Source: Occultella glacieicola
GTDB taxonomy: Bacteria; Actinomycetota; Actinomycetes; Actinomycetales; Beutenbergiaceae
Direction: 5' to 3'
Assembly (NCBI RefSeq): GCF_004353825.1
Contig: NZ_SMNA01000016.1
Span: forward strand, 1-64,000
DNA: 64,000 bases
This document shows, in pieces, positions 1 through 64,000 of the stretch. Position 1 is the first letter of the stretch, and every line of letters begins with the position of its first letter. Below the pieces are notes generated by a model. It was not told where the DNA came from, searched no databases, and saw only the letters and a list, made by a program, of their open reading frames with translations. The position numbers and the translations under genes are program-made.

Positions 1-888
1 GGCGGGGGTCGCGGCGCCCGTGCCGGCGGCGTCGGCCGCGAGGGCGCGCCCCAGGCCGAGGCTGAGCCCGCCGGCGCCGAGCACGAACCGTGGGCGGTGC
101 GTGCCGGCGTCCGCGGCTCGCCCGGCCGACGACGAGCCCACGATGGCGGCCCCGACCAGGTCGAGGTGGGCGTCCGTGAACGCGTCGAGTACCACGGCGG
201 CCGCTGCGGTGGTGGTGCCCGCCGCCTCGATGGCGCTAGCGAGCGCCGTGACCGGATCCGTCGCATGGGGCGCGTGCGCGTTCGCCACGGCGGGTGACCC
301 GGCGCCGGGGGCGACCGGCCCGCCCGACCCGCCCTGCGCCGTCGGGCCGTAACTGCGCCAGTCCACCGCGGCGATCGGCAGGGCCGTCTGCGCGCCGAGG
401 TGGCGCACCAGGTCCGACTCGGTGCTGGGGGTGACCGGGTGCGCGCTCATCGTGGGCTGGCGGTCGAGGCGGAACACCCGGTCGCCGTCGCGGGCGAAGT
501 GGTGCCCGAAGAACGTGTACCGGCCGAAGTCGGGCTGGGCGAACAGCACCGGGACGGCGCGGTCGCCGAAGACCTCGCGACCCAGCTCGAGGACGCGGCC
601 GAGGCTGCCAGTCACGGGGGAGGAGTCCGCCGTCGAACAGGCCTTGTACTGCACGATCGGGGCGCCGCGGCCGGCGAACCAGCGCAGTGCGGGGCCGACC
701 TCGGCGGCGAGCGCCTCAGTGGGCAGGGACCGAGCGACGCCGGCGATCCCGATCACGTCGTGGCCGCCCTCGAGCCGCTCGGCGGCGGCCACGGACGTGG
801 CGAGCACCCCGGTCAGCCCCGCCGCCCGCAGCTGCAGCAGCGCGTCCACCGATCCGGTGAAGTCGTCGCCGTAGAAGCCGAACCTCAT
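1..888 (-). CDS. DUF1537-family acid-sugar kinase, partial (C-terminus beyond left edge)
   Basis: The reverse frame is open from an ATG at 888 to base 1, giving 296 visible codons. The start MRFGFYGDDFTGSVDAL is the typical N-terminal motif of four-carbon acid-sugar kinases, and the visible part ends near RPRFVLGAGGLSLGL, where the sugar-binding domain meets the ATP-binding domain. The second domain is outside the window. The ATG overlaps the stop of the RuBisCO-like gene as ATGA, so translation is probably coupled. Established knowledge: DUF1537 kinases phosphorylate threonate, erythronate and related acids. One branch, OiaK, phosphorylates 3-oxo-isoapionate in D-apiose catabolism and is paired with the RuBisCO-like decarboxylase OiaX. 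The pairing here makes OiaK the best guess, but substrate cannot be read from sequence alone. Confidence 0.85.
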   Translation of the reverse strand, partial: MRFGFYGDDFTGSVDALLQLRAAGLTGVLATSVAAAERLEGGHDVIGIAGVARSLPTEALAAEVGPALRWFAGRGAPIVQYKACSTADSSPVTGSLGRVLELGREVFGDRAVPVLFAQPDFGRYTFFGHHFARDGDRVFRLDRQPTMSAHPVTPSTESDLVRHLGAQTALPIAAVDWRSYGPTAQGGSGGPVAPGAGSPAVANAHAPHATDPVTALASAIEAAGTTTAAAAVVLDAFTDAHLDLVGAAIVGSSSAGRAADAGTHRPRFVLGAGGLSLGLGRALAADAAGTGAATPA

Positions 889-2132
889 CGGGGCGGCCCG
901 AACGCGGCTAGGGCCGCGGAAAGCTCCGGCACCGACTCCGCGCGCCGCTCGAGGGTCTCGCCGGCGAGCGCGGCGGACCACGCCTCGCGCATCGCGCGCA
1001 CCCCGGCCGCCGAGCCGCCCGGGTGGCCGTGGATGCCGCCTCCGGCGAGGACCAGCAGCCGGTCGGTGCCGACCCGGTCGTACGTGCGGGTGGCCAGGGC
1101 GGCGGTCTGTCCCGAGGAGAGCACCGGCACCGCCTCGTACCCGCCGAGCAGCGGGGTGCGGACGGCGGCGATCGAGGCGAGCACCTGCTCGTCGCTCTCG
1201 TAGAACTTGTTGCTCAGCCCGTTCGTGTGGACGTGGTCCGACCCGGCCAGGCGGGAGAGCTTCTGGAACACCATGAAGTCGATGCCCAGCTGCGGCGACC
1301 GCGAGTAGGCGCCGAACATGGTGCGGTGCCCGTGGATCGGGAGCTCGGAGTGGGCCCGGAGGTACTGCAGGCCGGCCAGACCGACGGTGTTCACGCAGAC
1401 CATCACGCAGGTGCCACCGGCGGCCTTGACGAGGTCGTGGTTCGCGGCCAGCCGGTCGATGTCGTCGGTGATGTTGAACGCGTACATCGGCATCCGGCCG
1501 TTGCGGTCCGCGGCCCGGTGCAGGGCGTCCGTGACCACCCGCACCCGCTCCGCCAGCGGCAGGTGCGTGGCGTTGCCCTGGAGCTCGTCGTCCTTGATGA
1601 AGTCGATGCCCGCGTCCGCGAGCTCGGTGACCAGCTCGGCGAGCTGCTGGGCGCTCAGCCCGATGCTCGGCTTGACGATGGTGCCCAGCAGCGGGCCGCG
1701 GTCACGACCGGCCAGGCGCACGGTGCCCTCCCAGCCGAAGGCCGGTCCCGGGTACCGCTGGGCGAACGCGGCGGGCAGGTCCAGGTCCACCAGGCGCAGC
1801 GCGCCGGCCTCCCGGATCTCGAACAGGTTCCCGGCGACGGCGGCGAGCAGGTTCGGGATCGAGGGCCCGAAGTTGTCCAGGGGGAACTCGATGCTCACCC
1901 GCGCCCGCTTCGCCCGGCTCCAGTCCCCGGAGGCGCCCGGCAGCGGTGGGCGCCCGCTCGGCGGCAGTTCCTCGATCCCGACCACCCGGGCCGCGAACCG
2001 GCGCTTGAGGTCCTCGGTCTCGCGGGCCACGGCGACGAACGTGCCGCTGGACTGCTCGCTCGCCATCACGGCGGCGGTCCGATCCAGGGGCAGTGCGGTC
2101 TCGATCTCGTAGACCGCGGTGACGACGCTCAT
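885..2132 (-). CDS. RuBisCO-like protein (candidate 3-oxo-isoapionate-4-phosphate decarboxylase)
   Basis: 415 residues, the usual length of a RuBisCO large-subunit-type protein. Key active-site positions are visible: IVKP with Lys154; the metal and carbamylation motif KDDE at 180-183; HGHR at 267-270; the loop-6 lysine Lys309 in NGLSNKF; and SSG at 339-341 in place of the canonical SGG. Lysine, Asp and Glu ligands are kept, so it should be an active enolase-superfamily-like decarboxylase or isomerase. It is very unlikely to fix carbon, because no phosphoribulokinase or small subunit is nearby. It lies between a DUF1537 kinase (4-bp overlap) and a pectinesterase (82-bp gap). OiaX of the apiose pathway is the family member with this neighbour; apiose occurs in pectin. 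An unrelated RLP activity remains possible. Confidence 0.85.
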   Translation of the reverse strand: MSVVTAVYEIETALPLDRTAAVMASEQSSGTFVAVARETEDLKRRFAARVVGIEELPPSGRPPLPGASGDWSRAKRARVSIEFPLDNFGPSIPNLLAAVAGNLFEIREAGALRLVDLDLPAAFAQRYPGPAFGWEGTVRLAGRDRGPLLGTIVKPSIGLSAQQLAELVTELADAGIDFIKDDELQGNATHLPLAERVRVVTDALHRAADRNGRMPMYAFNITDDIDRLAANHDLVKAAGGTCVMVCVNTVGLAGLQYLRAHSELPIHGHRTMFGAYSRSPQLGIDFMVFQKLSRLAGSDHVHTNGLSNKFYESDEQVLASIAAVRTPLLGGYEAVPVLSSGQTAALATRTYDRVGTDRLLVLAGGGIHGHPGGSAAGVRAMREAWSAALAGETLERRAESVPELSAALAAFGPPR

Positions 2133-2214
2133 CCATGCTCCTTCGCGGCCGGCACGTGCCCCGGACTCGGCCTTCGCTCAAGCCTATGCAAGAATGACTG
2201 GACGTGCAAGCAGG

Positions 2215-3630
2215 TCAGCGCGGATCCCAGCCGCCGAGGAGATGTGCCGGGGTGCGGAACGGCGCCGCCTCGTCCGGATCGAGTGTGCGGGCCACGGCCG
2301 ACCGGCCGTCGACGTCGAGCGGGAGTCCGTCGAGCGTGCGGCTGCCGTGCTCGGCCAGGCGCAGCCGCCTCGTGTCCCATCGCCCGGTCGCGTCCGTGAG
2401 GACCCAGCCCTGCGGGGCGATGTGGGCGTCCATGCTGGCGTCGACGAACACCACCTGGCTCGGCGCGAACCGGGACAGCTCGACCCGGCTCAGATAGCAG
2501 CTGCCGTCCGGAACCGCTGGCGCCCTGGTCAGCCGGACGTTGACGAACGCCGCTCCCGGGCCGTCGTCGACGTTGCGGATCTGGGTGTAGTAGCCGGGGC
2601 CGAGGGCCTTGAGCTCGGTGTCCTCCACGACGATGCCGCCGGTGCCCCAGACGAAGTCCACGTCACCCTCGATGTAACTGTCGACGACGTAGCCGGCGCC
2701 CTGCAGGCGCAGCGTGTCCTGATGGCTGAGCAGCGAGACCCGGCGCAGCGTGATCCGCCTCCCGTTGCCGCGGAACGCCTCGGCCTGGCCGCCGCCGGCG
2801 GGGGTGCTGTTGTGGATCGTGAGGTTCTCCACGGTCACGTCGTCGGCATCGACCCCGACGACGGCCCGCCAGCAGTTGAACCGGTCGGAGCCCGGCAGCA
2901 CGCGTTTCGGGCAGCAGCTGATCTCGATCGGCAGCCCGCGCATCGCCGCGTCGCCGTTGAGGCGGTCGTTGTTCGGATAGGTGATCACGGTCCCGTTCCG
3001 GTCGCCGCCGCGCAGCGTGAGCCGCGGCTTGGTCGGCGGCACGTAGACGATCTCGCGGTAGGTCCCGGGTGCGATCCTGATCGTGACGTCGCGGTCGTTG
3101 CCCTCCGGCACGTGGTCGACGGCCCCCTGCACGGTGCAGAAGTCCTTGCCCCCGCTCGCGTCGACTTCCACCTGCGCCGTCCCGCGAGCGGGCGCCCGCT
3201 TGGTGTGCAGCCGCCAGCCGTCCTCGGCGCGGATGCCGCCGTGCCCCTGGACGAACCCGGCGTCCATCGTGACCACGAAGTCCGCGTCCTCCTCGAGGCC
3301 GCGGTGCAGGGTGAGGAGCACCTGCGTGCCCTCGGCGACGGCGGGAAGGTAGTGCCACAGGTGCAGCTCGCCGTGGTCGGTGCGGGCCGAGCCGATCGGA
3401 CGGCGCGCGCCCTCCGGATCGGCGAGGTCGATCGTGTCCACCACCGTGCCGTCCGTGCGGTGCACCTGAAGCCGGCCCCGTCGCCCGAGCGTCACCGGCC
3501 GGTCGAAGCTCAGGCGCAGCGGGGTGTCCACGCAGACCCCGGCTCCGCTCGGAGACACCCGGACGCCACCGCAGGTCCGCTCGTCGTCACGAGCGGTGAC
3601 CTCACGTGGGCTCAGCTCACGATGGCTCAT
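2215..3630 (-). CDS. Pectinesterase (carbohydrate esterase family 8)
   Basis: 471 residues. Residues about 20-120 look like a small Ig-like (SbsA/Big_5-type) domain, and about 150-460 form the right-handed beta-helix of CE8 pectin methylesterases. Motifs seen: GTYREIV (189-195), QAEAF (282-286, normally QAVAF), QDTL (304-307) and DFVWG (325-329). The two catalytic aspartates are therefore present (D305, D325). No signal peptide or transmembrane segment is visible at the N-terminus (MSHRELSPRE), so it probably demethylates imported oligogalacturonides in the cytoplasm. It heads the leftward unit with the RuBisCO-like and DUF1537 genes and is divergent from the polygalacturonase, sharing a 106-bp control region. 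Confidence 0.88.
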   Translation of the reverse strand: MSHRELSPREVTARDDERTCGGVRVSPSGAGVCVDTPLRLSFDRPVTLGRRGRLQVHRTDGTVVDTIDLADPEGARRPIGSARTDHGELHLWHYLPAVAEGTQVLLTLHRGLEEDADFVVTMDAGFVQGHGGIRAEDGWRLHTKRAPARGTAQVEVDASGGKDFCTVQGAVDHVPEGNDRDVTIRIAPGTYREIVYVPPTKPRLTLRGGDRNGTVITYPNNDRLNGDAAMRGLPIEISCCPKRVLPGSDRFNCWRAVVGVDADDVTVENLTIHNSTPAGGGQAEAFRGNGRRITLRRVSLLSHQDTLRLQGAGYVVDSYIEGDVDFVWGTGGIVVEDTELKALGPGYYTQIRNVDDGPGAAFVNVRLTRAPAVPDGSCYLSRVELSRFAPSQVVFVDASMDAHIAPQGWVLTDATGRWDTRRLRLAEHGSRTLDGLPLDVDGRSAVARTLDPDEAAPFRTPAHLLGGWDPR

Positions 3631-3674
3631 CGTCGCGACGTTCGCGAGGTTCGGGCGACGACGAGCACGGGCAC

Positions 3675-3717
3675 ACTATACGCAGTTCGCGCTAGGCTGG
3701 CTGCGCAGATCGCGCAA
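3675..3717. promoter_or_regulatory. Divergent promoter with two putative DeoR-type operators
   Basis: This is the region between the pectinesterase and GH28 starts. CTGCGCAGATCGCGCAA (3701-3717) is a CTGCGC-N5-GCGCAA palindrome that recurs at 23463-23479 in front of the aldo-keto reductase, beside the deoR-family gene. A weaker copy, ACGC-N5-GCGC (3680-3692), lies 23 bp away. It overlaps a TATAGT -10-like box on the reverse strand (3680-3675). Assignment to the DeoR protein is inference from the shared motif. Confidence 0.5.
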
Positions 3718-3736
3718 ATGGCTGAAGGGGACGGAC

Positions 3737-5062
3737 ATGATCGACTTCGACCCGCCGCTCTCGGGCGTCGTCGCCGCACGCTCGGCCGAGGTTCTGAGCC
3801 GGGTATCGGAGCCGGTGTTCGCCGACCGGGTCCTGGACGTCACCACGTTCGGGGCGGTCGGTGATGGCGTGAGCGACGCCGCGCCGGCGATCGCCGCGGC
3901 GGTGTCGGCCTGTTCGGCGGCCGGCGGTGGCCGCGTGCTCGTGCCGGCCGGGCGGTTCCGTACCGGGGCCGTGCATCTGCTCGACGACGTGGAACTGCAC
4001 CTGGCGTCCGGGGCGGTGCTGGCGTTCAGCCAGGACCCCGACGACTTCCTGCCGCCGGTCCGGACCCGCTACGAGGGCGTGGACTGCTTCAACTACTCGC
4101 CGCTCATCTACGCGATCGGTCGCCGGAACATCGCCGTGACCGGGGACGGCGTGATCGACGGTGGTGCCGACTCCCAGCACTGGTGGAACTGGGTCAAGGC
4201 GCCGGCGCCCGAGGAGGGGCCGGCGAAGCAGCGGCTCCTGGCCGCGGCGGCCGCCCGGGTGGCGGTCTCCGACCGGGTCTTCGGCGCGGGGGACAACCTG
4301 CGTCCGAACCTGCTCCAGTTCGTCGACTGCCGCAACGTCCTCATCTCCGGGGTCACGTTCCGCCGTTCGCCGATGTGGACCATCCACCCCCTCCGGTGCA
4401 CCAACGTCACGATCCGCGGCGTCCTGGTGGACAGCCGCGGGCCGAACAACGACGGGTGCAACCCGGAGTCCTCGCGGGACGTGCTGATCGAGGACTGCAC
4501 GTTCGACACCGGCGACGACTGCATCGCGATCAAGGCGGGCAAGGGCCCGGACGGGTGGCACCCGGGTGAGGCGACGGCGGGCGTGGTGATCCGGGACTGC
4601 CGGATGCGGGCCGGGCACGGCGGGATCACGGTGGGCAGCGAGACCAGTGGCGGCGTCTCGGACGTGGTGGCCTATCGCTGCCGGATGTCCAGCCCGGAGC
4701 TGGGTCGGGCCCTGCGGATCAAGTCCAACCCCGAGCGCGGCGGCTACATCCGGGACATCCTGTTCGCCGACATCGAGGTCGGCGAGGTCCGCCAGGCCGT
4801 GCTCGAGGTCGCCCTGGACTACGGCCGGGTGACCGCGGGGCCGCACCCACCGGACGTCCGGGGCATCGAGGTGCTCCGGGTCAGCGCGGAGTCCGCCGGG
4901 TGCGCGGTGCGGCTGATCGGGCTGCCGGATGCTCCGATCCGCCGGCTACGCCTGCGGGACTGCTCGTTCGGACGGCTCGCCGGGCCGGACGTCGTGCGCC
5001 ACGTGGTCGACTCCGACCTCGGCCCCGGCCGCGGTGAACCGGAGCAGTTGCCACAGCGGTAG
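3737..5062 (+). CDS. Polygalacturonase (glycoside hydrolase family 28), cytoplasmic type
   Basis: I chose ATG 3737 because AAGGGG lies 7-8 bp upstream; an in-frame upstream extension is possible but unsupported. 441 residues. The GH28 signature set is complete: NNDG (237-240), GDD (259-261), GHGG (293-296) and RIKS (327-330), with the three catalytic aspartates in the first two motifs. The N-terminus TTFGAVGDGVSD is the usual beta-helix entry. No signal peptide is seen, unlike secreted GH28 enzymes, which suggests exo-type trimming of imported oligogalacturonides or rhamnogalacturonides. The last 117 bp overlap the 3' end of the convergent gene ending at 4946. Confidence 0.9.
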   Translation: MIDFDPPLSGVVAARSAEVLSRVSEPVFADRVLDVTTFGAVGDGVSDAAPAIAAAVSACSAAGGGRVLVPAGRFRTGAVHLLDDVELHLASGAVLAFSQDPDDFLPPVRTRYEGVDCFNYSPLIYAIGRRNIAVTGDGVIDGGADSQHWWNWVKAPAPEEGPAKQRLLAAAAARVAVSDRVFGAGDNLRPNLLQFVDCRNVLISGVTFRRSPMWTIHPLRCTNVTIRGVLVDSRGPNNDGCNPESSRDVLIEDCTFDTGDDCIAIKAGKGPDGWHPGEATAGVVIRDCRMRAGHGGITVGSETSGGVSDVVAYRCRMSSPELGRALRIKSNPERGGYIRDILFADIEVGEVRQAVLEVALDYGRVTAGPHPPDVRGIEVLRVSAESAGCAVRLIGLPDAPIRRLRLRDCSFGRLAGPDVVRHVVDSDLGPGRGEPEQLPQR

Positions 5063-7048
5063 CGCGATCACCCAGGACGGGTTCCAGGTGTTGCTGTGCC
5101 CACGGTCCTGCCAGTTCGTGACGAAGAACGCCTCGGCCTGCTCGCCGACCACGTCGAAGCCCCACTCGCCGGGGGTGGTGCACACCCCCTGCCCCATCGT
5201 GGCCATGATGGTGCGGGCCCACCGCTGCAGCCAGGCGTCGCCGGTCAGCCGGCCCAGGCGCCACAGATCGAAACTGGGGAAGAAGACGTCGAGGTGGTGG
5301 TTCTGCACGCTGACGCCGGGCCAGCCGATCGCGTTGAAGCCGGCCTCCCGCAGCGGTGCGCCACGATCGAACCGTGGGTTCCAGTGGTAGACCCAGGTCA
5401 GCAGCCACTCGGCCACCACTCGAGCACGCTCCAGGTACGTCCCGTCACCGGTCTGGTCGTAGAGCGTCATCAGGAGTTCGAAGTAGCTCATGCCGCCCTC
5501 CTTGTCCTCGCAGGCGGCGTCGAGGGTGGAGTGCGCGAACGGCCGGTCGAACGTCGCGGCGTGCAGCTCGTGGTAGCCGTCGGCCAGGGTGATCGCCCGG
5601 CCGAGCAGGTCCGGGCGCGCGCACACCTCGGCCGCCCTGGCCACCGCCCGGACCGCCGGGATCCCCGCCGACCAGGCCGGATCCGTGACCGGGTGGCCGT
5701 CGGCGGTCCAGCCGATCGGCACCAGCCCCGACGGCGCCGTCGCCGTCGTGATGAACTCGGCGGCCTCCTGCAGCGCCGTCGACCAGGCGGGCGGCACCGG
5801 TACCTGTCGGTCGCGCAGCAGGGTGATCAGGTCGGCCAGGTCGCAGATGGTCTCACCGTGCGCCCGGGCGGACACAAGCTCACGTCCCCGGCGACGCAGC
5901 CCCTGCCAGCGCCGGTCGTCGTGGACGTAGGAGTTGTAGCGCAGTCCCGGCACCGAGGTGCCCGACCCGCCCAGGTAGAACTCGCTGGCGGCACGTGCCC
6001 GCGCGACCCGGTCCGGCTCGCTGTTCTCGAGGCCGACCCAGGCGTCGCACCACGCCAGCCGCAGGCACTGCCCGGTCCAGCCGTAGAGGAAGTCGACGGC
6101 CGCGCGCCCGGGCCGCGCACGTGGCTCACCCCAGGCGGGGAACTTGAGGTACCCGGTCACCGGGCCGTCAGTGAAGGCACGGGCATCGAGCGCGGCGACC
6201 CGCAGGTCGAGGTGCCGGCGATCGTCGAGTGGTCCGGCGAACTCGCGCTCGCCGCCGTCGAACAGGTCCCGGCCGAGGCGCACCAGCTCGCGGAACCCCT
6301 GACCGGGGGCGGCCCGGCCGCGGGCGAGCAGGAACCGCTGGCGCACTGAGCCCCCCGGCGGCAGATCGCGATAGCCGTCGGCGGTCGCCGCGGTGCGGGC
6401 CTTGTGCACATACGTGACGTCCGGTTCGCCGTCGAACAGCGTGACACCGCTGAGCCCGAGCGCGCGGGTGCCGTCGACGGTGTCGCTGGCGACAGCGCCG
6501 AGTGAGCCGTACCGCACCCGCCCGCTCGCGTCCTCGTCCGGATCCGGCAGCGAGACCAGCGTCAGGGTCGCGCCCTGCGCGTCCTGCAGACAGACCGCCG
6601 GCACCGGCAGACGGTGCACCTCGGTGACGAACCCGCCCCGGCCCACGTGCGGAACCACCCGGTCGGGATCGGCCGACGGGTTGTCGTGATAGATCACCTG
6701 GGGCATCGTCACCCGGGCGGTCCCGGGTCCCGGTACCCGCAGCCCGACCACCACGTCGGCGATGAGGTCCCCGGTGTCGTTGCTCCAGGTCAGCTCGAGC
6801 GCGAGCCCCCGCTCGTCCAGCCGGGCGACGACCACGACCCGCACCGGTCCCACCAACCCCGACACCCGGACGATGTCATCGCCGGGGGACGGCTCGGCGC
6901 CGGTCAGCCCGGGGGTGCGCTCACGCCACGGCCGGCCCGTCGAGACGACCAGCATCTCGCTGAGCAGGTCCGGCCACGACGGGAGTTCGTGGGCCACGGC
7001 GTCCGGTGCTCCGATGACGAACCGGGCCAGGTCGAGCCCGGTCAGCAC
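4946..7048 (-). CDS. Putative six-hairpin glycosidase-like protein, family not recognised
   Basis: 700 residues from a GTG at 7048 (29 bp after the stop of the sialidase-like gene; no strong SD, so the start is uncertain). The N-terminal 300 residues look beta-rich. The C-terminal half (about 330-690) is helical, Trp/Asp/Glu-rich and has repeats such as YFELLMTLYDQTGDGTYLERA and WRLGRLTGDAWLQRWA, resembling an (alpha/alpha)6 barrel. I cannot place it in a CAZy family. It has no signal peptide, and it is the last gene of the Opp-type importer operon, so a role in cleaving the imported oligosaccharide is likely. Its 3' end overlaps the GH28 gene. Confidence 0.65.
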   Translation of the reverse strand: MLTGLDLARFVIGAPDAVAHELPSWPDLLSEMLVVSTGRPWRERTPGLTGAEPSPGDDIVRVSGLVGPVRVVVVARLDERGLALELTWSNDTGDLIADVVVGLRVPGPGTARVTMPQVIYHDNPSADPDRVVPHVGRGGFVTEVHRLPVPAVCLQDAQGATLTLVSLPDPDEDASGRVRYGSLGAVASDTVDGTRALGLSGVTLFDGEPDVTYVHKARTAATADGYRDLPPGGSVRQRFLLARGRAAPGQGFRELVRLGRDLFDGGEREFAGPLDDRRHLDLRVAALDARAFTDGPVTGYLKFPAWGEPRARPGRAAVDFLYGWTGQCLRLAWCDAWVGLENSEPDRVARARAASEFYLGGSGTSVPGLRYNSYVHDDRRWQGLRRRGRELVSARAHGETICDLADLITLLRDRQVPVPPAWSTALQEAAEFITTATAPSGLVPIGWTADGHPVTDPAWSAGIPAVRAVARAAEVCARPDLLGRAITLADGYHELHAATFDRPFAHSTLDAACEDKEGGMSYFELLMTLYDQTGDGTYLERARVVAEWLLTWVYHWNPRFDRGAPLREAGFNAIGWPGVSVQNHHLDVFFPSFDLWRLGRLTGDAWLQRWARTIMATMGQGVCTTPGEWGFDVVGEQAEAFFVTNWQDRGHSNTWNPSWVIALPLWQLLRFTAAGAEVGVDHVAHDVRPGEPSERAVPQA

Positions 7049-7076
7049 CGGCTCGCCCCGGCCGCCGGCGAGGCCA

Positions 7077-8186
7077 TCACACCGCGTCCTCGGTGGTGTC
7101 CAGCGCCAGTCCGTCGTCCAGGTCCCCGGCGATCCAGTCGGGGTCCAGCCGGACGTGCTTGATCGTCTTGCGCAGGTAGGAGAAGGCGACGTTGAGGGTG
7201 CCGTCGGACGCCTGGATCATGGCCGGGTAGGAGTAGCCCACCGGGGCGTCCTTGTACTCGAGATCGGCCACCTGGAGGTTGCGCCGTCGCGGCCAGGTCC
7301 GCCCACCGTCCTCGGAGAGCGCGAGCGTGAGCGGTGTGCGGACCGCCTTCTTCCGCCAGCCGTCACCGGACGGCACGAACCGGAACTGGTCGCGCTCCAT
7401 GGTCGCGTCGTTGAACACCGCGGCGAGTCGGCCGTCGGCCAGGGCGAGGTGCTGCAGCGCGGAGTTGTTGTTCGGGAGGGCCGTGCGGACCGGCGGCGTC
7501 CACGTGCGACCGAGGTCGGCGGACTCCGAGGCGTAGGCCCGGTCGGCGGCACGGGAGCGGAACAGGCCGAGGAGGCTGCCGTCGGCCCGGGGGGCGATGC
7601 TCATCTGGACCCGGTGCCGGCTCCCTGGCACCTCGACCACCTCCCAGGTGTGTCCCTCGTCGGTGCTGCGGGCGACCACGCTGTACTCGCCGTCGGCGTC
7701 GACCTGGTAGGCCGGCAGCAGCCAGGTTCCGTCGGCCAGGAAGAGCGGTGGGTTGCGCAGGAAGAAGCCGGGTCCGGCGAACAGCGTCCGCGGCTCGGAC
7801 CAGCTCTGCCCGTCGTCGTCGGAGGTGCGCAGCAGGACGTGGGCGTCGGTGCGGTCGTGGGGCGTGTTGGAGGTGTGCAGCAGCCAGATCCGTCCACCCG
7901 GTGCGCGGAACAGGACCGGGTTCTGCTCGGACCGGTCCGGGTCCGCGGCGATCAGGCGCGGTCGGGACCACTCGGTGGCGCCGGCGGGCAGCCGGGCGAG
8001 CACCACGTTGGTCTCACGGTCGCCCTCCTGCGGGCCGTTGAACCAGGCGCAGAGCAGGTCGCCCCCGGTCGTCTCGGTCAGCGTCGCGGCGTGGCTGTCC
8101 ACGGGGTGCACCACAGGCAGGAAAGCCTCGGTCAGCTGCGGGTCGGCGGCGGACGGCGTGAGTCGCCCGGTCAGTCGCGGGTCCAT
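7077..8186 (-). CDS. Sialidase-superfamily (BNR-repeat) glycosidase-like protein
   Basis: The start at 8186 is chosen for GAAGGA seven bases upstream. An ATG at 8240 overlapping the oppF stop is the alternative. 369 residues. Asp-box-like repeats are visible ([32 protein letters not shown]), giving a six-bladed propeller fold. Similar proteins are labelled exo-alpha-sialidase, but sialic acid is an unlikely target here. Pectin contains 2-keto-3-deoxy sugars and uronic acids that related propeller enzymes attack. No signal peptide is seen. The gene sits between the importer genes and the six-hairpin-like gene with a 28-bp gap, so it probably works on the imported oligosaccharide. Confidence 0.75.
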
Positions 8187-8236
8187 GTCGGCGTCCTTCG
8201 GGTGATCAGTGGGCGGGGACGGTTCGGCGGCGGTCC

Positions 8237-9313
8237 TCATGCCACACCGAGCTCCTCGATCCCACGCAGGCCCAGCTCCTCGCTGAAGTGGCACGCCACC
8301 CGCCGCCCGGGCGAGACCTCACGCAGCGCCGGCACGCTGGTCGCGCACAGCTCCTGCGCGTAGGCGCACCGCGTGCGGAACGGGCAGCCCGAAGGGACGT
8401 CGGAGGGGTCGGCCACCTCGCCCTGGAGCACGATCCGTTCGCGACGCTTGGCGGCGTTCGGGTCGGGGTTGGGAACCGCGGACAGCAGGGCCTCGGTGTA
8501 GGGGTGCTGGGGCCGGCGGTACAGGTCGGCGGTCGGACCGGTCTCCACCACGTGACCCACGTACATCACCACGACCTCGTCGGCCATGTACTCGACCATG
8601 CCGAGGTCGTGGGAGATGAACAGGTAGGTCAGGTCCTCGTCCGCCTGGAGATCCTTCATCAGGTTGAGGATCTGCGCGCGGACGGAGACGTCGAGGGCGC
8701 TCACCGCCTCGTCGGCGACCACCAGCCGCGGGTCCAGGGCCAGGGCACGGGCCAGCCCCACCCGCTGCCGCTCGCCACCGCTGAACGCGTTCGGGTACCG
8801 GCGCAGGTACTCGGGTCGCAGGCCCACCCGGGCCAGCAGCGCGGCCACCCGGTCCTCGACCTCCGACTCCTTGACGACCTTGTTCACCCGCAGCGGCTCG
8901 CCGACGATGTCCGCCAGCGTCATCCGCGGGTTCAGCGAGGAGAACGGGTCCTGGAAGACCATCCGGATGTCCTGGCGGTACGGCTTCAGCTGGCGTTCGG
9001 TGAGCGGTGCCAGGTCGACGACCTCGCCGTCCGTCCTCCGGTACAGGATCTCGCCGGAGGTGGGCTCCTGGGCGCGGAGGATGCAGCGGCCCAGGGTGCT
9101 CTTGCCGCATCCGGACTCACCGACCAGCCCCACGGTCTGACCCTGCCTGATCTGCAGGTCGACGTGGTCCACCGCCTTGACCTGACCGACCGTGCGACCC
9201 CACAGCCCCTTCGTGATCGGGAAGTACTTGCTCAGTTGCCGGGTCTCGAGAAGCACGTCGGAGGTGTCCGTCCGGACGACCTCACTGTCGACGACGTCGG
9301 TGTCCTGGCTCAT
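8237..9313 (-). CDS. Opp/Dpp-type ABC importer ATPase (OppF-like)
   Basis: 358 residues from ATG 9313, which overlaps the previous gene as ATGA and has GAGGAG just upstream. Walker [10 protein letters not shown], signature FSGGERQR, Walker [13 protein letters not shown] and the C-terminal cysteine-rich stretch CPFRTRC are all present; the last is typical of the oligopeptide/nickel-type ATPase C-terminal domain. It should power the permeases encoded upstream together with the OppD-like subunit. The pectin-locus context suggests oligosaccharide transport. Opp-family importers with very large binding proteins are known to carry plant oligosaccharides. Confidence 0.93.
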
Positions 9314-10440
9314 TTGTCCTCCTCGTACAGCACGCAGCGAACCTCGTGGCCCTGGTCGTCGCGGATCAACGGTGGTGGCGCGGTGTCGCACCGGCCCGGC
9401 TGGAACGAGTCGCAACGGTCGTGGAACGGGCAGCCGCTGGGACGGGCGAACGGGTGGGGCACCATGCCGCGCACGGGCGCGAGCCGGATGTCCCTGCCCT
9501 GCCCCAGCTTCGGGATCGAGCGCAGCAGTGCCCGGGTGTACGGGTGCCGGGGACTGCGGAAGATCTCGGCGAGATCGCCGCGCTCGACCACGTTGCCCAG
9601 GTACATCACGGCCACCGAGTCGGCGAGCTGGGCGGCCACCCCGAGGTCATGGGTGATCAGCATGATCGCCATGCCGCGCTCGTCACGAAGGGAGGCCAGC
9701 AGTTCCAGGATCTGCGCCTGGGTGGTCACGTCGAGGGCGGTCGTCGGTTCGTCGGCGATGAGGAGTTCAGGGTCGCAGGACAGGGCCATCGCGATCATCA
9801 CGCGCTGGCGCATGCCCCCGCTGAGTTCGAACGGGTAGGCGTCCACCCGCTTCTCGGGTGCGGCGATCCCCACCCGGCGCAGCAGGTCGATCGCTCTCTC
9901 CCGGGCGACGTCCTTGGGCATCGGCGCGTGGAGCTGGATCGCCTCGGTGATCTGGTCGCCCACCCGGTGCACGGCGGACAGGGACGTCATCGGCTCCTGG
10001 AACACCATGGCGATGCGCTTGCCGCGGACCGCCCGGATGATCGCCGGGTCGGCACCGATCAGGCCGACCATGCCCTCCGGAGCGACGGTCGTCTCGGCGG
10101 GCGTCTCGCGGCGCCGCCGCCGGCGGCGGGACCGCCCTCGCGCACGTTCGACCTCGGTCGAGGCCGGGCGGGGCACCCACACCTGACCGCCGACGATGCG
10201 GCCGGGGCGATCCACCAACTGCAGGATCGAGCGGGCCATCACGCTCTTGCCGCAGCCGGACTCGCCGACCACGGCCAGGGTCTCGCCGCGACGGATCGTC
10301 AGGTCGACGCCGTCGACGGCCGTGACGACGCCGTCCTCGAGCTGGAACTCGGTGCGCAGACCGGTCAGCTGGAGCACCGGCGGTGCGTCGGGATCCAGCC
10401 GGCGGCTGGTGGTCTGGTCACTTGTAGGGGTCTGCAGCAT
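9310..10440 (-). CDS. Opp/Dpp-type ABC importer ATPase (OppD-like) with Arg-rich insertion
   Basis: 376 residues from ATG 10440 (in-frame ATG 10452 possible), overlapping oppC by about 23 bp. Walker [10 protein letters not shown], signature LSGGMRQR, Walker [13 protein letters not shown] and the C-terminal CPFHDRC are present. Oddity: between the strand after Walker A and the Q-loop (MVFQEP) there is an extra segment of roughly 30-40 residues that includes seven consecutive arginines ([11 protein letters not shown]). Ordinary OppD lacks it. The other motifs are intact, so the ATPase is probably functional. Confidence 0.92.
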
Positions 10441-11680
10441 CACGCAATCCATCTCCGACGAAGTTCATGGCCAGCACAGTGATGAAGATCGCCAGGCCCG
10501 GAAGCAGGAGCCACGGCGCCGTCTCGATCGTTCGGATGTTCTGGGCGTCCTGGAGGAGCACACCCCAGCTGACCGCAGGTGCTTGGAGGCCGAGCCCGAG
10601 GAAGCTCAGGGAGGTCTCGGCGAGGATCATCCCGGGGACGGCCATGGTGAGTGACGCGATCACGTGGCTGGAGAACGACGGCACCATGTGGCGGAAGATG
10701 ATCCGGGGTCTGCTGCACCCATCGAGGGTCGCGGCGGTGATGAAGTCCTCGGTCCGTAGCGAGAGGAACTTCCCTCTGACCTGTCTGGCCATGCCGGTCC
10801 AGCCGATCACCGACAAGATGGCGGTGATCGCGAAGTATCGTGCGAGTGGACCCCAGGACGCGGGTATCGCCGCCGAGAGGGCGAGCCACAGCGGCAGCGT
10901 GGGGATCGCCATCAGGAACTCGATGATCCGCTGGATCAGGGTGTCCGGCTTCCCGCCGTAGTAGCCCGAGATGCCGCCGAGGGCGATGCCGAGCACCAGG
11001 CTGATCGCGACTCCGACCAGCCCGATCGACAGCGACACCCGCGACCCGTAGAGGATCCGGCTCAGCGAGTCCCGCCCGGCCCGGTCCGCACCCCAGAGGT
11101 AGAACGGTCGGTCGGGGTCCTCGGGGCCGATGAGGTGGACGTCCATCGGGAAGAGGCCCCACATCTCGTAGGGCTCGCCGCTGACGAAGAACCCGACCGG
11201 GATGTAGCTGTCGGTGTCGATCTCGAACTCGTTGGCGAACGTCTCCGGGTTCTGCGTCACGGTGAAGTCGTGGACGTAGAGGCCGAGGCCCTCGCTGGGG
11301 TGGTAGATGTGCAGCGCCTGTGGTGGCGCGTAGGCGTAGTCGGGGTCCTGGGCCGTGGCGGTCGAGGGTGCCAGGACCTCCGCGAAGGCCATGATCAGGT
11401 AGATGGCCAGGACCACCCAGAGCGCGACGAAGGCGACCTTGTGCCGACGGAAGCGTCGCCAGACCAGTCGCCACTGCGACGCGGTGCCGCCCTGAGCCAG
11501 CGCGGCCCGGGCGAGTTCGGGTGTCGGGCCGGACTCGTCGTCGCCCCCGGGAGACGGGAGGGGAATCTCCATCCCCTCCTGGCTCATGGTGGCGCCCTCG
11601 AGCTCCAGCTCCGACGCGTCCCAGACGTCCGTGGACGTGCCCGAGGCGCCGGTGTCCCGACGTTCTGTCCTCTCCGTCAT
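10418..11680 (-). CDS. Opp-type ABC permease (OppC-like) with large extracytoplasmic loop
   Basis: 420 residues from ATG 11680, which follows AGGAGA by 7 bp and the oppB stop by 2 bp. The first about 75 residues are cytoplasmic and acidic. A first TM (about 85-105) is followed by an insertion of about 100 residues ([10 protein letters not shown] ... [12 protein letters not shown]) before the conserved core of five TMs. The EAA loop is recognisable ([20 protein letters not shown]), and GLGLQ near the end is typical of DppC/OppC. The long loop is shared by permeases that work with very large binding proteins and fits the 672-residue lipoprotein encoded at 18099. Confidence 0.92.
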
Positions 11681-11682
11681 GT

Positions 11683-12681
11683 TCAGCTCTCCTGGTAGCG
11701 GCGTCGGATTCGGGGGTCCCACCAGGCGAGCGCGAGGTCGCTCAGGAGGGTTCCCACCACGGTCAGGGCACTGAGGATCAGGATGAAGCTGCCGACCAGG
11801 TACATGTCCTGGCTGAGTACGCCGCCGAACAGCAGCGGTCCTGTGGTGGGGAGGCTGAGGACGATCGAGATGATCGTCTCGCCGCTGATGAGTCCGGGAA
11901 GGAGCCAGCCGACCGTGCTGAAGAAGGGGCTCAGCGACATCCGGACCGGGTACTTGACCAGGAGCTTCCACTCGGAGAGGCCCTTGGCGCGGGCCGTGAT
12001 GACGTACGGCTTGTAGAGCTCGTCGAGGAGGTTCGCGCGGGTGACCCGGATCAGGCCCGCGGTGCCGGAGATGCCGATGATCAGGATCGGAAGCCAGAGG
12101 TGGGAGGCGAGGTCGAGGACCTTGCCGAGATTCCACGCGGCATCGACATACTCCGGCGAGAACAGACCACCGGCGCTCTGGTCGAAGTATCTGACGCCGA
12201 GCCAGAGGAAGACGAGTGCCAGGAGGAACTCCGGGATCGCCATGCCGACGAAGCCGAAGAACGTCGCGATGTAGTCGCCGGGGGAGTACTGCTTGACGGC
12301 GGAGTAGATGCCCACCGGGAAGGCGACGGCCCAGACGAACAACAGGGTGCTGACCGAAAGGAAGAACGACAGCGCCACGCGATCCCAGATCAACGTCGAG
12401 ACCGGCCGGTTGTACGCGAACGACTGGCCGAAGTCGCCGTGGAAGACGATGTTGCTGATCCAGTTCCAGTACTGCACGAGGAACGGGTCGTCGAGGCCGT
12501 AGCGAACCCGCAGAGCGGCCATCTGCTCGGGGGTGATGACCTGGCCGCGGGACTCCGCCTGCGCCACCAGCGTGGACACGTAGTCGCCGGGCGGCAGTTG
12601 AATGATCCAGAAGGTCACGAACGAGATCGCGACCAGCGTGATCACCATCAGGCCGATGCGCCTGAGTGTGTACTTACCCAT
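11683..12681 (-). CDS. Opp-type ABC permease (OppB-like)
   Basis: 332 residues, six predicted TM helices. The N-terminal TM (RRIGLMVITLVAISFVTFWI) is followed by PPGDY, as in DppB/OppB. An EAA-type loop (TARAKGLSEWKLLVKYPVRM) precedes the last helices. ATG 12681 follows AAGGGGAG by about 7 bp. It is the first gene of a leftward operon: oppB, oppC, oppD, oppF, sialidase-like, six-hairpin-like. No binding-protein gene is in the operon; the likely partner is at 18099-20117 on the other strand. Confidence 0.92.
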   Translation of the reverse strand: MGKYTLRRIGLMVITLVAISFVTFWIIQLPPGDYVSTLVAQAESRGQVITPEQMAALRVRYGLDDPFLVQYWNWISNIVFHGDFGQSFAYNRPVSTLIWDRVALSFFLSVSTLLFVWAVAFPVGIYSAVKQYSPGDYIATFFGFVGMAIPEFLLALVFLWLGVRYFDQSAGGLFSPEYVDAAWNLGKVLDLASHLWLPILIIGISGTAGLIRVTRANLLDELYKPYVITARAKGLSEWKLLVKYPVRMSLSPFFSTVGWLLPGLISGETIISIVLSLPTTGPLLFGGVLSQDMYLVGSFILILSALTVVGTLLSDLALAWWDPRIRRRYQES

Positions 12682-12951
12682 ACCGAGCTCCCCTTCAGTC
12701 CGTCTGGTCGCCGTCGGAGCGGGCTCGTCCGGCCGTGACGGTGGGTCCGGCCCCGCTGGGGGCGGGTCGTGGCGGTCGAGGCGATCCCGTCGTCGGGAGG
12801 GTCGGTGGTCGCGTGTCGTTGCGGCCGGACGGACAGCGCTTCATCGGGCTCCTTGCATATCTACCCACACGCTCGTGAACATGCGGCTTCGGTGATGCTA
12901 ACCGGTCATCGGGGCGATGCGCAACGCCTGGAGGCGACAAAATCGTCAAAC

Positions 12952-13046
12952 GGCATGTTGATGGCATCCGCCAGGAGACTCGTGTTCCGCGCGAAATGCT
13001 CGTCGCCACGGCCGCGTCGATGACCAGCATGGCATACCGCTGGCAT
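12952..13046. promoter_or_regulatory. Control region of the importer operon with GGCAT repeats
   Basis: The 446-bp gap between oppB and the GH127 gene has no credible ORF. TGGCATACC (13030-13038) matches sites at 16960 and 18068 near the GntR gene. GGCAT pairs spaced 11 bp apart occur twice (12952/12963 and 13031/13042). One helical turn between half-sites suggests regulator binding. The promoter itself is not clear. The rest of 12682-12951 and 13047-13127 shows nothing I can name. Confidence 0.45.
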
Positions 13047-13127
13047 GACGGTTGCGGGAACCTTGGCGGGGTCCCGCAGGCGCCCCTTCCAGCGGGTCAG
13101 CCGGTCCGGGTCCGGCGCCGGCGATCG

Positions 13128-15059
13128 TCAGGCGTCGACGGGCATCCAGATCCGCATGGCCTGCCGGTCCCGGTTCGCCCACTGGAAGTAGGGGACCGCC
13201 ACGGCGCGGACCGGCCGGGTGGACCAGGAGCGCGCACCGGAGTAGTAGGGCAGACCCTCGGTGGGTGCGTCGACGAGCTGCCGTGCGGGGACGCTCAGCG
13301 TGGTGGTGCGGCCGACGCCGGGCAGGTCGGTATGGCTGTCGGCCGTGATCGCCTGGAGGTCGGGAACGAGCTGGAGCCGTTCGACGTCGACGTCGCTGTC
13401 CTGGTCGACCTGCTCGAAGCAGTACACCAGCGGACCCCGCTCCAGGGCGAGGCAGCCGCGCAGCGCATCGATGCGCGGGTGGGGGCTGGTGAGGCGGGGG
13501 GGCATGTCGAACCCGAGCCGGATCTCGTCGCCCGGTCGCCAGACGCGACGGATCCGGAGGTAGCCGGAGTGGTTCGTCGTCTCCACCGGTGCACCGTTCA
13601 GGCGGATCTCAGGATCGGCGGTCCAGGACGGGACGCGCAGGGACAGGGTCCACTCGGCGTCCGGCGTCGCTTCCACCCGCACGCTCGTGCCGCCGTCCCA
13701 GGGCAACGTGGTGGCCACCGCCAGGTCCACGTCGCCGGCGCGCAGGCCGGCGCCCAGGACGGCGTCGGCGTACTGGTGCACGGTGATGCCGTCGGGGTCG
13801 GAGGAGCCGAGGTAGTGCTGCAGCGATGCCATCAGCCTGGTCACGTTCGGCGGGCAGCAGGCCGACCAGAACCATCCGTCCCGCCAGCGTGGGTCGCCGA
13901 TCGCCATGGCGTGGTCGGAGCGACGTTGCAGCGGATTCCCCTTGAAGAACTCGAGTCCGTCGAGCGAGACGGAGGCGGCGAACACGTTGTAGAGCGTGCG
14001 CTCGATCAGGTCGGCGTACCGTGCCTCGCCGGTGGCCAGCAGCAGCCGCCAGCTCCAGTGCACGCTGGCGACGGCCGCGCAGGTCTCGTTGTAGGACTGG
14101 TCCGGCGGCAGTTCGTACCCCTCCCCGAAGGCCTCCTTCAGCTGCCGTGACCCGTGGCCGCCGGTGAGCGCGGTGCGCGTGGCCACCATGTCCTCCCACC
14201 GGGCGACCGAGGCGTCCAGGAGCGAGCGGTCACCGGTCTCCAGGTAGACGTCGACGATCCCGGCCTCGAGATACATCGCACGGACGGCGTGGCCGGTCAG
14301 CACCGGCGCCTCCCGCACCCCGAACGCGTCCTGCTGGTAGAGCGGGCCGACGGCGTGCCGGCCGACCATGCCCTGCCCGCGGTCGTCGAGCAGTCGCTGC
14401 GCCAGCTCCAGGTACTCCGGTACCCCGAGGCAGCGGTACAGCTCCACGAGTGCCGTCTCCACGCCCGGGTGACCGTCCAGTTTCGGGAGCCGCTCGGTGA
14501 GGAAGACCTGGACGAGGTGGTCCGCCAGCCGGCGGGCGACCGGGACGAGGCGGTCGTCGCCGGTGCGGGCCAGCGCGGCCACCGCCTGGAACAGGTGTCC
14601 GGCGGTGTAGAGCTCGTGGCTGTTGTTGAGGTCCTGGTACCGCGCCTGCGGCCCGCGGACCTGGTAGGTGGAGTTCAGATAGCCGTCCTCGGCCTGGGCG
14701 GACGCGATCAGCCCCGATGCCGTGGTGACGAACTCCTCGAGCTCGGCGTCGTCGCCGCCGTCGACGAGTTCGTACGCGACCGTCTCGAGCATCTTGTAGA
14801 CGTCCGAGTCCATGTAGACCGGCCCCTGGTGGTCGGCGTCGAGCGCCTCACCGGCGGCCAGCCGCAGGTTGGTGAAGTTGCCGGCCTCGTCGAGCTTGCC
14901 GATGCCGAGCGGGATGCTGGCCGAGCGGTTGACCTGCTGCCAGTGCCGCCACAGCCCGCCGGTGAGGGCGGCGCTGCGGACCGGCCGCTGCACGGCCACC
15001 GCCTGCGGCGTCGGGACGATCGGTCCGCGGGCGGACGTCGTGGTGTTGATGGTCGTCAT
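13128..15059 (-). CDS. Beta-L-arabinofuranosidase (GH127)
   Basis: 643 residues. The second of two adjacent ATGs is preferred because GAGGAG then has a 5-bp spacer; 15062 is the alternative. The GH127 metal/catalytic set is present: NETC with Glu325 and Cys327, and CCPPN with Cys401-Cys402. These correspond to Glu338, Cys340, Cys417 and Cys418 of HypBA1, where a zinc-bound cysteine is the nucleophile. An (alpha/alpha)6 barrel is followed by two beta-sandwich regions. No signal peptide, so it acts on imported oligosaccharides. It is third in the operon after the GntR and alpha/beta hydrolase genes (21-bp gap). Confidence 0.9.
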   Translation of the reverse strand: MTTINTTTSARGPIVPTPQAVAVQRPVRSAALTGGLWRHWQQVNRSASIPLGIGKLDEAGNFTNLRLAAGEALDADHQGPVYMDSDVYKMLETVAYELVDGGDDAELEEFVTTASGLIASAQAEDGYLNSTYQVRGPQARYQDLNNSHELYTAGHLFQAVAALARTGDDRLVPVARRLADHLVQVFLTERLPKLDGHPGVETALVELYRCLGVPEYLELAQRLLDDRGQGMVGRHAVGPLYQQDAFGVREAPVLTGHAVRAMYLEAGIVDVYLETGDRSLLDASVARWEDMVATRTALTGGHGSRQLKEAFGEGYELPPDQSYNETCAAVASVHWSWRLLLATGEARYADLIERTLYNVFAASVSLDGLEFFKGNPLQRRSDHAMAIGDPRWRDGWFWSACCPPNVTRLMASLQHYLGSSDPDGITVHQYADAVLGAGLRAGDVDLAVATTLPWDGGTSVRVEATPDAEWTLSLRVPSWTADPEIRLNGAPVETTNHSGYLRIRRVWRPGDEIRLGFDMPPRLTSPHPRIDALRGCLALERGPLVYCFEQVDQDSDVDVERLQLVPDLQAITADSHTDLPGVGRTTTLSVPARQLVDAPTEGLPYYSGARSWSTRPVRAVAVPYFQWANRDRQAMRIWMPVDA

Positions 15060-15080
15060 CATGGCTCCTCGGGGTGGGGA

Positions 15081-16163
15081 TCAGGATCGGCGGTCCAACT
15101 CGTGGGCGAGCATGGCGACCGCGTAGTCCGAGACCTTGTGCTCGCCGTGGGTGGGGTCGTCGATGACCTCCCAGTCCCCGCCCAGGGCGCCGGCGCGGTC
15201 GCGTACGGGCTGGGCGTAGCTGCGGTGACCGACCCCGGGGAAGCAGGACGGGTCGAACCGGTTCAGGATCTGCAGCTGACGTCGACCGGCGCCGGCCGCG
15301 CCGAGGAGGTAGAGGTCGAGATAGCCGGCGATGTCGTACAGGCCGGGAAGGCTCTCCCGTCGCTGCTCCCAGTCGCCGAAGTTCGGGTGTTCGGCCGGAT
15401 GGGGGCGCAGATAGAACGGCCACGTCCCGGCCACCTGGATGCTCAGCGTGACCCGGGGATCGATGGCCGCGTGCAGCACCGTGGTCCACGCGCCGCCCGA
15501 GAAACCGAAGGTCACGACGTCGGTCAGCGGCGCCGCCCGCGCGACGTGGTTGAGCAGCGCGAGCACGGGCTCGAGGAAGAACGTGGCGGTGCAGAAGTCC
15601 GGGCGTTCGTAGGCGCCGAACCGCTCGTGGCTGGCCGGGTCGGCCGGTGGCGGGGCGTCGGACGTGGGCAGGTCCATCACCGGTGCGTTCCACCCCTGCA
15701 GCGGCATGTCGACCGCCGCCACCCGGTAGCCGCGGTCGAGGAGCGTCTGCATCGCCGCGAGCCGCGGCCGGTGGTAGACGGGCTTGCCGGCGTTCCCGTG
15801 ACCGGCGAGGAAGAAGCCCAGCCGGCCCGGCTCGGGGCGGCGCGGGTGGACCAGATAACTGGTCGACGCCAGCCCGTGCGACATCGATGACGTGGCCCGG
15901 TCCACGCCGCCGTGGTCGAGCGGGTCCAGGTCGGCGATGGTGACGCCGGAGTTGATCGAGGGGGTGGCCGAGGGCAGGCCGGCTCCCTTCCACAGGTGGT
16001 CGATCAACCGTCGACGGCGGTCGGCCACGTCCTCGGTCGAGCGGACGGTGAGCAGTCGGTCGACATCGACCCCGACGGCCTCCGCGGGCATCGTTCGCCA
16101 GCCCGGGCCGCGGCTCGCCTCGATCGTGGCGTCCACCACCGGACGTGGCCGGGTCGCGGTCAC
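15081..16163 (-). CDS. Alpha/beta hydrolase (putative carbohydrate esterase)
   Basis: 360 residues from a GTG at 16163 overlapping the gntR stop as GTGA. The nucleophile elbow GFSGG (220-224, Ser222) and an oxyanion region GHGNAG (121-126) are clear; His in PTHGEHK near the C-terminus is the likely catalytic histidine. No signal peptide is seen. Position between a GntR regulator and GH127 suggests removal of acetyl or other ester groups from arabinose- or galacturonate-containing oligosaccharides. The family is broad, so substrate is unknown. Confidence 0.75.
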   Translation of the reverse strand: MTATRPRPVVDATIEASRGPGWRTMPAEAVGVDVDRLLTVRSTEDVADRRRRLIDHLWKGAGLPSATPSINSGVTIADLDPLDHGGVDRATSSMSHGLASTSYLVHPRRPEPGRLGFFLAGHGNAGKPVYHRPRLAAMQTLLDRGYRVAAVDMPLQGWNAPVMDLPTSDAPPPADPASHERFGAYERPDFCTATFFLEPVLALLNHVARAAPLTDVVTFGFSGGAWTTVLHAAIDPRVTLSIQVAGTWPFYLRPHPAEHPNFGDWEQRRESLPGLYDIAGYLDLYLLGAAGAGRRQLQILNRFDPSCFPGVGHRSYAQPVRDRAGALGGDWEVIDDPTHGEHKVSDYAVAMLAHELDRRS

Positions 16164-16894
16164 CGGGCGAAGCCACCGCCCACGGTGGGCTGCGGGCGGG
16201 ACAGGAAGACGATCGTCTGGTCACGGACCCGGAGGATGTGTGACTCGAGGGCCGCGCGGGCGCCGGGTCCGTCGCCGGCGTCGAGTGCCTCGACGATCTC
16301 GCGGTGCTCGACCACGGCGGCGTCCAGCCGGTCCCGGTTCATCGGCGCCTCCATCCCGGCGCGGGTGACGTGGATGCTCAGGTGCAGGTCGTCGTGCAGG
16401 GCGAGCAGCTTCGGGAAGCCGGACATCTCCACGAGCGTGCGGTGGAAGCGGCTGTCGTTCTCGCGGAAGGCGATGTACTGCGCCGGATCCTGGAGCGCGG
16501 CTTCGGCGAGCCGGCCCGCCTCGGCCACCAGATCGTGCAGGATCTGCGGGGCGGCCGGCCCCTCCTGCTCGGTGTACCGGCGCAGGCTGTGCGACTCGAT
16601 CATCACGCGGAGCTCGAACAACTCGTACAAGGAGGAGAGTGAGGGGACGGCCACGGTGAAACCCGCGGTGGCGTCGTAGGCGAGCAGGCCGCGTTCGTGC
16701 AGCCGGCCGACCGCGCTGCGCACCGGTGTGCGGCTCATCCCGAGTTTCCGGGCGAACTCCCGGATCGGGACCGTCTGCCCCGGCTGCGGGTGCTCCTCGG
16801 TCAGCCAGGTGACCAGCGCGTCGTGCGCGCGGTTCTCCAGGGTCTTCTCGCTGACCTGCTCCGGGGGTCGCGTCCCTGCCATCGACGTTGCCAC
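16160..16894 (-). CDS. GntR-family (FadR/FCD-type) transcriptional regulator
   Basis: 244 residues from GTG 16894, preceded by GGGAGG with a 6-bp spacer; an upstream extension is open but would cross the operator. Residues about 20-85 are the winged helix (PIREFARKLGMSRTPVRSAVGRLHERGLL). The rest is an FCD-type all-helical ligand domain with histidines at spaced positions (FHRTL, SIHVT, EHREI, ESHIL) suited to metal-carboxylate binding. Genes for the hydrolase and GH127 follow, and a divergent aldolase/binding-protein pair is on the other side. It likely responds to a uronate or related acid and binds the TGGTATGCCA-like sites nearby. Confidence 0.85.
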   Translation of the reverse strand: MATSMAGTRPPEQVSEKTLENRAHDALVTWLTEEHPQPGQTVPIREFARKLGMSRTPVRSAVGRLHERGLLAYDATAGFTVAVPSLSSLYELFELRVMIESHSLRRYTEQEGPAAPQILHDLVAEAGRLAEAALQDPAQYIAFRENDSRFHRTLVEMSGFPKLLALHDDLHLSIHVTRAGMEAPMNRDRLDAAVVEHREIVEALDAGDGPGARAALESHILRVRDQTIVFLSRPQPTVGGGFAR

Positions 16895-16959
16895 GTAGAT
16901 CCTCCCATCCGCACCGCGGAGCGATGCGCTCGAGCCCGCTGCTCGTTGCGGTCCGCCCA

Positions 16960-16969
16960 TGGTATGCCA
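16960..16969. promoter_or_regulatory. Putative GntR operator TGGTATGCCA
   Basis: It lies in the divergent region between the GntR start (16894) and the aldolase start (17077). TGGTATGCCA is a near palindrome fitting the FadR-subfamily pattern TNGTNNACNA, similar to the known UxuR/ExuR core TGGTATACCA. Related sites are at 13030 and 18068. Confidence 0.55.
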
Positions 16970-17076
16970 TTTGCGCCGTCCGTTCGGGCTCGTTCCTGCC
17001 GCGAGGGTCCTCGATCGCGGCCGACGGCATGGTCCGGCCTTGACAACATGCAGGTCGTCCCCGAAGGATGACGTAC

Positions 17077-18051
17077 ATGCCACTGGCATTCACACCTTCC
17101 GAAGAAGCGTCCCCCCACCGACTGCACGGCGTGCTCCCGCCGGTCGTGCTCCCGATGACCCCGGACGGCGAGGTCGACTCGGCCTCGTTGGAGTCACACG
17201 TCAACCACCTGGTGGTCGCCGGTGTGCACGGGCTCTGGGCGAACGGCACCACCGGCGAGTTCTACTCCCTGGACGGGGAGGGCCGCGCCGAGGTGGTGCG
17301 GCTGTGCGTCAAGGCCGCCGCGGGACGGGTGCCGGTGGTGGCACACGTGGGTGACACCTCCACGAGTCTCGCGGTGCGGCATGCCCGCGAGGCGCTCGCC
17401 GCCGGGGCCGCGTTGGTCTCGGTCCTGCCGCCCTATTTCGTGGGATTCGGTCAGGACGAGCTGAAGGCCCACTATCGGGCCCTGGCGCACGCGATCGACG
17501 GCCCGGTCGTGGCCTACCACCTGCCCCAGTTCATCCCGGCCACCCTCTCGATCGGCTCGATCGTCGAGCTCGTCGCCGAGGGGGTGCTGTGCGGTGCGAA
17601 GGACAGCAGTTCGGACATGGTGTGGCTGCGTCGGCTGCAGCGCCGTCTGCGGGAGGCCGGCACCCCGCTTCCCTGCCTCACCGGTGGGTCCTCCGTCGCC
17701 GATCTCGGCTACCTGCTCGGCGCCGTCGGTTCGGTCGCCTCGACCGGCAACCTCACCCCACGCCACCTGGTGCGCCAGTACGCGGCGGCGCGAGCCGGCG
17801 ACTGGGACCTGGTCCTGGCCCTCCAGGACCAGAGCGAGGAACTGATCGAACTGCTGGCTCCCCCGGGGACCGTCGCGGCACCGGGACTGACCACGACCGT
17901 GTACAAGTACCTGCTCAGCGCCCTCGGCCGGATCGAGTCCGAGCACAGCGCGGCACCCCAGTCCCAACTGACGGCTCAGGATCGCCGGCACCTGGACGAA
18001 CGCGTGCTGCCAGTCATCGACCGCCTGGAGGGTCCCGGCGACCGCGCCTGA
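17077..18051 (+). CDS. DHDPS/N-acetylneuraminate lyase family aldolase or dehydratase
   Basis: 324 residues. ATG 17077 is chosen because GAAGGA is 8 bp upstream (17068 would overlap the SD). TIM-barrel class I aldolase motifs are seen: GTTGE (57-61), Tyr147 in AYHLP and the Schiff-base Lys175 in GAKDSSSD. In pectin loci this family includes 2-keto-3-deoxygluconate aldolase and 5-dehydro-4-deoxyglucarate dehydratase, both acting on uronate products. The exact reaction is not decided by these motifs. It is divergent from the GntR gene and 47 bp before the binding-protein gene. Confidence 0.85.
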   Translation: MPLAFTPSEEASPHRLHGVLPPVVLPMTPDGEVDSASLESHVNHLVVAGVHGLWANGTTGEFYSLDGEGRAEVVRLCVKAAAGRVPVVAHVGDTSTSLAVRHAREALAAGAALVSVLPPYFVGFGQDELKAHYRALAHAIDGPVVAYHLPQFIPATLSIGSIVELVAEGVLCGAKDSSSDMVWLRRLQRRLREAGTPLPCLTGGSSVADLGYLLGAVGSVASTGNLTPRHLVRQYAAARAGDWDLVLALQDQSEELIELLAPPGTVAAPGLTTTVYKYLLSALGRIESEHSAAPQSQLTAQDRRHLDERVLPVIDRLEGPGDRA

Positions 18052-18067
18052 ACCGGCTCCAGTCAAC

Positions 18068-18077
18068 TGGCATACCA
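18068..18077. promoter_or_regulatory. Putative GntR operator TGGCATACCA
   Basis: It sits in the 47-bp gap between the aldolase gene and the binding-protein gene, 21 bp before the start at 18099. It is the mirror form of TGGTATGCCA at 16960. It may allow separate control of the binding protein. Confidence 0.5.
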
Positions 18078-18098
18078 TCCCCGATGAAGAGGAGAACA

Positions 18099-20117
18099 AT
18101 GATGTTGCCAAGCACCACACCGCAATCCCCCGCCCGGGACCGCCTCTGGTCGTCGGTGGTCAGTCGCCGTTCGGTCCTCCTGACCGGCGGTGGTCTGGCG
18201 GCCACCACCGCGCTGGCCGGCTGTTCCTTCTTCGACACCGACCCCGCCCAGAGTGGCGGCAACGGTGCGAGTGGCCCCAAGGGCAAGGAGGCGCCCTCGC
18301 TGGCGGCCCAGGTCGAGGCCGGAGAACTCCCACCGGTCGAGGAGCGGCTGCCGAGCACGCCCCTGGTGGTCGAGCCGCTGAACCAGGTCGGTCAGTACGG
18401 CGGGACCTGGCGCTCGGCGATGATCACCGAGGAGGACCGGACCTGGCTGGAACAGTCCATCGGGTACGAGCCGCTCGTGCGATGGATCCCGGGATGGACC
18501 GACCAGCCGGGGACCAGCGAGATCATCGCGAACCTGTGCGAGAGCTACGAGGAGCTCGACGAGGGTCGGGTCTTCCAGTTCACGCTGCGCGAGGGGATGC
18601 GGTGGTCGGACGGTGAGCCGCTCACCGACGAGGACTTCAGGTTCGCCTACGAGGACGTGAACGTCTACCCGGCCCTGCACCCCGGTGGCCTCTACTCGCT
18701 CTGGACGAACGTGAACGACCCCGAGAAGCCCGGCACGTTCGAGAGCGACGGCACCGTGATCCGGTACGTCTTCGACGACCCCAAGCCGGGATTCCTCGAG
18801 GAACTGGCCTCCGGCACCATGATGGTGCTGCCCCGGCACTACTTCGAGCAGTTCCACGAGAAGTACAACGAGGAGATCGCCGACCTGGTCGCCGAGGCGA
18901 GCCTGGACGACTGGGTGCAGCTGTGGGAGTCCAGGCTCGAGCCGTTCTCGAACGTGGACGCGCCGAGCCTGCACCCGTGGCGGCTGACCGCGGCGCTGGG
19001 CGACGGCAGCTACGTCACGGCCGAACGCAACCCGTACTACTGGAAGGTCGACCCGGACGGCAGCCAGCTGCCCTACATCGACGAGATCCGCTGCGAGATC
19101 CTGCAGGACATCGAGGTCGAGCTGCTGAAGATCACCAATGGTGAGCTGGACATGCAGATGCGCAACTTCGACACGATCCGGAACCTCCCGGTGGTCTCGG
19201 AGAACCAGGAGAGTGGCGACTACCGGATGTTCAGTGTCTCGCCGCAGGGCCCGAACGCGATGGTCATGGGCTTCAACCAGACCCTCGAGGACGAGCGGAA
19301 GCGGAAGATCTACTCGAACAAGGACTTCCGGGTCGGTCTCTCCCACGCGATCAACCGGCAGCGGATCATCGACACCATCTACGCCGGCCAGACGATGCCC
19401 TGGCAGTGCGCTCCGGTCGAGGGGCATCCCGCCTACGACGAGGAGTTCGGCACCCAGTTCACCGAGTACTCGGTGGACCTGGCGAACGAGGCCCTCGACC
19501 GGGCCGGCTACACCGAGCGGGACGGCAGCGGCATCCGGCTCGCCGAGGGGGCGCCGATCAGCATGACCGTGCTGGTGCCCTCGTCGATGCCCGACCATCT
19601 GGACGCCTTCGAGCTGATCAAGCAGGACTGGGAGGCGGTCGGCGTGGAGGCCAACGTCACCCCGTTGGCCGAGACGCTCTATTGGGAGCGCGTGGAAGCG
19701 AACCAGGCCGAGGTGTCCACGTGGACCGCCGGCGGGTTCGAGATCCGCGCGACCCAGGGGTCGAACCACTACTTCGTGCCCTCGAACCCGCGGGGCTCGT
19801 CCCGCTACGGCCACACCTGGGCGCTCTGGTACCGGGGGGAGTCCGACGTCGAGCCACCCGCGGTGATCCAGGAGCAACTCGCTCTGTTCGACGAGATGCG
19901 GAGCACGTACGACGCGGACGACGCGGTCGAGCTGGCCCGGCAGGTCCTGGAGATCGCGAAGGACCAGTTCTTCTACATCGGAATCTGCACCCAGCCGGAC
20001 GGCTACGGGATCGTGCGGAACAACCTGGAGACCAACGTGCCGGACGAGATCCCGGGTGACGTCGGATTCCAGCCGCCTGGCCCGACCAACCCGGAGCAGT
20101 ACTTCTTCACGGCCTGA
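18099..20117 (+). CDS. Extracellular solute-binding lipoprotein (SBP_bac_5 family), Tat signal
   Basis: 672 residues from ATG 18099 (18102 equally possible; AGGAG 4-7 bp upstream). The signal has a twin-arginine motif (SRRSVLL) and a lipobox ending LAGC, so it is probably a Tat-exported lipoprotein. The mature part carries the family-5 features: EGMRWSDGEPLT near residue 170, AINRQRI, and the C-terminal lobe with LIKQDWEAVGV. It is longer than a dipeptide-binding protein (about 530), as are known oligosaccharide-binding members. It is the obvious partner of the OppBCDF-like genes, which lack a binding protein. Confidence 0.9.
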   Translation: MMLPSTTPQSPARDRLWSSVVSRRSVLLTGGGLAATTALAGCSFFDTDPAQSGGNGASGPKGKEAPSLAAQVEAGELPPVEERLPSTPLVVEPLNQVGQYGGTWRSAMITEEDRTWLEQSIGYEPLVRWIPGWTDQPGTSEIIANLCESYEELDEGRVFQFTLREGMRWSDGEPLTDEDFRFAYEDVNVYPALHPGGLYSLWTNVNDPEKPGTFESDGTVIRYVFDDPKPGFLEELASGTMMVLPRHYFEQFHEKYNEEIADLVAEASLDDWVQLWESRLEPFSNVDAPSLHPWRLTAALGDGSYVTAERNPYYWKVDPDGSQLPYIDEIRCEILQDIEVELLKITNGELDMQMRNFDTIRNLPVVSENQESGDYRMFSVSPQGPNAMVMGFNQTLEDERKRKIYSNKDFRVGLSHAINRQRIIDTIYAGQTMPWQCAPVEGHPAYDEEFGTQFTEYSVDLANEALDRAGYTERDGSGIRLAEGAPISMTVLVPSSMPDHLDAFELIKQDWEAVGVEANVTPLAETLYWERVEANQAEVSTWTAGGFEIRATQGSNHYFVPSNPRGSSRYGHTWALWYRGESDVEPPAVIQEQLALFDEMRSTYDADDAVELARQVLEIAKDQFFYIGICTQPDGYGIVRNNLETNVPDEIPGDVGFQPPGPTNPEQYFFTA

Positions 20118-20121
20118 GCGG

Positions 20122-20140
20122 TCCGGCTCACGGAGCCGGA
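20122..20140 (+). terminator. Hairpin after the binding-protein gene
   Basis: TCCGGCTC-ACG-GAGCCGGA is a perfect 8-bp stem with a 3-nt loop starting 5 bp after the stop at 20117. No U-run follows, which is common for actinobacterial terminators. Confidence 0.7.
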
Positions 20141-20216
20141 ACTGCCCGGTCATGCCCGACGGCGTCACGCGGCTCGATCCGCGCGGCGCCGTCGGCGTCG
20201 GTACCGGTGGGCGCCC

Positions 20217-20257
20217 GGCCGCGGGCGGTCGGCCGAACGGTCCGGCCGCCCGCGGCC
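20217..20257. terminator. Long inverted repeat between convergent genes
   Basis: GGCCGCGGGCGG (20217-20228) and CCGCCCGCGGCC (20246-20257) form a perfect 12-bp stem with a 17-nt loop, between the stops at 20117 and 20309. It probably acts as a bidirectional terminator. Confidence 0.6.
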
Positions 20258-20270
20258 CGGCGAGGGTCGG

Positions 20271-20300
20271 CATGTGCCGGCATGTGCCGGCATGTGCCGG
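20271..20300. repeat. Three tandem copies of a 10-bp unit
   Basis: CATGTGCCGG is repeated three times without mismatch, followed by a partial copy (CATGGCGG). The unit is not a multiple of three and lies between genes just before the pdxA2 stop. No function is visible; slippage is the simplest origin. Confidence 0.85.
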
Positions 20301-20308
20301 CATGGCGG

Positions 20309-21337
20309 TCAGGCGGGACGGCTCGGTGCGTGACCGGCCAGCGCCGCCGCCTGCCGTAGTGCTTCGGCCATGCTGGCCGTGGTGACCCGGCCGGTACCGG
20401 CGATATCGAACGCGGTGCCGTGGTCCACCGACGTCCGGATCACCGGCAGGCCCACCGTGATGTTCACGCCGTCGTCGATGCCGAGCACCTTCACCGGACC
20501 GTGGCCCTGGTCGTGGTACATGGCCACGATGAGGTCGAAGTCGCCGCGGCCGGCCAGGAAGAACGCCGTGTCGGCCGGCAGCGGCCCATGCACGTCGTGG
20601 CCCAGGGCGACCAGTTCGTCGATGGCCGGCTGGATCTTCTCGGCCTCCTCCCCGTAGCCGAACAACCCGTCCTCGCCGGCGTGCGGATTGATCGCGCACA
20701 CCCCGACGCGGGGTCGGGTCAGACCGGCGCGTTCGAGCGCCTCGATGCCGCGCTCGACCGTCCGGCGCACCAACGGCGGATCGATCCGAGCGATCGCATC
20801 GATGAGGCCCAGGTGCGTCGTCACGTGGATGACCCGGAGCCGCGGGGTGCTCAGCATCATGGACACCTCGGGCACCCCGGTCAGGTGCGCGAGGAGTTCG
20901 GTGTGCCCGGGGAAGCGGTGGCCGGCGGCGTGCAGCGCGGCCTTGTTCAGCGGCGCGGTCGCGATGGCCGCCACGTCCTGGCTCACGGCGTAGCCGGCGG
21001 CCCGCTCGACGTAGGCGTACGCCGCATCACCGGCGATCGGGCTGACCTGGCCGAACGGAAGGTCCTCGGGCAGTTCGCCCACCTGGATCACGTCGACACG
21101 GGTCGTCGTGGGGTCGGCTTCGGCCGGCCGGTCGATCTCGTGCATGGTGGCCGGCACTCGCATGAGCGTCGCCGCCCGGGTCATTCGTGGCAGGTCGCCG
21201 ATCAGCACGGGCCGGCACGCCGCGAGCACCTCCGGGTCGGTCAGGGCGGCGGCACAGACCTCGGGCCCGACGCCCGCCGGATCTCCCATCGTCACGGCGA
21301 CGACGGGACGGGAGGGCGCGCGATCGGTGGGCTCCAC
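20309..21337 (-). CDS. pdxA2: PdxA2-type 4-phospho-threonate/erythronate dehydrogenase
   Basis: 342 residues from GTG 21337, chosen for GAAGGA 7 bp upstream. GDPAGVGPE (18-26) and the three metal histidines H175 (THLGL), H219 (NPHAGE) and H275 (YHDQGH) match PdxA H166/H211/H266. Linkage to a DUF1537 kinase and a DeoR regulator marks it as PdxA2: it oxidises 4-phospho-threonate or erythronate, and spontaneous decarboxylation gives dihydroxyacetone phosphate. A role in vitamin B6 synthesis is less likely here. It is the last gene of the leftward operon. Confidence 0.9.
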   Translation of the reverse strand: MEPTDRAPSRPVVAVTMGDPAGVGPEVCAAALTDPEVLAACRPVLIGDLPRMTRAATLMRVPATMHEIDRPAEADPTTTRVDVIQVGELPEDLPFGQVSPIAGDAAYAYVERAAGYAVSQDVAAIATAPLNKAALHAAGHRFPGHTELLAHLTGVPEVSMMLSTPRLRVIHVTTHLGLIDAIARIDPPLVRRTVERGIEALERAGLTRPRVGVCAINPHAGEDGLFGYGEEAEKIQPAIDELVALGHDVHGPLPADTAFFLAGRGDFDLIVAMYHDQGHGPVKVLGIDDGVNITVGLPVIRTSVDHGTAFDIAGTGRVTTASMAEALRQAAALAGHAPSRPA

Positions 21338-21380
21338 GGTGGGTTCCTTCTCTGGTTCTGGGATCGGGATCGGGGTCGGG

Positions 21381-21403
21381 TGGTCGGGGTGGTCGGGGTG
21401 GTC
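21381..21403. repeat. Short G-rich tandem repeat in front of pdxA2
   Basis: TGGTCGGGG occurs twice in tandem plus TGGTC, continuing a run of GGG/GGGG blocks from about 21359. It fills the 64-bp gap between the kinase stop and the pdxA2 start. The forward strand could form a G-quadruplex; the mRNA strand is C-rich. Confidence 0.7.
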
Positions 21404-22613
21404 AGGACCTGGCACGCGCCGAGGTGGCCCCGAGCAGGTCGAGGAGGTCGAGCAGGAGACGGGGCTCGCCGTAGCTGCCGGGTTTGGTCCAGACCGTGCG
21501 GCCGTCCGGCGCGCACAGGCGGGCGACCGCGGCGACGGTGGAGGGAAGGGTCCGGAGGTCGCGCAGGCCGAGCCGGTCCAGGACCAGCCGGGCGGTGTGG
21601 CCGCCGCTGAGCAGCAGGGCGACATCGGGCGCGGCACCGGCCAGCGTGGCCGCACAGGCGGCGGCCAAGGAGTCCATGCTCGCTCGATCCCGGGGCGCGG
21701 ACGCCGCGGCGGTCGGGAGGGTGAGCGCGACGTGTCCTCCCCGCGCGAGCGTGGACCGAGCCCGGTGCACGGCCGAGTCGCGGCCGCCGCCGTCGGCCGG
21801 CACTGCGATCCGGATGGCCCGGTGCCGGGCCTCGAGGGCGTCGAACTGGGCGTGGCTGACCGGCTCGGTGGTGCCGAGCACGGCGAGGAGCGTGCGCACG
21901 GCGGCCGGCGCCCTCGTTCCGACCGCGTGCGTGGCCGTGCCGTCGCCCGGTGCGGCCGGGTCCGGGGTGCGCAGCAGGCCGGCGAGGAACGGTGCCGATC
22001 CGGCGAACGTCGCGTGCGGGATCCCGACGCAGGCGAGAGCGAGTCGCTCCAGGTCCGCCGGGGTTGCGACGTCCGCGGTGATCAGGAGCGGGCCGTCGGC
22101 CCGGGCAAGGGCGGGGAGCCGGCGGTAGTCGGCTCGGCCGAGGTGTCGGTGCGGCAGACCGGAGCCGAGCCGGGCGAGGTCGACCGACTCGGTGGAGCCG
22201 TCGACGTGCCACCCGTCCACGGTCACACGCCCGAGCCCTGGGTTGGCGGGGCACAGCACGACCGGACGCCCGGACCCCAGCAGCGCGTCGAGGTAGACCC
22301 GGACCGGGCCGCGCAGCCTCGAGTCCAGCTTCACGAACACGGTCGCGGTCGGATCGACCCCGGCCGCCAGTGCGGTCATGGCATGGAGCACGTCGGCGTC
22401 CGCGTCGTGGCGCAGGTCGAGATCCCAGACGGTGTCGACGTCCCCGGCCGTGCCGTTCGCTCCGTCGGTGTCGCCGGTCCTGACCGTCCCGACTGTGCCC
22501 GGCCCGGGCCGGCCGAGGCGAACGCGCACGTCCCGACCGCTCCAGTCCTGCCAGAGTCGTGCGAACTCCGCCGCGCCGGTGAGATCGTCGGCCCAGACGT
22601 GTGCGGGCCTCAC
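21402..22613 (-). CDS. DUF1537-family four-carbon acid-sugar kinase
   Basis: 403 residues from GTG 22613, overlapping the deoR stop as GTGA. The N-terminus VWADDLTGAAEFARL is the family's ADDLTGA motif. The middle VKLDSRLRGP is the conserved sugar-binding K-x-D-S-x-x-R-G, and LLLSGGHTARLVLDRL near residue 330 is the ATP-domain GG-T motif. With PdxA2 it forms the known D-threonate, L-threonate or D-erythronate pathway; the epimer cannot be told from sequence. It is distinct from the first DUF1537 gene at the left edge, so the organism has at least two such kinases for different acids. Confidence 0.9.
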   Translation of the reverse strand: MRPAHVWADDLTGAAEFARLWQDWSGRDVRVRLGRPGPGTVGTVRTGDTDGANGTAGDVDTVWDLDLRHDADADVLHAMTALAAGVDPTATVFVKLDSRLRGPVRVYLDALLGSGRPVVLCPANPGLGRVTVDGWHVDGSTESVDLARLGSGLPHRHLGRADYRRLPALARADGPLLITADVATPADLERLALACVGIPHATFAGSAPFLAGLLRTPDPAAPGDGTATHAVGTRAPAAVRTLLAVLGTTEPVSHAQFDALEARHRAIRIAVPADGGGRDSAVHRARSTLARGGHVALTLPTAAASAPRDRASMDSLAAACAATLAGAAPDVALLLSGGHTARLVLDRLGLRDLRTLPSTVAAVARLCAPDGRTVWTKPGSYGEPRLLLDLLDLLGATSARARS

Positions 22614-23404
22614 GCCTCGGCCCGCTGTGCCACGGGCCGGATGACGACGTCCCGGCCGGTCCGGCGGAACGCGTCCAGGAACTCGGGATCCGCGCCGTCG
22701 TCGGTGACCAGCGTCCACGGTTCGTCGATCCGGGCCCAACTGTGGAACGGTGCGTGCCCGAGCTTCGCCGAGTGCGCGAGGACGTAGATCCGACGGGACC
22801 GGCGAGCCATCAGCTCCTTGAGGCGGGTCTGGTCCGGCTCCGCCTCGCAGAGGGACCCGTCGGCGCCGACCCCGTCGGTGCCGAGGAACAGCCGATCGAA
22901 GGTGAGCCGTTCCAGCGCCAGTTCCGTCAGCGGCCCGACGAACGCCGCCGAGAGGTCCCTGAGCCGGCCGCCGAGGCAGGTCAGCGCGAGCTCCGGTCGG
23001 GTCCGCAGCAGGCTGATCACCGGGACGCTCGCGGTGGTCACGGCGAGGCCCTCCAGGGCGGGCAGGCGGCGAGCCAGCAGGGCGACGGTGGAGCCGGCAT
23101 CGAGCAGGATCGACTCGCCCGGACGGACCTGCTCCGCCGCCCAGCCGGCGATGGCGGCCTTGGCGTCGAAACTCTCGTGCTCGCGCTGGAGCAACGACGT
23201 CTCCACGTGCTCGCCGGGCGCGATGGCGCCGCCGTAGGTCCGGGCCAGCTGGCCGGACCGGCTCAGTTGCGCGAGGTCGCGGCGGATCGTGGAGGCGGTC
23301 ACCCCGAACCGGGCCGCGAGGTCATCCACGCTCGCCAGACCCATCTCTGAGGCGCGCGCGACGATCTCGCCGCGGCGACGCTCCGCCTTGCTCACCATCA
23401 TCAT
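22610..23404 (-). CDS. DeoR-family transcriptional repressor
   Basis: 264 residues. Helix-turn-helix at about 20-45 (SVDDLAARFGVTASTIRRDLAQL) and a DeoR sensor domain with DAGST (about 101-105) and the GTDGV loop (about 179-183). Three consecutive ATGs make the start uncertain by two codons; GGGAGG precedes. It heads the operon with the kinase and pdxA2, and is divergent from the aldo-keto reductase. A phosphorylated sugar acid is the expected inducer. The palindrome CTGCGC-N5-GCGCAA in the divergent region recurs before the polygalacturonase gene. Confidence 0.88.
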   Translation of the reverse strand: MMMVSKAERRRGEIVARASEMGLASVDDLAARFGVTASTIRRDLAQLSRSGQLARTYGGAIAPGEHVETSLLQREHESFDAKAAIAGWAAEQVRPGESILLDAGSTVALLARRLPALEGLAVTTASVPVISLLRTRPELALTCLGGRLRDLSAAFVGPLTELALERLTFDRLFLGTDGVGADGSLCEAEPDQTRLKELMARRSRRIYVLAHSAKLGHAPFHSWARIDEPWTLVTDDGADPEFLDAFRRTGRDVVIRPVAQRAEA

Positions 23405-23458
23405 CGCCCTCCCGTCCGTCCTCCCATGCTACCCACGAGCGGCGCGTTTCGTGCTACG

Positions 23459-23485
23459 TTGACTGCGCGTTCTGCGCAATACATT
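23459..23485 (+). promoter_or_regulatory. Promoter with embedded DeoR-type operator
   Basis: TTGACT (23459-23464) and TACATT (23480-23485) flank a 15-bp spacer that is largely the palindrome CTGCGCGTTCTGCGCAA (23463-23479). The spacer is short, so the -10 call is tentative. Binding here would block the aldo-keto reductase promoter. Confidence 0.5.
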
Positions 23486-23502
23486 CCCCCGAGGGAGAGC
23501 TG

Positions 23503-24474
23503 ATGAACGACCTGAGGACCGAGTCGGGGCCGGTGCCGGTGCGCCTGATCCTGGGCACGATGTCGTTCGGGGACACCGTCGACGAGCCAACGGCCGCCCG
23601 GATCATCGAGACCGCGATCGAGGCCGGGATCGGCGAACTGGACACCGCGAACACCTACGCGGGCGGTGCGAGCGAGCAGATCGTCGGCCGGGCCCTGCGA
23701 GCCAATCCCGCCGACGGCGTGGTCGTCTCCTCCAAGGTCGGCATGCAGCCGCCCCGGGACGGCGCCGGGCCACTCGCCCACGAGGCGGTCGTGGCCGCAG
23801 CACGCACCAGCGTCGAGCGGCTGGGCCGGCCGCTGGACACGTTGTACCTGCACCAGCCGGACCGCAGCACCTCGCTGACGGAGACCATCGGTGGCGTGTC
23901 CGAGGTGCTCGAACTCGGGCTGGCCAGGCGCTTCGGCCTCTCGAACCACTCCGCGTGGGAGACGGTCGAGGTACAGGAACTGTGCCGCCGGCAGCGGGCC
24001 CCGGAGCCGCGGCGCGCACAGCAGCTCTACAACGCGCTCGCGCGGCGCCTCGAGGTCGAGTTCCTTCCCTTCGCGGTGGCTCGCGGCGTGGAGACGGTCA
24101 TCTACAACCCGCTGGCCGGAGGGCTGCTCACCGGGCGCCACACGATCGCCGAGGAGCCGGGGCAGGGGCGGTTCGGATCCTCCGCCGTGGCGCAGATGTA
24201 CCGCCGCCGGTACTGGACCCCGGAGCAGTTCCAGGCGCTCGATGCGCTCCGTGAGATCGCCGACAGCGCCGCGATCGGCCTCACCGAGCTCTCCCTGCGG
24301 TGGCTGCTCGGGGTGGGCGGGGTGGAGGCGATCCTCGTCGGGGGATCCTCCCCGGGCCAGATCCGCGCCAACGTCGCGGCGCTCGGCCACGGGCCGCTCG
24401 AGGCGGAACTGCGGCTGCGCGTCGACGCCGCCACCGCGCCGCTCCTGGCGAGCGCGCCGCACTACGCGCGCTGA
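23503..24474 (+). CDS. Aldo/keto reductase
   Basis: 323 residues, typical AKR length; SD GAGGGAGAG before ATG 23503. The catalytic tetrad is visible: D47 and Y52 in ELDTANTY, K78 in SSKVG and H117 in LYLHQPD. It is an NADPH-dependent TIM-barrel oxidoreductase for carbonyl or sugar substrates. Divergent to deoR and sharing its operator, it likely reduces or oxidises a sugar or sugar-acid intermediate of the same pathway. Confidence 0.88.
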   Translation: MNDLRTESGPVPVRLILGTMSFGDTVDEPTAARIIETAIEAGIGELDTANTYAGGASEQIVGRALRANPADGVVVSSKVGMQPPRDGAGPLAHEAVVAAARTSVERLGRPLDTLYLHQPDRSTSLTETIGGVSEVLELGLARRFGLSNHSAWETVEVQELCRRQRAPEPRRAQQLYNALARRLEVEFLPFAVARGVETVIYNPLAGGLLTGRHTIAEEPGQGRFGSSAVAQMYRRRYWTPEQFQALDALREIADSAAIGLTELSLRWLLGVGGVEAILVGGSSPGQIRANVAALGHGPLEAELRLRVDAATAPLLASAPHYAR

Positions 24475-24510
24475 CCGCGCCGACTCGGGGTAGAAGTCAC
24501 CTGCCGGAGC

Positions 24511-24530
24511 CTCAGTTCGGTCTCACCCGG
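24511..24530. repeat. 20-bp repeat shared with the lacI coding region
   Basis: CTCAGTTCGGTCTCACCCGG is identical to 26574-26593 inside the LacI gene, and the match extends as GAG with one mismatch just upstream. On the reverse strand its first bases provide the premature stop of the adjacent decayed ATPase gene. It looks like a scar of recombination with lacI sequence. Confidence 0.75.
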
Positions 24531-25550
24531 CGCGTGGCTTGCCCATGGTTTCGAGATCGAGGTCACCAGTGAACCTGATGGGGGATGCGGCCGCGGCATC
24601 GACGGCGCCCGTCCCGAGCCTGACCTCGATCGCAGCCCACCCGCCGTCGGTGAGTTCAATGATCGCGTCGACTTCGCGGCCGTTGGAGTCGCGGAAGTGT
24701 GTCACTCGACCGCTGCTTGCCTGTGCGTACACCCGGAGATCGCGGATGGCGAGGGACTCGAACAGGAATCCGAGGGTGTTGAGGTCTTCCCTCAGCGAGT
24801 CGGGGGTGGCGTCCAGTGCCGCTGCCGCCAGCGACGGATCGGCCAAGTGCCGTTTGGGCGCCTTGCGCCGGCGCGCCGAGGAGCGGAGCGACGCCGACCA
24901 CGCGGGTTGGTCCTCCGTGATCATCAGCCGCTCGAGAGCGCCGAGGTGCCCCATGGTCGTCTCGCGGGTCGTGGTGAGGTCGCTGCCCGCAACATCTCTG
25001 GTCAGTGCGGTGACGGAGACTCGGACGCCACGTTCCGAGCGAGCGAACGCAGCAATCGCCGGACCTTGACAGGGTCGCGGCTGTATCCAGCCACGCGTGA
25101 GAGGTCCGCGTCCACGAGCAGGTCGAGGTAGTCGGTTGCGTACGTGCGTGCGTCCTCAATGGGGAGTCCGATCGACATCGGCCATCCGCCGCGGACGATG
25201 AGTTCTGCGATCCGGTGTCCGGTCGTCTGCGACTGCGGGGCGCGGGAGACGCCGCCCCCGAGCACGTCGCGAAGGCTGACCGCGCCCGTCGAGTCACCGG
25301 ACTCCCACAGCGACATCGTCCGTATTCGCATCCGTGAGACCCGTCCCGCTCCAGTGTGTCGACGCGCATCGTCGCGAGGCACCGAGGAGCCAGTCAGGAT
25401 GAACTGGCCGGGTCTACCACGTGCGTCGACCCGGCGACGTAGGTGATTCCACGTGTTCGGTTGTTCCTGCCACTCATCGAGGAGTCGGGGCGGGTCGCCT
25501 TCCAGGAGCAACGAGGGGTCGACCGCGATCGCTGCCTCTTCATATCCACA
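24523..25550 (-). pseudogene. Decayed AAA ATPase/DUF4143 protein gene
   Basis: Reverse-strand remnants of an ATPase of the DUF4143 type in two frames. The upstream part (about 25550-25005) contains DPSLLLEGDPPRLLDEWQ, GQFILTGSS and SLWESGDSTG. The downstream part (about 25020-24523) contains LNTLGFLFESLAIRDLRVYAQ and GREVDAIIEL. They would be in frame if one base were restored near 25017-25020 (after GCGTCCGAG). The N-terminal part with the Walker A P-loop is missing, and the C-terminus is cut at the 24511-24530 repeat. So there are truncations at both ends plus a frameshift. Such ATPases are often horizontally acquired orphan genes. Confidence 0.8.
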
Positions 25551-25712
25551 ATCTGCAGGCAGATCAGCCGACAGTGTGCAACATCGCGAGCCGACACCGT
25601 GCAGACGGAACTGCGTGCCCAGACCGGCGCCATCGTGACCCGGTCGGTGGTCTCTGGTCGAGGCGTCGGTAGGCTCGAGGGCGTCACACCGACCTGAACG
25701 GAGGGTGCGCCG

Positions 25713-26741
25713 GTGGCCGTCACCATGAGCGACGTCGCGAAACTTGCCGGCGTCTCGGTGAAGACCGTCTCGAACGTGGTCAACGACTACCCCTACATCC
25801 GCGAGGGCACCCGGGCCCGCGTGCTGGACTCGATCCAGAAGCTCGGCTACCAGCTCAACACCACCGCCCGCGGGCTGCGCACCGGGCGTACCGGTCTGAT
25901 CGGACTCGCGGTGCCCGAGCTCAAGCTCCCGTACTTCGCCGAGCTCGCAGACTCCGTGATCGCCGAGGCCGAGCAGGTGGGGCTCACCGTGCTGATCGAG
26001 CAGACGAACAGCGACCGGGAACGCGAGATCGCCGTGCTGCGAGACCCGCGCCGCCGGCTCGTGGACGGTCTGATCTTCTCCCCTCTGGCCCTGGGCCAGG
26101 ACGACCGGCACCTGCTCGAGGTCGACTTTCCCCTCGTCGTTCTCGGGGAACGGATCTTCGCCGCGGCGGCCGATCACGTCACGATGCAGAACGTGGACGC
26201 CGCGCGCGCCGCTACCGAGCACCTGCTCGGCCTGGGCCGGCGCCGGATCGCGATGGTGGGTGGACACCGGGGGGAACGGATCGGGTCCGCGGCGCTGCGG
26301 GAGGCCGGCTATGCCGAGGCGCTCGAGGCCGCCGGGATCGGCGTGGACCCCGGCCTGATCGGGGAGTCCGGCCTGTGGCACCGCGAGACCGGGGCAGCCG
26401 CGATCGCGACGATGCTCGACTCCGGCACCGTCCCCGACGCCGTCTTCGCGCTCAACGACGCGCTCGCCATCGGCGTACTGCGCGAGCTCCTCTCCCGCGG
26501 GATCCGGGTGCCACAGGACGTCGCCGTGATCGGCTTCGACGACGTCGAGGACGCCCGCTTCGCCTATCCGAGTCTCAGTTCGGTCTCACCCGGGCGGGCA
26601 CAGATCGCCCGCTCCGCCGTCGGTCTGCTGCACCGCCGGATCGTCGAGCGGACCGCTCCGGCCGAACACGAGACCATCACGGCCGAGTTCGAGGTGGTGC
26701 CCCGGGAGTCGACCCTCGGGTTGCCGGCCCGGCCGGCCTGA
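25713..26741 (+). CDS. LacI-family transcriptional regulator
   Basis: 342 residues from GTG 25713 (GGAGG 8 bp upstream; ATG 25725 possible). The N-terminal HTH MSDVAKLAGVSVKTVSNVVN and a periplasmic-binding-like effector domain ending in FDDVEDARF are typical. Stop codons of this gene and the convergent GH43 gene are 5 bp apart. A perfect LacI-type palindrome at 29222-29233, before the GH43 start, is the likely operator, so arabinose or an arabino-oligosaccharide is the likely effector. Confidence 0.9.
   Translation: MAVTMSDVAKLAGVSVKTVSNVVNDYPYIREGTRARVLDSIQKLGYQLNTTARGLRTGRTGLIGLAVPELKLPYFAELADSVIAEAEQVGLTVLIEQTNSDREREIAVLRDPRRRLVDGLIFSPLALGQDDRHLLEVDFPLVVLGERIFAAAADHVTMQNVDAARAATEHLLGLGRRRIAMVGGHRGERIGSAALREAGYAEALEAAGIGVDPGLIGESGLWHRETGAAAIATMLDSGTVPDAVFALNDALAIGVLRELLSRGIRVPQDVAVIGFDDVEDARFAYPSLSSVSPGRAQIARSAVGLLHRRIVERTAPAEHETITAEFEVVPRESTLGLPARPA
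26574..26593. repeat. Second copy of the 20-bp repeat, inside lacI
   Basis: Identical to 24511-24530. Here it encodes part of the effector domain (PSLSSVSPG). As it lies in the intact gene, this is the probable source copy. Confidence 0.75.
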
Positions 26742-26746
26742 CGTCC

Positions 26747-29104
26747 TCAGCCGGCGGCCAGTGCGGCCACCTCCTCGGCGGTCAGCGCCGTGGTGTGCAG
26801 TTCGAGCTCGTCCACCGCGCCCGCGAACGGGGTGTCCCACCAGTTCACCCCGAGCGCGAAGGCGCCCGACGTGGTGGTGAACACGTCCGGGAACCCGGTG
26901 CCGGCGAACGCCTCGACGCCGTCCACGTAGACGGTCAGCGCGCCGTCGTCCACGGTCAGGGCCAGGTGGGTCCACTCGCCGACCGGGATCTGCTGACCGG
27001 CGGACGCGTCGTACCAGGCGTTGCCTGACCAGACCATGGTGTCCCCGCCCACGCCGTCGTGCCCCTGCGGCAGCAGGCTCACCCAGCTGTTCGGGTCCCG
27101 GGCGCCGAAGAACGCCGTCGTGTAGGGGGTGAGGGCGTCCGGCCGCAGCCACAGGCTCACCGAGTACGTCGGCCCGATGATCAGCCCGTCCGGGAGCCGT
27201 ACGCCGGCGGTGCCGTCGAGTTGCAACGCCTGCCCGCTGACGCCCTCGGTGTAGCCGACGGCGCCACCGGTGGTGTCGATGCGGGTGCCGGTGGGCTGCC
27301 CGTCGGCGACGCGGCCCTGCGCCTCGGCGAGGTCGCCGTCGAAGTCGTAACGCGCCACCAGGCCGCCGACCACCTTCTCGGAGACGACGACGGCGAACGT
27401 CGCCGTCGCGGTCAGCTCGCCCTGGGCCAGGGTCGCCGTGAGCGTGACGTGAGCATCGCCGTCGCCGGGTTCGGGCCGGACCACCTCCCCGCTGGCGGAG
27501 ACCACGGCCTCCTCGGAGCTGGCCCACTCGATGGTGACGCCGCGGGTGCCGACGGTGGGCAGGTCCAGGTCGGCGATGACGCCGGAGGTGTCGCCGAGAT
27601 CCAGATCGGCGAGCACGGCGTCGAGCGCCTGCTGATCGGTCAGCGGGGCGAGCCGGCTTCCCCAGAGTGACACTCCGCCGTCGGAGGAGACGGTGAAGGT
27701 GACCACCCAGGAAGCCGACTGCGGCTCCCACTGGCGCACGAACACGCCCATGTACTCCTCGCCGTCGATGGTCAGGCGGGCCCGGTCGCGCCCCTGCAGC
27801 AGGTGCCAGCGGCCCTCGACGGCGCCGCTGATCTCGCCGTTGCGGTGCAGCTCGATGGTGCTCGCCTCATGGAGGTCGGCGGAGATCTCCTTGCCGTGGT
27901 CGATGAACGCGTACTCGCCGACCACGTCCGGGCGGCGCAGGATGTCGTCCTCGCCGTCCGGTGCGTAGCGGTACGGCGCCACCACCGGCCAGCCATGTTC
28001 GTTCATGAACATCTGGTGGGTGCGGAGCTGGTGGAACTCACCCTGACCGGGGAAGCGGGTGTGGAAGATGAGGAACTGCTCGCGGGTCTGCGGGTCGTAG
28101 TAGGTCGTGTTGTGCCCGGGCGAGACGTACCCGACGCCGGGCTCCTCGCCCGGGTCGCCGACCGCGTGGCCGAACAGGTGACTCCCCATCAGCTTGACGC
28201 CGAACGGCTCGATCGAGGCGTCGTCGAACAGCGGTAGGGCCGGGTCCGAGCGCACCTCGGACATCGGATTGCCCTCGGCGTCGACGTAGGGACCGTCCGG
28301 GTCCGCCGACCGTGCCACGCGCATGTTGTAGCCGCCGTCCGAACCGAGACCGCCGAAGGACGTGAACAGGTAGTAGTACGCCGTCTCGGGGTTGTACATG
28401 ATCGTCGGCCCCTCGATCCGGCTGTGGTTGCCGCCCATCAGGTGCTCGCCGTAGCCCTGGCCGGGCACCGGCAGCCCGCTCTCGCGGTCCATCTCGAGGA
28501 TGAAGATGCCGCCCGAGTACGAGCCGTAGACCATCCAGAGGTTGCCCTCGGCGTCGAAGAACGTGTCCGGGTCCACCACGTTCGGGTGCACGCGCGCGTC
28601 GTAGATCGTGCCGTCCTCGCTCGGCTCGTCCCACATGCCCGAGCGCAGGATGATGCCCAGGTCCTCGTAGGGTCCGTCGACCGAGTCGGCGACGGCGACG
28701 CCCATGGCCGAGCGCGGCGAGTCGCCCTTGCAGGCGTTGTAGTACATGTAGAAGCGGCCGTCCTCGAGTTGGATCACGTCCGCCGCCCAGAGCGTGTCCG
28801 TCTGGGCCCACTCGAACGTCTCGGCGAGCTCGGCGCGCACGTCCTCGAACAGCGGATTGTCCGCGTTCGCGCCGTCGGCGACCAGTTCCCAGTTCATCAG
28901 GTCGTCGGAGCGGGCGGCGGCCAGGTGCGAGCCGAACACCCAGAACTCCCCGTCGGCCGTCACCAGCGACGGGTCGTGCACCGAGGCGTCGGTGAACTCC
29001 GGTGGCTCGGTGGGTGCCGGCGCCGGTGGACGGGCCGCCGCTGCGGCCGGGACCAGCGCGACGAGAGCGGCGCAGATCAGGGCGAGGAGGGGACGGACGG
29101 ACAT
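26747..29104 (-). CDS. Secreted endo-arabinanase-like GH43 with Ig-like and LamG domains
   Basis: 785 residues from ATG 29104 (GGGAG upstream; a TTG at 29122 is unlikely). A signal peptide is clear: SVRP, then a hydrophobic run ending AAAAARP. GH43 five-bladed propeller at about 35-370, with Asp44 in VHDPS, Asp in VVDPDTFF and the catalytic Glu in SRIEGPTIMYN. An Abn2-like C-terminal beta domain follows (to about 490), then an atrophied bacterial Ig domain (about 495-580) and a LamG/concanavalin-like domain (about 585-780). It should cut arabinan outside the cell. It is the only clearly exported polysaccharide hydrolase in the window. Confidence 0.9.
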   Translation of the reverse strand: MSVRPLLALICAALVALVPAAAAARPPAPAPTEPPEFTDASVHDPSLVTADGEFWVFGSHLAAARSDDLMNWELVADGANADNPLFEDVRAELAETFEWAQTDTLWAADVIQLEDGRFYMYYNACKGDSPRSAMGVAVADSVDGPYEDLGIILRSGMWDEPSEDGTIYDARVHPNVVDPDTFFDAEGNLWMVYGSYSGGIFILEMDRESGLPVPGQGYGEHLMGGNHSRIEGPTIMYNPETAYYYLFTSFGGLGSDGGYNMRVARSADPDGPYVDAEGNPMSEVRSDPALPLFDDASIEPFGVKLMGSHLFGHAVGDPGEEPGVGYVSPGHNTTYYDPQTREQFLIFHTRFPGQGEFHQLRTHQMFMNEHGWPVVAPYRYAPDGEDDILRRPDVVGEYAFIDHGKEISADLHEASTIELHRNGEISGAVEGRWHLLQGRDRARLTIDGEEYMGVFVRQWEPQSASWVVTFTVSSDGGVSLWGSRLAPLTDQQALDAVLADLDLGDTSGVIADLDLPTVGTRGVTIEWASSEEAVVSASGEVVRPEPGDGDAHVTLTATLAQGELTATATFAVVVSEKVVGGLVARYDFDGDLAEAQGRVADGQPTGTRIDTTGGAVGYTEGVSGQALQLDGTAGVRLPDGLIIGPTYSVSLWLRPDALTPYTTAFFGARDPNSWVSLLPQGHDGVGGDTMVWSGNAWYDASAGQQIPVGEWTHLALTVDDGALTVYVDGVEAFAGTGFPDVFTTTSGAFALGVNWWDTPFAGAVDELELHTTALTAEEVAALAAG

Positions 29105-29205
29105 GGCGCTCCCGGTGTTCAACGCTGGACTCAGGGTTCGGTGCTCTGGCCGTCGGCGACCGGTCCGACCGGCCGGGCGATGCCGGCCACGACACCGACA
29201 ACGTC

Positions 29206-29235
29206 ACGCTAGCCCGCCTTCTACATCGATGTAAA
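29206..29235 (-). promoter_or_regulatory. GH43 promoter with LacI-type operator
   Basis: TACATCGATGTA (29222-29233) is a perfect 12-bp palindrome with the central CG typical of LacI operators. On the reverse strand TTTACA (29235-29230) and TAGCGT (29211-29206), 18 bp apart, form a plausible promoter, so the operator overlaps the -35 box. Confidence 0.65.
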
Positions 29236-29381
29236 GAGGCGACGACCGTAACTGCCGCCGTCAACCTGCTCCTGTTCGCAGCGACGACGGACGTGACGCA
29301 GACCTCGCAACCACACGACGGCGCCAGCGACCCCGGGTGAACTCGGCCTGCGCGCCCGCGCCGGGTACTGAGGCCGGAGGC

Positions 29382-30692
29382 TCAGGCAGGCCGTCCCGCC
29401 GTCGTTGCTGCCCCGCGCTGTGGCGTGCGCCGGATGCCCCGGCGCAGTGGGTCGAACTGCGTCATCACGGCCGGGGTCGCCTCGCCGGTGATCTGATCGG
29501 CGAGCAGGCGTCCGGTGAGCGGGCCGAGGGCGATGCCCCACATCCCGTGCCCGCCGGCGACGTACACCCGCGGGGAGCGGGTGCGGCCGACGAGGGGCAA
29601 CCCGTCTGCGGTGCACGGCCGGGAGCCGACCCACTCCTCGGAGCGCACCTCCCAGTCGATGCCGGTGAGCATCGGCCGGGCAGCTTCGACGATCGCCGTG
29701 ATCCGGCGATCGTCCCGGGTTGCGTCCGGGCGGCGGAACTCCATCATCCCGGCCACTCGGAACCGGCCCTGCAACGGCGTGCAGGCGACCCTCTGCACGG
29801 GAAGGTAGACGGGGCGCTCCGGCAGCCGGTCCGGGCGGACCGTGAAGCTGTAGCCACGGCCGGCCTGCACGATCGCGCGCACTCCGAACGGTCGGGCGAG
29901 GGAGTTCAGGCGGGCGCCGGAGGCGATCACGACGGCGTCGACCGAGTGGGAGGAGCCGTTGCGGTCGAGTACGTGCACACCCGTGCGGCCATCGTCGAGG
30001 ATCGCGTCGACGTCGAACCCGGAGATGATCGCGCCGCCGCGGGCTCGGACCGAGTCGGCGAGCGAGTGCACGAACCTTGGCGGGTCGATGAACCGCTGCC
30101 CTTCGATTGTGATCGCGGCGCCAACGCCCTCGCCGAGTACCGGCTCGACGGCCCGTGCCTGGTCCCCGGTCAGGAACGCGTGATCGATCGGGGCGCCGTG
30201 CTCGCCGGCGTAGCGGAACTCCTTCGCGATGACCCGGGTGTCCGCCTCGGAGGCGAAGGCCGCCAGGAACGGCTCTGCGGTGCGGATCGGCTCCGCCACA
30301 CCGCCGTCGGACAGTTCGTCGTAGGAGCCCAGGGCGAGCTTGTTCAGTTCGGCGAACACGGCCATCGACGACTCCCAGCGCTTCCTGGTGCAGTGCGCGG
30401 CGAAGGTGATCAGGAACTGAAGCAGCCGGGGGTCGGCCGACGGCGGCACGTACACCGGTGAGGCCGGGTCGAAGACCGCGCGAATGCCGTATCGAAGGAG
30501 GGCGGGCTCCGGGAGCGGCAGGGTCAGCGCGGGAGCGAGCCAACCGGCGTTGCCCCAGGAGGCGTCCGCGGCCACACCGATCCGGTCGACCACGGTCACG
30601 CCGACGCCGTGCCGCTGCAGGTGCCAGGCCGTGGAGAGCCCGACGGCGCCCGCTCCGACGACAACGATGTGCTCCGGTCGTGTGCTGGTCAC
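29382..30692 (-). CDS. FAD-dependent D-amino-acid dehydrogenase/oxidase (DadA-like)
   Basis: 436 residues from GTG 30692. The N-terminal Rossmann motif GAGAVG (about 13-18) and the C-terminal GGHGMWGIALGPLTG are the DAO-superfamily FAD-binding elements. The middle is the substrate domain. It is expected to oxidise a D-amino acid or N-substituted amino acid to the imine. A PucR-type regulator is encoded immediately upstream (136-bp gap), so the pair may be a self-contained unit between the two big loci. Confidence 0.83.
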   Translation of the reverse strand: MTSTRPEHIVVVGAGAVGLSTAWHLQRHGVGVTVVDRIGVAADASWGNAGWLAPALTLPLPEPALLRYGIRAVFDPASPVYVPPSADPRLLQFLITFAAHCTRKRWESSMAVFAELNKLALGSYDELSDGGVAEPIRTAEPFLAAFASEADTRVIAKEFRYAGEHGAPIDHAFLTGDQARAVEPVLGEGVGAAITIEGQRFIDPPRFVHSLADSVRARGGAIISGFDVDAILDDGRTGVHVLDRNGSSHSVDAVVIASGARLNSLARPFGVRAIVQAGRGYSFTVRPDRLPERPVYLPVQRVACTPLQGRFRVAGMMEFRRPDATRDDRRITAIVEAARPMLTGIDWEVRSEEWVGSRPCTADGLPLVGRTRSPRVYVAGGHGMWGIALGPLTGRLLADQITGEATPAVMTQFDPLRRGIRRTPQRGAATTAGRPA

Positions 30693-30828
30693 GGTCGCCG
30701 ACCGCCTCTCGAGTGGGTGGGTCGGAGTCCACCGTGACGCAACCAGGGCGGCCCGCGGGATAGCCGGGCGGCCAGCGTTCTGGGCTGCTGGCGGTGCGAT
30801 CGCACAGGTGGTCGGGATGGTCCGGGAC

Positions 30829-31998
30829 TCAGTCCGAGGGCGGTGGTCCGAGGGTCGCCAGGGCGAGTTGCAGCATTAGGACGAGCCGGGTGTCGGTGTC
30901 GGTCAGATCGACGCCGCACCTGTCGACGGCGCGGCGGAGCCGGTTCCGCAGCGTGTTCGGGTGGACGTGCAACTCGGCGGCCGCCGCTGCGACGTCGCCG
31001 CCATGCGCGAGATGGGCCCGCGCGGTCGTGACGAGTTCGCTGCCGTTGGTCCGGTCGTGCTCCAGGAGCCGGGCCAGCGGTGTGATCTCCGCGACGTCGC
31101 CCAGGAGACCCTCGGTCTGGAGTGCGACGATGTCGGCGAGCACGTCGTCGATGGGGGCCACCACGCCGGGCGTCCGTCGGCGGCGGAGTACCCGCAGCGC
31201 GCGGACCGCGTCCTGGTGCGAGTGGTGGGCCTCGCCGGGGGAGGCCACCCGGCGGCCGATGGCGATGACCACGTGGTCCCGGACCCGTGCCGTGGTGGCG
31301 AACATGCTGAGGACCCGGGCGACCGCCTCGTCCGGGCCGGCGAGCACGGTGCAGACGGTGGCGTCCAGTTCTGCGGTCAGTGCCCGCACACCCCGTGCCT
31401 CGAGGTGGATCGCAAGCGCCCCGGCGAGGCCCGCGGGCAGATCCGAGCCGGTGCTCGGCGCGGCCAGGGCGACCGTGACCGGGCCCGCCAGGCCCAGTTC
31501 GACGGCAACCTCGAAGGCCTCCGGGCCGCCGTCGAGGATGGCGCGAACCTGCCGCGACCGCAATCGGCCGTGCCGGTCGCTCCGGGCTCGATGGGCCAGG
31601 ATCAGCCGGGCCACCTGAGGGACGGCGGCCATGAGCGTTTGCCCCTCAGCCTCGCCGAGTCGTTCCGATCGTGCCGCCCAGATCGACCCGATGAGGGTGC
31701 CTTCGTCGCTGTGCACGGCGACCACCGCCCGGGTGACGCTGCCCTCACCGAGGTCGGCGTAAACCACCCCGGACTCGCGCCGGAGACGGTCGAACACGCC
31801 GGCCTCGGTGAGGATCGTCCGGTATCGACCGGGCACCTGACGGGCGAGGATCGTGTCGACCCGGATGTCGTCGACGGATTGGGCGTCGGCGGAGTACGCG
31901 AGGACCGTGGAGCGCTCGTCCTCGATGGTCACAGGCGCGTCGATGGACCCGGCGAGCGACTCGGCGGCCTCGAACAGGTCGTCTCCGAGGGTCTCCAT
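30829..31998 (-). CDS. PucR/CdaR-family transcriptional regulator
   Basis: 389 residues. Residues about 1-130 resemble a GAF-type sensor (DAPVTIEDERSTVLAYS). The C-terminal about 60 residues hold the PucR HTH (AAAAAELHVHPNTLRNRLRR). Such regulators control amino-acid, purine or nitrogen-compound catabolism. Leftward neighbour: the DadA-like oxidase. Rightward, the divergent M20 gene starts 166 bp away across a TTGTCGACAA operator, so this gene could also be controlled by that site. Confidence 0.85.
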   Translation of the reverse strand: METLGDDLFEAAESLAGSIDAPVTIEDERSTVLAYSADAQSVDDIRVDTILARQVPGRYRTILTEAGVFDRLRRESGVVYADLGEGSVTRAVVAVHSDEGTLIGSIWAARSERLGEAEGQTLMAAVPQVARLILAHRARSDRHGRLRSRQVRAILDGGPEAFEVAVELGLAGPVTVALAAPSTGSDLPAGLAGALAIHLEARGVRALTAELDATVCTVLAGPDEAVARVLSMFATTARVRDHVVIAIGRRVASPGEAHHSHQDAVRALRVLRRRRTPGVVAPIDDVLADIVALQTEGLLGDVAEITPLARLLEHDRTNGSELVTTARAHLAHGGDVAAAAAELHVHPNTLRNRLRRAVDRCGVDLTDTDTRLVLMLQLALATLGPPPSD

Positions 31999-32092
31999 GA
32001 CGAGACTCTAGGGCCTTCGCACGCCCCACCGGTGACGAAGGACGAGAACCGCACGGACGCGTCAACCGCAGTTCCGGTACCCTTCCAGACAG

Positions 32093-32104
32093 ATTGTCGA
32101 CAAT
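32093..32104. promoter_or_regulatory. Regulon operator, ATTGTCGACAAT
   Basis: A perfect 12-bp palindrome between the PucR-type gene and the M20 gene, 61 bp before the M20 start. It fits the FadR-subfamily GntR pattern TNGTNNACNA and is the first of ten copies in the window. Confidence 0.7.
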
Positions 32105-32164
32105 AGATCGAGGTCGGCGTGGATTCCGGCCGACGCCCTGTCGGACGACGAAGGGAGCGTGGAC

Positions 32165-33457
32165 GTGACGGACCTGGTGGCGCTGAGGCGCCAGTTGCAC
32201 CGTCGTCCGGAACTCGGCTTCATGGAGATCGAAACGGCCGTCGCGGTGATCGTTGAGATCGGTGCCGTCGCCGACGAGGTGACCTTCGGTGCCTCGGTTT
32301 GCGACCTGACCGGTGTCGCCGGCCTGCCCGCTCCGGCCGACCTCGCGTCCGCACGGGCACGGGCCTTCGCCCGTGGCGTCGCGCCCGGCCTGGTGGAGGA
32401 ACTCGGTCACGGGGCGACCGGCATCGTGGCCACGGTCAAGGGCGACCGGCCGGGGCAGGTCACGGCGCTCCGATTCGACATGGACGCACTGCCGGTGCAC
32501 GAGGCGGATGGCGGCGAGCATCGGCCGACTCGGGTGGGCTTCGCCTCGGAGATCCCCGGCCTCATGCACGCCTGCGGGCACGACGGACATGTTGCCGTCG
32601 GTGTCGAACTGGTTCGGCGACTGGCCGCGGATCGGGACTTCGCGGGCGAGGTCCGCGCGGTGTTCCAGCCTGCTGAGGAGGGGGTCCGCGGAGCCCACGC
32701 CATGGTCGCGGCGGGAGCCGTCGACGGTGTCGACGTGATGCTCGGGATGCATCTGGGGATCGGGCTGCCCGTGGGTACGGTGGCGGCGGCCGCCGCCGGC
32801 GTCCTCGCCACCGAGAAGTGGCGGATCGTCCTCACCGGCCGTGCGGCGCACGCCGCCCTCGCGCCCGCCGAGGGGCGCAACGCGCTCCTGGGCGCCGCAG
32901 CCGCCGTGACCGCGCTGCATGCCCTGCCCCCGGAGGCAGGCGTGGTGACTCGGGTCAACGTGGGCCGACTCGTGGCTGGCACGGCCGCGAACGTCGTGCC
33001 CGAGAGTGCGATCCTCGAGTGCGAGGTACGTGCCGACGACGACGGCGCGCTCAGGCGGCTCGCGGATAGTGCCCGGCACATCGTGGCCGGTGCGGCAGCC
33101 ATGTATGAGCTCGAGGTGGCTTTCGAGGTCACCGGAACCTCCGCCGTCGCAGTCTGCGACACGGACGTGACCGAGGCGATGGCTCGGGCCGCTGCCAGGG
33201 TGCCGGGCATCGAGCATGCCCTTGCCGCAGCCACCATGACGGCCTCCGACGACGTCACCCTGATGATGTCCCACGTGCAGGGGAACGGCGGACGGGCCAC
33301 CTTGACCGTCGTCGGGGCCTCAAGCCCCGCACCGCACCACCACCCCCGGTTCGACGTGGACGAGCGGGCGCTTCCGCTCGCGGTCGCGTGGCTCGAGGCC
33401 GCTATCCGCACGGGATTCAGGGTTCCCCCAGTTGTGACGTCACAGGTACGATCCTGA
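32165..33457 (+). CDS. M20-family metallo-amidohydrolase
   Basis: GTG 32165 is chosen because GGGAG is 7 bp upstream; GTG 32159 is too close. 430 residues. RFDMDALPV (103-111) and HACGHDGH (135-142) give the metal-binding Asp, Cys and His of the M20D aminoacylase/IAA-amidohydrolase group. FQPAEEG supplies the general-base glutamate. It hydrolyses an N-acyl or amide bond to free an amino acid. An insertion of about 30 residues (45-80) precedes the first motif. It leads the rightward cluster under the TTGTCGACAA-type site. Confidence 0.87.
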   Translation: MTDLVALRRQLHRRPELGFMEIETAVAVIVEIGAVADEVTFGASVCDLTGVAGLPAPADLASARARAFARGVAPGLVEELGHGATGIVATVKGDRPGQVTALRFDMDALPVHEADGGEHRPTRVGFASEIPGLMHACGHDGHVAVGVELVRRLAADRDFAGEVRAVFQPAEEGVRGAHAMVAAGAVDGVDVMLGMHLGIGLPVGTVAAAAAGVLATEKWRIVLTGRAAHAALAPAEGRNALLGAAAAVTALHALPPEAGVVTRVNVGRLVAGTAANVVPESAILECEVRADDDGALRRLADSARHIVAGAAAMYELEVAFEVTGTSAVAVCDTDVTEAMARAAARVPGIEHALAAATMTASDDVTLMMSHVQGNGGRATLTVVGASSPAPHHHPRFDVDERALPLAVAWLEAAIRTGFRVPPVVTSQVRS

Positions 33458-33478
33458 TATGTCAGGCCCGGTAGACAC

Positions 33479-34183
33479 ATGGCTCATCTGAGCGCGACGA
33501 GTGCGACCGTCGAGGCCTACGCGCGCCTCAAGAACATGATCCTGACGAACGAGCTCTCCCCCGGCGTGGAGTTGCGTGAGGGGGGCCTCGCCGACGCGAC
33601 CGGCTACGGCCGGACTCCGGTCCGGGAGGCCCTGCAGCGGCTGGTCCACGAGGGGTTCGTCGAGGTGCGCCCACGGCAGGGGTACCGGGTCCGCCAGCTC
33701 TCCGTTGCCGGGGTCCGGGACCTGTTCGAGATGCGCCTCATCCTCGAGCCGGCTGCCGTCCAGCTCGCCATCGAGCGTGCCACGGACGCGGAGCTGGCCA
33801 CCCTCAGTGCACTTGCACACGCGACCTATGGCGTCGACCGGCCGAGCTACGAGCAGTTCCTAATCGACAATCGTGAGATCCATGTACGGATCGCCGAGGT
33901 GTCCGGCAACGCCCGGCTCGCGGACTCGCTGCGGATCCTCCTCGAGGAGATGCAGCGGCTCTACTTCGTCACGCTGGGCTCGCGCGCCGCCGTCGGTGAG
34001 CAGTTGCACGAGCACCACGACCTGTTCGACGCGATGGTCGAGCGGGCCGCCGCCACGGCACGGGGCCTGGTGGTCGACCAGATCGAGTCGAGTCGGCGGC
34101 AGGTCATCGACGCACTGCTGGGGGGTGCGGCGGGCTTGTCCCCGGGAGTCGACCAACTGATCCTGTTCGGTTCGAGTCGTTGA
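33479..34183 (+). CDS. GntR-family FCD-domain regulator
   Basis: 234 residues. Winged helix at about 10-75 (GGLADATGYGRTPVREALQRLVHEGF) and an FCD domain with RLILEPAAVQLAIE and HEHHDLFDAM. It lies 21 bp after the M20 gene and directly before a tandem pair of operators. That position makes it the leading candidate for the regulator of the TTGTCGACAA regulon. A second FCD regulator at 51987 is the rival. Confidence 0.88.
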   Translation: MAHLSATSATVEAYARLKNMILTNELSPGVELREGGLADATGYGRTPVREALQRLVHEGFVEVRPRQGYRVRQLSVAGVRDLFEMRLILEPAAVQLAIERATDAELATLSALAHATYGVDRPSYEQFLIDNREIHVRIAEVSGNARLADSLRILLEEMQRLYFVTLGSRAAVGEQLHEHHDLFDAMVERAAATARGLVVDQIESSRRQVIDALLGGAAGLSPGVDQLILFGSSR

Positions 34184-34204
34184 CTGAGCGCCCCGCGCGG
34201 AACG

Positions 34205-34237
34205 ATTGTTGACAATTTCGAGCTCATTGTCGACAAT
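34205..34237 (+). promoter_or_regulatory. Tandem operators coinciding with -35 and -10 boxes
   Basis: ATTGTTGACAAT (34205-34216) and ATTGTCGACAAT (34226-34237) have centres 21 bp apart. TTGACA (34209-34214) and GACAAT (34232-34237) with a 17-bp spacer form a promoter, so each promoter box lies inside one operator. The same arrangement is found reversed at 63332-63364. A repressor here would occlude RNA polymerase directly. Confidence 0.7.
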
Positions 34238-34339
34238 CGGGAGCACGTGTCGGCGGCCCATGGCCCGAGGGTAGGAGACCCGGATGTCACCCACGTCGAA
34301 GCCGGGGACCACCCCGGAGCGCTCCGCGGCGGGTGGGCG

Positions 34340-35407
34340 ATGACCTCGGCCCGTGTCGCTGCCATCCCGGGCGACGGGATCGGGACCGAGGTGATGGACT
34401 CGGCTAAGGCGGTCCTCGCCCGCCTGCTCCCGCTGACGGGCGACAACATCGCCTGGACGGACCTGGACTGGTCCTGTGAGCGCTACCTCACGGAGGGCGC
34501 ACTGATGCCCGACGACGGCCTGGGCCTCCTACGGGAGCACGACGCGGTCCTGCTCGGTGCGGTCGGCTGGCCCGGCGTACCGGACCACGTCTCGCTGTGG
34601 GGCTTACTGATTCCGATCCGGCGCATGTTCCAGCAGTACGTGAACCTGCGCCCGGTACGCGTCATGGAAGGTGTGCCGTCACCGCTGCGGCCCGACCTGG
34701 CGGAGGGCGTCGACCTGCTCATCGTGCGCGAGAACTCTGAGGGGGAGTACTCCGAGATCGGCGGGCGGTTCGGAGCCGGCACTCCGGTCGAGTCGGCGTT
34801 CCAGCAGAGCGTGTTCACGCGCACCGGCGTCGAGCGCATCGCTCGCTTCGCCGCGGAGCGGGCCGAGCGGCGTCGTGGACGGATCGTCGCCGCGACGAAG
34901 TCCAACGGGATCATCCACACCATGCCGTTCTGGGACGAGGTGGTGGCCGAGACGACGGCGCACTACAGCGTCGAGACGACCTTCGAGCACATCGATGCGC
35001 TTGCGGCCAAGCTCGTGCTCCACCCGGCCCGCTACGACGTGGTGCTCGGCAGCAATCTCTTCGGTGACATCCTCAGTGATCTGGCCGCCGGAGTCTGCGG
35101 GAGCATCGGAATCGCACCGTCGGCCAACGTCGACCCCACCGGCACCTACCCGTCCATGTTCGAGCCGGTGCACGGATCCGCACCGGACATCGCCGGCCGT
35201 GGGATCGCCAACCCCGTGGGCATGCTCTGGTCCACCGTGATGATGCTCGAGCATCTCGGCGCGGCGCGGGCCGCCGGCCTCCTGATGGAGGCCATCGCGG
35301 AGACCCTGCGGGACCCGGCTACCCGGACCGCAGACATCGGCGGCACCGCCGACACCGCCGCGGTGACCGACGCGGTGATATCGCACGTGACCCGGAGTGC
35401 CGCATGA
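34340..35407 (+). CDS. Tartrate/D-malate-type decarboxylating dehydrogenase (isopropylmalate-dehydrogenase family)
   Basis: ATG 34340 begins MTSARVAAIPGDGIGTEV, the normal N-terminus; a longer frame is possible. 355 residues. RENSEGEYSEIGGR matches the tartrate dehydrogenase/D-malate dehydrogenase branch more than LeuB. Metal aspartates are in NLFGDILSD, and the NAD loop is GSAPDIAGRGIANP. It acts on a 2-hydroxy-dicarboxylic acid such as D-malate, tartrate or a beta-substituted malate. It is the first gene after the tandem operator promoter, and its stop overlaps the next gene as ATGA. Confidence 0.85.
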   Translation: MTSARVAAIPGDGIGTEVMDSAKAVLARLLPLTGDNIAWTDLDWSCERYLTEGALMPDDGLGLLREHDAVLLGAVGWPGVPDHVSLWGLLIPIRRMFQQYVNLRPVRVMEGVPSPLRPDLAEGVDLLIVRENSEGEYSEIGGRFGAGTPVESAFQQSVFTRTGVERIARFAAERAERRRGRIVAATKSNGIIHTMPFWDEVVAETTAHYSVETTFEHIDALAAKLVLHPARYDVVLGSNLFGDILSDLAAGVCGSIGIAPSANVDPTGTYPSMFEPVHGSAPDIAGRGIANPVGMLWSTVMMLEHLGAARAAGLLMEAIAETLRDPATRTADIGGTADTAAVTDAVISHVTRSAA

Positions 35408-36552
35408 GCAACGACGCGGAGGTCGCCGTCGTCGGCCTCGGCACGGTCGGGAGCATGGCGCTATGGCGACTGGCCGAACGGGGCGTGCCGGTGCACGGCT
35501 ATGAACGGTTCGGTATCGCCAACACCCGCGGCGCCTCCGGTGGGCAGACGCGCAGGTTCGCGGCCGCGAGCCAGTCCGAGCCCTTCAAGACCCCACTGGC
35601 TCTCGCTGCGCTCGAGCTGTGGCGTGCGCTCGAGGAGACGACTGGGCAGTCTCTGCTTACGCTCACCGGCGGGATGATCCTCGGCCCCCGCGACACCCCG
35701 GCCCTGGTCAACGCCATCCGGTCCATGCAGGACAACGCCCTCCCGCATGAGGTTCTGGACGCCGACGAACTGCACGCCAGGTTCCCCGAGCACCTCATCC
35801 GAGCCGGCGACACCGCGCTCGTAGACGGGTCGACCGGGTTCCTCCGCCCCGAGCGCAGCATCCTGAGTGCCGTCGGCGCGGCTCGCGCGCGTGGCGCGAA
35901 GGTGCACGACCACACCAGGGTCCTCGCGGTCGAACCGGACGGCGATCGCGTCTGCGTGCGCACGGCGGACGGCGTCCGACGATACGGCCGCGTGGTGGTG
36001 GCCCCCGGCGCCTGGGCACCGCAACTGCTCGGCGATCTGGGGCCCGAGATCACACCGCGACGGCTGACTCAGGCCTGGTACCTGCCGAGGGACGTCACCC
36101 GGTACCGCGCCGACGTCTTCGGGGTGTTCGAGCGGGTCGGCGACGTCCGGGCCTACGGCTTCCCCTCCGTGGACGGCGCGACCGTGAAGGTCGGTGTCTG
36201 GACGCGTCCGCACCCGGTGGTCGAGGATCTCGAGCGACTCGACCAGTGGGTCGCGCAGGCCTGGATCGACGAGATCCGGGAGGTCATCGCCACCTACCTG
36301 CCCGGCCTTCATCCGGACCCGACCAACCTCTCGACCCACATCGAGGGGTACAGCCCGGACCAGCTTCCAGTGGTGGGGCCGTCACCGATCTCGGAGCGCG
36401 TGCTGATCGGCGCCGGCTTCTCCGGCGGCGGATTCAAGTTCGCTCCCGTGATGGGCGAGATACTCGCCGATTATGCCCTCACCGGTGCCACGACGAGGGA
36501 TCTCAGGTTCCTGCGTCCGGACCGGTTCGCCTCAGCGGAGCCCAGGGCATGA
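35404..36552 (+). CDS. FAD-dependent amine oxidase, SoxA/MTOX-like (copy 1)
   Basis: 382 residues; ATG overlaps the previous stop. GLGTVG (11-16) binds FAD. The region TRGASGGQTRR parallels the SHHGxTRxI segment of monomeric sarcosine oxidase. In MSOX/MTOX a cysteine in C-x-Y-T-x-S-P-D carries the covalent flavin. The aligned segment here is THIEGYSPD, with His at that position and no Cys. Flavin binding is thus non-covalent or different. It probably oxidises an N-alkyl or N-carboxyalkyl amino acid. A paralogue with the same architecture is at 44663. Confidence 0.85.
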   Translation: MSNDAEVAVVGLGTVGSMALWRLAERGVPVHGYERFGIANTRGASGGQTRRFAAASQSEPFKTPLALAALELWRALEETTGQSLLTLTGGMILGPRDTPALVNAIRSMQDNALPHEVLDADELHARFPEHLIRAGDTALVDGSTGFLRPERSILSAVGAARARGAKVHDHTRVLAVEPDGDRVCVRTADGVRRYGRVVVAPGAWAPQLLGDLGPEITPRRLTQAWYLPRDVTRYRADVFGVFERVGDVRAYGFPSVDGATVKVGVWTRPHPVVEDLERLDQWVAQAWIDEIREVIATYLPGLHPDPTNLSTHIEGYSPDQLPVVGPSPISERVLIGAGFSGGGFKFAPVMGEILADYALTGATTRDLRFLRPDRFASAEPRA

Positions 36553-36574
36553 GACAAACGGAGAGGGTGACCTG

Positions 36575-37309
36575 GTGACCGGCCCGGAGTCCACCCCGTC
36601 GGCCACCGATCGGGTGGCGCTGGTCACCGGCGGCAACCGCGGCATCGGGTTCGAGATCGCCCGGCAGCTCGGGGCCGCGGGGCTCCGGGTCGCTTTGGGC
36701 TGCCGCCGGCCCGCCGATGCCGCCGACCGGGTAACAGCCCTGCGGGACGCCGGCACGGAGGCCACCGCCGTCGAACTCGACGTGATCGCGCCGGGTAGCC
36801 CTGGACGAGCCGTCGCCACCGTCATGGAGGTCTACGGCCGTCTGGACGTGCTCGTGAACAACGCCGGGATCGCGATCGACGCATGGCCGAGCCACCGCCC
36901 GTCCGAGCCCGACCTGGACCGGGTCCGCACCACCATCGAGACGAACCTGTTCGGGGCCTGGGCGTGTGTGGGGGCGGCGGTACCGGCGATGCGCGCGAAT
37001 CGCTACGGCCGGATCGTCAACCTCTCGAGCACGATGGCCTCCATCGAGCTGACCGACGATCCGAGGTCCCCGGCCTACCGGGTCTCCAAGTCCGCCCTGA
37101 ACATGCTCACGGTGGTCGTCGCCGAGGATCTGCGGGCGGACGGCATCCTCGTCAACGCGGCCTCGCCCGGCTACACCCGCTCCGACATGAGTCCGAAGGC
37201 GACGCGACCGGTCGAGGACGGGGCGGACACGCCCGTGTGGCTGGCGACCCTTCCGAACGACGGCCCGACCGGCGGGTTCTTCTACGAGCGCGAGCCGCTG
37301 CCGTGGTGA
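36575..37309 (+). CDS. Short-chain dehydrogenase/reductase
   Basis: 244 residues from GTG 36575 (GGAGAGG 8 bp upstream). TGGNRGIG (18-25), NNAG (95-98), SS at 151-152 and Y168-x3-K172 are the classical SDR motifs. The Arg/Thr-containing cofactor loop (GCRRPAD) suggests NADP. The substrate is probably a carbonyl or hydroxy acid from the oxidase reactions. Its stop overlaps the next start as GTGA. Confidence 0.88.
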   Translation: MTGPESTPSATDRVALVTGGNRGIGFEIARQLGAAGLRVALGCRRPADAADRVTALRDAGTEATAVELDVIAPGSPGRAVATVMEVYGRLDVLVNNAGIAIDAWPSHRPSEPDLDRVRTTIETNLFGAWACVGAAVPAMRANRYGRIVNLSSTMASIELTDDPRSPAYRVSKSALNMLTVVVAEDLRADGILVNAASPGYTRSDMSPKATRPVEDGADTPVWLATLPNDGPTGGFFYEREPLPW

Positions 37310-38388
37310 GGGTTCCGGACGGTATCGAGACCCCGAGCCTGTTCATCGACCTCGATCGGGTCGAAGCCAACATTGCGCGGATGCAGGCGACGATCTCGGC
37401 CCGCGGGGTGAACGTCCGACCCCACGTGAAGACGCACAAGTCCGTGCGGATCGGCCGGATGCAGATCGAGGCCGGGGCCTACGGGATCACGGCTGCCAGC
37501 GTGGGTGAGGCCGAGGTGTTCGCCGGGGCCGGCTTCGACGACATCCTGATCGCGTTCCCGGTCTGGGCCGACGCACCGCGAGCGGCCCGGATCCGTGCCC
37601 TGCACGAGCGCACCACGCTCTCGATCGGCGTCGACTCCGAGGAGGCCGCGTCCCAGCTCGCGGCCGCGGTGCGCGGGGCGGCCCACCCGCTCGACGTGTT
37701 CATCGAGCTGGACTGCGGTGCGCGCCGCTCGGGGATCCCGGCCGAGTCGGCGGGTGACCTCGCGGTCGCGTGCGCCCGGCTCGGTCTGAACGTCCGAGGA
37801 GTGTTCGCCTATGCGGGCCACGGTAGCCGGTCGCGAGAGGCCCGCCTGAGCGCCTCGGAAGACGAGGTGGCAGCGGTGCGGATCGCGACCGAGCGGATCG
37901 CTGCCCGCGGCCTGGACATCGAGGTCCTCAGCGCGGGCACCACGCCGACCGCCGGACTTTCAGCCCGCGCCCCCGTCACCGAGGTACGGCCGGGGGAGTA
38001 CGTGTTCGGGGACGTCAACAACGTGCTCCTCGGAAGCTGCTCCCTCGACGACGTCGCGCTGCACCTCGCCGGCACGGTCGTCAGCACGGCGGTGCCCGGT
38101 CAGGTGGTGCTGGATGTCGGGTCCAAGGCCCTCGGCCGCGAGGGATCGCCCGAGCGTGGCTACGGCTGGGTGCCGGGGGTACCGGGCAGCTTCCTGCGGC
38201 TGCTCAACGAACACCACGCGTTCCTGACCGTGCCGCCCGAGGTGCCCCGCCCCGCCGTCGGGGATGTCCTGGCGATCGTGCCGAACCACGTCTGCCCGCC
38301 GGTGAACCTATTCGATGAGTACGCGGTCGTCCGGGCCGGGGTGGTCGTCGACACCTGGCCCGTGGACGCCCGCGGTCACCTCACCTGA
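37306..38388 (+). CDS. PLP enzyme of the D-serine dehydratase/D-threonine aldolase family
   Basis: 360 residues from GTG 37306. The fold-III PLP lysine is in RPHVKTHK (Lys42), and the C-terminal metal motif is H328-V-C330. In this family H-x-C is seen in zinc-dependent D-serine dehydratase and H-x-D in D-threonine aldolase, so dehydratase-type chemistry on a D-beta-hydroxy amino acid (for example D-3-hydroxyaspartate) is a fair guess. It ends the rightward operon and overlaps the convergent MmgE/PrpD gene by 8 bp. Confidence 0.85.
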   Translation: MRVPDGIETPSLFIDLDRVEANIARMQATISARGVNVRPHVKTHKSVRIGRMQIEAGAYGITAASVGEAEVFAGAGFDDILIAFPVWADAPRAARIRALHERTTLSIGVDSEEAASQLAAAVRGAAHPLDVFIELDCGARRSGIPAESAGDLAVACARLGLNVRGVFAYAGHGSRSREARLSASEDEVAAVRIATERIAARGLDIEVLSAGTTPTAGLSARAPVTEVRPGEYVFGDVNNVLLGSCSLDDVALHLAGTVVSTAVPGQVVLDVGSKALGREGSPERGYGWVPGVPGSFLRLLNEHHAFLTVPPEVPRPAVGDVLAIVPNHVCPPVNLFDEYAVVRAGVVVDTWPVDARGHLT

Positions 38389-39739
38389 GTCCGGTCACAA
38401 GGGCGCGCATACACGCCAGCAGGCCCGGGCCGTCCGCGGTGAGCATCCGGGCGTGGATCGGCTCCGACCCGCGGCCGCAGCAGTCGAGGAACTTCCGGCG
38501 CCGCTGCTCGTCGGAAAAAGGATCGTCGACGTTGCCGCGGGGGAGGACTCGGACGTGCTCCAGGGTCCGGCCGTCGCGCAGGTGGACCCGGACGTGATGG
38601 GGCGGCCGGTCCGCCGAGAACCCGGGCGGGAGATCGGAGTCGTCCCAGGCGCACAGGATGACCTCGATCTGTTCGGGCTCGCGGACCTCGGTCCGGTACT
38701 CCTGCACCCGTGCCTCGGTGAAGTCCGCGAGCGCGAGCGTCGACCGACGCAGGAAGGTCCGCACGCAGTACTCCATCGAGAACCGAGCCTCGAGGGCGTT
38801 GCTCGGCTCGCGGTATGGCAGACTCCCGAGCCCGGCAGGTCCGATCGTCGCCTCGACACCGGTGACCTCGCTCGCGGTGAATCCGGTCGCCTCCACCAGG
38901 TCGGCGATCGCGTCCAGGACGAGGTGCGTCGACCCGCAGCTCGGGTACTGCTTGGGGAGTACGCCCGGTCGTTCCACGGCCAAGGTATCGGTGAGCCATT
39001 CGGAGCCGTCCGTCCCGTCCCCGCGGCCGGTCAGCGCCACGAACCCCTGCGGACCCTCCAGAGCGCGTGGGTGAGCGGAGACGCCGGCGACGGCGAGCAG
39101 GCCCGCCTCCACTGCTCCCCTGGCGGCAAGGCCGGCGTGCAGCGCCTTCATCGGCGTGCCGAACTGGGCCTTCGTGCCACCGGCGAAACTTACGGCGATC
39201 CCCAGAGCACGCCCGACGGCGTCGGCGGACCCGTCACAGAGGTGGGCCACCGCGGCCGCGGTGCCGATACAGCCGACAGTGGAGGTGCCGTGCCAACCCC
39301 AGACGTAGTGCCCGTAGCCCACCAGCGCCCCGACGTACGCCTGAGCCTGCAGACCCACGACGTAGGACTCGAGGAGGCGGTCCGCCCTGCCCGGCTCTGC
39401 CTCGGCCACGGCCAGCAGGGCGGGGACCAGGACAGCCGACGCGTGGCTCATCCCGGGGGTGAAGTTGTCGTCGAAGTCCGCCGCGTGGGCGGCTGTGGCG
39501 TTCACGGAGGCCGCGGCCGCCGGAGGCCCGGACGCGCCGGTCACCATCGTGCTCGGACCGGTGGCACCGGGCGAGGTCAGCACCTGTTCGGCCGACCGGG
39601 TACTGGCGTCGTCGGCCCCGAGGACCAGGCAGGCGACGGTGTCGATGATCGCATCCCGGGCAAGCCGCTCCTGCGCAGCCGTCAGGCGTGGCTGGAGCGC
39701 AGCCCACGTGCCGAACGCCTCGGCAGGCGTGCCCGTCAT
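38381..39739 (-). CDS. MmgE/PrpD-family protein
   Basis: 452 residues; all-helical N-terminal domain with NATAAHAADFDD (about 79-90), SHASAVLVPAL and the YPSCGSTH segment, as in 2-methylcitrate dehydratase relatives. No propionate genes are nearby. A structurally characterised member is iminodisuccinate epimerase from Agrobacterium, which acts on an aminopolycarboxylate. That fits the amine-oxidase setting better than 2-methylcitrate. The start has only a weak SD (GAAGA). It follows the aldehyde dehydrogenase gene by 22 bp. Confidence 0.83.
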   Translation of the reverse strand: MTGTPAEAFGTWAALQPRLTAAQERLARDAIIDTVACLVLGADDASTRSAEQVLTSPGATGPSTMVTGASGPPAAAASVNATAAHAADFDDNFTPGMSHASAVLVPALLAVAEAEPGRADRLLESYVVGLQAQAYVGALVGYGHYVWGWHGTSTVGCIGTAAAVAHLCDGSADAVGRALGIAVSFAGGTKAQFGTPMKALHAGLAARGAVEAGLLAVAGVSAHPRALEGPQGFVALTGRGDGTDGSEWLTDTLAVERPGVLPKQYPSCGSTHLVLDAIADLVEATGFTASEVTGVEATIGPAGLGSLPYREPSNALEARFSMEYCVRTFLRRSTLALADFTEARVQEYRTEVREPEQIEVILCAWDDSDLPPGFSADRPPHHVRVHLRDGRTLEHVRVLPRGNVDDPFSDEQRRRKFLDCCGRGSEPIHARMLTADGPGLLACMRALVTGLR

Positions 39740-39761
39740 CGCGGGTCTTCGTCGATCGGGT

Positions 39762-41261
39762 TCAGGCGTAGAGACCGGGCACCGACAGGTACTTGAGTTC
39801 CTGGTACTCGAGCAGACCCTCGGGTCCCCCTTCGCGGCCGAGACCGGACTGCTTGATGCCGCCGAAGGGTGCTGCGACGTTCGAGATCAGGCCGCGGTTG
39901 ATGCCGACCATCCCGGACTCGAGGCTGCCCGCCACCCGCCGGGCGCGGTCGACGTCCTGCGTCATCACGTACGCGGCCAACCCGTGCTCGGTGTCGTTCG
40001 CGATGCGCACGGCGGCGTCCTCGTCGGTGAATCGGTGGATCGAGACGACCGGGCCGAAGACCTCCTCGGACATGATCGCCGCGTCCAGCGGGACGTGATC
40101 GAGCACGATGGGGGCGAAATAGGTGCCTTGGGGGTCATCGGGCATGGGGGCCTGATCGATGACGACGGCGCCGCGCGCCACCGCATCATCGACGAGCCGG
40201 GTGGCCTTGGCGACCGCACGATCGTCGATGAGGGGGCCGAGGTCGACTCCATCGTCGAGTCCGGGGCCGACGCGCACGGCCGCCATCCGCTCACCGATCC
40301 GGCGGGCGAAGTCGTCGGCGATGCCGTCCTGGACCAGGAACCGGTTGGCCGCCACGCAGGACTGGCCGCCCAGGCGCATCTTGGCGATCATCGCCTGGTC
40401 GATGGTCACGTCGAGATCCGCGTCGTCGAAGACCAGGAACGGGGCGTTGCCGCCGAGTTCCATCGAGGTGCGCAGGACGCGGCGGCCGGCCTGTTCCAGG
40501 AGGAGCCTGCCCACCGGGGTGGACCCCGTGAACGAGAGCTTGCGCAGCCGGGGGTCCTCGATCAGCCGGGAGCAGACCCCGGCGGCATCTGTCGTGGTGA
40601 AGACGTTGACCACCCCGGCCGGGGCGCCGGCCTCCCGGACGATCGCGGCGAACGCGAGCGTGACCAGCGGAGTCAGGTCTGCGGGCTTGACCACGACGGT
40701 GCATCCGGCAGCGATCGCGGGGGAGACCTTGCGGGCCACCATCGCGAGCGGCACGTTCCAGGGGGTGATCAACAGGCACGGCCCGACGGGCTCGGTCACT
40801 GTGATGAAGTGGGACTGGCCGTCCGGTGCTGGAGTGCTGCGACCGCCGGGGCGGACGGCCTCCTCGGCGAACCAGCGGACGAAGTCCGCCGCGTAGTCGA
40901 CCTCGCCGCGGGCCTCGGTCAGCGTCTTGCCGACCTCGAGGGTGATCAGTGTGGCAAGCACCTCGCGCCGCTCCCGCATGAGTTCGAAGGCTCGGCGCAG
41001 GACGTCGGCGCGCCGGCGCGGGGCCGATCGGGCCCAGGACGGCCCGGCCGCCACCGCGGCGTCCAGCGCCGCCAGCCCGTCATCGATGCCGCAGTCGGCG
41101 ACCTGCGCGAGCGCAGCGCCCGTCGCCGGATCGGTGACGGTGAAGGTGCGGCCGGATGCTGGCTCGCGCCAGGATCCGGCGAGGTAGCCGGAGGGCACCG
41201 CGCTCAGCGCGGCCGACATGGCCGAGTCGTCCCGGCCCGGGGCGGTGGCGATGCTGGACAT
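39762..41261 (-). CDS. Aldehyde dehydrogenase, succinate-semialdehyde dehydrogenase type
   Basis: 499 residues from ATG 41261, one base after the aminotransferase stop. Catalytic Cys302 in GGQSC, Glu268 in MELGG and Asn169 in PWN are all present. The GabD-like features (GQSCVAANRF, PFGGIKQSGLGREGG) suggest oxidation of a semialdehyde such as succinate semialdehyde. It works naturally after the class III aminotransferase encoded just upstream. Confidence 0.9.
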   Translation of the reverse strand: MSSIATAPGRDDSAMSAALSAVPSGYLAGSWREPASGRTFTVTDPATGAALAQVADCGIDDGLAALDAAVAAGPSWARSAPRRRADVLRRAFELMRERREVLATLITLEVGKTLTEARGEVDYAADFVRWFAEEAVRPGGRSTPAPDGQSHFITVTEPVGPCLLITPWNVPLAMVARKVSPAIAAGCTVVVKPADLTPLVTLAFAAIVREAGAPAGVVNVFTTTDAAGVCSRLIEDPRLRKLSFTGSTPVGRLLLEQAGRRVLRTSMELGGNAPFLVFDDADLDVTIDQAMIAKMRLGGQSCVAANRFLVQDGIADDFARRIGERMAAVRVGPGLDDGVDLGPLIDDRAVAKATRLVDDAVARGAVVIDQAPMPDDPQGTYFAPIVLDHVPLDAAIMSEEVFGPVVSIHRFTDEDAAVRIANDTEHGLAAYVMTQDVDRARRVAGSLESGMVGINRGLISNVAAPFGGIKQSGLGREGGPEGLLEYQELKYLSVPGLYA

Positions 41262-41262
41262 G

Positions 41263-42516
41263 TCAACCGATCCTTTCGATCGAGACGAGATGCTCACCGA
41301 TGTCGGCGATCGCCGTCGTGAGTTCGTGCGCCGTTACCACGAACGGTGGGCAGACGTGCAGGGTGTTGTTCGTGATCAGGCGGGTCAGCACTCCGGAGTC
41401 GCGGACCGCACGCACGACCTCGCCGCCGTCCAACTCGGGCACCAGCTGGATGCCCGCCATCAGACCGACGGACCGGACGTCTGCGACGAGTGGCGAGGTC
41501 GCCAGGTCATTCAGCGCGGTCTCCAGGACCGGTTCGAGTTCGCGCACCCGCTGCAGGAGCTGCTCCTCCTCGAGGATGTCGAGGTTCGCCATGGCGACGG
41601 CGCAGACGGTGGCGTGACCCGAATACGTGAGCCCGTGCCGGAACATCGGTGCGTCGTCGCCCAGGAAGAACGGCTCCGCGAGGTGCGGAGCGATCGCGAC
41701 GGCCCCGAGCGGGAGATAGCCCGAGGTGACCCCCTTCGCCATCGTGATCATGTCCGGCTCGATGCCCCAGCGCTCGCAGGCGAACATCGCGCCGGTGCGG
41801 CCGAATCCGGTGATGACCTCATCGGCGACGAGCAGGATCTTGTGGCGGCGGGTCAGTTCCCGCAGGCCCTGAAGATAGCCGGTCGAGGGTGGGAAGACGC
41901 CGCCGGTGCCGACCACGGGCTCGACCACGAGGGCGGCGATGTTCTCGGGACCGATCTCGAGAATGATCCGTTCGGTCTCGGTCAGGTCGTCCCGGGGGAC
42001 GCGAGCGGTCTCGGGGATGAGCGAGTCGGAGCCGTAGCCGTCCCGGTTGAACCCGAGGCCGGCGATCGACGTGCCGAAGCCGTGCAGCCCGTGGTAGCCG
42101 GTGTCCCGGCTGAGGATGACGGTCCTCGCCGGCTCGCCGACGGTCTGCCAGTACCGGCGCGCGAGCTTGCAGGCGGTGTCGATGGAGTCGGAGCCCCCGG
42201 AGGTGAAGAAGATGGTCGCGGACTCGATCGGGACCAGGTCCGAGAGGCGGTCTGCCAGGTCGAGCGCGGGGCGCGTCGCGTGTGCGCCGAAGAGGTGGTA
42301 CGTCTCGAGCGTGGACATCTGTTCGGCTGCGACGTGGGCGAGGCGCTCGCGACCGTGTCCGATGTTCGCGTGCCACAGACCGGCGGGGAGGTCCAGCAGG
42401 CGTTGGCCGTCCTCGGTGGTGACCCAGGCGCCGTCGCCCGATGCGATGACGAGTCGGTCGCGCGAGGCGCTCGGCATGTGGGTCTGGGGGTGCCACAGGG
42501 TGCCGATCGTGGACAT
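41263..42516 (-). CDS. Class III PLP aminotransferase
   Basis: 417 residues from ATG 42516 with an excellent SD (GAGGAGAG). PLP Lys261 in MAKGVTSG and Asp232 in ADEVITGFGRTG are seen. The family transfers amino groups from omega-amino acids, diamines or beta-alanine to pyruvate or 2-oxoglutarate. Together with the aldehyde dehydrogenase it would turn an omega-amino compound into a carboxylate. Confidence 0.9.
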   Translation of the reverse strand: MSTIGTLWHPQTHMPSASRDRLVIASGDGAWVTTEDGQRLLDLPAGLWHANIGHGRERLAHVAAEQMSTLETYHLFGAHATRPALDLADRLSDLVPIESATIFFTSGGSDSIDTACKLARRYWQTVGEPARTVILSRDTGYHGLHGFGTSIAGLGFNRDGYGSDSLIPETARVPRDDLTETERIILEIGPENIAALVVEPVVGTGGVFPPSTGYLQGLRELTRRHKILLVADEVITGFGRTGAMFACERWGIEPDMITMAKGVTSGYLPLGAVAIAPHLAEPFFLGDDAPMFRHGLTYSGHATVCAVAMANLDILEEEQLLQRVRELEPVLETALNDLATSPLVADVRSVGLMAGIQLVPELDGGEVVRAVRDSGVLTRLITNNTLHVCPPFVVTAHELTTAIADIGEHLVSIERIG

Positions 42517-42595
42517 GTTCTCTCCTCGTTCAGGTCGGTGCAGGCAGCGGACGCGTCGCGGTGGGCCCCCGGAGGAACCCACCGCGGCGTCGGCT

Positions 42596-43036
42596 TCAGG
42601 AGACGGGAGTCAGCGCGCTCTCGACGGAGAACTCGTCGATCACTTCGGCGTGGATGTGGAGCATCCGGGCGAGCAGGCCGTTGCCCCGGGTGAATGCCAG
42701 GGGGAGCTCGCCACCCGCCGCGACGGCCTTCTTGGTGCCGTCGAAGAACGCCGGGCCCTGGTCCGGGCGGCCGTCGGATTTGTCGTCGGGGTAGAGCGGG
42801 TTGATCGTGTTCTCGATCTTGGGCCAGAGGGCCCGGGCCGCCTCCGTGGACTCGAACTCGAGGGCGAGCACGAGCGTGTTGTCGAGGAGTTCACCGGCTG
42901 ACTCCTGAAGAACGTAACCGCCGAGGTAACCGGGGTGGCCGTCGAGCTCGCGGAGCCAGGAGCCGAGGTAGTGCCGGGCCTCCTCGGCGCGGTTCGGCTC
43001 GGCCACGAAGATGAACAGGTCACGGCGCTTCGTCAT
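42596..43036 (-). CDS. Small uncharacterised protein, possible dimeric alpha/beta-barrel (ABM-like)
   Basis: 146 residues; clear SD (GAGAAGGA). The start MTKRRDLFIFVAEPN, then a helix and YLGGYVLQE, reads like one ferredoxin-like repeat of the antibiotic-biosynthesis-monooxygenase fold; the C-terminal 60 residues are not recognised. It sits between the CDF and aminotransferase genes in the same direction. Function unknown. Confidence 0.65.
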   Translation of the reverse strand: MTKRRDLFIFVAEPNRAEEARHYLGSWLRELDGHPGYLGGYVLQESAGELLDNTLVLALEFESTEAARALWPKIENTINPLYPDDKSDGRPDQGPAFFDGTKKAVAAGGELPLAFTRGNGLLARMLHIHAEVIDEFSVESALTPVS

Positions 43037-43133
43037 GAGTTTCCTTCTCTCTCTTGTCCGGTCACGATGCCCTGCAGAGCTGCGGTGGATCGCCGGTGCG
43101 GGCCGAATGGGCGGCCCGCACCGGCGGGTCTGG

Positions 43134-44462
<1,329 letters not shown>

Positions 44463-44527
44463 TCGAACCGTGTCCTGTCTGCGGTCGAGGGACGGTGCAA
44501 CTGGAGCGTCGTGATATTTCACGTCGT

Positions 44528-44571
44528 ACGTTACAAGCGGCTGGAAGGGTAGTCAAGTAATTGTCGACAAT
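44528..44571 (-). promoter_or_regulatory. Promoter and operator of the CDF-aminotransferase operon
   Basis: On the reverse strand TTGACT (44556-44551), a 17-bp spacer and TAACGT (44533-44528) form a promoter 60 bp before the CDF start. A perfect ATTGTCGACAAT operator (44560-44571) lies 3 bp upstream of the -35 box. Confidence 0.65.
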
Positions 44572-44641
44572 CATTTCCGGATGGTCTAAATCCCTCGCAC
44601 GTATGTGGTTCGTGCCTGGTTAGGCAAGGCGAACCTGTCAC

Positions 44642-44653
44642 TGTGTCGACAAT
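44642..44653. promoter_or_regulatory. Degenerate regulon operator
   Basis: TGTGTCGACAAT matches the palindrome at 10 of 12 bases. It lies 9 bp past the stop of the SoxA-like gene and 82 bp from the stronger site at 44560, so it is probably an auxiliary site. Confidence 0.45.
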
Positions 44654-44662
44654 ATTGCCGCG

Positions 44663-45811
44663 CTAGGGCGCACCGCCGGTGGTGAGGCTGCGCTTCGGAT
44701 CGAACCGGGACAATTGCCACGGCGACTGCCCGTGCGCGACGAGATCGGCGATCCATTCGCCGGTGACCGGTGACGACTTGTAACCGGCCCCGGAGAACCC
44801 GCAGGCGGCGATGACCTGCGGGCTGTCGGGCAGCCGTCCCACGAACGGGTGCCCGTCCACGGAGTAGCCCTCCGGCTGGGCGGCCACCGCCACAGGCGTC
44901 GGGTGCAGGCCCGGGAAGAACCGCGCGATCACTGCGCTGAAGTCGGCCAGGCGTTCGGCCGTGACCTCGGGGTAGCGGCCCTTCATGTCTGCGATCGGGG
45001 GGTGTGGATCCGTTGAGATCCCGATCTTGACCGTCGCGCCGTCGATCGTGGGGAACCCGTAGCATTTGACGTCGCCGACGCGCTCGAAAACCGCGAACGC
45101 GGGCGCCCGGTACCGCGAGATGTCCCTGGGGGCATACCAGGCTTGCGGGTTCAGGCGGGGGATGATCGTCGGCCGCCGGTAAGGCAGCAGGTGCTCGGCC
45201 CACGCGCCCGGTGCGATCACCGCCCACCGGAACCGCAGGCGTTCGTCACCGGTCTCGACGATGACGCCCCGGTCCTCGGGATGGACTGCCGTGACGGGTG
45301 TGTACTCGCGGATCACCGCACCGCCACGGCGGGCGGCGTCGGCCGCGGCGAGAATGCCCAGTTCCGGGCGCAGGTACCCCGTCAGCTCGTCCCAGACGCC
45401 GAGGTCGCAGTCGCGCACGAGATGCTGAGGAAAGCGTGCCCTGAGTGCGTCCGGCTCGAGCAGGTCGTGGCGGATACCCTCTTCCTCGGCCGTTCGGATC
45501 AGCCGGACCAGATCGGGTGTGTCCGCCGGGCCGAGGATGATGCCGCCCGTCCTGACGTACAACTGATGGCCGGAGGTGCGCTCGAGATCGCGCCACAGCG
45601 TGCGGCTGTACGTCAGGGTGGGCGTCAGCTCGGGTGCCGCGAGGCTGAACGGGGCGATCCGTCTGGTCTGGCCCGCGGACGCACCCCGGTGGTTCGGCAC
45701 ACCGAACTGCTCGAACGCATGCACGCTCAGGCCCCGCTCGGTCAGGCGCCAAGCGGTCATGCTCCCGACCGCTCCAACCCCGATGACGGCGACGTCGGCC
45801 TCGTAGGTCAC
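44663..45811 (-). CDS. FAD-dependent amine oxidase, SoxA/MTOX-like (copy 2)
   Basis: 382 residues from GTG 45811 (AAGGGAG 8 bp upstream), the same length as the copy at 35404. GVGAVG (11-16) binds FAD. HRGASAGQTRR and YRAPAFAVFERVGDVKCYGF are close to the paralogue. The covalent-flavin cysteine of MSOX is again missing: the aligned segment is AQPEGYSVD, with Gln at the Cys position. It probably acts on a related secondary amine. It is the last gene of a leftward unit with the DadA-like and GNAT genes. Confidence 0.85.
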   Translation of the reverse strand: MTYEADVAVIGVGAVGSMTAWRLTERGLSVHAFEQFGVPNHRGASAGQTRRIAPFSLAAPELTPTLTYSRTLWRDLERTSGHQLYVRTGGIILGPADTPDLVRLIRTAEEEGIRHDLLEPDALRARFPQHLVRDCDLGVWDELTGYLRPELGILAAADAARRGGAVIREYTPVTAVHPEDRGVIVETGDERLRFRWAVIAPGAWAEHLLPYRRPTIIPRLNPQAWYAPRDISRYRAPAFAVFERVGDVKCYGFPTIDGATVKIGISTDPHPPIADMKGRYPEVTAERLADFSAVIARFFPGLHPTPVAVAAQPEGYSVDGHPFVGRLPDSPQVIAACGFSGAGYKSSPVTGEWIADLVAHGQSPWQLSRFDPKRSLTTGGAP

Positions 45812-45833
45812 GGTGAGTTCTCCCTTGATCGGG

Positions 45834-47003
45834 CTACTGATATCCGGAGATACGCACCGGTTCGGCCGCCGCAGGAGTGCTCGTGGACCTGCTGCGGAAC
45901 CGTGTCGGGCGAAAGTCGGCCAGATCGGGAGCGTCGGTGCCGTCGACGATCTCCTCCCGTGCCAGTCGCCCGAGCAGTGGGGCGAGGGTCACTCCGCTGT
46001 GCGTCGCGATCGTGTAGAGCCGCCGGTCGTCGTCGACGAAGCCGGCTACGGTCAGACGGTCCTCCGGGAGGACGCGCCAGCCCACCACGAGGCTCTCGAG
46101 GCGACCTCCGGCCGCGTCGCGAAGGGCTCCCGCCAACTCGGCCAGCAGTTCTCTCGCAACGGTGCCATCGAGCGGAGGAGTCGACGCGGGGTCGGCGTCC
46201 GCGTCGAGCCTCGGCGCCTGCAGCAAGATGCGACCGCCACCGTGGGGCCGCAGGTTGAGCGACGGTGTTGTGACAAGCCGGTCGAGGGACACCGCGAGCG
46301 GGCTCGTGACGCCCAGGAACCCTACCGGCGAGCTGCCCGGCCCGGTGTACGGCTGCAACGGAATGTGCGCGCCGGCGCTCTTCATCAGTGCCTCGGTCCA
46401 CCGGCCGACGCAGACGATCGCGCCATCTGCCTCGATCCATTCTCCGTCGGCCAACCTCACGCGGACGCCGCCGGGCCGAGGGTTGACCTCCGTGACCGCG
46501 CAGGGATACCGGACCCTCCCGCCGTGCCCGCGGAGGTCGGCGATCATGCGCGCGATCATGGTGAGCGGGTAGCAGTGCCCCTCAGTGGGGAAGTACGTGA
46601 CGCCCTCCACCCCCTCGGGGAGGATGAGGCCGGGCTCGAGGGCCAGGGCTTCGGTCCGGGTCAGGACCTCGACCGGATAATCCTCGCGTTCGACCTCGGC
46701 CCGCACGACCGCGAGCGCCTCGTCCTCGGCGCCCGGATGTGCCCAGCGGAGGTGGCCCCGGCGGCTCCACCACGGGGCGCCGTCGCCCGCGAAGCGGTCG
46801 TGCTCCGCCATCGCCATGGCGTTCAGGCGCCGGTAGGCCTCTGGGCGTTTCTGGCTCGAGTTGACCCAGGCGAAGGACGTGCCGCTGGTGCCTGCGCCCG
46901 GATGCTGTGCCTCCAAGAGGGTCACCTCCACGCCCGCGGCGGCTAGTTCGCGGGCGGCGGCCGCCCCGAGAACGCCCGCTCCGATCACGATCCAGTGCGG
47001 CAC
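45834..47003 (-). CDS. FAD-dependent glycine-oxidase/DadA-like enzyme
   Basis: 389 residues from GTG 47003 (GGAGG with 8-bp spacer). GAGVLG (8-13) is the FAD motif, and FPTEGHCYP with GVTLAPLLGRL are typical of the DAO superfamily. SFAWVNSSQKRPEAY near residue 43 is often seen in oxidases of N-substituted glycines. It lies 22 bp before the second SoxA-like gene, so both are translated from one mRNA. The substrate is not determined. Confidence 0.83.
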   Translation of the reverse strand: MPHWIVIGAGVLGAAAARELAAAGVEVTLLEAQHPGAGTSGTSFAWVNSSQKRPEAYRRLNAMAMAEHDRFAGDGAPWWSRRGHLRWAHPGAEDEALAVVRAEVEREDYPVEVLTRTEALALEPGLILPEGVEGVTYFPTEGHCYPLTMIARMIADLRGHGGRVRYPCAVTEVNPRPGGVRVRLADGEWIEADGAIVCVGRWTEALMKSAGAHIPLQPYTGPGSSPVGFLGVTSPLAVSLDRLVTTPSLNLRPHGGGRILLQAPRLDADADPASTPPLDGTVARELLAELAGALRDAAGGRLESLVVGWRVLPEDRLTVAGFVDDDRRLYTIATHSGVTLAPLLGRLAREEIVDGTDAPDLADFRPTRFRSRSTSTPAAAEPVRISGYQ

Positions 47004-47060
47004 GGCGCAACCTCCAGGTCGAACGGTCAGATGATCGGCGCGAACGGGCGGTCGACGCCG

Positions 47061-47606
47061 TCAGGGGCTGAGGGTCAACTCGCCGAACTCGTAGAACATG
47101 GCGTTGGTCGGGCCGTCGGTGTCGTCCACGACCAGCTGGGCGCCCATCGCCGTCCAGAATGGAACGGCGCCGGGGGAATGAAGGAACGTGTGCAGCACGA
47201 CCTTGTCGTAGTGCCCCTCCGCCTGGGCCCGTTCGAGAACCGCCCGAACGATGGCCTTGGCGATGCCGCGTCGGCGGGCCTCGCGCAGGACGTAGACGCG
47301 GACGACCTGCCCCACACGTGGGTTGTCATAGGCCTCGATGAGGTGCCGCGGGCTCGTGTCGCCCTTGAGTTTGCCGCCGCGGATGCCGCCGGTCGCGATG
47401 ATCCTCCCGGTCGCGTCGTCTACGGCGACCAGCATGAATGGGCCGACCGGCCGCACGTAGGTGTCGACCAGGAAGTCGATGTCGTCGTGGATCGTCGGGT
47501 CGTACTCGGACTGGAAGTCCTCCCGCACCGACCGCATCATCACATGGGCCGCGCCCGCGATGTCGTCCTCGGCGTCGGAGACCTCGCGGATCGTGAAATC
47601 TGACAT
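47061..47606 (-). CDS. GNAT-family N-acetyltransferase
   Basis: 181 residues from ATG 47606 with GGGAGGAA upstream. The acetyl-CoA loop is VRVYVLREARRRGIAKAIV (motif RRxGIA). The N-terminal DDIAGAAHVMMRSVREDF and C-terminal FWTAMGAQLVV are usual. It is first in the leftward regulon unit and may N-acetylate an amine intermediate or substrate; note the M20 deacylase elsewhere in the regulon. Confidence 0.85.
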   Translation of the reverse strand: MSDFTIREVSDAEDDIAGAAHVMMRSVREDFQSEYDPTIHDDIDFLVDTYVRPVGPFMLVAVDDATGRIIATGGIRGGKLKGDTSPRHLIEAYDNPRVGQVVRVYVLREARRRGIAKAIVRAVLERAQAEGHYDKVVLHTFLHSPGAVPFWTAMGAQLVVDDTDGPTNAMFYEFGELTLSP

Positions 47607-47699
47607 TGCAGTTCCTCCCGGTCGGTGTGACGGACATGTCCGCGCGTGATACCGCCAGGTCGCGGGTGGGGTGCCAGATCGACGCGACCTTGCGCCTCG

Positions 47700-47744
47700 A
47701 CCGTAGCGAGCGACTTCTCGTCGTGTCAACAGGTTGTCGACAAT
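47700..47744 (-). promoter_or_regulatory. Promoter and operator of the GNAT-oxidase unit
   Basis: On the reverse strand TTGACA (47729-47724), an 18-bp spacer and TACGGT (47705-47700) form a promoter. The operator GTTGTCGACAAT (47733-47744, 11/12) is just upstream, and a half-site TGTCAACA covers the -35 box. Confidence 0.6.
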
Positions 47745-47949
47745 GTATCGATGCGGGTCGTGAGCCGGCCCGGGCGGCGAGCGTGCGGCCGGCGGGCTGG
47801 CGGCGAATGGCGCCAGTACCTCAACGGCTGTTCGCGAGAATGAGAGGAATCTGGCTGATCGCGGACGGACGTCGAAACTCGGAACGACTGCAGATTGTGT
47901 GACGCGCTGCTCGCCGGAAGCGTGTCGACGTATCGGACCCGGGTGCCTA

Positions 47950-47983
47950 ACTGTTGACAATTAAGTCCGAGGCTGCCTAGCCT
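47950..47983 (+). promoter_or_regulatory. Promoter and operator of the HAD-importer operon
   Basis: ACTGTTGACAAT (47950-47961, 11/12) contains the -35 box TTGACA (47954-47959). An 18-bp spacer leads to TAGCCT (47978-47983). It would drive the rightward operon from 48084. The rest of the 477-bp divergent region (47745-47949) shows no gene or clear signal. Confidence 0.6.
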
Positions 47984-48083
47984 TCTGGCACGCCCTTGGC
48001 CGACTGGCCTGAATCGGGCGGGTACTCCGAGAAGCGGGTCTCCCGTCGGCGATGACGGACGAACGACTGGAGAGAGGGAATCC

Positions 48084-48758
48084 ATGGACCTGACCGGCTA
48101 CACACCGCGGTACATCACGTTCGACTGCTACGGAACTCTGACGAACTTCCAGATGTCCGAGGCCGTACGCCCCCTGGTCGCGGACGTGCTGGATCCCGAC
48201 GACGTCGCGAGCTTCAACAAGGACTTTCGCGCGTACCGCATCGACGAGGTGCTCGGCGCCTACAAGCCGTACAGGCAGGTACTGAGGGACTCCTGGCAGC
48301 GAGTCTGCAACCGGTGGAAGATCCAGTTCAGGGCCGACGACGTCGAAGCGATCATCCAGGCGGTGGGCTCCTGGGGTCCGCACCCCGACGTGCCCGACGC
48401 GCTGACGAAGCTCGCCGAGGCATACCCGCTGGTCATCCTCTCCAACGCGGAGGACAAGATGCTCGAGAACAACGTGGCGCAGCTCGGCGTCGACTTCCAC
48501 CGGGTATTCACGGCTGAACAGGTCGGCGCCTACAAGCCCCGCTACGCGGGTTTCGAGTACATGCTCGATCAGCTCGACTGCGGCCGTCACGAGATCCTGC
48601 ACGTGACCTCGCACATCTGGTACGACATCATCCCGTGCCACGAGCTGCGGATCACGAACAAGGTGTACGTCAACCGCGGATACGACCCGTCCACGCCGTT
48701 CTACGAGTATGCCGAGACCACCGACCTCGCCGGCCTTCCACCGCTGCTCGGTCTCTGA
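48084..48758 (+). CDS. HAD-superfamily protein, type II haloacid dehalogenase-like (copy 1)
   Basis: 224 residues; SD GGAGAGAGGG. The nucleophile Asp14 is in FDCYGTLTNFQMS; the second motif is VILSNAED and the third YKPRYAGFEYML. Length and motifs match (S)-2-haloacid dehalogenases, but natural substrates of this group are often unknown. A sister at 60336 shares FD(C/M)YGTLT(N/D)FQMS. Both are in units under the same operator, so the pathway may need hydrolysis of a 2-substituted acid or a phosphate ester. Confidence 0.85.
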   Translation: MDLTGYTPRYITFDCYGTLTNFQMSEAVRPLVADVLDPDDVASFNKDFRAYRIDEVLGAYKPYRQVLRDSWQRVCNRWKIQFRADDVEAIIQAVGSWGPHPDVPDALTKLAEAYPLVILSNAEDKMLENNVAQLGVDFHRVFTAEQVGAYKPRYAGFEYMLDQLDCGRHEILHVTSHIWYDIIPCHELRITNKVYVNRGYDPSTPFYEYAETTDLAGLPPLLGL

Positions 48759-48786
48759 CCGGCTCACTGACGGAAAGGGTCGGTCG

Positions 48787-50064
48787 ATGAAGCTGACCTC
48801 CTACTGGCTAGACACCGCCACCCCGGCCGGCGACTTCCGGCGCAGCGAACTCCCAAAGCGGGTGGACGTCGCGGTGGTCGGGGCCGGCCTGACCGGGCTC
48901 TCGACAGCACTGCACCTGGCACGCGACGGTGCGTCCGTCGCACTTCTCGAGGCGAGGACGGTCGGCTGGGGCGCATCCGGTCGCAACGGGGGCATGGCCA
49001 CCACTGGCCTCGCGGTCGGGTACGGGACCGCGGCGCGTCGTTACGGTCGCCCGCGAGCGGCCGCCATGTTCGCGGCGTACAACGACGCCATCGACACCGT
49101 CGAGAAACTGGTCGCCGATGAGGGGATCGACTGCAACTTCGAGCGGGTCGGGAAGCTGACGTTGGCAGCGAAGACGTCCCATTACGAGGGGTTCGGACGC
49201 ACCGCTGAGATGCTCGCCGAGGATGTCGGTCAGGAGCTGATGCTGGTCCCGGCGTCGGAACTGCGCAAAGAGATCGGCAGCGACTTCTACCGCGGTGGCA
49301 TGGTGGATCCACTCGGTGCGGGCGTCCATGTCGGCAAGCTGGTCGCCGGGCTGGCGCGGGCGGGTTCTCGTGCCGGCGTCTCGATCCATGAGGCGTGTGA
49401 GGTGTACGAACTTCGGCGCCTCAACGGGCGGCGGTACGACGTGCTGACGTCGCGTGGCACGATCAGGGCCGACCGGGTCGTCGTCGGCACGAGCGGATAT
49501 TCCGGCCGGATGCTTCCTTGGCTGCAGCGACGGCTGGTGCCCATTGGCAGCTTCGTCCTCGTCACCGAGCCCCTGGCCGATGAGGTTGTCGACGGTCTGC
49601 TGCCGCAGCGCCGGGTCGCCGCGGATACCAACCGCGTGTGCCTGTACTTCAGGCTCACACCGGACAAGCGCTTGTTGTTCGGCGGCCGGGCGCGATTCTC
49701 GGCCAGCGACAGGGACGCTGACCTCACGAGCGGTCGGATCCTGCATCGCCAGCTCCTGCAGGTCTTTCCGCAGCTGACGAACACGCGGATCGACTACTGC
49801 TGGGGGGGGCTGGTGGACATGTCCCTGGACCAGATGGTGCATGCCGGCGAGCGTGATGGGGTCCTCTACTCCGTCGGATACAGCGGCCACGGAGTCCAGA
49901 TGGCGACGCACATGGGCAAGGTGATGGCGCAGATGGCGAACGGTGTCGGTTCGGCGAACCCGTGGCGTGACCTCAGGTTCCCGCCGGTTCCGGGGTATTT
50001 CGGTACCCCGTGGTTCCTGCCGCCGGCCGGGGTTCTCTTCAAGTTCCTCGACAGAGTGAGTTGA
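48787..50064 (+). CDS. FAD-dependent oxidoreductase, PuuB/gamma-glutamylputrescine-oxidase-like
   Basis: 425 residues from ATG 48787 (AAGGG 8 bp upstream). The N-terminal SYWLDTA followed by VVGAGLTGLSTA (FAD, about 33-44) and WGASGRNGG is the PuuB/OrdL pattern; the C-terminal YSGHGVQMATHMGK closes the FAD site. It likely oxidises a secondary amine such as an N-carboxyalkylated diamine or amino acid. It is second in the operon with the importer genes. Confidence 0.85.
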   Translation: MKLTSYWLDTATPAGDFRRSELPKRVDVAVVGAGLTGLSTALHLARDGASVALLEARTVGWGASGRNGGMATTGLAVGYGTAARRYGRPRAAAMFAAYNDAIDTVEKLVADEGIDCNFERVGKLTLAAKTSHYEGFGRTAEMLAEDVGQELMLVPASELRKEIGSDFYRGGMVDPLGAGVHVGKLVAGLARAGSRAGVSIHEACEVYELRRLNGRRYDVLTSRGTIRADRVVVGTSGYSGRMLPWLQRRLVPIGSFVLVTEPLADEVVDGLLPQRRVAADTNRVCLYFRLTPDKRLLFGGRARFSASDRDADLTSGRILHRQLLQVFPQLTNTRIDYCWGGLVDMSLDQMVHAGERDGVLYSVGYSGHGVQMATHMGKVMAQMANGVGSANPWRDLRFPPVPGYFGTPWFLPPAGVLFKFLDRVS

Positions 50065-50112
50065 TACGTACGAGTGTGATCACGGTGCCCGACTACAGAC
50101 GAGGAGACGGAC

Positions 50113-51057
50113 ATGCTCTACCTCTTGCGACGCGTCGTCGTCCTGTTGACGACGCTGCTGCTTGTTTCGTTCCTCGTGTTCATGCTTCCGTACCTGACGC
50201 CGGGAGACCCGGCACGAAAGATCCTTCGGGCCAGGACCGGCGATCTCGACCTCGATCCCGAGACGGTCGAGCGATTGCGCATCGAGTACGGCCTCGACCT
50301 CCCGATCATGCAGCAGTACTGGAACTGGCTGAAGGACGCGCTCGGGGGCGACATCGGTATCTCCTATACCAGCGGGCGTCCGGTCGCCGGGATGCTCGGA
50401 TCGGCATTGGCGAACACAGCGACGCTCGCGATCTCGGCTCTGCTGTTCGCGCTGGTGGTCGCACTGATCCTCGGGACGATCGCAGCCGTCAAGCGGGGTA
50501 AGCCGGCGGACAGCGTGATCACCACGATCACACAGGGTTTCGTGGCGATCCCCGAGTACTGGATGGGGCCGCTCCTGGTCCTCGTGTTCGCACTGAACAT
50601 GGGGGTGCTTCCATCGGCAGGCTGGAAAGGGCCGCTTTGGATGATCCTGCCGTGCCTGACCCTCGCGCTGCGACCGATGAGCTACTTCACCCAGGTCACC
50701 AGAGCCTCGATGGTGGACGTCCTCGAATCGCCGCACATCACGGCAGCCCGAAGCAGGGGGCTGAGTTTTGGCGAGACCATGCTCAAACATGGCGTTCGGA
50801 ACGCCCTGCTGCCGGTCGTGACGCTGTTCTCGGTCTGGCTTGCCGGACTGCTCGGTGGTTCGGTGGTGGTCGAGGTCATCTTCGCCATCCCCGGGATGGG
50901 CCGGATGCTCTACCAGGCGATTACGAACGGTGACGTACCGATCATCCAGGCGAGCGTGGTGTGCGTGGTCGGTCTCACGGTCATCATCACGACCGCCACG
51001 GACGCGTTGTACCGACTGATCAACCCGACCGTGAGGACGAGCCATGGCACTCGTTGA
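50113..51057 (+). CDS. Opp/Dpp/Nik-type ABC permease (DppB-like)
   Basis: 314 residues; SD GGAGACGG. N-terminal TM (LLRRVVVLLTTLLLVSFLVF) then PGDPAR, six TMs and the EAA loop TAARSRGLSFGETMLKHGVRNA. This family imports dipeptides, nickel, and metal-opine complexes (CntB). It overlaps the next permease gene by 14 bp. Confidence 0.92.
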   Translation: MLYLLRRVVVLLTTLLLVSFLVFMLPYLTPGDPARKILRARTGDLDLDPETVERLRIEYGLDLPIMQQYWNWLKDALGGDIGISYTSGRPVAGMLGSALANTATLAISALLFALVVALILGTIAAVKRGKPADSVITTITQGFVAIPEYWMGPLLVLVFALNMGVLPSAGWKGPLWMILPCLTLALRPMSYFTQVTRASMVDVLESPHITAARSRGLSFGETMLKHGVRNALLPVVTLFSVWLAGLLGGSVVVEVIFAIPGMGRMLYQAITNGDVPIIQASVVCVVGLTVIITTATDALYRLINPTVRTSHGTR

Positions 51058-51946
51058 CAATCCCGCCTCGGAGGCACTGGACGGCACCGCTCGCGTCATC
51101 CCGATGCGTGGTTCCGCCGCGGTCCGCGGGTGGGAGCACCTGCGGACCTGGCCGACCAGCCTCCGCGTCGGCGTCGCACTGTTCCTGACGATCGCCGTGC
51201 TGCTCGTGCTCACGCCGTGGATCGCGCCCTACGACCCCGCCGCCCAGGATCTGGAGAACCGCCTCGCCGCGGGCTCACCTGCGCATCTCCTCGGCACCGA
51301 CCATCTCGGTCGCGACGTGCTCTCCCGGCTGCTCTGGGGCGGGCGGTACTCGGTCTCCATCGCCGCCGTCACCTTGGTCCTGTGCTCGGTGTTCGGCACG
51401 GTGCTCGGGCTGCTGTGCGCCCGGATCGGGGGCGCATTCGACGAGCTCGTCATGCGACTGACGGATGTCGCACTCGCCTTTCCCGAGATGGTAATCGCGA
51501 TGTTCCTGGTCGCGATCCTTGGACCGAGCTACGGCACGCTCATCCTCGCCCTGGTGCTGACGGGCTGGACCCCGTTCGCCCGCCTCGCCCGAGGACTGGC
51601 CCTCGAGATCAACTCGCGGGACTTCGTGGAGGCGGCGGAGGCTCTTGGCATGTCGCGTCGGTTCATCGTCTTCCGGCACCTGCTGCCGAACGCGCTGAGC
51701 CCGTTGCTCGCACACGCCGCCCTTCGGTTCGGACACAAGCTCATTGCGGTCGGCGCGCTGTCCTATCTCGGACTTGGCGTCCAGCCGCCGGACTCGGACT
51801 GGGGTTCGATGCTCGCCGACGGCCAGCCCTACATGACCCGCCTCGCCGGCCTCGTGGTCTACCCAGGCCTCGCGATCTTCATCACCGCGCTCGCCGTGAC
51901 GCTCATCGGGCAGGGGATCAACACCCGTAGGAACAGGCAGGGATGA
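51044..51946 (+). CDS. Opp/Dpp/Nik-type ABC permease (DppC-like)
   Basis: 300 residues. The N-terminal cytoplasmic tail is followed by TM1, then LLGTDHLGRDVLSRLLWGGR, the DppC hallmark, and the EAA loop EAAEALGMSRRFIVFRHLLPNA. YLGLGVQPPDSDWG near the end is also typical. It pairs with the preceding permease. Confidence 0.92.
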   Translation: MALVDNPASEALDGTARVIPMRGSAAVRGWEHLRTWPTSLRVGVALFLTIAVLLVLTPWIAPYDPAAQDLENRLAAGSPAHLLGTDHLGRDVLSRLLWGGRYSVSIAAVTLVLCSVFGTVLGLLCARIGGAFDELVMRLTDVALAFPEMVIAMFLVAILGPSYGTLILALVLTGWTPFARLARGLALEINSRDFVEAAEALGMSRRFIVFRHLLPNALSPLLAHAALRFGHKLIAVGALSYLGLGVQPPDSDWGSMLADGQPYMTRLAGLVVYPGLAIFITALAVTLIGQGINTRRNRQG

Positions 51947-51986
51947 GGGCATCATGAGTGACTCGATCACGGCAAAGGGGAGAACC

Positions 51987-52703
51987 ATGGCAGCAAAGGA
52001 AAGTGGCACGCCGAAGGTGCGCAAGCGCACGTTGTCTTCCGTCGTCACATCACAGATGCGCCAGCGGATCGTCGATGGGACCTTTCCGCCAGGCTCGCAA
52101 CTGAACGAGGTCGAGCTGGCCCGACGCTTCGCCACGAGTCGCGGCCCGGTCCGGGAGGGCATGCAACGGCTGGTCCAGGAAGGCTTGCTCGTCAGCGAGC
52201 CGCATCGGGGCATGTTCGTGCCGCTCCTGGACGAGAGTGACATCGCGGACCTCTACTACGCACGGGCAGCCGTGGAGCGGGCAGCGATGCTCCGGCTGGT
52301 GGACCAGGGCGTGACCGCTGCGACCGTGGCCAATCTCGAGCAGGCGCTTGGTGAGATGGCGGCCGCGATCGAACGGGAGGATTGGGGCGCCGTGGCCACC
52401 TCCGACCTCCGCTTCCACGAGCTCATCGTGGATGCCTCGGGAAGTCCGCGACTGAGCAGGATGTACGCCGCCCTCGCGGGCGAGAGCAGGCTCGCCATCA
52501 ACATCTTGGTCGGCAGCTACGACGGTCGGACTGACTACCTCGAGGAGCACGCCAAGATCTTCGAGCTCCTCGTGGCCGGGAATCGCTCCGGACTCCTCGG
52601 GGAACTCAGCCGGCACCTGCAGACCGGGCAGGACACCGCGACCAAGAACAGCCGGGGTGCTGTCGCGGACTCCGCCGCAGCAGTTCGAGACACGACGACC
52701 TGA
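51987..52703 (+). CDS. GntR-family FCD-domain regulator inside the importer operon
   Basis: 238 residues from ATG 51987, preceded by AAGGGGAG; an upstream ATG 51954 has a poorer SD. Winged helix at about 20-75 (VELARRFATSRGPVREGMQRLVQEGLL) and an FCD domain (RAAVERAAMLRLV, FHELIVDASG). It sits between permease and ATPase genes, so the operon may control itself. Its HTH core (SRGPVREGMQRLV) is similar to that of the regulator at 33479 (GRTPVREALQRLV), so the two may read similar operators. Confidence 0.88.
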   Translation: MAAKESGTPKVRKRTLSSVVTSQMRQRIVDGTFPPGSQLNEVELARRFATSRGPVREGMQRLVQEGLLVSEPHRGMFVPLLDESDIADLYYARAAVERAAMLRLVDQGVTAATVANLEQALGEMAAAIEREDWGAVATSDLRFHELIVDASGSPRLSRMYAALAGESRLAINILVGSYDGRTDYLEEHAKIFELLVAGNRSGLLGELSRHLQTGQDTATKNSRGAVADSAAAVRDTTT

Positions 52704-52726
52704 GACACCACTGCATCGGAGGAGCC

Positions 52727-53719
52727 ATGCCCGATCAACTCGAGATCGACAACCTCACCGTCTCGTTCGGTGCCGAGGGTGCGCCACCGGTCCTGGACGG
52801 AGTCTCGCTCGGTGTCGCGAAGGGCGAGGTGCTGGCGATCGTCGGCGAGTCGGGCTCCGGCAAGAGCATGACCGCTATGTCGGTCATGAAGCTGCTACCG
52901 CGCGGCGCCAGGATGAAGGCGGGCGGGATCCGATTCGATGGCGTTGACATCCTCGGCGCGGACGAGCGAACGATGAACCGGATCCGGGGCGACCGGGTCA
53001 GCATGCTCTTCCAGCAGCCGAAACGGATGCTCGATCCGACGGCGACGGTCGGTCGTCAGGTGGCCGAACCCCTGCGGCGATACGCGGGACTGAGTCGGCA
53101 CAAGGCGGCCGATCGAGTCATCGAACTCCTATCCGACGTGGGCATCGCCGAGCCGGAACGTCGAGCGAAGGCGTACGCCCACCAACTCTCCGGCGGGATC
53201 GCCCAGCGGGTCATGATCGCGATGGCCCTGGCCGGTGAGCCCGAGTTGCTGATCGCCGACGAGCCGACGACGGCACTGGACGTCACGGTCGAGGTGCAGG
53301 TGCTCCGGCTGATCGCGACCAAGCGCGCGGAGCTCGGGATGTCGGTTCTGTTCATCTCGCACGACCTCGGTGTGGTCTCCTCGCTCGCGGACCGGATCGC
53401 GGTGATGTACGCCGGCCGGATCGTCGAGGTCGGCACCACGGACCAGATCCTCCGGCAGCCACAGCACCCGTACACCCGGTCGCTCATCAAGTGCGCGACC
53501 CTCGCCCGGGAGCTCGACGGCTCGCTGTTCGTCATCCCCGGCGACGTGAGCTCGGCGCGGTCGATCACCAAGGGATGCCGGTTCATGCCGCGATGCCCCG
53601 TGGTCGAGGAGGCGCACCTGCACGACTCCTGTGACGCCGAGGAGCCGCCACTGTCCGGCTGCGCGAACGGCCAGGTCAGCCGGTGCTGGGCCACCATCGA
53701 GACACGGAGGTCGGCGTGA
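52727..53719 (+). CDS. Opp/Dpp/Nik-type ABC ATPase (DppD-like)
   Basis: 330 residues; GGAGGAG directly before ATG. Walker A GESGSGKSM, signature LSGGIAQR, Walker [14 protein letters not shown]-terminal CRFMPRC as in the Opp/Nik ATPases. The signature has Ile-Ala in place of the common Met-Arg. Its stop overlaps the next start as GTGA. Confidence 0.92.
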   Translation: MPDQLEIDNLTVSFGAEGAPPVLDGVSLGVAKGEVLAIVGESGSGKSMTAMSVMKLLPRGARMKAGGIRFDGVDILGADERTMNRIRGDRVSMLFQQPKRMLDPTATVGRQVAEPLRRYAGLSRHKAADRVIELLSDVGIAEPERRAKAYAHQLSGGIAQRVMIAMALAGEPELLIADEPTTALDVTVEVQVLRLIATKRAELGMSVLFISHDLGVVSSLADRIAVMYAGRIVEVGTTDQILRQPQHPYTRSLIKCATLARELDGSLFVIPGDVSSARSITKGCRFMPRCPVVEEAHLHDSCDAEEPPLSGCANGQVSRCWATIETRRSA

Positions 53720-54762
53720 GCACGCAAGTGGTCGGACAACGGACGGCCGCCGAGTCCGGGCACCACGACATGGTGGTCCTCGACAACGTCGTCAAGTACT
53801 TCACGTTGTCCCGGACATCCCTGTTCCACGCCCCCGATGCCGTCCACTCGGTCGACGGTGTTTCCCTTCGGATCGAGGCGGGTGGGGTGCTCGGCCTGGT
53901 CGGTGAGTCCGGATCGGGCAAGAGCACCCTCGCGCGCGTGATCCTGACCCTGCTACGGAGTACCTCGGGCACTGTGACCATCGACGGCGTCGATGTCACC
54001 AACCTCTCCCAGGGGGCGATGCGCCGTGTCCGTCGCACGGCCCAGATGGTTTTCCAGGATCCGCACGCCGCGATGGATCCACGCATGACGATCGGCGAGA
54101 GCATGACGTCGGTGCTGACCCAGCACGGCGTGGGAACGCGTGCCGAGCGCCGGGACCGAGTCTCGCTGGCGCTGAGTGAGGTCGGTCTCGACGACAGTTA
54201 CATCGACCGCTACCCCGGGGAGTGCTCGGGTGGCCAACTGCAGCGCGTCGGGATCGCTCGAGCGCTCCTGCTCGACCCGAAGGTGCTGATCTGTGACGAG
54301 CCGACCTCGGCCCTGGACGCCTCGGTCCAGGCACGCGTCCTGAACCTCCTCGACCGGATCAAGGACGAGCGTGAACTCACGATGATCATGATCTCCCATG
54401 ACCTGCGTGTGGTTCGCCATGTCGCGGACCGGGTCGCGGTCATGTACCTCGGGCAGATCGTGGAGGTTGCCGACCGCGAGAAGCTCTTCACCGGGGCCAG
54501 CCACCCCTACACGATCGCTCTGCTCGCGGCAGGCCTGGAGTCGGGACGGCGGCACGAGGCCACGGTGGTCGCAGCCGGTGAGCCACCGTCGCCGATCCAT
54601 CCGCCGGCCGGTTGCCGGTTCAACACCCGCTGCCCGCTCGCAACCGACCGGTGCCGGGAGGAGATGCCGGAGCTCCGCGAAGTCGGAGCCGACCACGAGG
54701 TGCGCTGCCACCGGTGGGAAGAGGCTCGCGGGTTGCTGTGCGCCGACGAGACGGCACCATGA
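53716..54762 (+). CDS. Opp/Dpp/Nik-type ABC ATPase (DppF-like)
   Basis: 348 residues from GTG 53716 (GGAGG 5 bp upstream). Walker A GESGSGKST, signature CSGGQLQR, Walker B VLICDEPTSALD and C-terminal CRFNTRC. The first about 25 residues are an extension before VLDNVVKYF. The stop overlaps the aldehyde dehydrogenase start as ATGA, tying transport to catabolism in one operon. Confidence 0.92.
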   Translation: MSTQVVGQRTAAESGHHDMVVLDNVVKYFTLSRTSLFHAPDAVHSVDGVSLRIEAGGVLGLVGESGSGKSTLARVILTLLRSTSGTVTIDGVDVTNLSQGAMRRVRRTAQMVFQDPHAAMDPRMTIGESMTSVLTQHGVGTRAERRDRVSLALSEVGLDDSYIDRYPGECSGGQLQRVGIARALLLDPKVLICDEPTSALDASVQARVLNLLDRIKDERELTMIMISHDLRVVRHVADRVAVMYLGQIVEVADREKLFTGASHPYTIALLAAGLESGRRHEATVVAAGEPPSPIHPPAGCRFNTRCPLATDRCREEMPELREVGADHEVRCHRWEEARGLLCADETAP

Positions 54763-56234
54763 CCACGGCTCCCGTCCTGGTGCCGAGGCGCCAGGTCTGG
54801 ACCCCGCCGGGCGGCGCCTTCTGGGCCGGTGTGTGGCAGCCGGTCGGACGGCCGCTGGAGGTGCGTGATCCGGAGGACGGTGCGCTGGTCGGTGTGGTGA
54901 CGGACTCAACCGCTGCCGACGTCGCCGTCGCCGTGGATCACCTAGCCGCCCGCTGGGACCGGGTCGCCTGGCCGTTGTGGGCGCGACGTGCCGCTCTCGA
55001 GGAGACCGCCACCCGACTGACCGACCTCACGGAGACCTTCGTGAACCTGATCTCCACGGAGGGATGCAAGACGATCGCGGAGGCGCGCACGGAGGTGGCG
55101 CGCGCCGTCGAGACCCTGCATACGTCCGCCCGCGCCACGGCTGAGCTCGAAGGCGCGACCGTGCCCTTCCAGGACACCCGCCGCGGAGCGGGCTGGACAG
55201 GCTGGTACTCCAGGGAGCCGGTCGGTCTGGTCGCGGCGATCACACCGTTCAACGACCCGCTGAACCTCGTCGCGCACAAGCTCGGCCCGGCTCTGATCGC
55301 GGGCAACGGTGTGATACTCAAGCCGGCGCAGAGCACGCCGTTGACCGCTCTGGCGCTCGTGCAGATCCTCGTTGAGTCCGGCGTGCCTGGCGAGCGGCTT
55401 GCGGTGCTGGCTGGTCACCAGGCAGGTCCCGCGCTGGTGGCCGACCCGCGCATCGACGTCGTCTCGTTCACCGGCGGACCGGCAACCGCCGATCGGATCG
55501 CCGCCGGTGGCCGGGCCCGGCGCCTACTCATGGAACTCGGTGGCAACAACGCGCTGATCGCCTGTGCCGATGCTGACCCGGCGCGCGTCGCCGACGCGAT
55601 CGTCGGCGGGGCGTTCGGCACCGCGGGCCAGAGCTGCCTATCAGTGCAGCGTGCGTTCGTCGCGGACGCCATCTTCCCGGAAGTTCTCGAGCGGGTCGTC
55701 TCCGGCGCCCGGCGCGTCGTTGCCGGCAGCAAGAGGGATCCACACTCGGACATCGGACCGCTGATCACGACGGCGGAAGCGGTGCGAGTCCAGGCGTGGG
55801 TCGTGGAGGCTGTAGCGGGCGGGGCCGTGGTCCGTACCGGTGGGACCCGATCCGGGGCGTTCGTGACGCCCACCGTGCTCACGGACGTTCCGGTCGACGC
55901 GAGGATTCGTCGCGAGGAGGTGTTTGGCCCGATCGTCATGCTCGAGCCGTTCGACACCCTCGCTGACGCGATCGATTCGGCCAACGCTGTCGACACCGGG
56001 CTGCAGGCGGGGGTCTTCACGCGAGATATCGACACCGCGTTGACCGTCGCGCGGCGCCTGCGGGTGGGCGCGGTGATGATCAATGAGAGCTCGGACTTCC
56101 GCATCGACGCGATGCCGTTCGGCGGTTTCAAGCGGTCCGGCATCGGCCGGGAGGGCATCGCCGAGATGATCCGCGAACTGACCGAACCGAAGATCGTTGC
56201 AATCCGGGCGCCCGCGCCCGATCAGGAGAGTTGA
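54759..56234 (+). CDS. Aldehyde dehydrogenase (second)
   Basis: 491 residues from ATG 54759. Asn165 in TPFNDPLN, Glu259 in MELGG and Cys293 in GQSC form the active site. ITPFNDPLNLVAHKLGPA is the pattern of lactaldehyde, phosphonoacetaldehyde and non-phosphorylating glyceraldehyde-phosphate dehydrogenases. It probably oxidises the aldehyde released by the PuuB-like oxidase, for example a glyoxylate- or semialdehyde-type product. Confidence 0.9.
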   Translation: MTTAPVLVPRRQVWTPPGGAFWAGVWQPVGRPLEVRDPEDGALVGVVTDSTAADVAVAVDHLAARWDRVAWPLWARRAALEETATRLTDLTETFVNLISTEGCKTIAEARTEVARAVETLHTSARATAELEGATVPFQDTRRGAGWTGWYSREPVGLVAAITPFNDPLNLVAHKLGPALIAGNGVILKPAQSTPLTALALVQILVESGVPGERLAVLAGHQAGPALVADPRIDVVSFTGGPATADRIAAGGRARRLLMELGGNNALIACADADPARVADAIVGGAFGTAGQSCLSVQRAFVADAIFPEVLERVVSGARRVVAGSKRDPHSDIGPLITTAEAVRVQAWVVEAVAGGAVVRTGGTRSGAFVTPTVLTDVPVDARIRREEVFGPIVMLEPFDTLADAIDSANAVDTGLQAGVFTRDIDTALTVARRLRVGAVMINESSDFRIDAMPFGGFKRSGIGREGIAEMIRELTEPKIVAIRAPAPDQES

Positions 56235-56244
56235 GGAATACCTG

Positions 56245-57255
56245 GTGGACACCCATGGCGGGCACGATCACGGTCCCGCGGATCACGATGATGACGAGCA
56301 TGGCCGGGTGGGAGCCGGCCGGTCGAAACATGGCCATGGTCACGGGCACAACCACAGCCACGGGATGACCGCCACCGGGCGCCACCGCAAGCGTCTGATC
56401 GCCGTCCTGTGCATCACGGGATCGGTCATGGTCGCCCAGGCGGTCGGGGCCTGGATCTCCGGCTCGCTCGCGCTGCTCGCCGACGCAGGGCACATGCTGA
56501 CGGACTCGGCGGGCCTGGCGATCGCCCTGGTTGCGGCGTCGCTGGCCATGCGGCCGGCCACCGACGCGCGTACGTATGGCTGGCAGCGGGCCGAGGTGCT
56601 CGCGGCGCTCGCGAACGCGACGATTCTGTGTGCGGTAGGCGTCCTGGTCATCCGCGAAGCCTTCCTCCGCTGGAACACCGAACCCGAGATTCAGGGCGGC
56701 CTCATGCTCTGGGTCGCAGTCGGCGGGGCCGTCGCGAACGCCGTCTCGTTGATCATCCTGCTGCGAGCGAGCGGCGAGTCCCTGAACATGCGCGGGGCCT
56801 ACCTCGAGGTTCTCGGCGACCTGCTCGGCTCGATCGCCGTCATCGTCGCGGCCATCGTGATCCTGACGACAGGGTGGCTGCGCGCCGATGCGTTGGCCTC
56901 GTTCGCGATCGGGGTCCTGATCCTGCCCAGGGCGGTGTCACTGCTGCGGGACGTCGCCAGGGTCCTGATGGAGGCGACGCCGCAGGGAGTCGATCTCAGT
57001 GAGGTCAGGTCGCACATGGAGGCCCTGCCCGGCGTCGAGGAGGTGCACGATCTGCACGTCTGGACGATCACGTCGGGCGTCCCGGTGCTTTCGGCGCACG
57101 TGGTCCTCGACAGCGCCGAGGTAGATCGCGAGCTCGAGTGTGCGGCCCTGGACAGTCTGGCGGACTGCCTCCGCGGCCACTTCGACGTGGACCACTGCAC
57201 GTTCCAGATCGAGCCGCAGGGGCACGCCCACCATGAGCATGCACTGCATGCGTGA
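56245..57255 (+). CDS. Cation diffusion facilitator (CzcD/ZitB type) with His-rich N-terminus
   Basis: 336 residues from GTG 56245, 10 bp after the aldehyde dehydrogenase stop. Residues 4-39 are His-rich (KHGHGHGHNHSHG). TM2 has the normal H83-x3-D87 (GHMLTD). In TM5 the usual His is Glu188 (E188-x3-D192 in LEVLGD), which may change metal choice. Six TMs and a C-terminal domain with HDLHVWTITSG (about 270) are typical of CzcD. It is the last gene of the importer-oxidase operon. Confidence 0.92.
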   Translation: MDTHGGHDHGPADHDDDEHGRVGAGRSKHGHGHGHNHSHGMTATGRHRKRLIAVLCITGSVMVAQAVGAWISGSLALLADAGHMLTDSAGLAIALVAASLAMRPATDARTYGWQRAEVLAALANATILCAVGVLVIREAFLRWNTEPEIQGGLMLWVAVGGAVANAVSLIILLRASGESLNMRGAYLEVLGDLLGSIAVIVAAIVILTTGWLRADALASFAIGVLILPRAVSLLRDVARVLMEATPQGVDLSEVRSHMEALPGVEEVHDLHVWTITSGVPVLSAHVVLDSAEVDRELECAALDSLADCLRGHFDVDHCTFQIEPQGHAHHEHALHA

Positions 57256-57311
57256 GTTCGCGGCCGGCGCCCGAGATGCGGTCCGGACGCCTCGCTCCGA
57301 CTTGCCGGCGC

Positions 57312-57328
57312 ATACCCCCTAGGGGTAT
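57312..57328. promoter_or_regulatory. CsoR-like copper operator
   Basis: ATACCCC-CTA-GGGGTAT is a perfect palindrome with 7-bp arms. It matches the GC-tract-containing operators of CsoR copper sensors that precede copZ/copA genes. It lies 56 bp before the HMA-protein start. No csoR gene is in the window. Confidence 0.75.
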
Positions 57329-57341
57329 CGTGATCCACGAT

Positions 57342-57364
57342 GACATACATCCAAGCCGTATGTC
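57342..57364 (+). promoter_or_regulatory. Inverted repeat in the leader of the HMA gene
   Basis: GACATAC (57342-57348) and GTATGTC (57358-57364) are perfect arms around a 9-nt loop, ending 11 bp before the SD. It could be an RNA hairpin or a second regulator site; function unknown. Confidence 0.4.
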
Positions 57365-57383
57365 CGAGCGAGAGGGAGATCTG

Positions 57384-57593
57384 ATGTCGACTGCCGTATT
57401 CGAGGTGACGGGTCTGCACTGCAGCAGCTGTGCCGGGAAGGTGTCGAGCGCCGTCAACACGGTCGACGGCGTCACGGGGGTGGAGCTCGACCTCGCCACC
57501 GGTCGGCTCTCGGTCACGTCCGGGGCGCCGATCGACGACAGCGCCATTGTGGCCGTGGTCACCGAGGCCGGCTACCAGGTCGCGCCCGCCTGA
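57384..57593 (+). CDS. HMA-domain copper chaperone-like protein (CopZ type)
   Basis: 69 residues; SD GAGGGAG 5 bp upstream. The metal motif is GLHCSSC (10-16) in a single ferredoxin-like HMA fold, the standard CopZ length. With the CsoR-type operator upstream it should be copper-induced. A CopA ATPase, normally adjacent, is absent; the next gene is a convergent MFS transporter overlapping by 35 bp. Confidence 0.9.
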   Translation: MSTAVFEVTGLHCSSCAGKVSSAVNTVDGVTGVELDLATGRLSVTSGAPIDDSAIVAVVTEAGYQVAPA

Positions 57594-58863
57594 GCACGCC
57601 CGCGCCCGGCGCGCCGTGCGGGCCGGAGCAGGACGCGCCCGTGGTCAGAGGGGACTGTTGCCGGAGCGAGCGTGACTCGACCGCGGGGTGCCGCAGCCGA
57701 CGCTCCAGCGCGGTGCCGACGCTCACGCCCGCCACGGCGAGGCCGCACGTCACGAGCGTCGCCTCGGGGCCGAAGGTCGCGATCACCGCGCCACCCGCGA
57801 TCAGTCCGACAGCCAGTGTGGATTCAAGCACCACGGCCTGCCCGGTGAACGCGGCGCGTCGCTCGGCGCCCTGGCTGCCGCGCGAGAGTTCGGTCACGGT
57901 CGCGGTGGCGCCGAACGCCATGAATACCCCGCCGCAGGCCGAGACGACCGAGACCGCCAGGTAGGACGAGGTCCCAACCGCGCCGAGGCCGGCGAAGCAC
58001 AGGCCCAGACCGACGAATGACACCAGCATCGTCGCGTAGAGCGGCAGTCGGCGGACGGCAGCCACGGCGACGCCGGCACCGACGATGGTGCCCAGCCCGT
58101 AGCCGCCGTTGGCTGCGGTCAGCAGGAGCCCCGGCTCCCCGGTCGCGTCGCCCATCACGACCAGTCCGAGGCTGAAGGAGAACCAGAGCAGGCTCAGCGT
58201 CCCCCGCATGATCAGTCCGCGGACCAGATCCGGCTGCCTCCGGATCACCGCGAGGATGCTCCGGCCGACGCTCTTCGGCTCGTGGCGCATCGGCGAGTAC
58301 GGCACGAGGAGCAGGGCCACGGCCGCTGTGCCGAGCGCGGCGGCCTCCAGCCACAACAGCGGTGCGGCCCCGACGAACTGCACGCCGAGGGCGCCGAGGG
58401 TCGGGCCCAGTGCCACCGTGATGCGCCGGGTGAGCTCGCGCGTCGCCATCATCCGGACCGATCCGCCAGGTGATATCGCGTCGGCGAAGTCGGCCAGCAG
58501 ACTGTCCTGGCCGGGGCCGCCGAGCGCGGCAGCGGCACCGACGACCAGTCCGCTTGCGGCGAGTGACCAGAGTTCGAGTTCGCCGACGAGCATACTCACG
58601 GGAACGATCAGCACGCCGAGCGCCTGGACCAGGACAACGAGGGCCAGGGCCCGTCCGCCGTCGATCCGCCTCCGTAGCGCCCGGGCCCACCAGGGTGACG
58701 TCAGCATCGGGATGCCGATCATGCCGCCCACGAGTCCCGTGGCAGCCACGGAGCCCGTGCCCTGAAGGGCCACCAACGGCAGGGCGAGTGCCGAGACGCG
58801 CGCGCCGATCTCGGTCAGGAAGGACGTCGCCAGGATCGTGACGGCTGCCGTTGTATGCCTCAT
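57559..58863 (-). CDS. MFS transporter
   Basis: 434 residues with about 12 hydrophobic segments. The N-terminal LTEIGARVSALALPLVAL and the PGQDSLLADF segment resemble drug-efflux MFS proteins of actinobacteria. The C-terminal about 35 residues are hydrophilic and Arg/Pro-rich. No SD is visible; ATG 58863 may be leaderless. It is divergent from a LysR gene (74-bp gap), so it is probably an exporter induced by its substrate. Confidence 0.85.
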   Translation of the reverse strand: MRHTTAAVTILATSFLTEIGARVSALALPLVALQGTGSVAATGLVGGMIGIPMLTSPWWARALRRRIDGGRALALVVLVQALGVLIVPVSMLVGELELWSLAASGLVVGAAAALGGPGQDSLLADFADAISPGGSVRMMATRELTRRITVALGPTLGALGVQFVGAAPLLWLEAAALGTAAVALLLVPYSPMRHEPKSVGRSILAVIRRQPDLVRGLIMRGTLSLLWFSFSLGLVVMGDATGEPGLLLTAANGGYGLGTIVGAGVAVAAVRRLPLYATMLVSFVGLGLCFAGLGAVGTSSYLAVSVVSACGGVFMAFGATATVTELSRGSQGAERRAAFTGQAVVLESTLAVGLIAGGAVIATFGPEATLVTCGLAVAGVSVGTALERRLRHPAVESRSLRQQSPLTTGASCSGPHGAPGAGVLRRARPGSRPR

Positions 58864-58903
58864 CGTCCACGATCATGCTGCGTAGTTCCCTGCCGCGGTA
58901 GCC

Positions 58904-58919
58904 ATCGGACTGCACCGAT
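58904..58919. promoter_or_regulatory. Putative LysR binding site
   Basis: ATCGG-N6-CCGAT in the divergent MFS-LysR region fits the T-N11-A pattern of LysR-type regulators and lies 19 bp before the LysR start. Confidence 0.4.
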
Positions 58920-58937
58920 CGGTCATAGGCTGGATCT

Positions 58938-59834
58938 ATGAGGGAGTTCCTGTCGATCGATGACCTGCGGTTGGTCCGGGAGGTAGCTCGTCGGGGTTCG
59001 GTCGGGGCGGCCGCCGCCCGTCTCGGCGTCAGTCAGCCGACCGCGAGCCAGCGGCTCGCGGCACTCGAGCGTCGAAGCGGCCTGCGGCTGTTCCAACGTG
59101 ACACCACGGGTGCCAGACCGACGCTCGCCGGCCGCGAGCTCGCGGACCAGGCCGATCGGATCCTCGGCTCGATCGACTCCCTCCCGGAACTGATGCGGGC
59201 GACGGAGGGGCGGTCCTCACGCACGATCGGGACAGTTGCCTCGTTGGCGGCGGTGCTCTACCCCGCCCTCGAACTGCTTCTCCCGGAACTAGCCGTCCAC
59301 CAGGTGACCGATCACGGACCGGCTCTGGTCGATGCCGTCGCCGACGGCTCGATGGACGCGGCCTTCATCGGCGTCCCGATGCAGACCGCGCTGCCGGCTG
59401 GCCTGTCCGTCACGGTCTTCCACCGCGACGACCTCAGCATCCTCCGACCTGCCGACGCGGCGTCGCTCGGCACCGGACGCCAGCCGTACGCGGGACGGAC
59501 GGTCTTCGCCTACACCTACGACCCTGCTCTGCACGAGTCGCTCAGCACGATCGCCGCACTCGGTGGCCGGCCCCGACGGGCCGCGACCGCCGAGACAGCG
59601 GTGACCCTGGCCCGGGTCCGGGGGGAACTCGCCTTGCTCCCGGCCAGTCTCGCCCACCGGAACCTGCGCGGACTCGATGAGGTCCTGCCAGCGCCGCGGC
59701 GCCGTCGTGTGCAACTCGCGATGGTGACGCGTCGCCCAGGGCCGCAGGCCCTGGTCGAGGTGCTGCCGGAGCTCGGCGAGGTGCTGAAGCACCCACACCT
59801 ACCGGATCCGCCGACTGCGGCCGTGCCGGTATGA
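58938..59834 (+). CDS. LysR-family transcriptional regulator
   Basis: 298 residues. N-terminal HTH (GSVGAAAARLGVSQPTASQRLAALERRSG, about 20-48) and a LysR substrate domain (IGTVASLAAVLYPAL, GSMDAAFIG). It is divergent from the MFS gene, which it probably controls. There is no strong SD at ATG 58938. Confidence 0.88.
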   Translation: MREFLSIDDLRLVREVARRGSVGAAAARLGVSQPTASQRLAALERRSGLRLFQRDTTGARPTLAGRELADQADRILGSIDSLPELMRATEGRSSRTIGTVASLAAVLYPALELLLPELAVHQVTDHGPALVDAVADGSMDAAFIGVPMQTALPAGLSVTVFHRDDLSILRPADAASLGTGRQPYAGRTVFAYTYDPALHESLSTIAALGGRPRRAATAETAVTLARVRGELALLPASLAHRNLRGLDEVLPAPRRRRVQLAMVTRRPGPQALVEVLPELGEVLKHPHLPDPPTAAVPV

Positions 59835-59896
59835 GAGAACCGCGCGCACGGATCAGGGGTGCTACCGGCGTGCTGGCGGTGCGTCGGCGAACCCGG

Positions 59897-60286
59897 CTAC
59901 GCACCGCCCTTGCGGTACGCGATCTTCTTGGAGACGAGTCCGTCACGGAACTCGTAGAAGTCCGCGCCGTGGACGGTGCTGGTGGTGCCGTCCTCGGCCG
60001 TCGAGGTTGAGGTCCACTCGGAGAAACCACGGTTGCCGATCGTGAACCGCTCGCCGTAGACGTGGTTCGCATGGCCGGGTTGACCAACGCCCATCTCGAT
60101 CAGCGCAGCCCGGATCTCGTCGTGACCGACGTATCGCCTTCCCCATGGCTCGGGGCCGAAGGACGCCTCGTAGAGACCGTCCGCGGTCATACCGGTGACG
60201 ATCCCTTCGACGTCCCCGTCGGACCAGGCCTGTTGGTATCGGCCGAAGTCCTCGTCGTTGACCTCACCCTGTGGGTTCTCGGGCAT
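59897..60286 (-). CDS. SnoaL/NTF2-like small protein
   Basis: 129 residues with a strong SD (GAAGGAG). EDFGRYQQAWSDGDVEGIVTGMTADGLYE and the C-terminal GADFYEFRDGLVSKKIAYRK are the SnoaL-like cone fold pattern. Such proteins are isomerases, hydrolases or binding proteins; no catalytic set can be named. It is the last gene of the leftward binding-protein unit (49 bp after the HAD gene). Confidence 0.8.
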   Translation of the reverse strand: MPENPQGEVNDEDFGRYQQAWSDGDVEGIVTGMTADGLYEASFGPEPWGRRYVGHDEIRAALIEMGVGQPGHANHVYGERFTIGNRGFSEWTSTSTAEDGTTSTVHGADFYEFRDGLVSKKIAYRKGGA

Positions 60287-60335
60287 GTGCTCCTTCTCCT
60301 TCGTCGGTGTTCGTGCAGGTAGGGATGTGAGGGGA

Positions 60336-61004
60336 TCAGACGCCGAGGATCCGGACGACCTCGTCGAGCGAAGCGACGTCGTAGTGGTGGTAGAAGGGGG
60401 CCGCGGGCTCCCACCCGCGGTTGAGGTACACGGTGTTCTTGACGCCGAGGTCGGTCGCCGGCTGGAGGTCGTAGCGTGGGCTGGAGGAGACGTGCATGAC
60501 CTCCTCGGGCAAGCAGCCGAGCTGGGCGAACATGTACTCGAACGCCTGCAGGCGAGGCTTGTAGGCCTGAGCCTGCTCGGCGGAGAACGCCCGGTGGAAC
60601 GGTGCGCCGAGTTTCTCCACGTTCCGGCCGATCTGGCTGTCCGCGGCGTTCGAGAGGATCACCAAGGGAAACCTGCTGGCGAGTTTCGCAAGCGGAACGG
60701 GGATGTCCGGGTGTGGGCCCCAGTTCGGGATGTCGCCGAAGATGGCGGACGAGTGCTCCGGTAGGTAGGGCGCACCGGTCCTACGGCAGGTCCGCTGGTA
60801 GGCGCGGTCGATCACCACGTCGTACGGGCGCCAGTCGCCCATGACCTCGTCCATGCGGTAATAGCTGAACACCTCGAGGAATTTGCCGATGAGGTCCGGT
60901 CCGATGATGTCCTTCGTCACGTCCTTGGTAATCGTACTCATCTGGAAGTCGGTCAACGTGCCGTACATGTCGAAGGTGATGAACTTGGGCTCCGGCGTGT
61001 TCAT
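60336..61004 (-). CDS. HAD-superfamily protein, type II haloacid dehalogenase-like (copy 2)
   Basis: 222 residues from ATG 61004 (GGAG 7 bp upstream). Nucleophile Asp12 in FDMYGTLTDFQMS; VILSNAAD; YKPRLQAFEYMF; and VYLNRGWEPAAPFYHHYDVASL, which parallels VYVNRGYDPSTPFYEYAETTDL of the copy at 48084. The two are clear paralogues of almost equal length. It lies downstream of the binding-protein gene, 157 bp after it, past a hairpin. Confidence 0.85.
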   Translation of the reverse strand: MNTPEPKFITFDMYGTLTDFQMSTITKDVTKDIIGPDLIGKFLEVFSYYRMDEVMGDWRPYDVVIDRAYQRTCRRTGAPYLPEHSSAIFGDIPNWGPHPDIPVPLAKLASRFPLVILSNAADSQIGRNVEKLGAPFHRAFSAEQAQAYKPRLQAFEYMFAQLGCLPEEVMHVSSSPRYDLQPATDLGVKNTVYLNRGWEPAAPFYHHYDVASLDEVVRILGV

Positions 61005-61083
61005 CTCAAGGCTCCGAATCGTGACATTTCGATGTGCGTGGGTGCGGTGCGGTCCAGCAAGGCAATGCTCCGATCGGAGTGAG

Positions 61084-61123
61084 GACGGCATGCCCGACAT
61101 TCGACTCGGCCGAGCATGCCGTC
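61084..61123 (-). terminator. Hairpin after the binding-protein gene
   Basis: GACGGCATGC (61084-61093) and GCATGCCGTC (61114-61123) make a perfect 10-bp stem; the 20-nt loop holds the palindrome TCGGCCGA. It lies 38 bp past the stop at 61162. It may terminate or attenuate, giving more binding protein than downstream enzymes. Confidence 0.6.
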
Positions 61124-61161
61124 ACATTGTTTGACTGTCGGTGGGAGTTCTCCGGGTCGAT

Positions 61162-62724
61162 CTATTCGGAGATCGACAGGGCCGTCGTGAACACGTATTG
61201 GTCGAGTAGGTTCGGTACGAATCCCTCGACGGCGTTGGTGTGGGCGTAGGTTGCGGTTTCGTGCACGATGTAGACGGTGACAGCATGCTCCTGCAGATAG
61301 GTGGCGATGTCGGCGTAGGCTGCGTATCGCTCCTCGTCGTCAAAGGTGCTGGCGGCGTCCGCGATCATCGTGTCGACCTCGGGATCACAGAACTGCGAGA
61401 TGTTGAACCCGCCCTCGCAGGTGTAGTCGGAACTCAGCATGCCGCCCGGGTCAGGCAGATCGGTCAGGGCGTTGCGGGAGAGGAGGGTGGCGCCATAGTC
61501 GCCGGCGAGGAGGTTTGCCTCGATGGCGGCGTAGTCCGGCGTGGTGATCGAGACCGTGATGCCGATCTCCGCAAGTTGGGACTGGATGACCGCTGCCAGG
61601 TTCGCGAACTCGGGCCGGCTGGTGTAGGCGATGAGTTCGAAGTCGAGGGAGGCCGGGTCGATGCCGGCGTCCTCGAGGATCGCGGTCGCGGCGGCGGGGT
61701 CGCCGCCGAGGGCGCCGGCGCCTTCGGGGGCCCAGGGTGCCGACGGCGCGAACGGGCCGACGGCGGGGGTCGCCGCGCTCTCGTAGACGGAGCCGGCGAT
61801 CGCCTCCAGGTCGAGGGCGGCCTGCACGGCCAGTCGTGCGGCCTCGTCGGCGAACGGGCCGGTCTCGGTGTTGAAGTACAACCCTGTGGTCCGAGCGGTC
61901 TCGTTGGTGGAGACGGTCACGTCCGGGTTCGGCTCGAGCAGGGCGATGTCGGTCACCGGCACTGACGAGGCGATGTCCACCTCGCCCGTCTCGAGCTGGG
62001 TCGTCCGGGTCGCGCCGTCGGGCAGGATCGAGATCGTGCCGCCGGTCAGAGCGACCTCGCCGCCCCAATAGTTCTCGTTGCGGATGATCTCCAGACCCGT
62101 GTCGTAGTTGACGTCGACGATCTCGAACGGCCCGGTGCAGGTGCCCACCACGTCGATCTGTGCGCCTGTGAATGCCGCCTCCGCAAGGATCCCGGCCGAG
62201 GGTGTGCTCAGCCGCAGAGGCAGCAGAGGATCCGGGACCGGCGTGGTGACCAGTACCGTCCCGTCCTCGCCGGCCTCGATGGCGGTCACCGTCGAGGGGT
62301 TGAACGACCGGGCTGCGGTGTCCGACTCGAGGGTGTGGGTCAGCGCGTTGGCGACTGCCTCGGGTGTCAGGTCGGTGCCATCCTGGAACTGAACACCCTC
62401 GCGGATCGTGAACGACCAGGTCAGATCGTCGACCTGTGACCACTCGGTGGCGAGGGACGGTTCCAGCTCGCCCGACTCGGTGTAACGGGCGAGCGGTTCG
62501 AGACAGCCGGCGCGGGTGAGGATGAAGGCATCGTCGGTGCCCAGCGCGAAGCTGGCGTCGATGGTCAGCCACTCTGCGAGGGTGATGTGGCCGCCGGCGT
62601 CGCCGCCGGAGCCGCCGGGCTCGTCTCCTCCGGTTCCACCACCGGAACCATCGTCGAAACTACATGCGCCGAGCGCCAGCGTGACAGCGACTATGCCGCT
62701 GAGGCGGGGAATCGAACGTCTCAT
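61162..62724 (-). CDS. Solute-binding lipoprotein of an Opp/Dpp/Nik-type importer
   Basis: 520 residues; AGGAG about 9 bp upstream. Signal peptide with lipobox LALGAC (Cys21), then a Gly/Ser/Asp linker. SBP_bac_5 features: EPSLATEWSQVDDLTWSFTI, REGVQFQDGT, GTGPFE-like CTGPFEIVDVN and LNIAD-like C-terminal lobe. The mature protein is acidic. It should be the receptor of the importer at 50113-54762, which lacks one. It is under the tandem operator promoter at 63332, so transporter parts are co-regulated from two sites. Confidence 0.9.
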   Translation of the reverse strand: MRRSIPRLSGIVAVTLALGACSFDDGSGGGTGGDEPGGSGGDAGGHITLAEWLTIDASFALGTDDAFILTRAGCLEPLARYTESGELEPSLATEWSQVDDLTWSFTIREGVQFQDGTDLTPEAVANALTHTLESDTAARSFNPSTVTAIEAGEDGTVLVTTPVPDPLLPLRLSTPSAGILAEAAFTGAQIDVVGTCTGPFEIVDVNYDTGLEIIRNENYWGGEVALTGGTISILPDGATRTTQLETGEVDIASSVPVTDIALLEPNPDVTVSTNETARTTGLYFNTETGPFADEAARLAVQAALDLEAIAGSVYESAATPAVGPFAPSAPWAPEGAGALGGDPAAATAILEDAGIDPASLDFELIAYTSRPEFANLAAVIQSQLAEIGITVSITTPDYAAIEANLLAGDYGATLLSRNALTDLPDPGGMLSSDYTCEGGFNISQFCDPEVDTMIADAASTFDDEERYAAYADIATYLQEHAVTVYIVHETATYAHTNAVEGFVPNLLDQYVFTTALSISE

Positions 62725-63029
62725 CGAAGGTGCTCCTGTCGTATCTGGAAACGGCTCACCGTGAAGCCGCGAGTCATCAACTTGGTGGTCATACGGTCAC
62801 GCCCGGTGACGGAGCGTTGTCCGCCAGTCCACGAAATTGTGCTACAGGTGCCTGTCGACGGGTGAGGTGCTTCAGTTGATTACCATTCCGACCGACAGAA
62901 TGCTCACTGGAGTCCTGGTGCCTCTCGTACTGATAACGACATTGTTACAAACTCGGTCCGGTCCTCCGAGTAACCTGCACCAGGACGAATCTCAAAGGTG
63001 TGAACGGTTCCCCCTATCGAATCCTGCTG

Positions 63030-63299
63030 CTATTGCGCCAGGGTGGCGATCACCTCCTCGGTTCCGATCCGGCCCGGTCGAGGAGGGGCGAAAATGCCGG
63101 CCCTGCGCACCACGTCGGGAGGTGCGTCCGCGTCCGCCACCGGATCCAGCGGGGACGCCGAGGAACCGGGGGCCGGCACAGCCTTGCTGTAGCGGACAGA
63201 TCGCGCCGCCGCCGACGACATCCGCGGCGCGGCTCCTGGGTCCGCGCGCCTCGGTCGGTCCGGGCGCAGGCGGATCACGTGCGGGTTGCCCTCGCTCAT
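63030..63299 (-). CDS. Small protein of unknown function, first gene after the tandem operators
   Basis: 89 residues from ATG 63299, which has a strong SD (GGGAGG) 4-5 bp upstream. The sequence is Pro/Arg/Ala-rich with VIRLRPDRPRR near the start and GRIGTEEVIATLAQ at the end. No signal peptide, TM segment or known domain. The promoter at 63360-63332 points straight at it, which supports it being real. The following 305 bp (62725-63029) up to the binding-protein gene contain only a weak 6-bp inverted repeat (62951-62971). Confidence 0.55.
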   Translation of the reverse strand: MSEGNPHVIRLRPDRPRRADPGAAPRMSSAAARSVRYSKAVPAPGSSASPLDPVADADAPPDVVRRAGIFAPPRPGRIGTEEVIATLAQ

Positions 63300-63331
63300 A
63301 TCGCCTCCCTTCGGGGTGGGGCCGTGGCTAG

Positions 63332-63364
63332 ATTGTCGACAACTTGGCACGCGTTGTCAACAGT
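63332..63364 (-). promoter_or_regulatory. Tandem operators coinciding with promoter boxes (reverse of 34205)
   Basis: ATTGTCGACAAC (63332-63343, 11/12) and GTTGTCAACAGT (63353-63364, 10/12) have centres 21 bp apart. Read leftward, TTGACA (63360-63355), a 17-bp spacer and GACAAT (63337-63332) form the promoter. Geometry is identical to 34205-34237. It drives the small-protein and binding-protein genes. Confidence 0.68.
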
Positions 63365-63456
63365 GCCAACACATCAGAAACTGGAGATCGGCTCCTTTAG
63401 TGCCGTATCCAGTGCAGGAGAGCGACAGGTTGGCCGCCTACGGGGATCGTGGACCG

Positions 63457-63468
63457 ATTGTTGACAAG
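63457..63468. promoter_or_regulatory. Outlying regulon operator
   Basis: ATTGTTGACAAG matches at 11 of 12 bases. It lies 17 bp past the stop of the siderophore ATPase gene and 93 bp upstream of the tandem pair, so it may support looping or mark the edge of the regulon. Confidence 0.5.
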
Positions 63469-63484
63469 CGTTCGCAATCCGACT

Positions 63485-64000
63485 TCAGGCCCGGGAGGAC
63501 TGCTCCGCCGCCGCATGGTGCCGCCCGATCGGGAGCATCAGCGGCTTGCCGGAGACCGGATCCGGGATGACCCGGGAGTCGAGCCCGAACACGGTCCGCA
63601 CGGTCTCGTCGGTGAGCACCTCGCCGGGCTCGCCGACGGCGTGCACCCGCCCGTCGGCCATGGCGATCAGGTGGTCGGCGTACCGGGCGGCCAGGTTCAG
63701 GTCGTGCAGCACCATCACGATCGTGGTGCCGCGGTCGGCGTTCAGGTCGGTGAGCAGGTCGAGCACCTCGATCTGGTGGCTCACGTCCAGGAACGTGGTC
63801 GGCTCGTCCAGGAGCAGCACGTCGGTCTGCTGGGCCAGGGCCATCGCGATCCAGACCCGCTGGCGCTGACCGCCGGAGAGCTCGTCGACCGCGCGCTCGG
63901 CGAGGTCCGCCGTCGCCGTGGCGTCCAGGGCGTCCGCGACCGCCGCGTCGTCGTCGGCGGACCAGCGGGACAGCAGACCCTGGTGCGGGTGCCGGCCCCG
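63485..64000 (-). CDS. Siderophore-type ABC ATPase (FecE/FepC-like), partial
   Basis: The reverse frame is open to the right edge, showing the C-terminal 171 residues. RGRHPHQG near the visible start, signature LSGGQRQRVWIAMALAQ and Walker B VLLLDEPTTFLD are typical of iron-siderophore importer ATPases. H-loop His is in VLHDLNLAARYADHL. The N-terminal Walker A part lies outside the window. It may belong to a separate iron-uptake operon; its stop is only 17 bp from the last regulon operator. Confidence 0.9.
   Translation of the reverse strand, partial: RGRHPHQGLLSRWSADDDAAVADALDATATADLAERAVDELSGGQRQRVWIAMALAQQTDVLLLDEPTTFLDVSHQIEVLDLLTDLNADRGTTIVMVLHDLNLAARYADHLIAMADGRVHAVGEPGEVLTDETVRTVFGLDSRVIPDPVSGKPLMLPIGRHHAAAEQSSRA

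What the first reader, a model, noticed from the sequence alone, without database searches (positions are those of the whole stretch)
39762..57593. Metal exporters inside amine-oxidase operons: possible metallophore/metal-chelate catabolism
Two His-rich CDF transporters are co-transcribed with catabolic genes: one leads the aminotransferase/aldehyde dehydrogenase operon, the other ends the importer/PuuB-like oxidase/aldehyde dehydrogenase operon. The importer is of the Opp/Nik family, which includes metal-opine importers (Cnt). Three regulon FAD oxidases (35404, 44663, 45834) plus the PuuB-like one (48787) could cleave secondary amines, and an MmgE/PrpD protein is present. Inference: the cell takes up a metal-loaded N-substituted amino acid (opine-type metallophore, nicotianamine-like compound or aminopolycarboxylate), oxidises it as a carbon and nitrogen source, and pumps the metal out. 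I know of no described pathway with this gene set.
Basis: inference. Interest (0 to 1): 0.75.

Follow-up and report, generated by a model that had tools for sequence, protein, structure and literature searches.

The report
Plant-metal-chelator-eating gene cluster with metal pumps
A bacterium, probably an actinobacterium, carries one switch-controlled set of genes that looks built to import a plant metal chelator such as nicotianamine, break it down as food and pump out the leftover metal, which would give candidate genes for how microbes destroy the molecules plants use to carry iron and zinc.

Summary
Two His-rich CDF metal exporters sit in one catabolic regulon. The core palindrome TTGTCGACAA occurs 6 times in the 5.34-Mb genome, 5 of them upstream of genes in this window, one just ahead of CDF1. 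CDF2 starts 10 bp after an aldehyde dehydrogenase. All 6 clusters with a closely related FAD oxidase have a CDF nearby (5 within 10 kb, one about 12 kb away); of 83 more distant loci only 2 do.

The new lead is the substrate. The cluster's HAD proteins pass NCBI's 'haloacid dehalogenase type II' model, but by profile and fold their nearest solved relatives are enzymes that open L-azetidine-2-carboxylate, the ring of nicotianamine. The product, (2R)-4-amino-2-hydroxybutanoate, fits the regulon's aminotransferase, semialdehyde dehydrogenase and tartrate/D-malate-type dehydrogenase. Six of 89 loci add an aspartase-family gene, as expected if the aminobutyrate arms end as aspartate.

Best reading: a pathway that imports a metal-nicotianamine-type complex, oxidises the ligand and exports the metal. 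Enzyme families and shared operators are shown; substrate, metal and flux are inferred. My searches of openly licensed papers found no such gene set; a 2021 paper calls the phytosiderophore-metabolism genes unknown.

The parts
44560..44571 (.). Operator palindrome upstream of CDF1; weaker copy at 44642-44653
   Evidence: Exact match; TTGTCGACAA is found 6 times in the whole genome, 5 in this window
43134..44522 (-). CDF1, His-rich cation diffusion facilitator (GTG 44522 or ATG 44462; the automatic call at 44141 cuts off the His-rich part)
   Evidence: TIGR01297 215 bits over cut-off 82; PF01545, ZT_dimer; His-rich N-terminus, TM2 HNVGH, TM5 HARAD
42596..43036 (-). g34, small protein of unknown family, a marker of this cluster type
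   Evidence: No Pfam or NCBIfam match at E 0.001; homologues in 3 of 394 class genomes including its own; near the CDF/GNAT genes in L016, L021, L022, L027, L028
41263..42516 (-). Class III aminotransferase; inferred: 4-amino-2-hydroxybutanoate to malate semialdehyde
39762..41261 (-). Succinate-semialdehyde dehydrogenase-like ALDH; inferred: malate semialdehyde to malate
   Evidence: TIGR01780 541 bits, cut-off 646 not met
38381..39739 (-). MmgE/PrpD protein; best solved relative iminodisuccinate epimerase
   Evidence: Pfam; 2hp3, E 5e-50
47061..47606 (-). GNAT acetyltransferase; inferred protection against free azetidine-2-carboxylate
   Evidence: PF00583 (scanned on the longer frame)
45834..47003 (-). 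FAD-dependent amino acid oxidase (ThiO/HpnW-like)
   Evidence: below all cut-offs shown
44663..45811 (-). SoxA/N-methyltryptophan-oxidase-type FAD oxidase
   Evidence: PRK11259 246.8 bits, cut-off 257 not met; best PDB sarcosine oxidase 7exs
47733..47744 (.). Operator in the divergent GNAT/HAD intergenic region; second site 47950-47961
48084..48758 (+). HAD hydrolase g40, nearest to azetidine-2-carboxylate-opening enzymes
   Evidence: Profile A2 vs PDB: 3smv 123.5 and 8hp5 122.4 bits, next epoxide hydrolase 72, other dehalogenases at most 68; model pLDDT 96, Foldseek ranks 1-6 are 8hp5-7, 8ywo, 8yvw, 3smv. It also passes NCBIfam 'haloacid dehalogenase type II', 161 vs 125
48787..50064 (+). FAD oxidoreductase g41 (DAO family), inferred N-C cleaving oxidase
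   Evidence: anchor of the comparative scan; only two glycine oxidase entries in the PDB at E 1e-20
50113..51057 (+). OppB/NikB-type permease
51044..51946 (+). OppC/NikC-type permease
51954..52703 (+). GntR regulator (ATG 52056 possible), candidate reader of the palindrome
   Evidence: homologues in the five close relatives
52727..53719 (+). OppD-type ATPase
53716..54762 (+). OppF-type ATPase
54759..56234 (+). Aldehyde dehydrogenase; inferred: aspartate semialdehyde to aspartate
56245..57255 (+). CDF2, ZitB-like cation diffusion facilitator, 10 bp after the ALDH
   Evidence: TIGR01297 275 bits; PF01545; homologue 73% in the G021 cluster
57360..57593 (+). Small heavy-metal-associated (HMA) domain protein
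   Evidence: PF00403; 45% homologue in the G021 cluster
32093..32104 (.). Operator upstream of the M20 gene
32159..33457 (+). M20 amidohydrolase; inferred deacylase
   Evidence: TIGR01891 267 bits over cut-off 154
33479..34183 (+). Second GntR regulator
34205..34237 (.). Two operator copies (34205-34216, 34226-34237) upstream of the tartrate/D-malate-type dehydrogenase
34247..35407 (+). Tartrate dehydrogenase family enzyme (ATG 34340 possible); inferred D-malate to pyruvate
   Evidence: TIGR02089 475.1 bits over cut-off 470.4; best PDB tartrate dehydrogenase 3flk, 344 bits vs 255 for the next
35404..36552 (+). N-methyl-amino-acid-oxidase-type FAD enzyme
   Evidence: PRK11259 286 bits over cut-off 257
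36575..37309 (+). Short-chain dehydrogenase
37303..38388 (+). 3-hydroxy-D-aspartate aldolase/D-serine dehydratase-like protein
   Evidence: PF14031; NF045642 172 bits, cut-off 690 not met
60336..61004 (-). HAD hydrolase g53, 45% identical to g40
   Evidence: NCBIfam 'haloacid dehalogenase type II' 149 vs 125
61162..62724 (-). Opp/NikA-type substrate-binding lipoprotein
   Evidence: Opp5A_nikA 249.6 bits, cut-off 600 not met; best PDB nickel-binding protein 3t66
63332..63343 (.). Operator upstream of the binding-protein gene; second site 63457-63468

Best explanation
This is a regulon, probably acquired horizontally, for eating a metal-loaded azetidine-2-carboxylate metallophore, most likely plant nicotianamine or a (deoxy)mugineic acid. 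Import (inferred): the Nik/Opp-type binding protein and ABC importer bring the complex in. Ligand breakdown (inferred order): the FAD oxidases cut the secondary and tertiary N-CH2 bonds, freeing the two four-carbon arms as aspartate (or malate) semialdehyde. The ALDH at 54759 oxidises these to aspartate or malate. The azetidine ring is left over. Ring breakdown (enzyme families shown, reactions inferred): a HAD hydrolase opens azetidine-2-carboxylate to (2R)-4-amino-2-hydroxybutanoate. The aminotransferase and the SSADH-like enzyme turn this into D-malate, and the tartrate/D-malate-type dehydrogenase takes it to pyruvate. GNAT and the M20 enzyme may buffer toxic free ring acid by acetylation and deacetylation. 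The hydroxyaspartate-aldolase-like enzyme would serve hydroxylated (mugineic acid) arms. Metal (inferred): once the ligand is destroyed the bound metal is free in the cell, and the two CDF pumps export it. Control: five intergenic regions ahead of these blocks carry the same palindrome (shown), probably read by a pathway GntR protein (inferred).
For: The operator lies ahead of five blocks including CDF1; 5 of 6 genome copies are in this window, the sixth inside a 785-aa ORF between transposase genes. In all 5 close relatives examined an operator-like site (up to 2 mismatches) lies between the binding-protein/HAD-FAD operon and the divergent CDF or GNAT operon. A CDF is near the FAD oxidase in 6 of 6 close clusters. 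G039 has only 2 CDF genes in 4.1 Mb, both within 19 kb of its FAD gene; G021 has 3, 2 of them in the cluster. HAD profile: 3smv (azetidine-2-carboxylate hydrolase) first with 123.5 bits; the 8hp5 protein 122.4; other haloacid dehalogenases at most 68. Foldseek ranks 1-6: three entries titled azetidine-2-carboxylate hydrolase and three of the 8hp5-7 protein, which is titled haloacid dehalogenase but was trapped with (2R)-4-amino-2-hydroxybutanoic acid, the ring-opening product. The tartrate/D-malate-type enzyme fits that (R) product: just over its curated cut-off, homologues of at least 45% in 39 of 89 loci. Aspartase-family genes in 6 of 89 loci; of two scored, R. koreensis passes the aspA cut-off, R. 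opacus does not. Nicotianamine is an azetidine ring plus two aminobutyrate arms and binds Fe, Cu, Ni, Co, Zn and Mn (PMC10341464, passages).
Against: Both HADs pass NCBI's 'haloacid dehalogenase type II' model (161 and 149 bits, cut-off 125), as do the three relatives scanned; I could not test whether true azetidine-2-carboxylate hydrolases pass it too. Identity to the solved ring-opening enzymes is only 25-28%, TM-scores do not separate the families, and a dehalogenase follows closely at rank 7. HAD homologues were not found in 20 of 89 loci (69 have one; some loci are cut short). Outside the close clade only 2 of 83 loci have a CDF, so metal export is not a core need of the pathway; the 62% line was drawn after seeing the table. 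The G039 CDFs are only 48% and 41% identical to CDF1 and CDF2. No operator-like site was found in L046. Two distant clusters that I annotated (L053, L069) have an amino-acid-type ABC importer, so a simpler ligand may be the usual substrate. The CDF1 subfamily is common in actinobacteria (132 of 394 genomes). The binding protein matches no metallophore family over its cut-off. Hairpins interrupt the CDF1 operon. The G021 cluster has no aminotransferase homologue where expected.
Confidence: 0.47

Rival explanations
1. The pathway eats azetidine-2-carboxylate itself or a non-chelating N-substituted derivative. The CDFs are ordinary metal-resistance genes that became part of the operon, or deal with stray metal brought in by a leaky Nik-type importer.
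For: Azetidine-2-carboxylate assimilation through a HAD hydrolase and GABA-type enzymes is known (PMC8016842, passages). 81 of 83 distant FAD-oxidase loci lack a CDF. Two distant clusters (L053, L069) have an amino-acid-type importer.
Against: Free azetidine-2-carboxylate should need no set of N-alkyl-amine FAD oxidases, no second aldehyde dehydrogenase and no aspartase (inference). CDFs recur in 6 of 6 close clusters, with operator-like sites between the divergent operons; the window and G021 each have two CDF types and an HMA protein.
Confidence: 0.25
2. The HADs are dehalogenases or open another ring, and the cluster degrades some other N-substituted compound; the azetidine link is a family resemblance only.
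For: Both HADs pass the NCBIfam haloacid dehalogenase type II cut-off; identity to azetidine-2-carboxylate hydrolases is 25-28% and TM-scores do not discriminate.
Against: Profile scores favour the azetidine-opening enzymes by about 55 bits over the other dehalogenases. No reason for a dehalogenase beside FAD amine oxidases and a tartrate/D-malate-type enzyme is apparent (inference).
Confidence: 0.1
3. The substrate is another aminopolycarboxylate: iminodisuccinate, EDDS or aspergillomarasmine-type, with MmgE/PrpD as epimerase.
For: Best solved relative of the MmgE/PrpD protein is iminodisuccinate epimerase. R. opacus has a lyase-family gene in the cluster.
Against: No C-N lyase among the scanned genes of the finding region. 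The R. opacus lyase scores as aspartate ammonia-lyase (PRK12273 716 over 510; aspA 644.5, cut-off 681 not met). An azetidine-opening HAD and a D-malate-type dehydrogenase have no role in those pathways as I recall them. MmgE was found only in the window among the 92 rows.
Confidence: 0.08
4. Staphylopine- or opine-type metallophore catabolism through a Cnt-like importer.
For: Importer of the Opp/Nik superfamily, weak CntA/C/D/F matches.
Against: The Cnt matches are far below cut-off (CntA 77 of 800, CntC 191 of 440, CntD 246 of 380, CntF 248 of 385). No role for the HAD proteins.
Confidence: 0.04
5. The CDFs serve metal homeostasis of the catabolic enzymes or are hitchhiking genes without a link to the substrate.
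For: The CDF1 subfamily is widespread (132 of 394 genomes); stray metal genes on islands are common (recalled).
Against: Head-to-head layout and operator-like sites recur in R. opacus, two Nonomuraea and G021; both CDFs of G039 and 2 of 3 of G021 lie near the cluster. An exporter, not an importer, is what is kept.
Confidence: 0.06

Closest known systems
L-azetidine-2-carboxylate assimilation (Pseudomonas A2C AC-hydrolase; Aspergillus nidulans AzhA/NgnA; PMC8016842, passages read)
   Same: HAD hydrolase opening the azetidine ring, use of GABA-type enzymes, an acetyltransferase (in the fungus) at hand
   Different: Here with several FAD amine oxidases, a second ALDH, a tartrate/D-malate-type dehydrogenase, a Nik/Opp-type importer and metal exporters: fits an N-substituted, metal-binding parent compound
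Phytosiderophore (mugineic acid, deoxymugineic acid) degradation by rhizosphere bacteria (PMC7786132, passages read)
   Same: Same predicted substrate class; consumption by P. fluorescens SBW25 inferred there
   Different: That paper says the taxa and genes are unknown and proposes a porin, a transporter and an oxidoreductase; whether SBW25 has the present cluster was not tested
Microbial aminopolycarboxylate (NTA/EDTA/EDDS/iminodisuccinate) degradation (recalled; only the epimerase was compared)
   Same: Chelator used as food; MmgE/PrpD protein related to iminodisuccinate epimerase
   Different: No monooxygenase or C-N lyase recognised among the scanned genes of the finding region; FAD oxidases and a HAD hydrolase instead
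Nik/Cnt nickel and metallophore importers
   Same: Opp/Nik superfamily permeases, ATPases and binding protein
   Different: Below the curated cut-offs of the Nik and Cnt models listed; coupled to catabolism and metal export rather than metal supply

Membership tests
Cation diffusion facilitator (CDF) | PF01545/TIGR01297 over curated cut-off, with cytoplasmic dimer domain | tested here: met
   CDF1 215, CDF2 275 bits vs 82; PF01545 138/136 vs 26.6 and ZT_dimer
Cation diffusion facilitator (CDF) | Which metal is exported | not testable with these tools
   TM2/TM5 motifs HNVGH/HARAD (CDF1) and HMLTD/EVLGD (CDF2) do not settle it
L-azetidine-2-carboxylate hydrolase (HAD) | Closest solved family by sequence profile and fold | tested here: met
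   3smv 123.5 and 8hp5 122.4 bits vs 72 epoxide hydrolases and 68 the next haloacid dehalogenase; Foldseek ranks 1-6. Entries 8hp5-7 are titled haloacid dehalogenase; 8hp7 holds the ring-opening product. TM-scores do not discriminate
L-azetidine-2-carboxylate hydrolase (HAD) | Catalytic Asp and Lys of the HAD core | tested here: met
   D14 and K151 invariant in 39 aligned cluster HADs; aligned with the positions mutated in entries 8yvw (D12N) and 8hp7 (K152A). Shared with dehalogenases, so not specific
L-azetidine-2-carboxylate hydrolase (HAD) | Activity on azetidine-2-carboxylate | not testable with these tools
   Needs enzyme assay
Haloacid dehalogenase type II | TIGR01428 over curated cut-off | tested here: met
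   g40 161.3, g53 148.9 vs 125.4. The model may be wider than its name; dehalogenase activity not testable here
Tartrate/D-malate dehydrogenase (TTC) | TIGR02089 over cut-off | tested here: met
   475.1 vs 470.4, on the 34247 start; PRK08194 468 of 501 not met
Succinate-semialdehyde dehydrogenase | TIGR01780 over cut-off | tested here: not met
   541 vs 646: SSADH-like, not assigned
NikA/Opp5A nickel-binding protein | Equivalog cut-off | tested here: not met
   249.6 vs 600
Cnt staphylopine importer | CntA, CntC, CntD, CntF cut-offs | tested here: not met
   77/800, 191/440, 246/380, 248/385
Iminodisuccinate degradation | Epimerase plus C-N lyase | tested here: inconclusive
   MmgE/PrpD closest to the epimerase; no lyase found among scanned genes of the region
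Nicotianamine/phytosiderophore catabolism | Growth on and induction by the compound | not testable with these tools
   No characterised reference gene set found to test membership against

The most novel reading that the evidence does not exclude
A metallophore-catabolism pathway: bacteria import plant metal-nicotianamine or metal-mugineate complexes, burn the ligand to aspartate and D-malate, and export the freed metal through dedicated CDF pumps under one operator, probably a GntR site. The HAD-FAD core, seen in many actinobacterial and proteobacterial genomes, would include the missing genes for microbial destruction of nicotianamine and phytosiderophores.
Probability: 0.4. Interest if true: 0.9.

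Novelty: new variant of a known kind. Interest (0 to 1): 0.76.

Why it matters
Phytosiderophores and nicotianamine carry iron, zinc, copper and nickel for plants, and soil microbes degrade phytosiderophores rapidly. A 2021 paper states that the taxa and genes are unknown (PMC7786132, passages). A defined gene set in named bacteria (Rhodococcus opacus B4, R. koreensis, Arthrobacter and others) makes the question testable by growth, knockout and enzyme assay. It also suggests a general principle: eating a metal chelate requires disposing of the metal, and an exporter inside a catabolic operon can reveal that the food is a metallophore.

Tried and rejected
Cnt/opine importer: Cnt models far below cut-off, set aside. 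Iminodisuccinate/EDDS: epimerase relative found but no lyase in the scanned region; the R. opacus lyase scores as aspartate ammonia-lyase, set aside as main reading. Ordinary haloacid dehalogenase for the HADs: ranked lower on profile scores but not excluded, since both pass that NCBIfam model.

CDF1 as a cluster-only protein: rejected, the subfamily is in 132 of 394 class genomes. CDF as a universal part of the pathway: rejected, 2 of 83 outside the close clade. An association of CDF with an Opp-type importer (6 of 14 vs 1 of 75, Fisher p 3.3e-5) rests almost wholly on the close clade; outside it the counts are 1 of 8 vs 1 of 75, so I do not lean on it. The chance figure for CDF in 5 of 6 close clusters (7e-8) uses this genome's CDF density, treats related clusters as independent and uses a clade line (62%) drawn after the fact, so it is too small. 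For aspartase (5 of the 80 scanned loci) the same kind of estimate gave 5e-4 with an assumed density of 2 genes per 5 Mb. The operator counts in relatives had no shuffle control of their own.

OPT/YSL transporter test: 5 of 36 genomes over the cut-off; position relative to the cluster was not checked; no support. Chelate-binding arginine of NikA (recalled): I saw no clear equivalent in the HMMER alignment, not decisive. The consensus promoter scan found nothing. The three same-genus genomes lack the aminotransferase and the FAD gene at the thresholds used. Rows dropped before the 89-locus counts: L023, L024 and L026 (contigs that I took, from contig lengths, to belong to genomes already in the set) and the short loci L010-L015, which were fetched again with longer flanks.

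Full report
WHAT IS THERE. The window is part of a 5.34-Mb, 23-contig genome, about 70% G+C. That it is an actinobacterium is inferred from its relatives. I called genes with a codon-bias script and scanned those of the finding region and most others with NCBIfam or Pfam. The finding region holds two facing gene blocks. On the minus strand: GNAT, two FAD oxidases, then CDF1, a small unknown protein (g34), a class III aminotransferase, an SSADH-like dehydrogenase and an MmgE/PrpD protein. On the plus strand: a HAD hydrolase, a FAD oxidase, two Opp/Nik-type permeases, a GntR regulator, two ATPases, an aldehyde dehydrogenase, CDF2 and a small HMA-domain protein. Outside the given coordinates but behind the same operator: M20 amidohydrolase and GntR (32159-34183); tartrate/D-malate-type dehydrogenase, SoxA-type oxidase, short-chain dehydrogenase and hydroxyaspartate-aldolase-like protein (34247-38388); and a Nik/Opp-type binding protein with a second HAD (60336-62724).

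THE CDF GENES ARE IN THE REGULON. The 12-base palindrome occurs 9 times with up to 2 mismatches in the window against 0.6 expected in shuffles. Its 10-base core occurs 6 times in the whole genome: five in intergenic positions ahead of these blocks, and one inside a 785-aa ORF flanked by transposase genes. One copy is just upstream of CDF1. CDF2 starts 10 bp after the aldehyde dehydrogenase stop. A 15-pair hairpin after CDF1 and another after g34, without T tracts, leave open how much transcription runs on from CDF1 into the aminotransferase genes.

IS IT CONSERVED? I anchored the comparison on the FAD oxidase at 48787, not on the CDF. Three same-genus genomes lack it at E 1e-70, and 6 of 396 genomes of the order have it, counting this one, so this looks like an island. 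A scan of named genomes gave 80 loci (best 80 of at least 564), and 375 plasmid records matched, of which I opened 5. In all, 89 loci were compared.

Six loci have a FAD oxidase at least 62% identical (a line I drew after seeing the table; the next are at 60%): the window, Rhodococcus opacus B4 plasmid pROB01, two Nonomuraea, and two unnamed relatives (G021, G039). In five of six a CDF lies within 10 kb; apart from the window these CDFs stand head to head with the binding-protein or HAD-FAD operon, with an operator-like site between. The sixth, G039, has a CDF (48% to CDF1) about 12 kb away, after an M20 gene with operator-like sites ahead of it, and another (41% to CDF2) about 18 kb away on the other side; these are its only two CDFs. 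G021 has both CDF types and an HMA protein in the cluster, like the window. R. opacus adds an ArsR-type metalloregulator. One Novosphingobium locus with a 51%-identical FAD oxidase contains copper-resistance genes.

Against this, only 2 of the other 83 loci have a CDF: Streptomyces milbemycinicus, upstream of its binding protein, and an acidimicrobial genome, right after the FAD gene. Some loci are cut by contig ends; 58 of the 80 scanned are at least 19 kb. The CDF1 subfamily itself is common, in 132 of 394 class genomes.

THE SUBSTRATE CLUE. NCBIfam names both HAD proteins 'haloacid dehalogenase type II', over the cut-off (161 and 149 against 125). A profile of 18 cluster HADs against the PDB tells them apart more finely: L-azetidine-2-carboxylate hydrolase 3smv first with 123.5 bits, the 8hp5 protein 122.4, epoxide hydrolases 72, and the next haloacid dehalogenase 68. 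A confident AlphaFold2 model (pLDDT 96.3) gives at Foldseek ranks 1-6 three entries titled azetidine-2-carboxylate hydrolase (8ywo, 8yvw, 3smv) and the three entries 8hp5, 8hp6 and 8hp7. These last are titled (S)-2-haloacid dehalogenase, but 8hp7 was trapped with (2R)-4-amino-2-hydroxybutanoic acid, the product of opening that ring. A haloacid dehalogenase follows at rank 7, TM-scores do not separate the families, and identity is 25-28%. The HAD lies within 200 bp upstream of the FAD oxidase on the same strand in 31 of the 61 scanned loci that have it at 36% or more; 69 of 89 loci have a HAD homologue.

Azetidine-2-carboxylate is the ring of nicotianamine, which is that ring plus two aminobutyrate arms and binds Fe, Cu, Ni, Co, Zn and Mn strongly (PMC10341464, passages; PMC11794875, passages). 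That mugineic acids keep the ring is recalled; PMC7786132 (passages) describes their synthesis from nicotianamine.

THE CHEMISTRY FITS. FAD oxidases of the SoxA/DAO type act on N-CH2 bonds of N-substituted amino acids (family knowledge), so the arms would come off as aspartate semialdehyde, for the ALDH. The (2R) ring-opening product would give D-malate through the aminotransferase and SSADH-like enzyme. The tartrate dehydrogenase family enzyme, just over its curated cut-off and closest to tartrate dehydrogenase 3flk, is the kind of enzyme that also decarboxylates D-malate (recalled). Homologues of at least 45% accompany 39 of 89 loci, SSADH-like enzymes 45 of 89, and aspartase-family genes 6 of 89. 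In R. koreensis the row is HAD, FAD oxidase, ALDH, tartrate/D-malate-type dehydrogenase, D-2-hydroxyacid dehydrogenase (Pfam family), aspartase, the last over the aspA cut-off; the R. opacus lyase is below that cut-off but over the wider aspartate ammonia-lyase model. So the expected end products, aspartate and a D-2-hydroxyacid, each have a candidate enzyme in place. Azetidine-2-carboxylate use through a HAD hydrolase is known in Pseudomonas A2C and Aspergillus, in the fungus with the GABA route and a protective acetyltransferase (PMC8016842, passages); the window's GNAT gene fits that role by family only.

WHAT IS SHOWN AND WHAT IS INFERRED. Shown by computation: the genes, the shared operator, the recurring CDF in close clusters, the HAD family placement and the co-occurring enzymes. 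Inferred: the compound, the order of cuts, the metal, the regulator and the direction of benefit. I put 0.47 on the metallophore reading with an azetidine ring, less on nicotianamine itself.

IS IT KNOWN? Full-text searches for nicotianamine or phytosiderophore catabolism genes, azetidine-2-carboxylate hydrolase and metallophore catabolism showed no such gene set in their listings; they cover only openly licensed PMC papers, and I saw only the listed best hits. PMC7786132 (passages) says phytosiderophores are rapidly degraded in soil, that the taxa and genes are unknown, and that P. fluorescens SBW25 appears to consume them. The rhizoSMASH paper has none of six searched terms, among them nicotianamine, mugineic and azetidine (PMC12462448, term search only). 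Microbial loss of deoxymugineic acid in soil is also discussed in PMC4143957 (passages).

VERDICT.

Noticed in passing
window 57360-57593: Small HMA-domain protein after CDF2, with a 45% homologue near CDF2 in the G021 cluster: a third metal-binding gene in the same place.
   Followed up: partly
window 63030-63299 (-): An uncalled small ORF (89 codons) with a ribosome-site-like sequence directly behind the 63332 operator and ahead of the binding-protein gene.
   Followed up: partly
L140 (G000:C7:62600-78000), reaching into window 63485-64000: FecCD/ATPase/binding-protein iron-siderophore-type uptake genes and a siderophore-interacting protein lie just upstream of the binding-protein gene.
   Followed up: no
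window 43070-43140 and 42510-42600: Strong G+C hairpins without T tracts in the gaps after CDF1 and after g34; possible attenuators.
   Followed up: partly
window 42596-43036: g34, an unknown 146-aa protein found in only 3 of 394 class genomes but present in all six close clusters; also near HAD-FAD and a CDF in an acidimicrobial genome (L067).
   Followed up: partly
window 885-2132: RuBisCO-like protein nearest OiaX (401 bits, cut-off 700 not met) in a stretch with pectinesterase, BNR-repeat and GH127 genes: perhaps a plant sugar-acid island.
   Followed up: no
L088-L106: 17 of these 19 loci carry another GNAT protein, and 11 of 19 have no HAD in the stretch held; its place next to the FAD oxidase was seen only in L018 and L020. 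Perhaps acetylation replaces ring opening.
   Followed up: no
window 29382-31998: A further FAD oxidase and a PucR-type regulator divergent from the M20 gene, flanking the 32093 operator; role in the regulon unclear.
   Followed up: no
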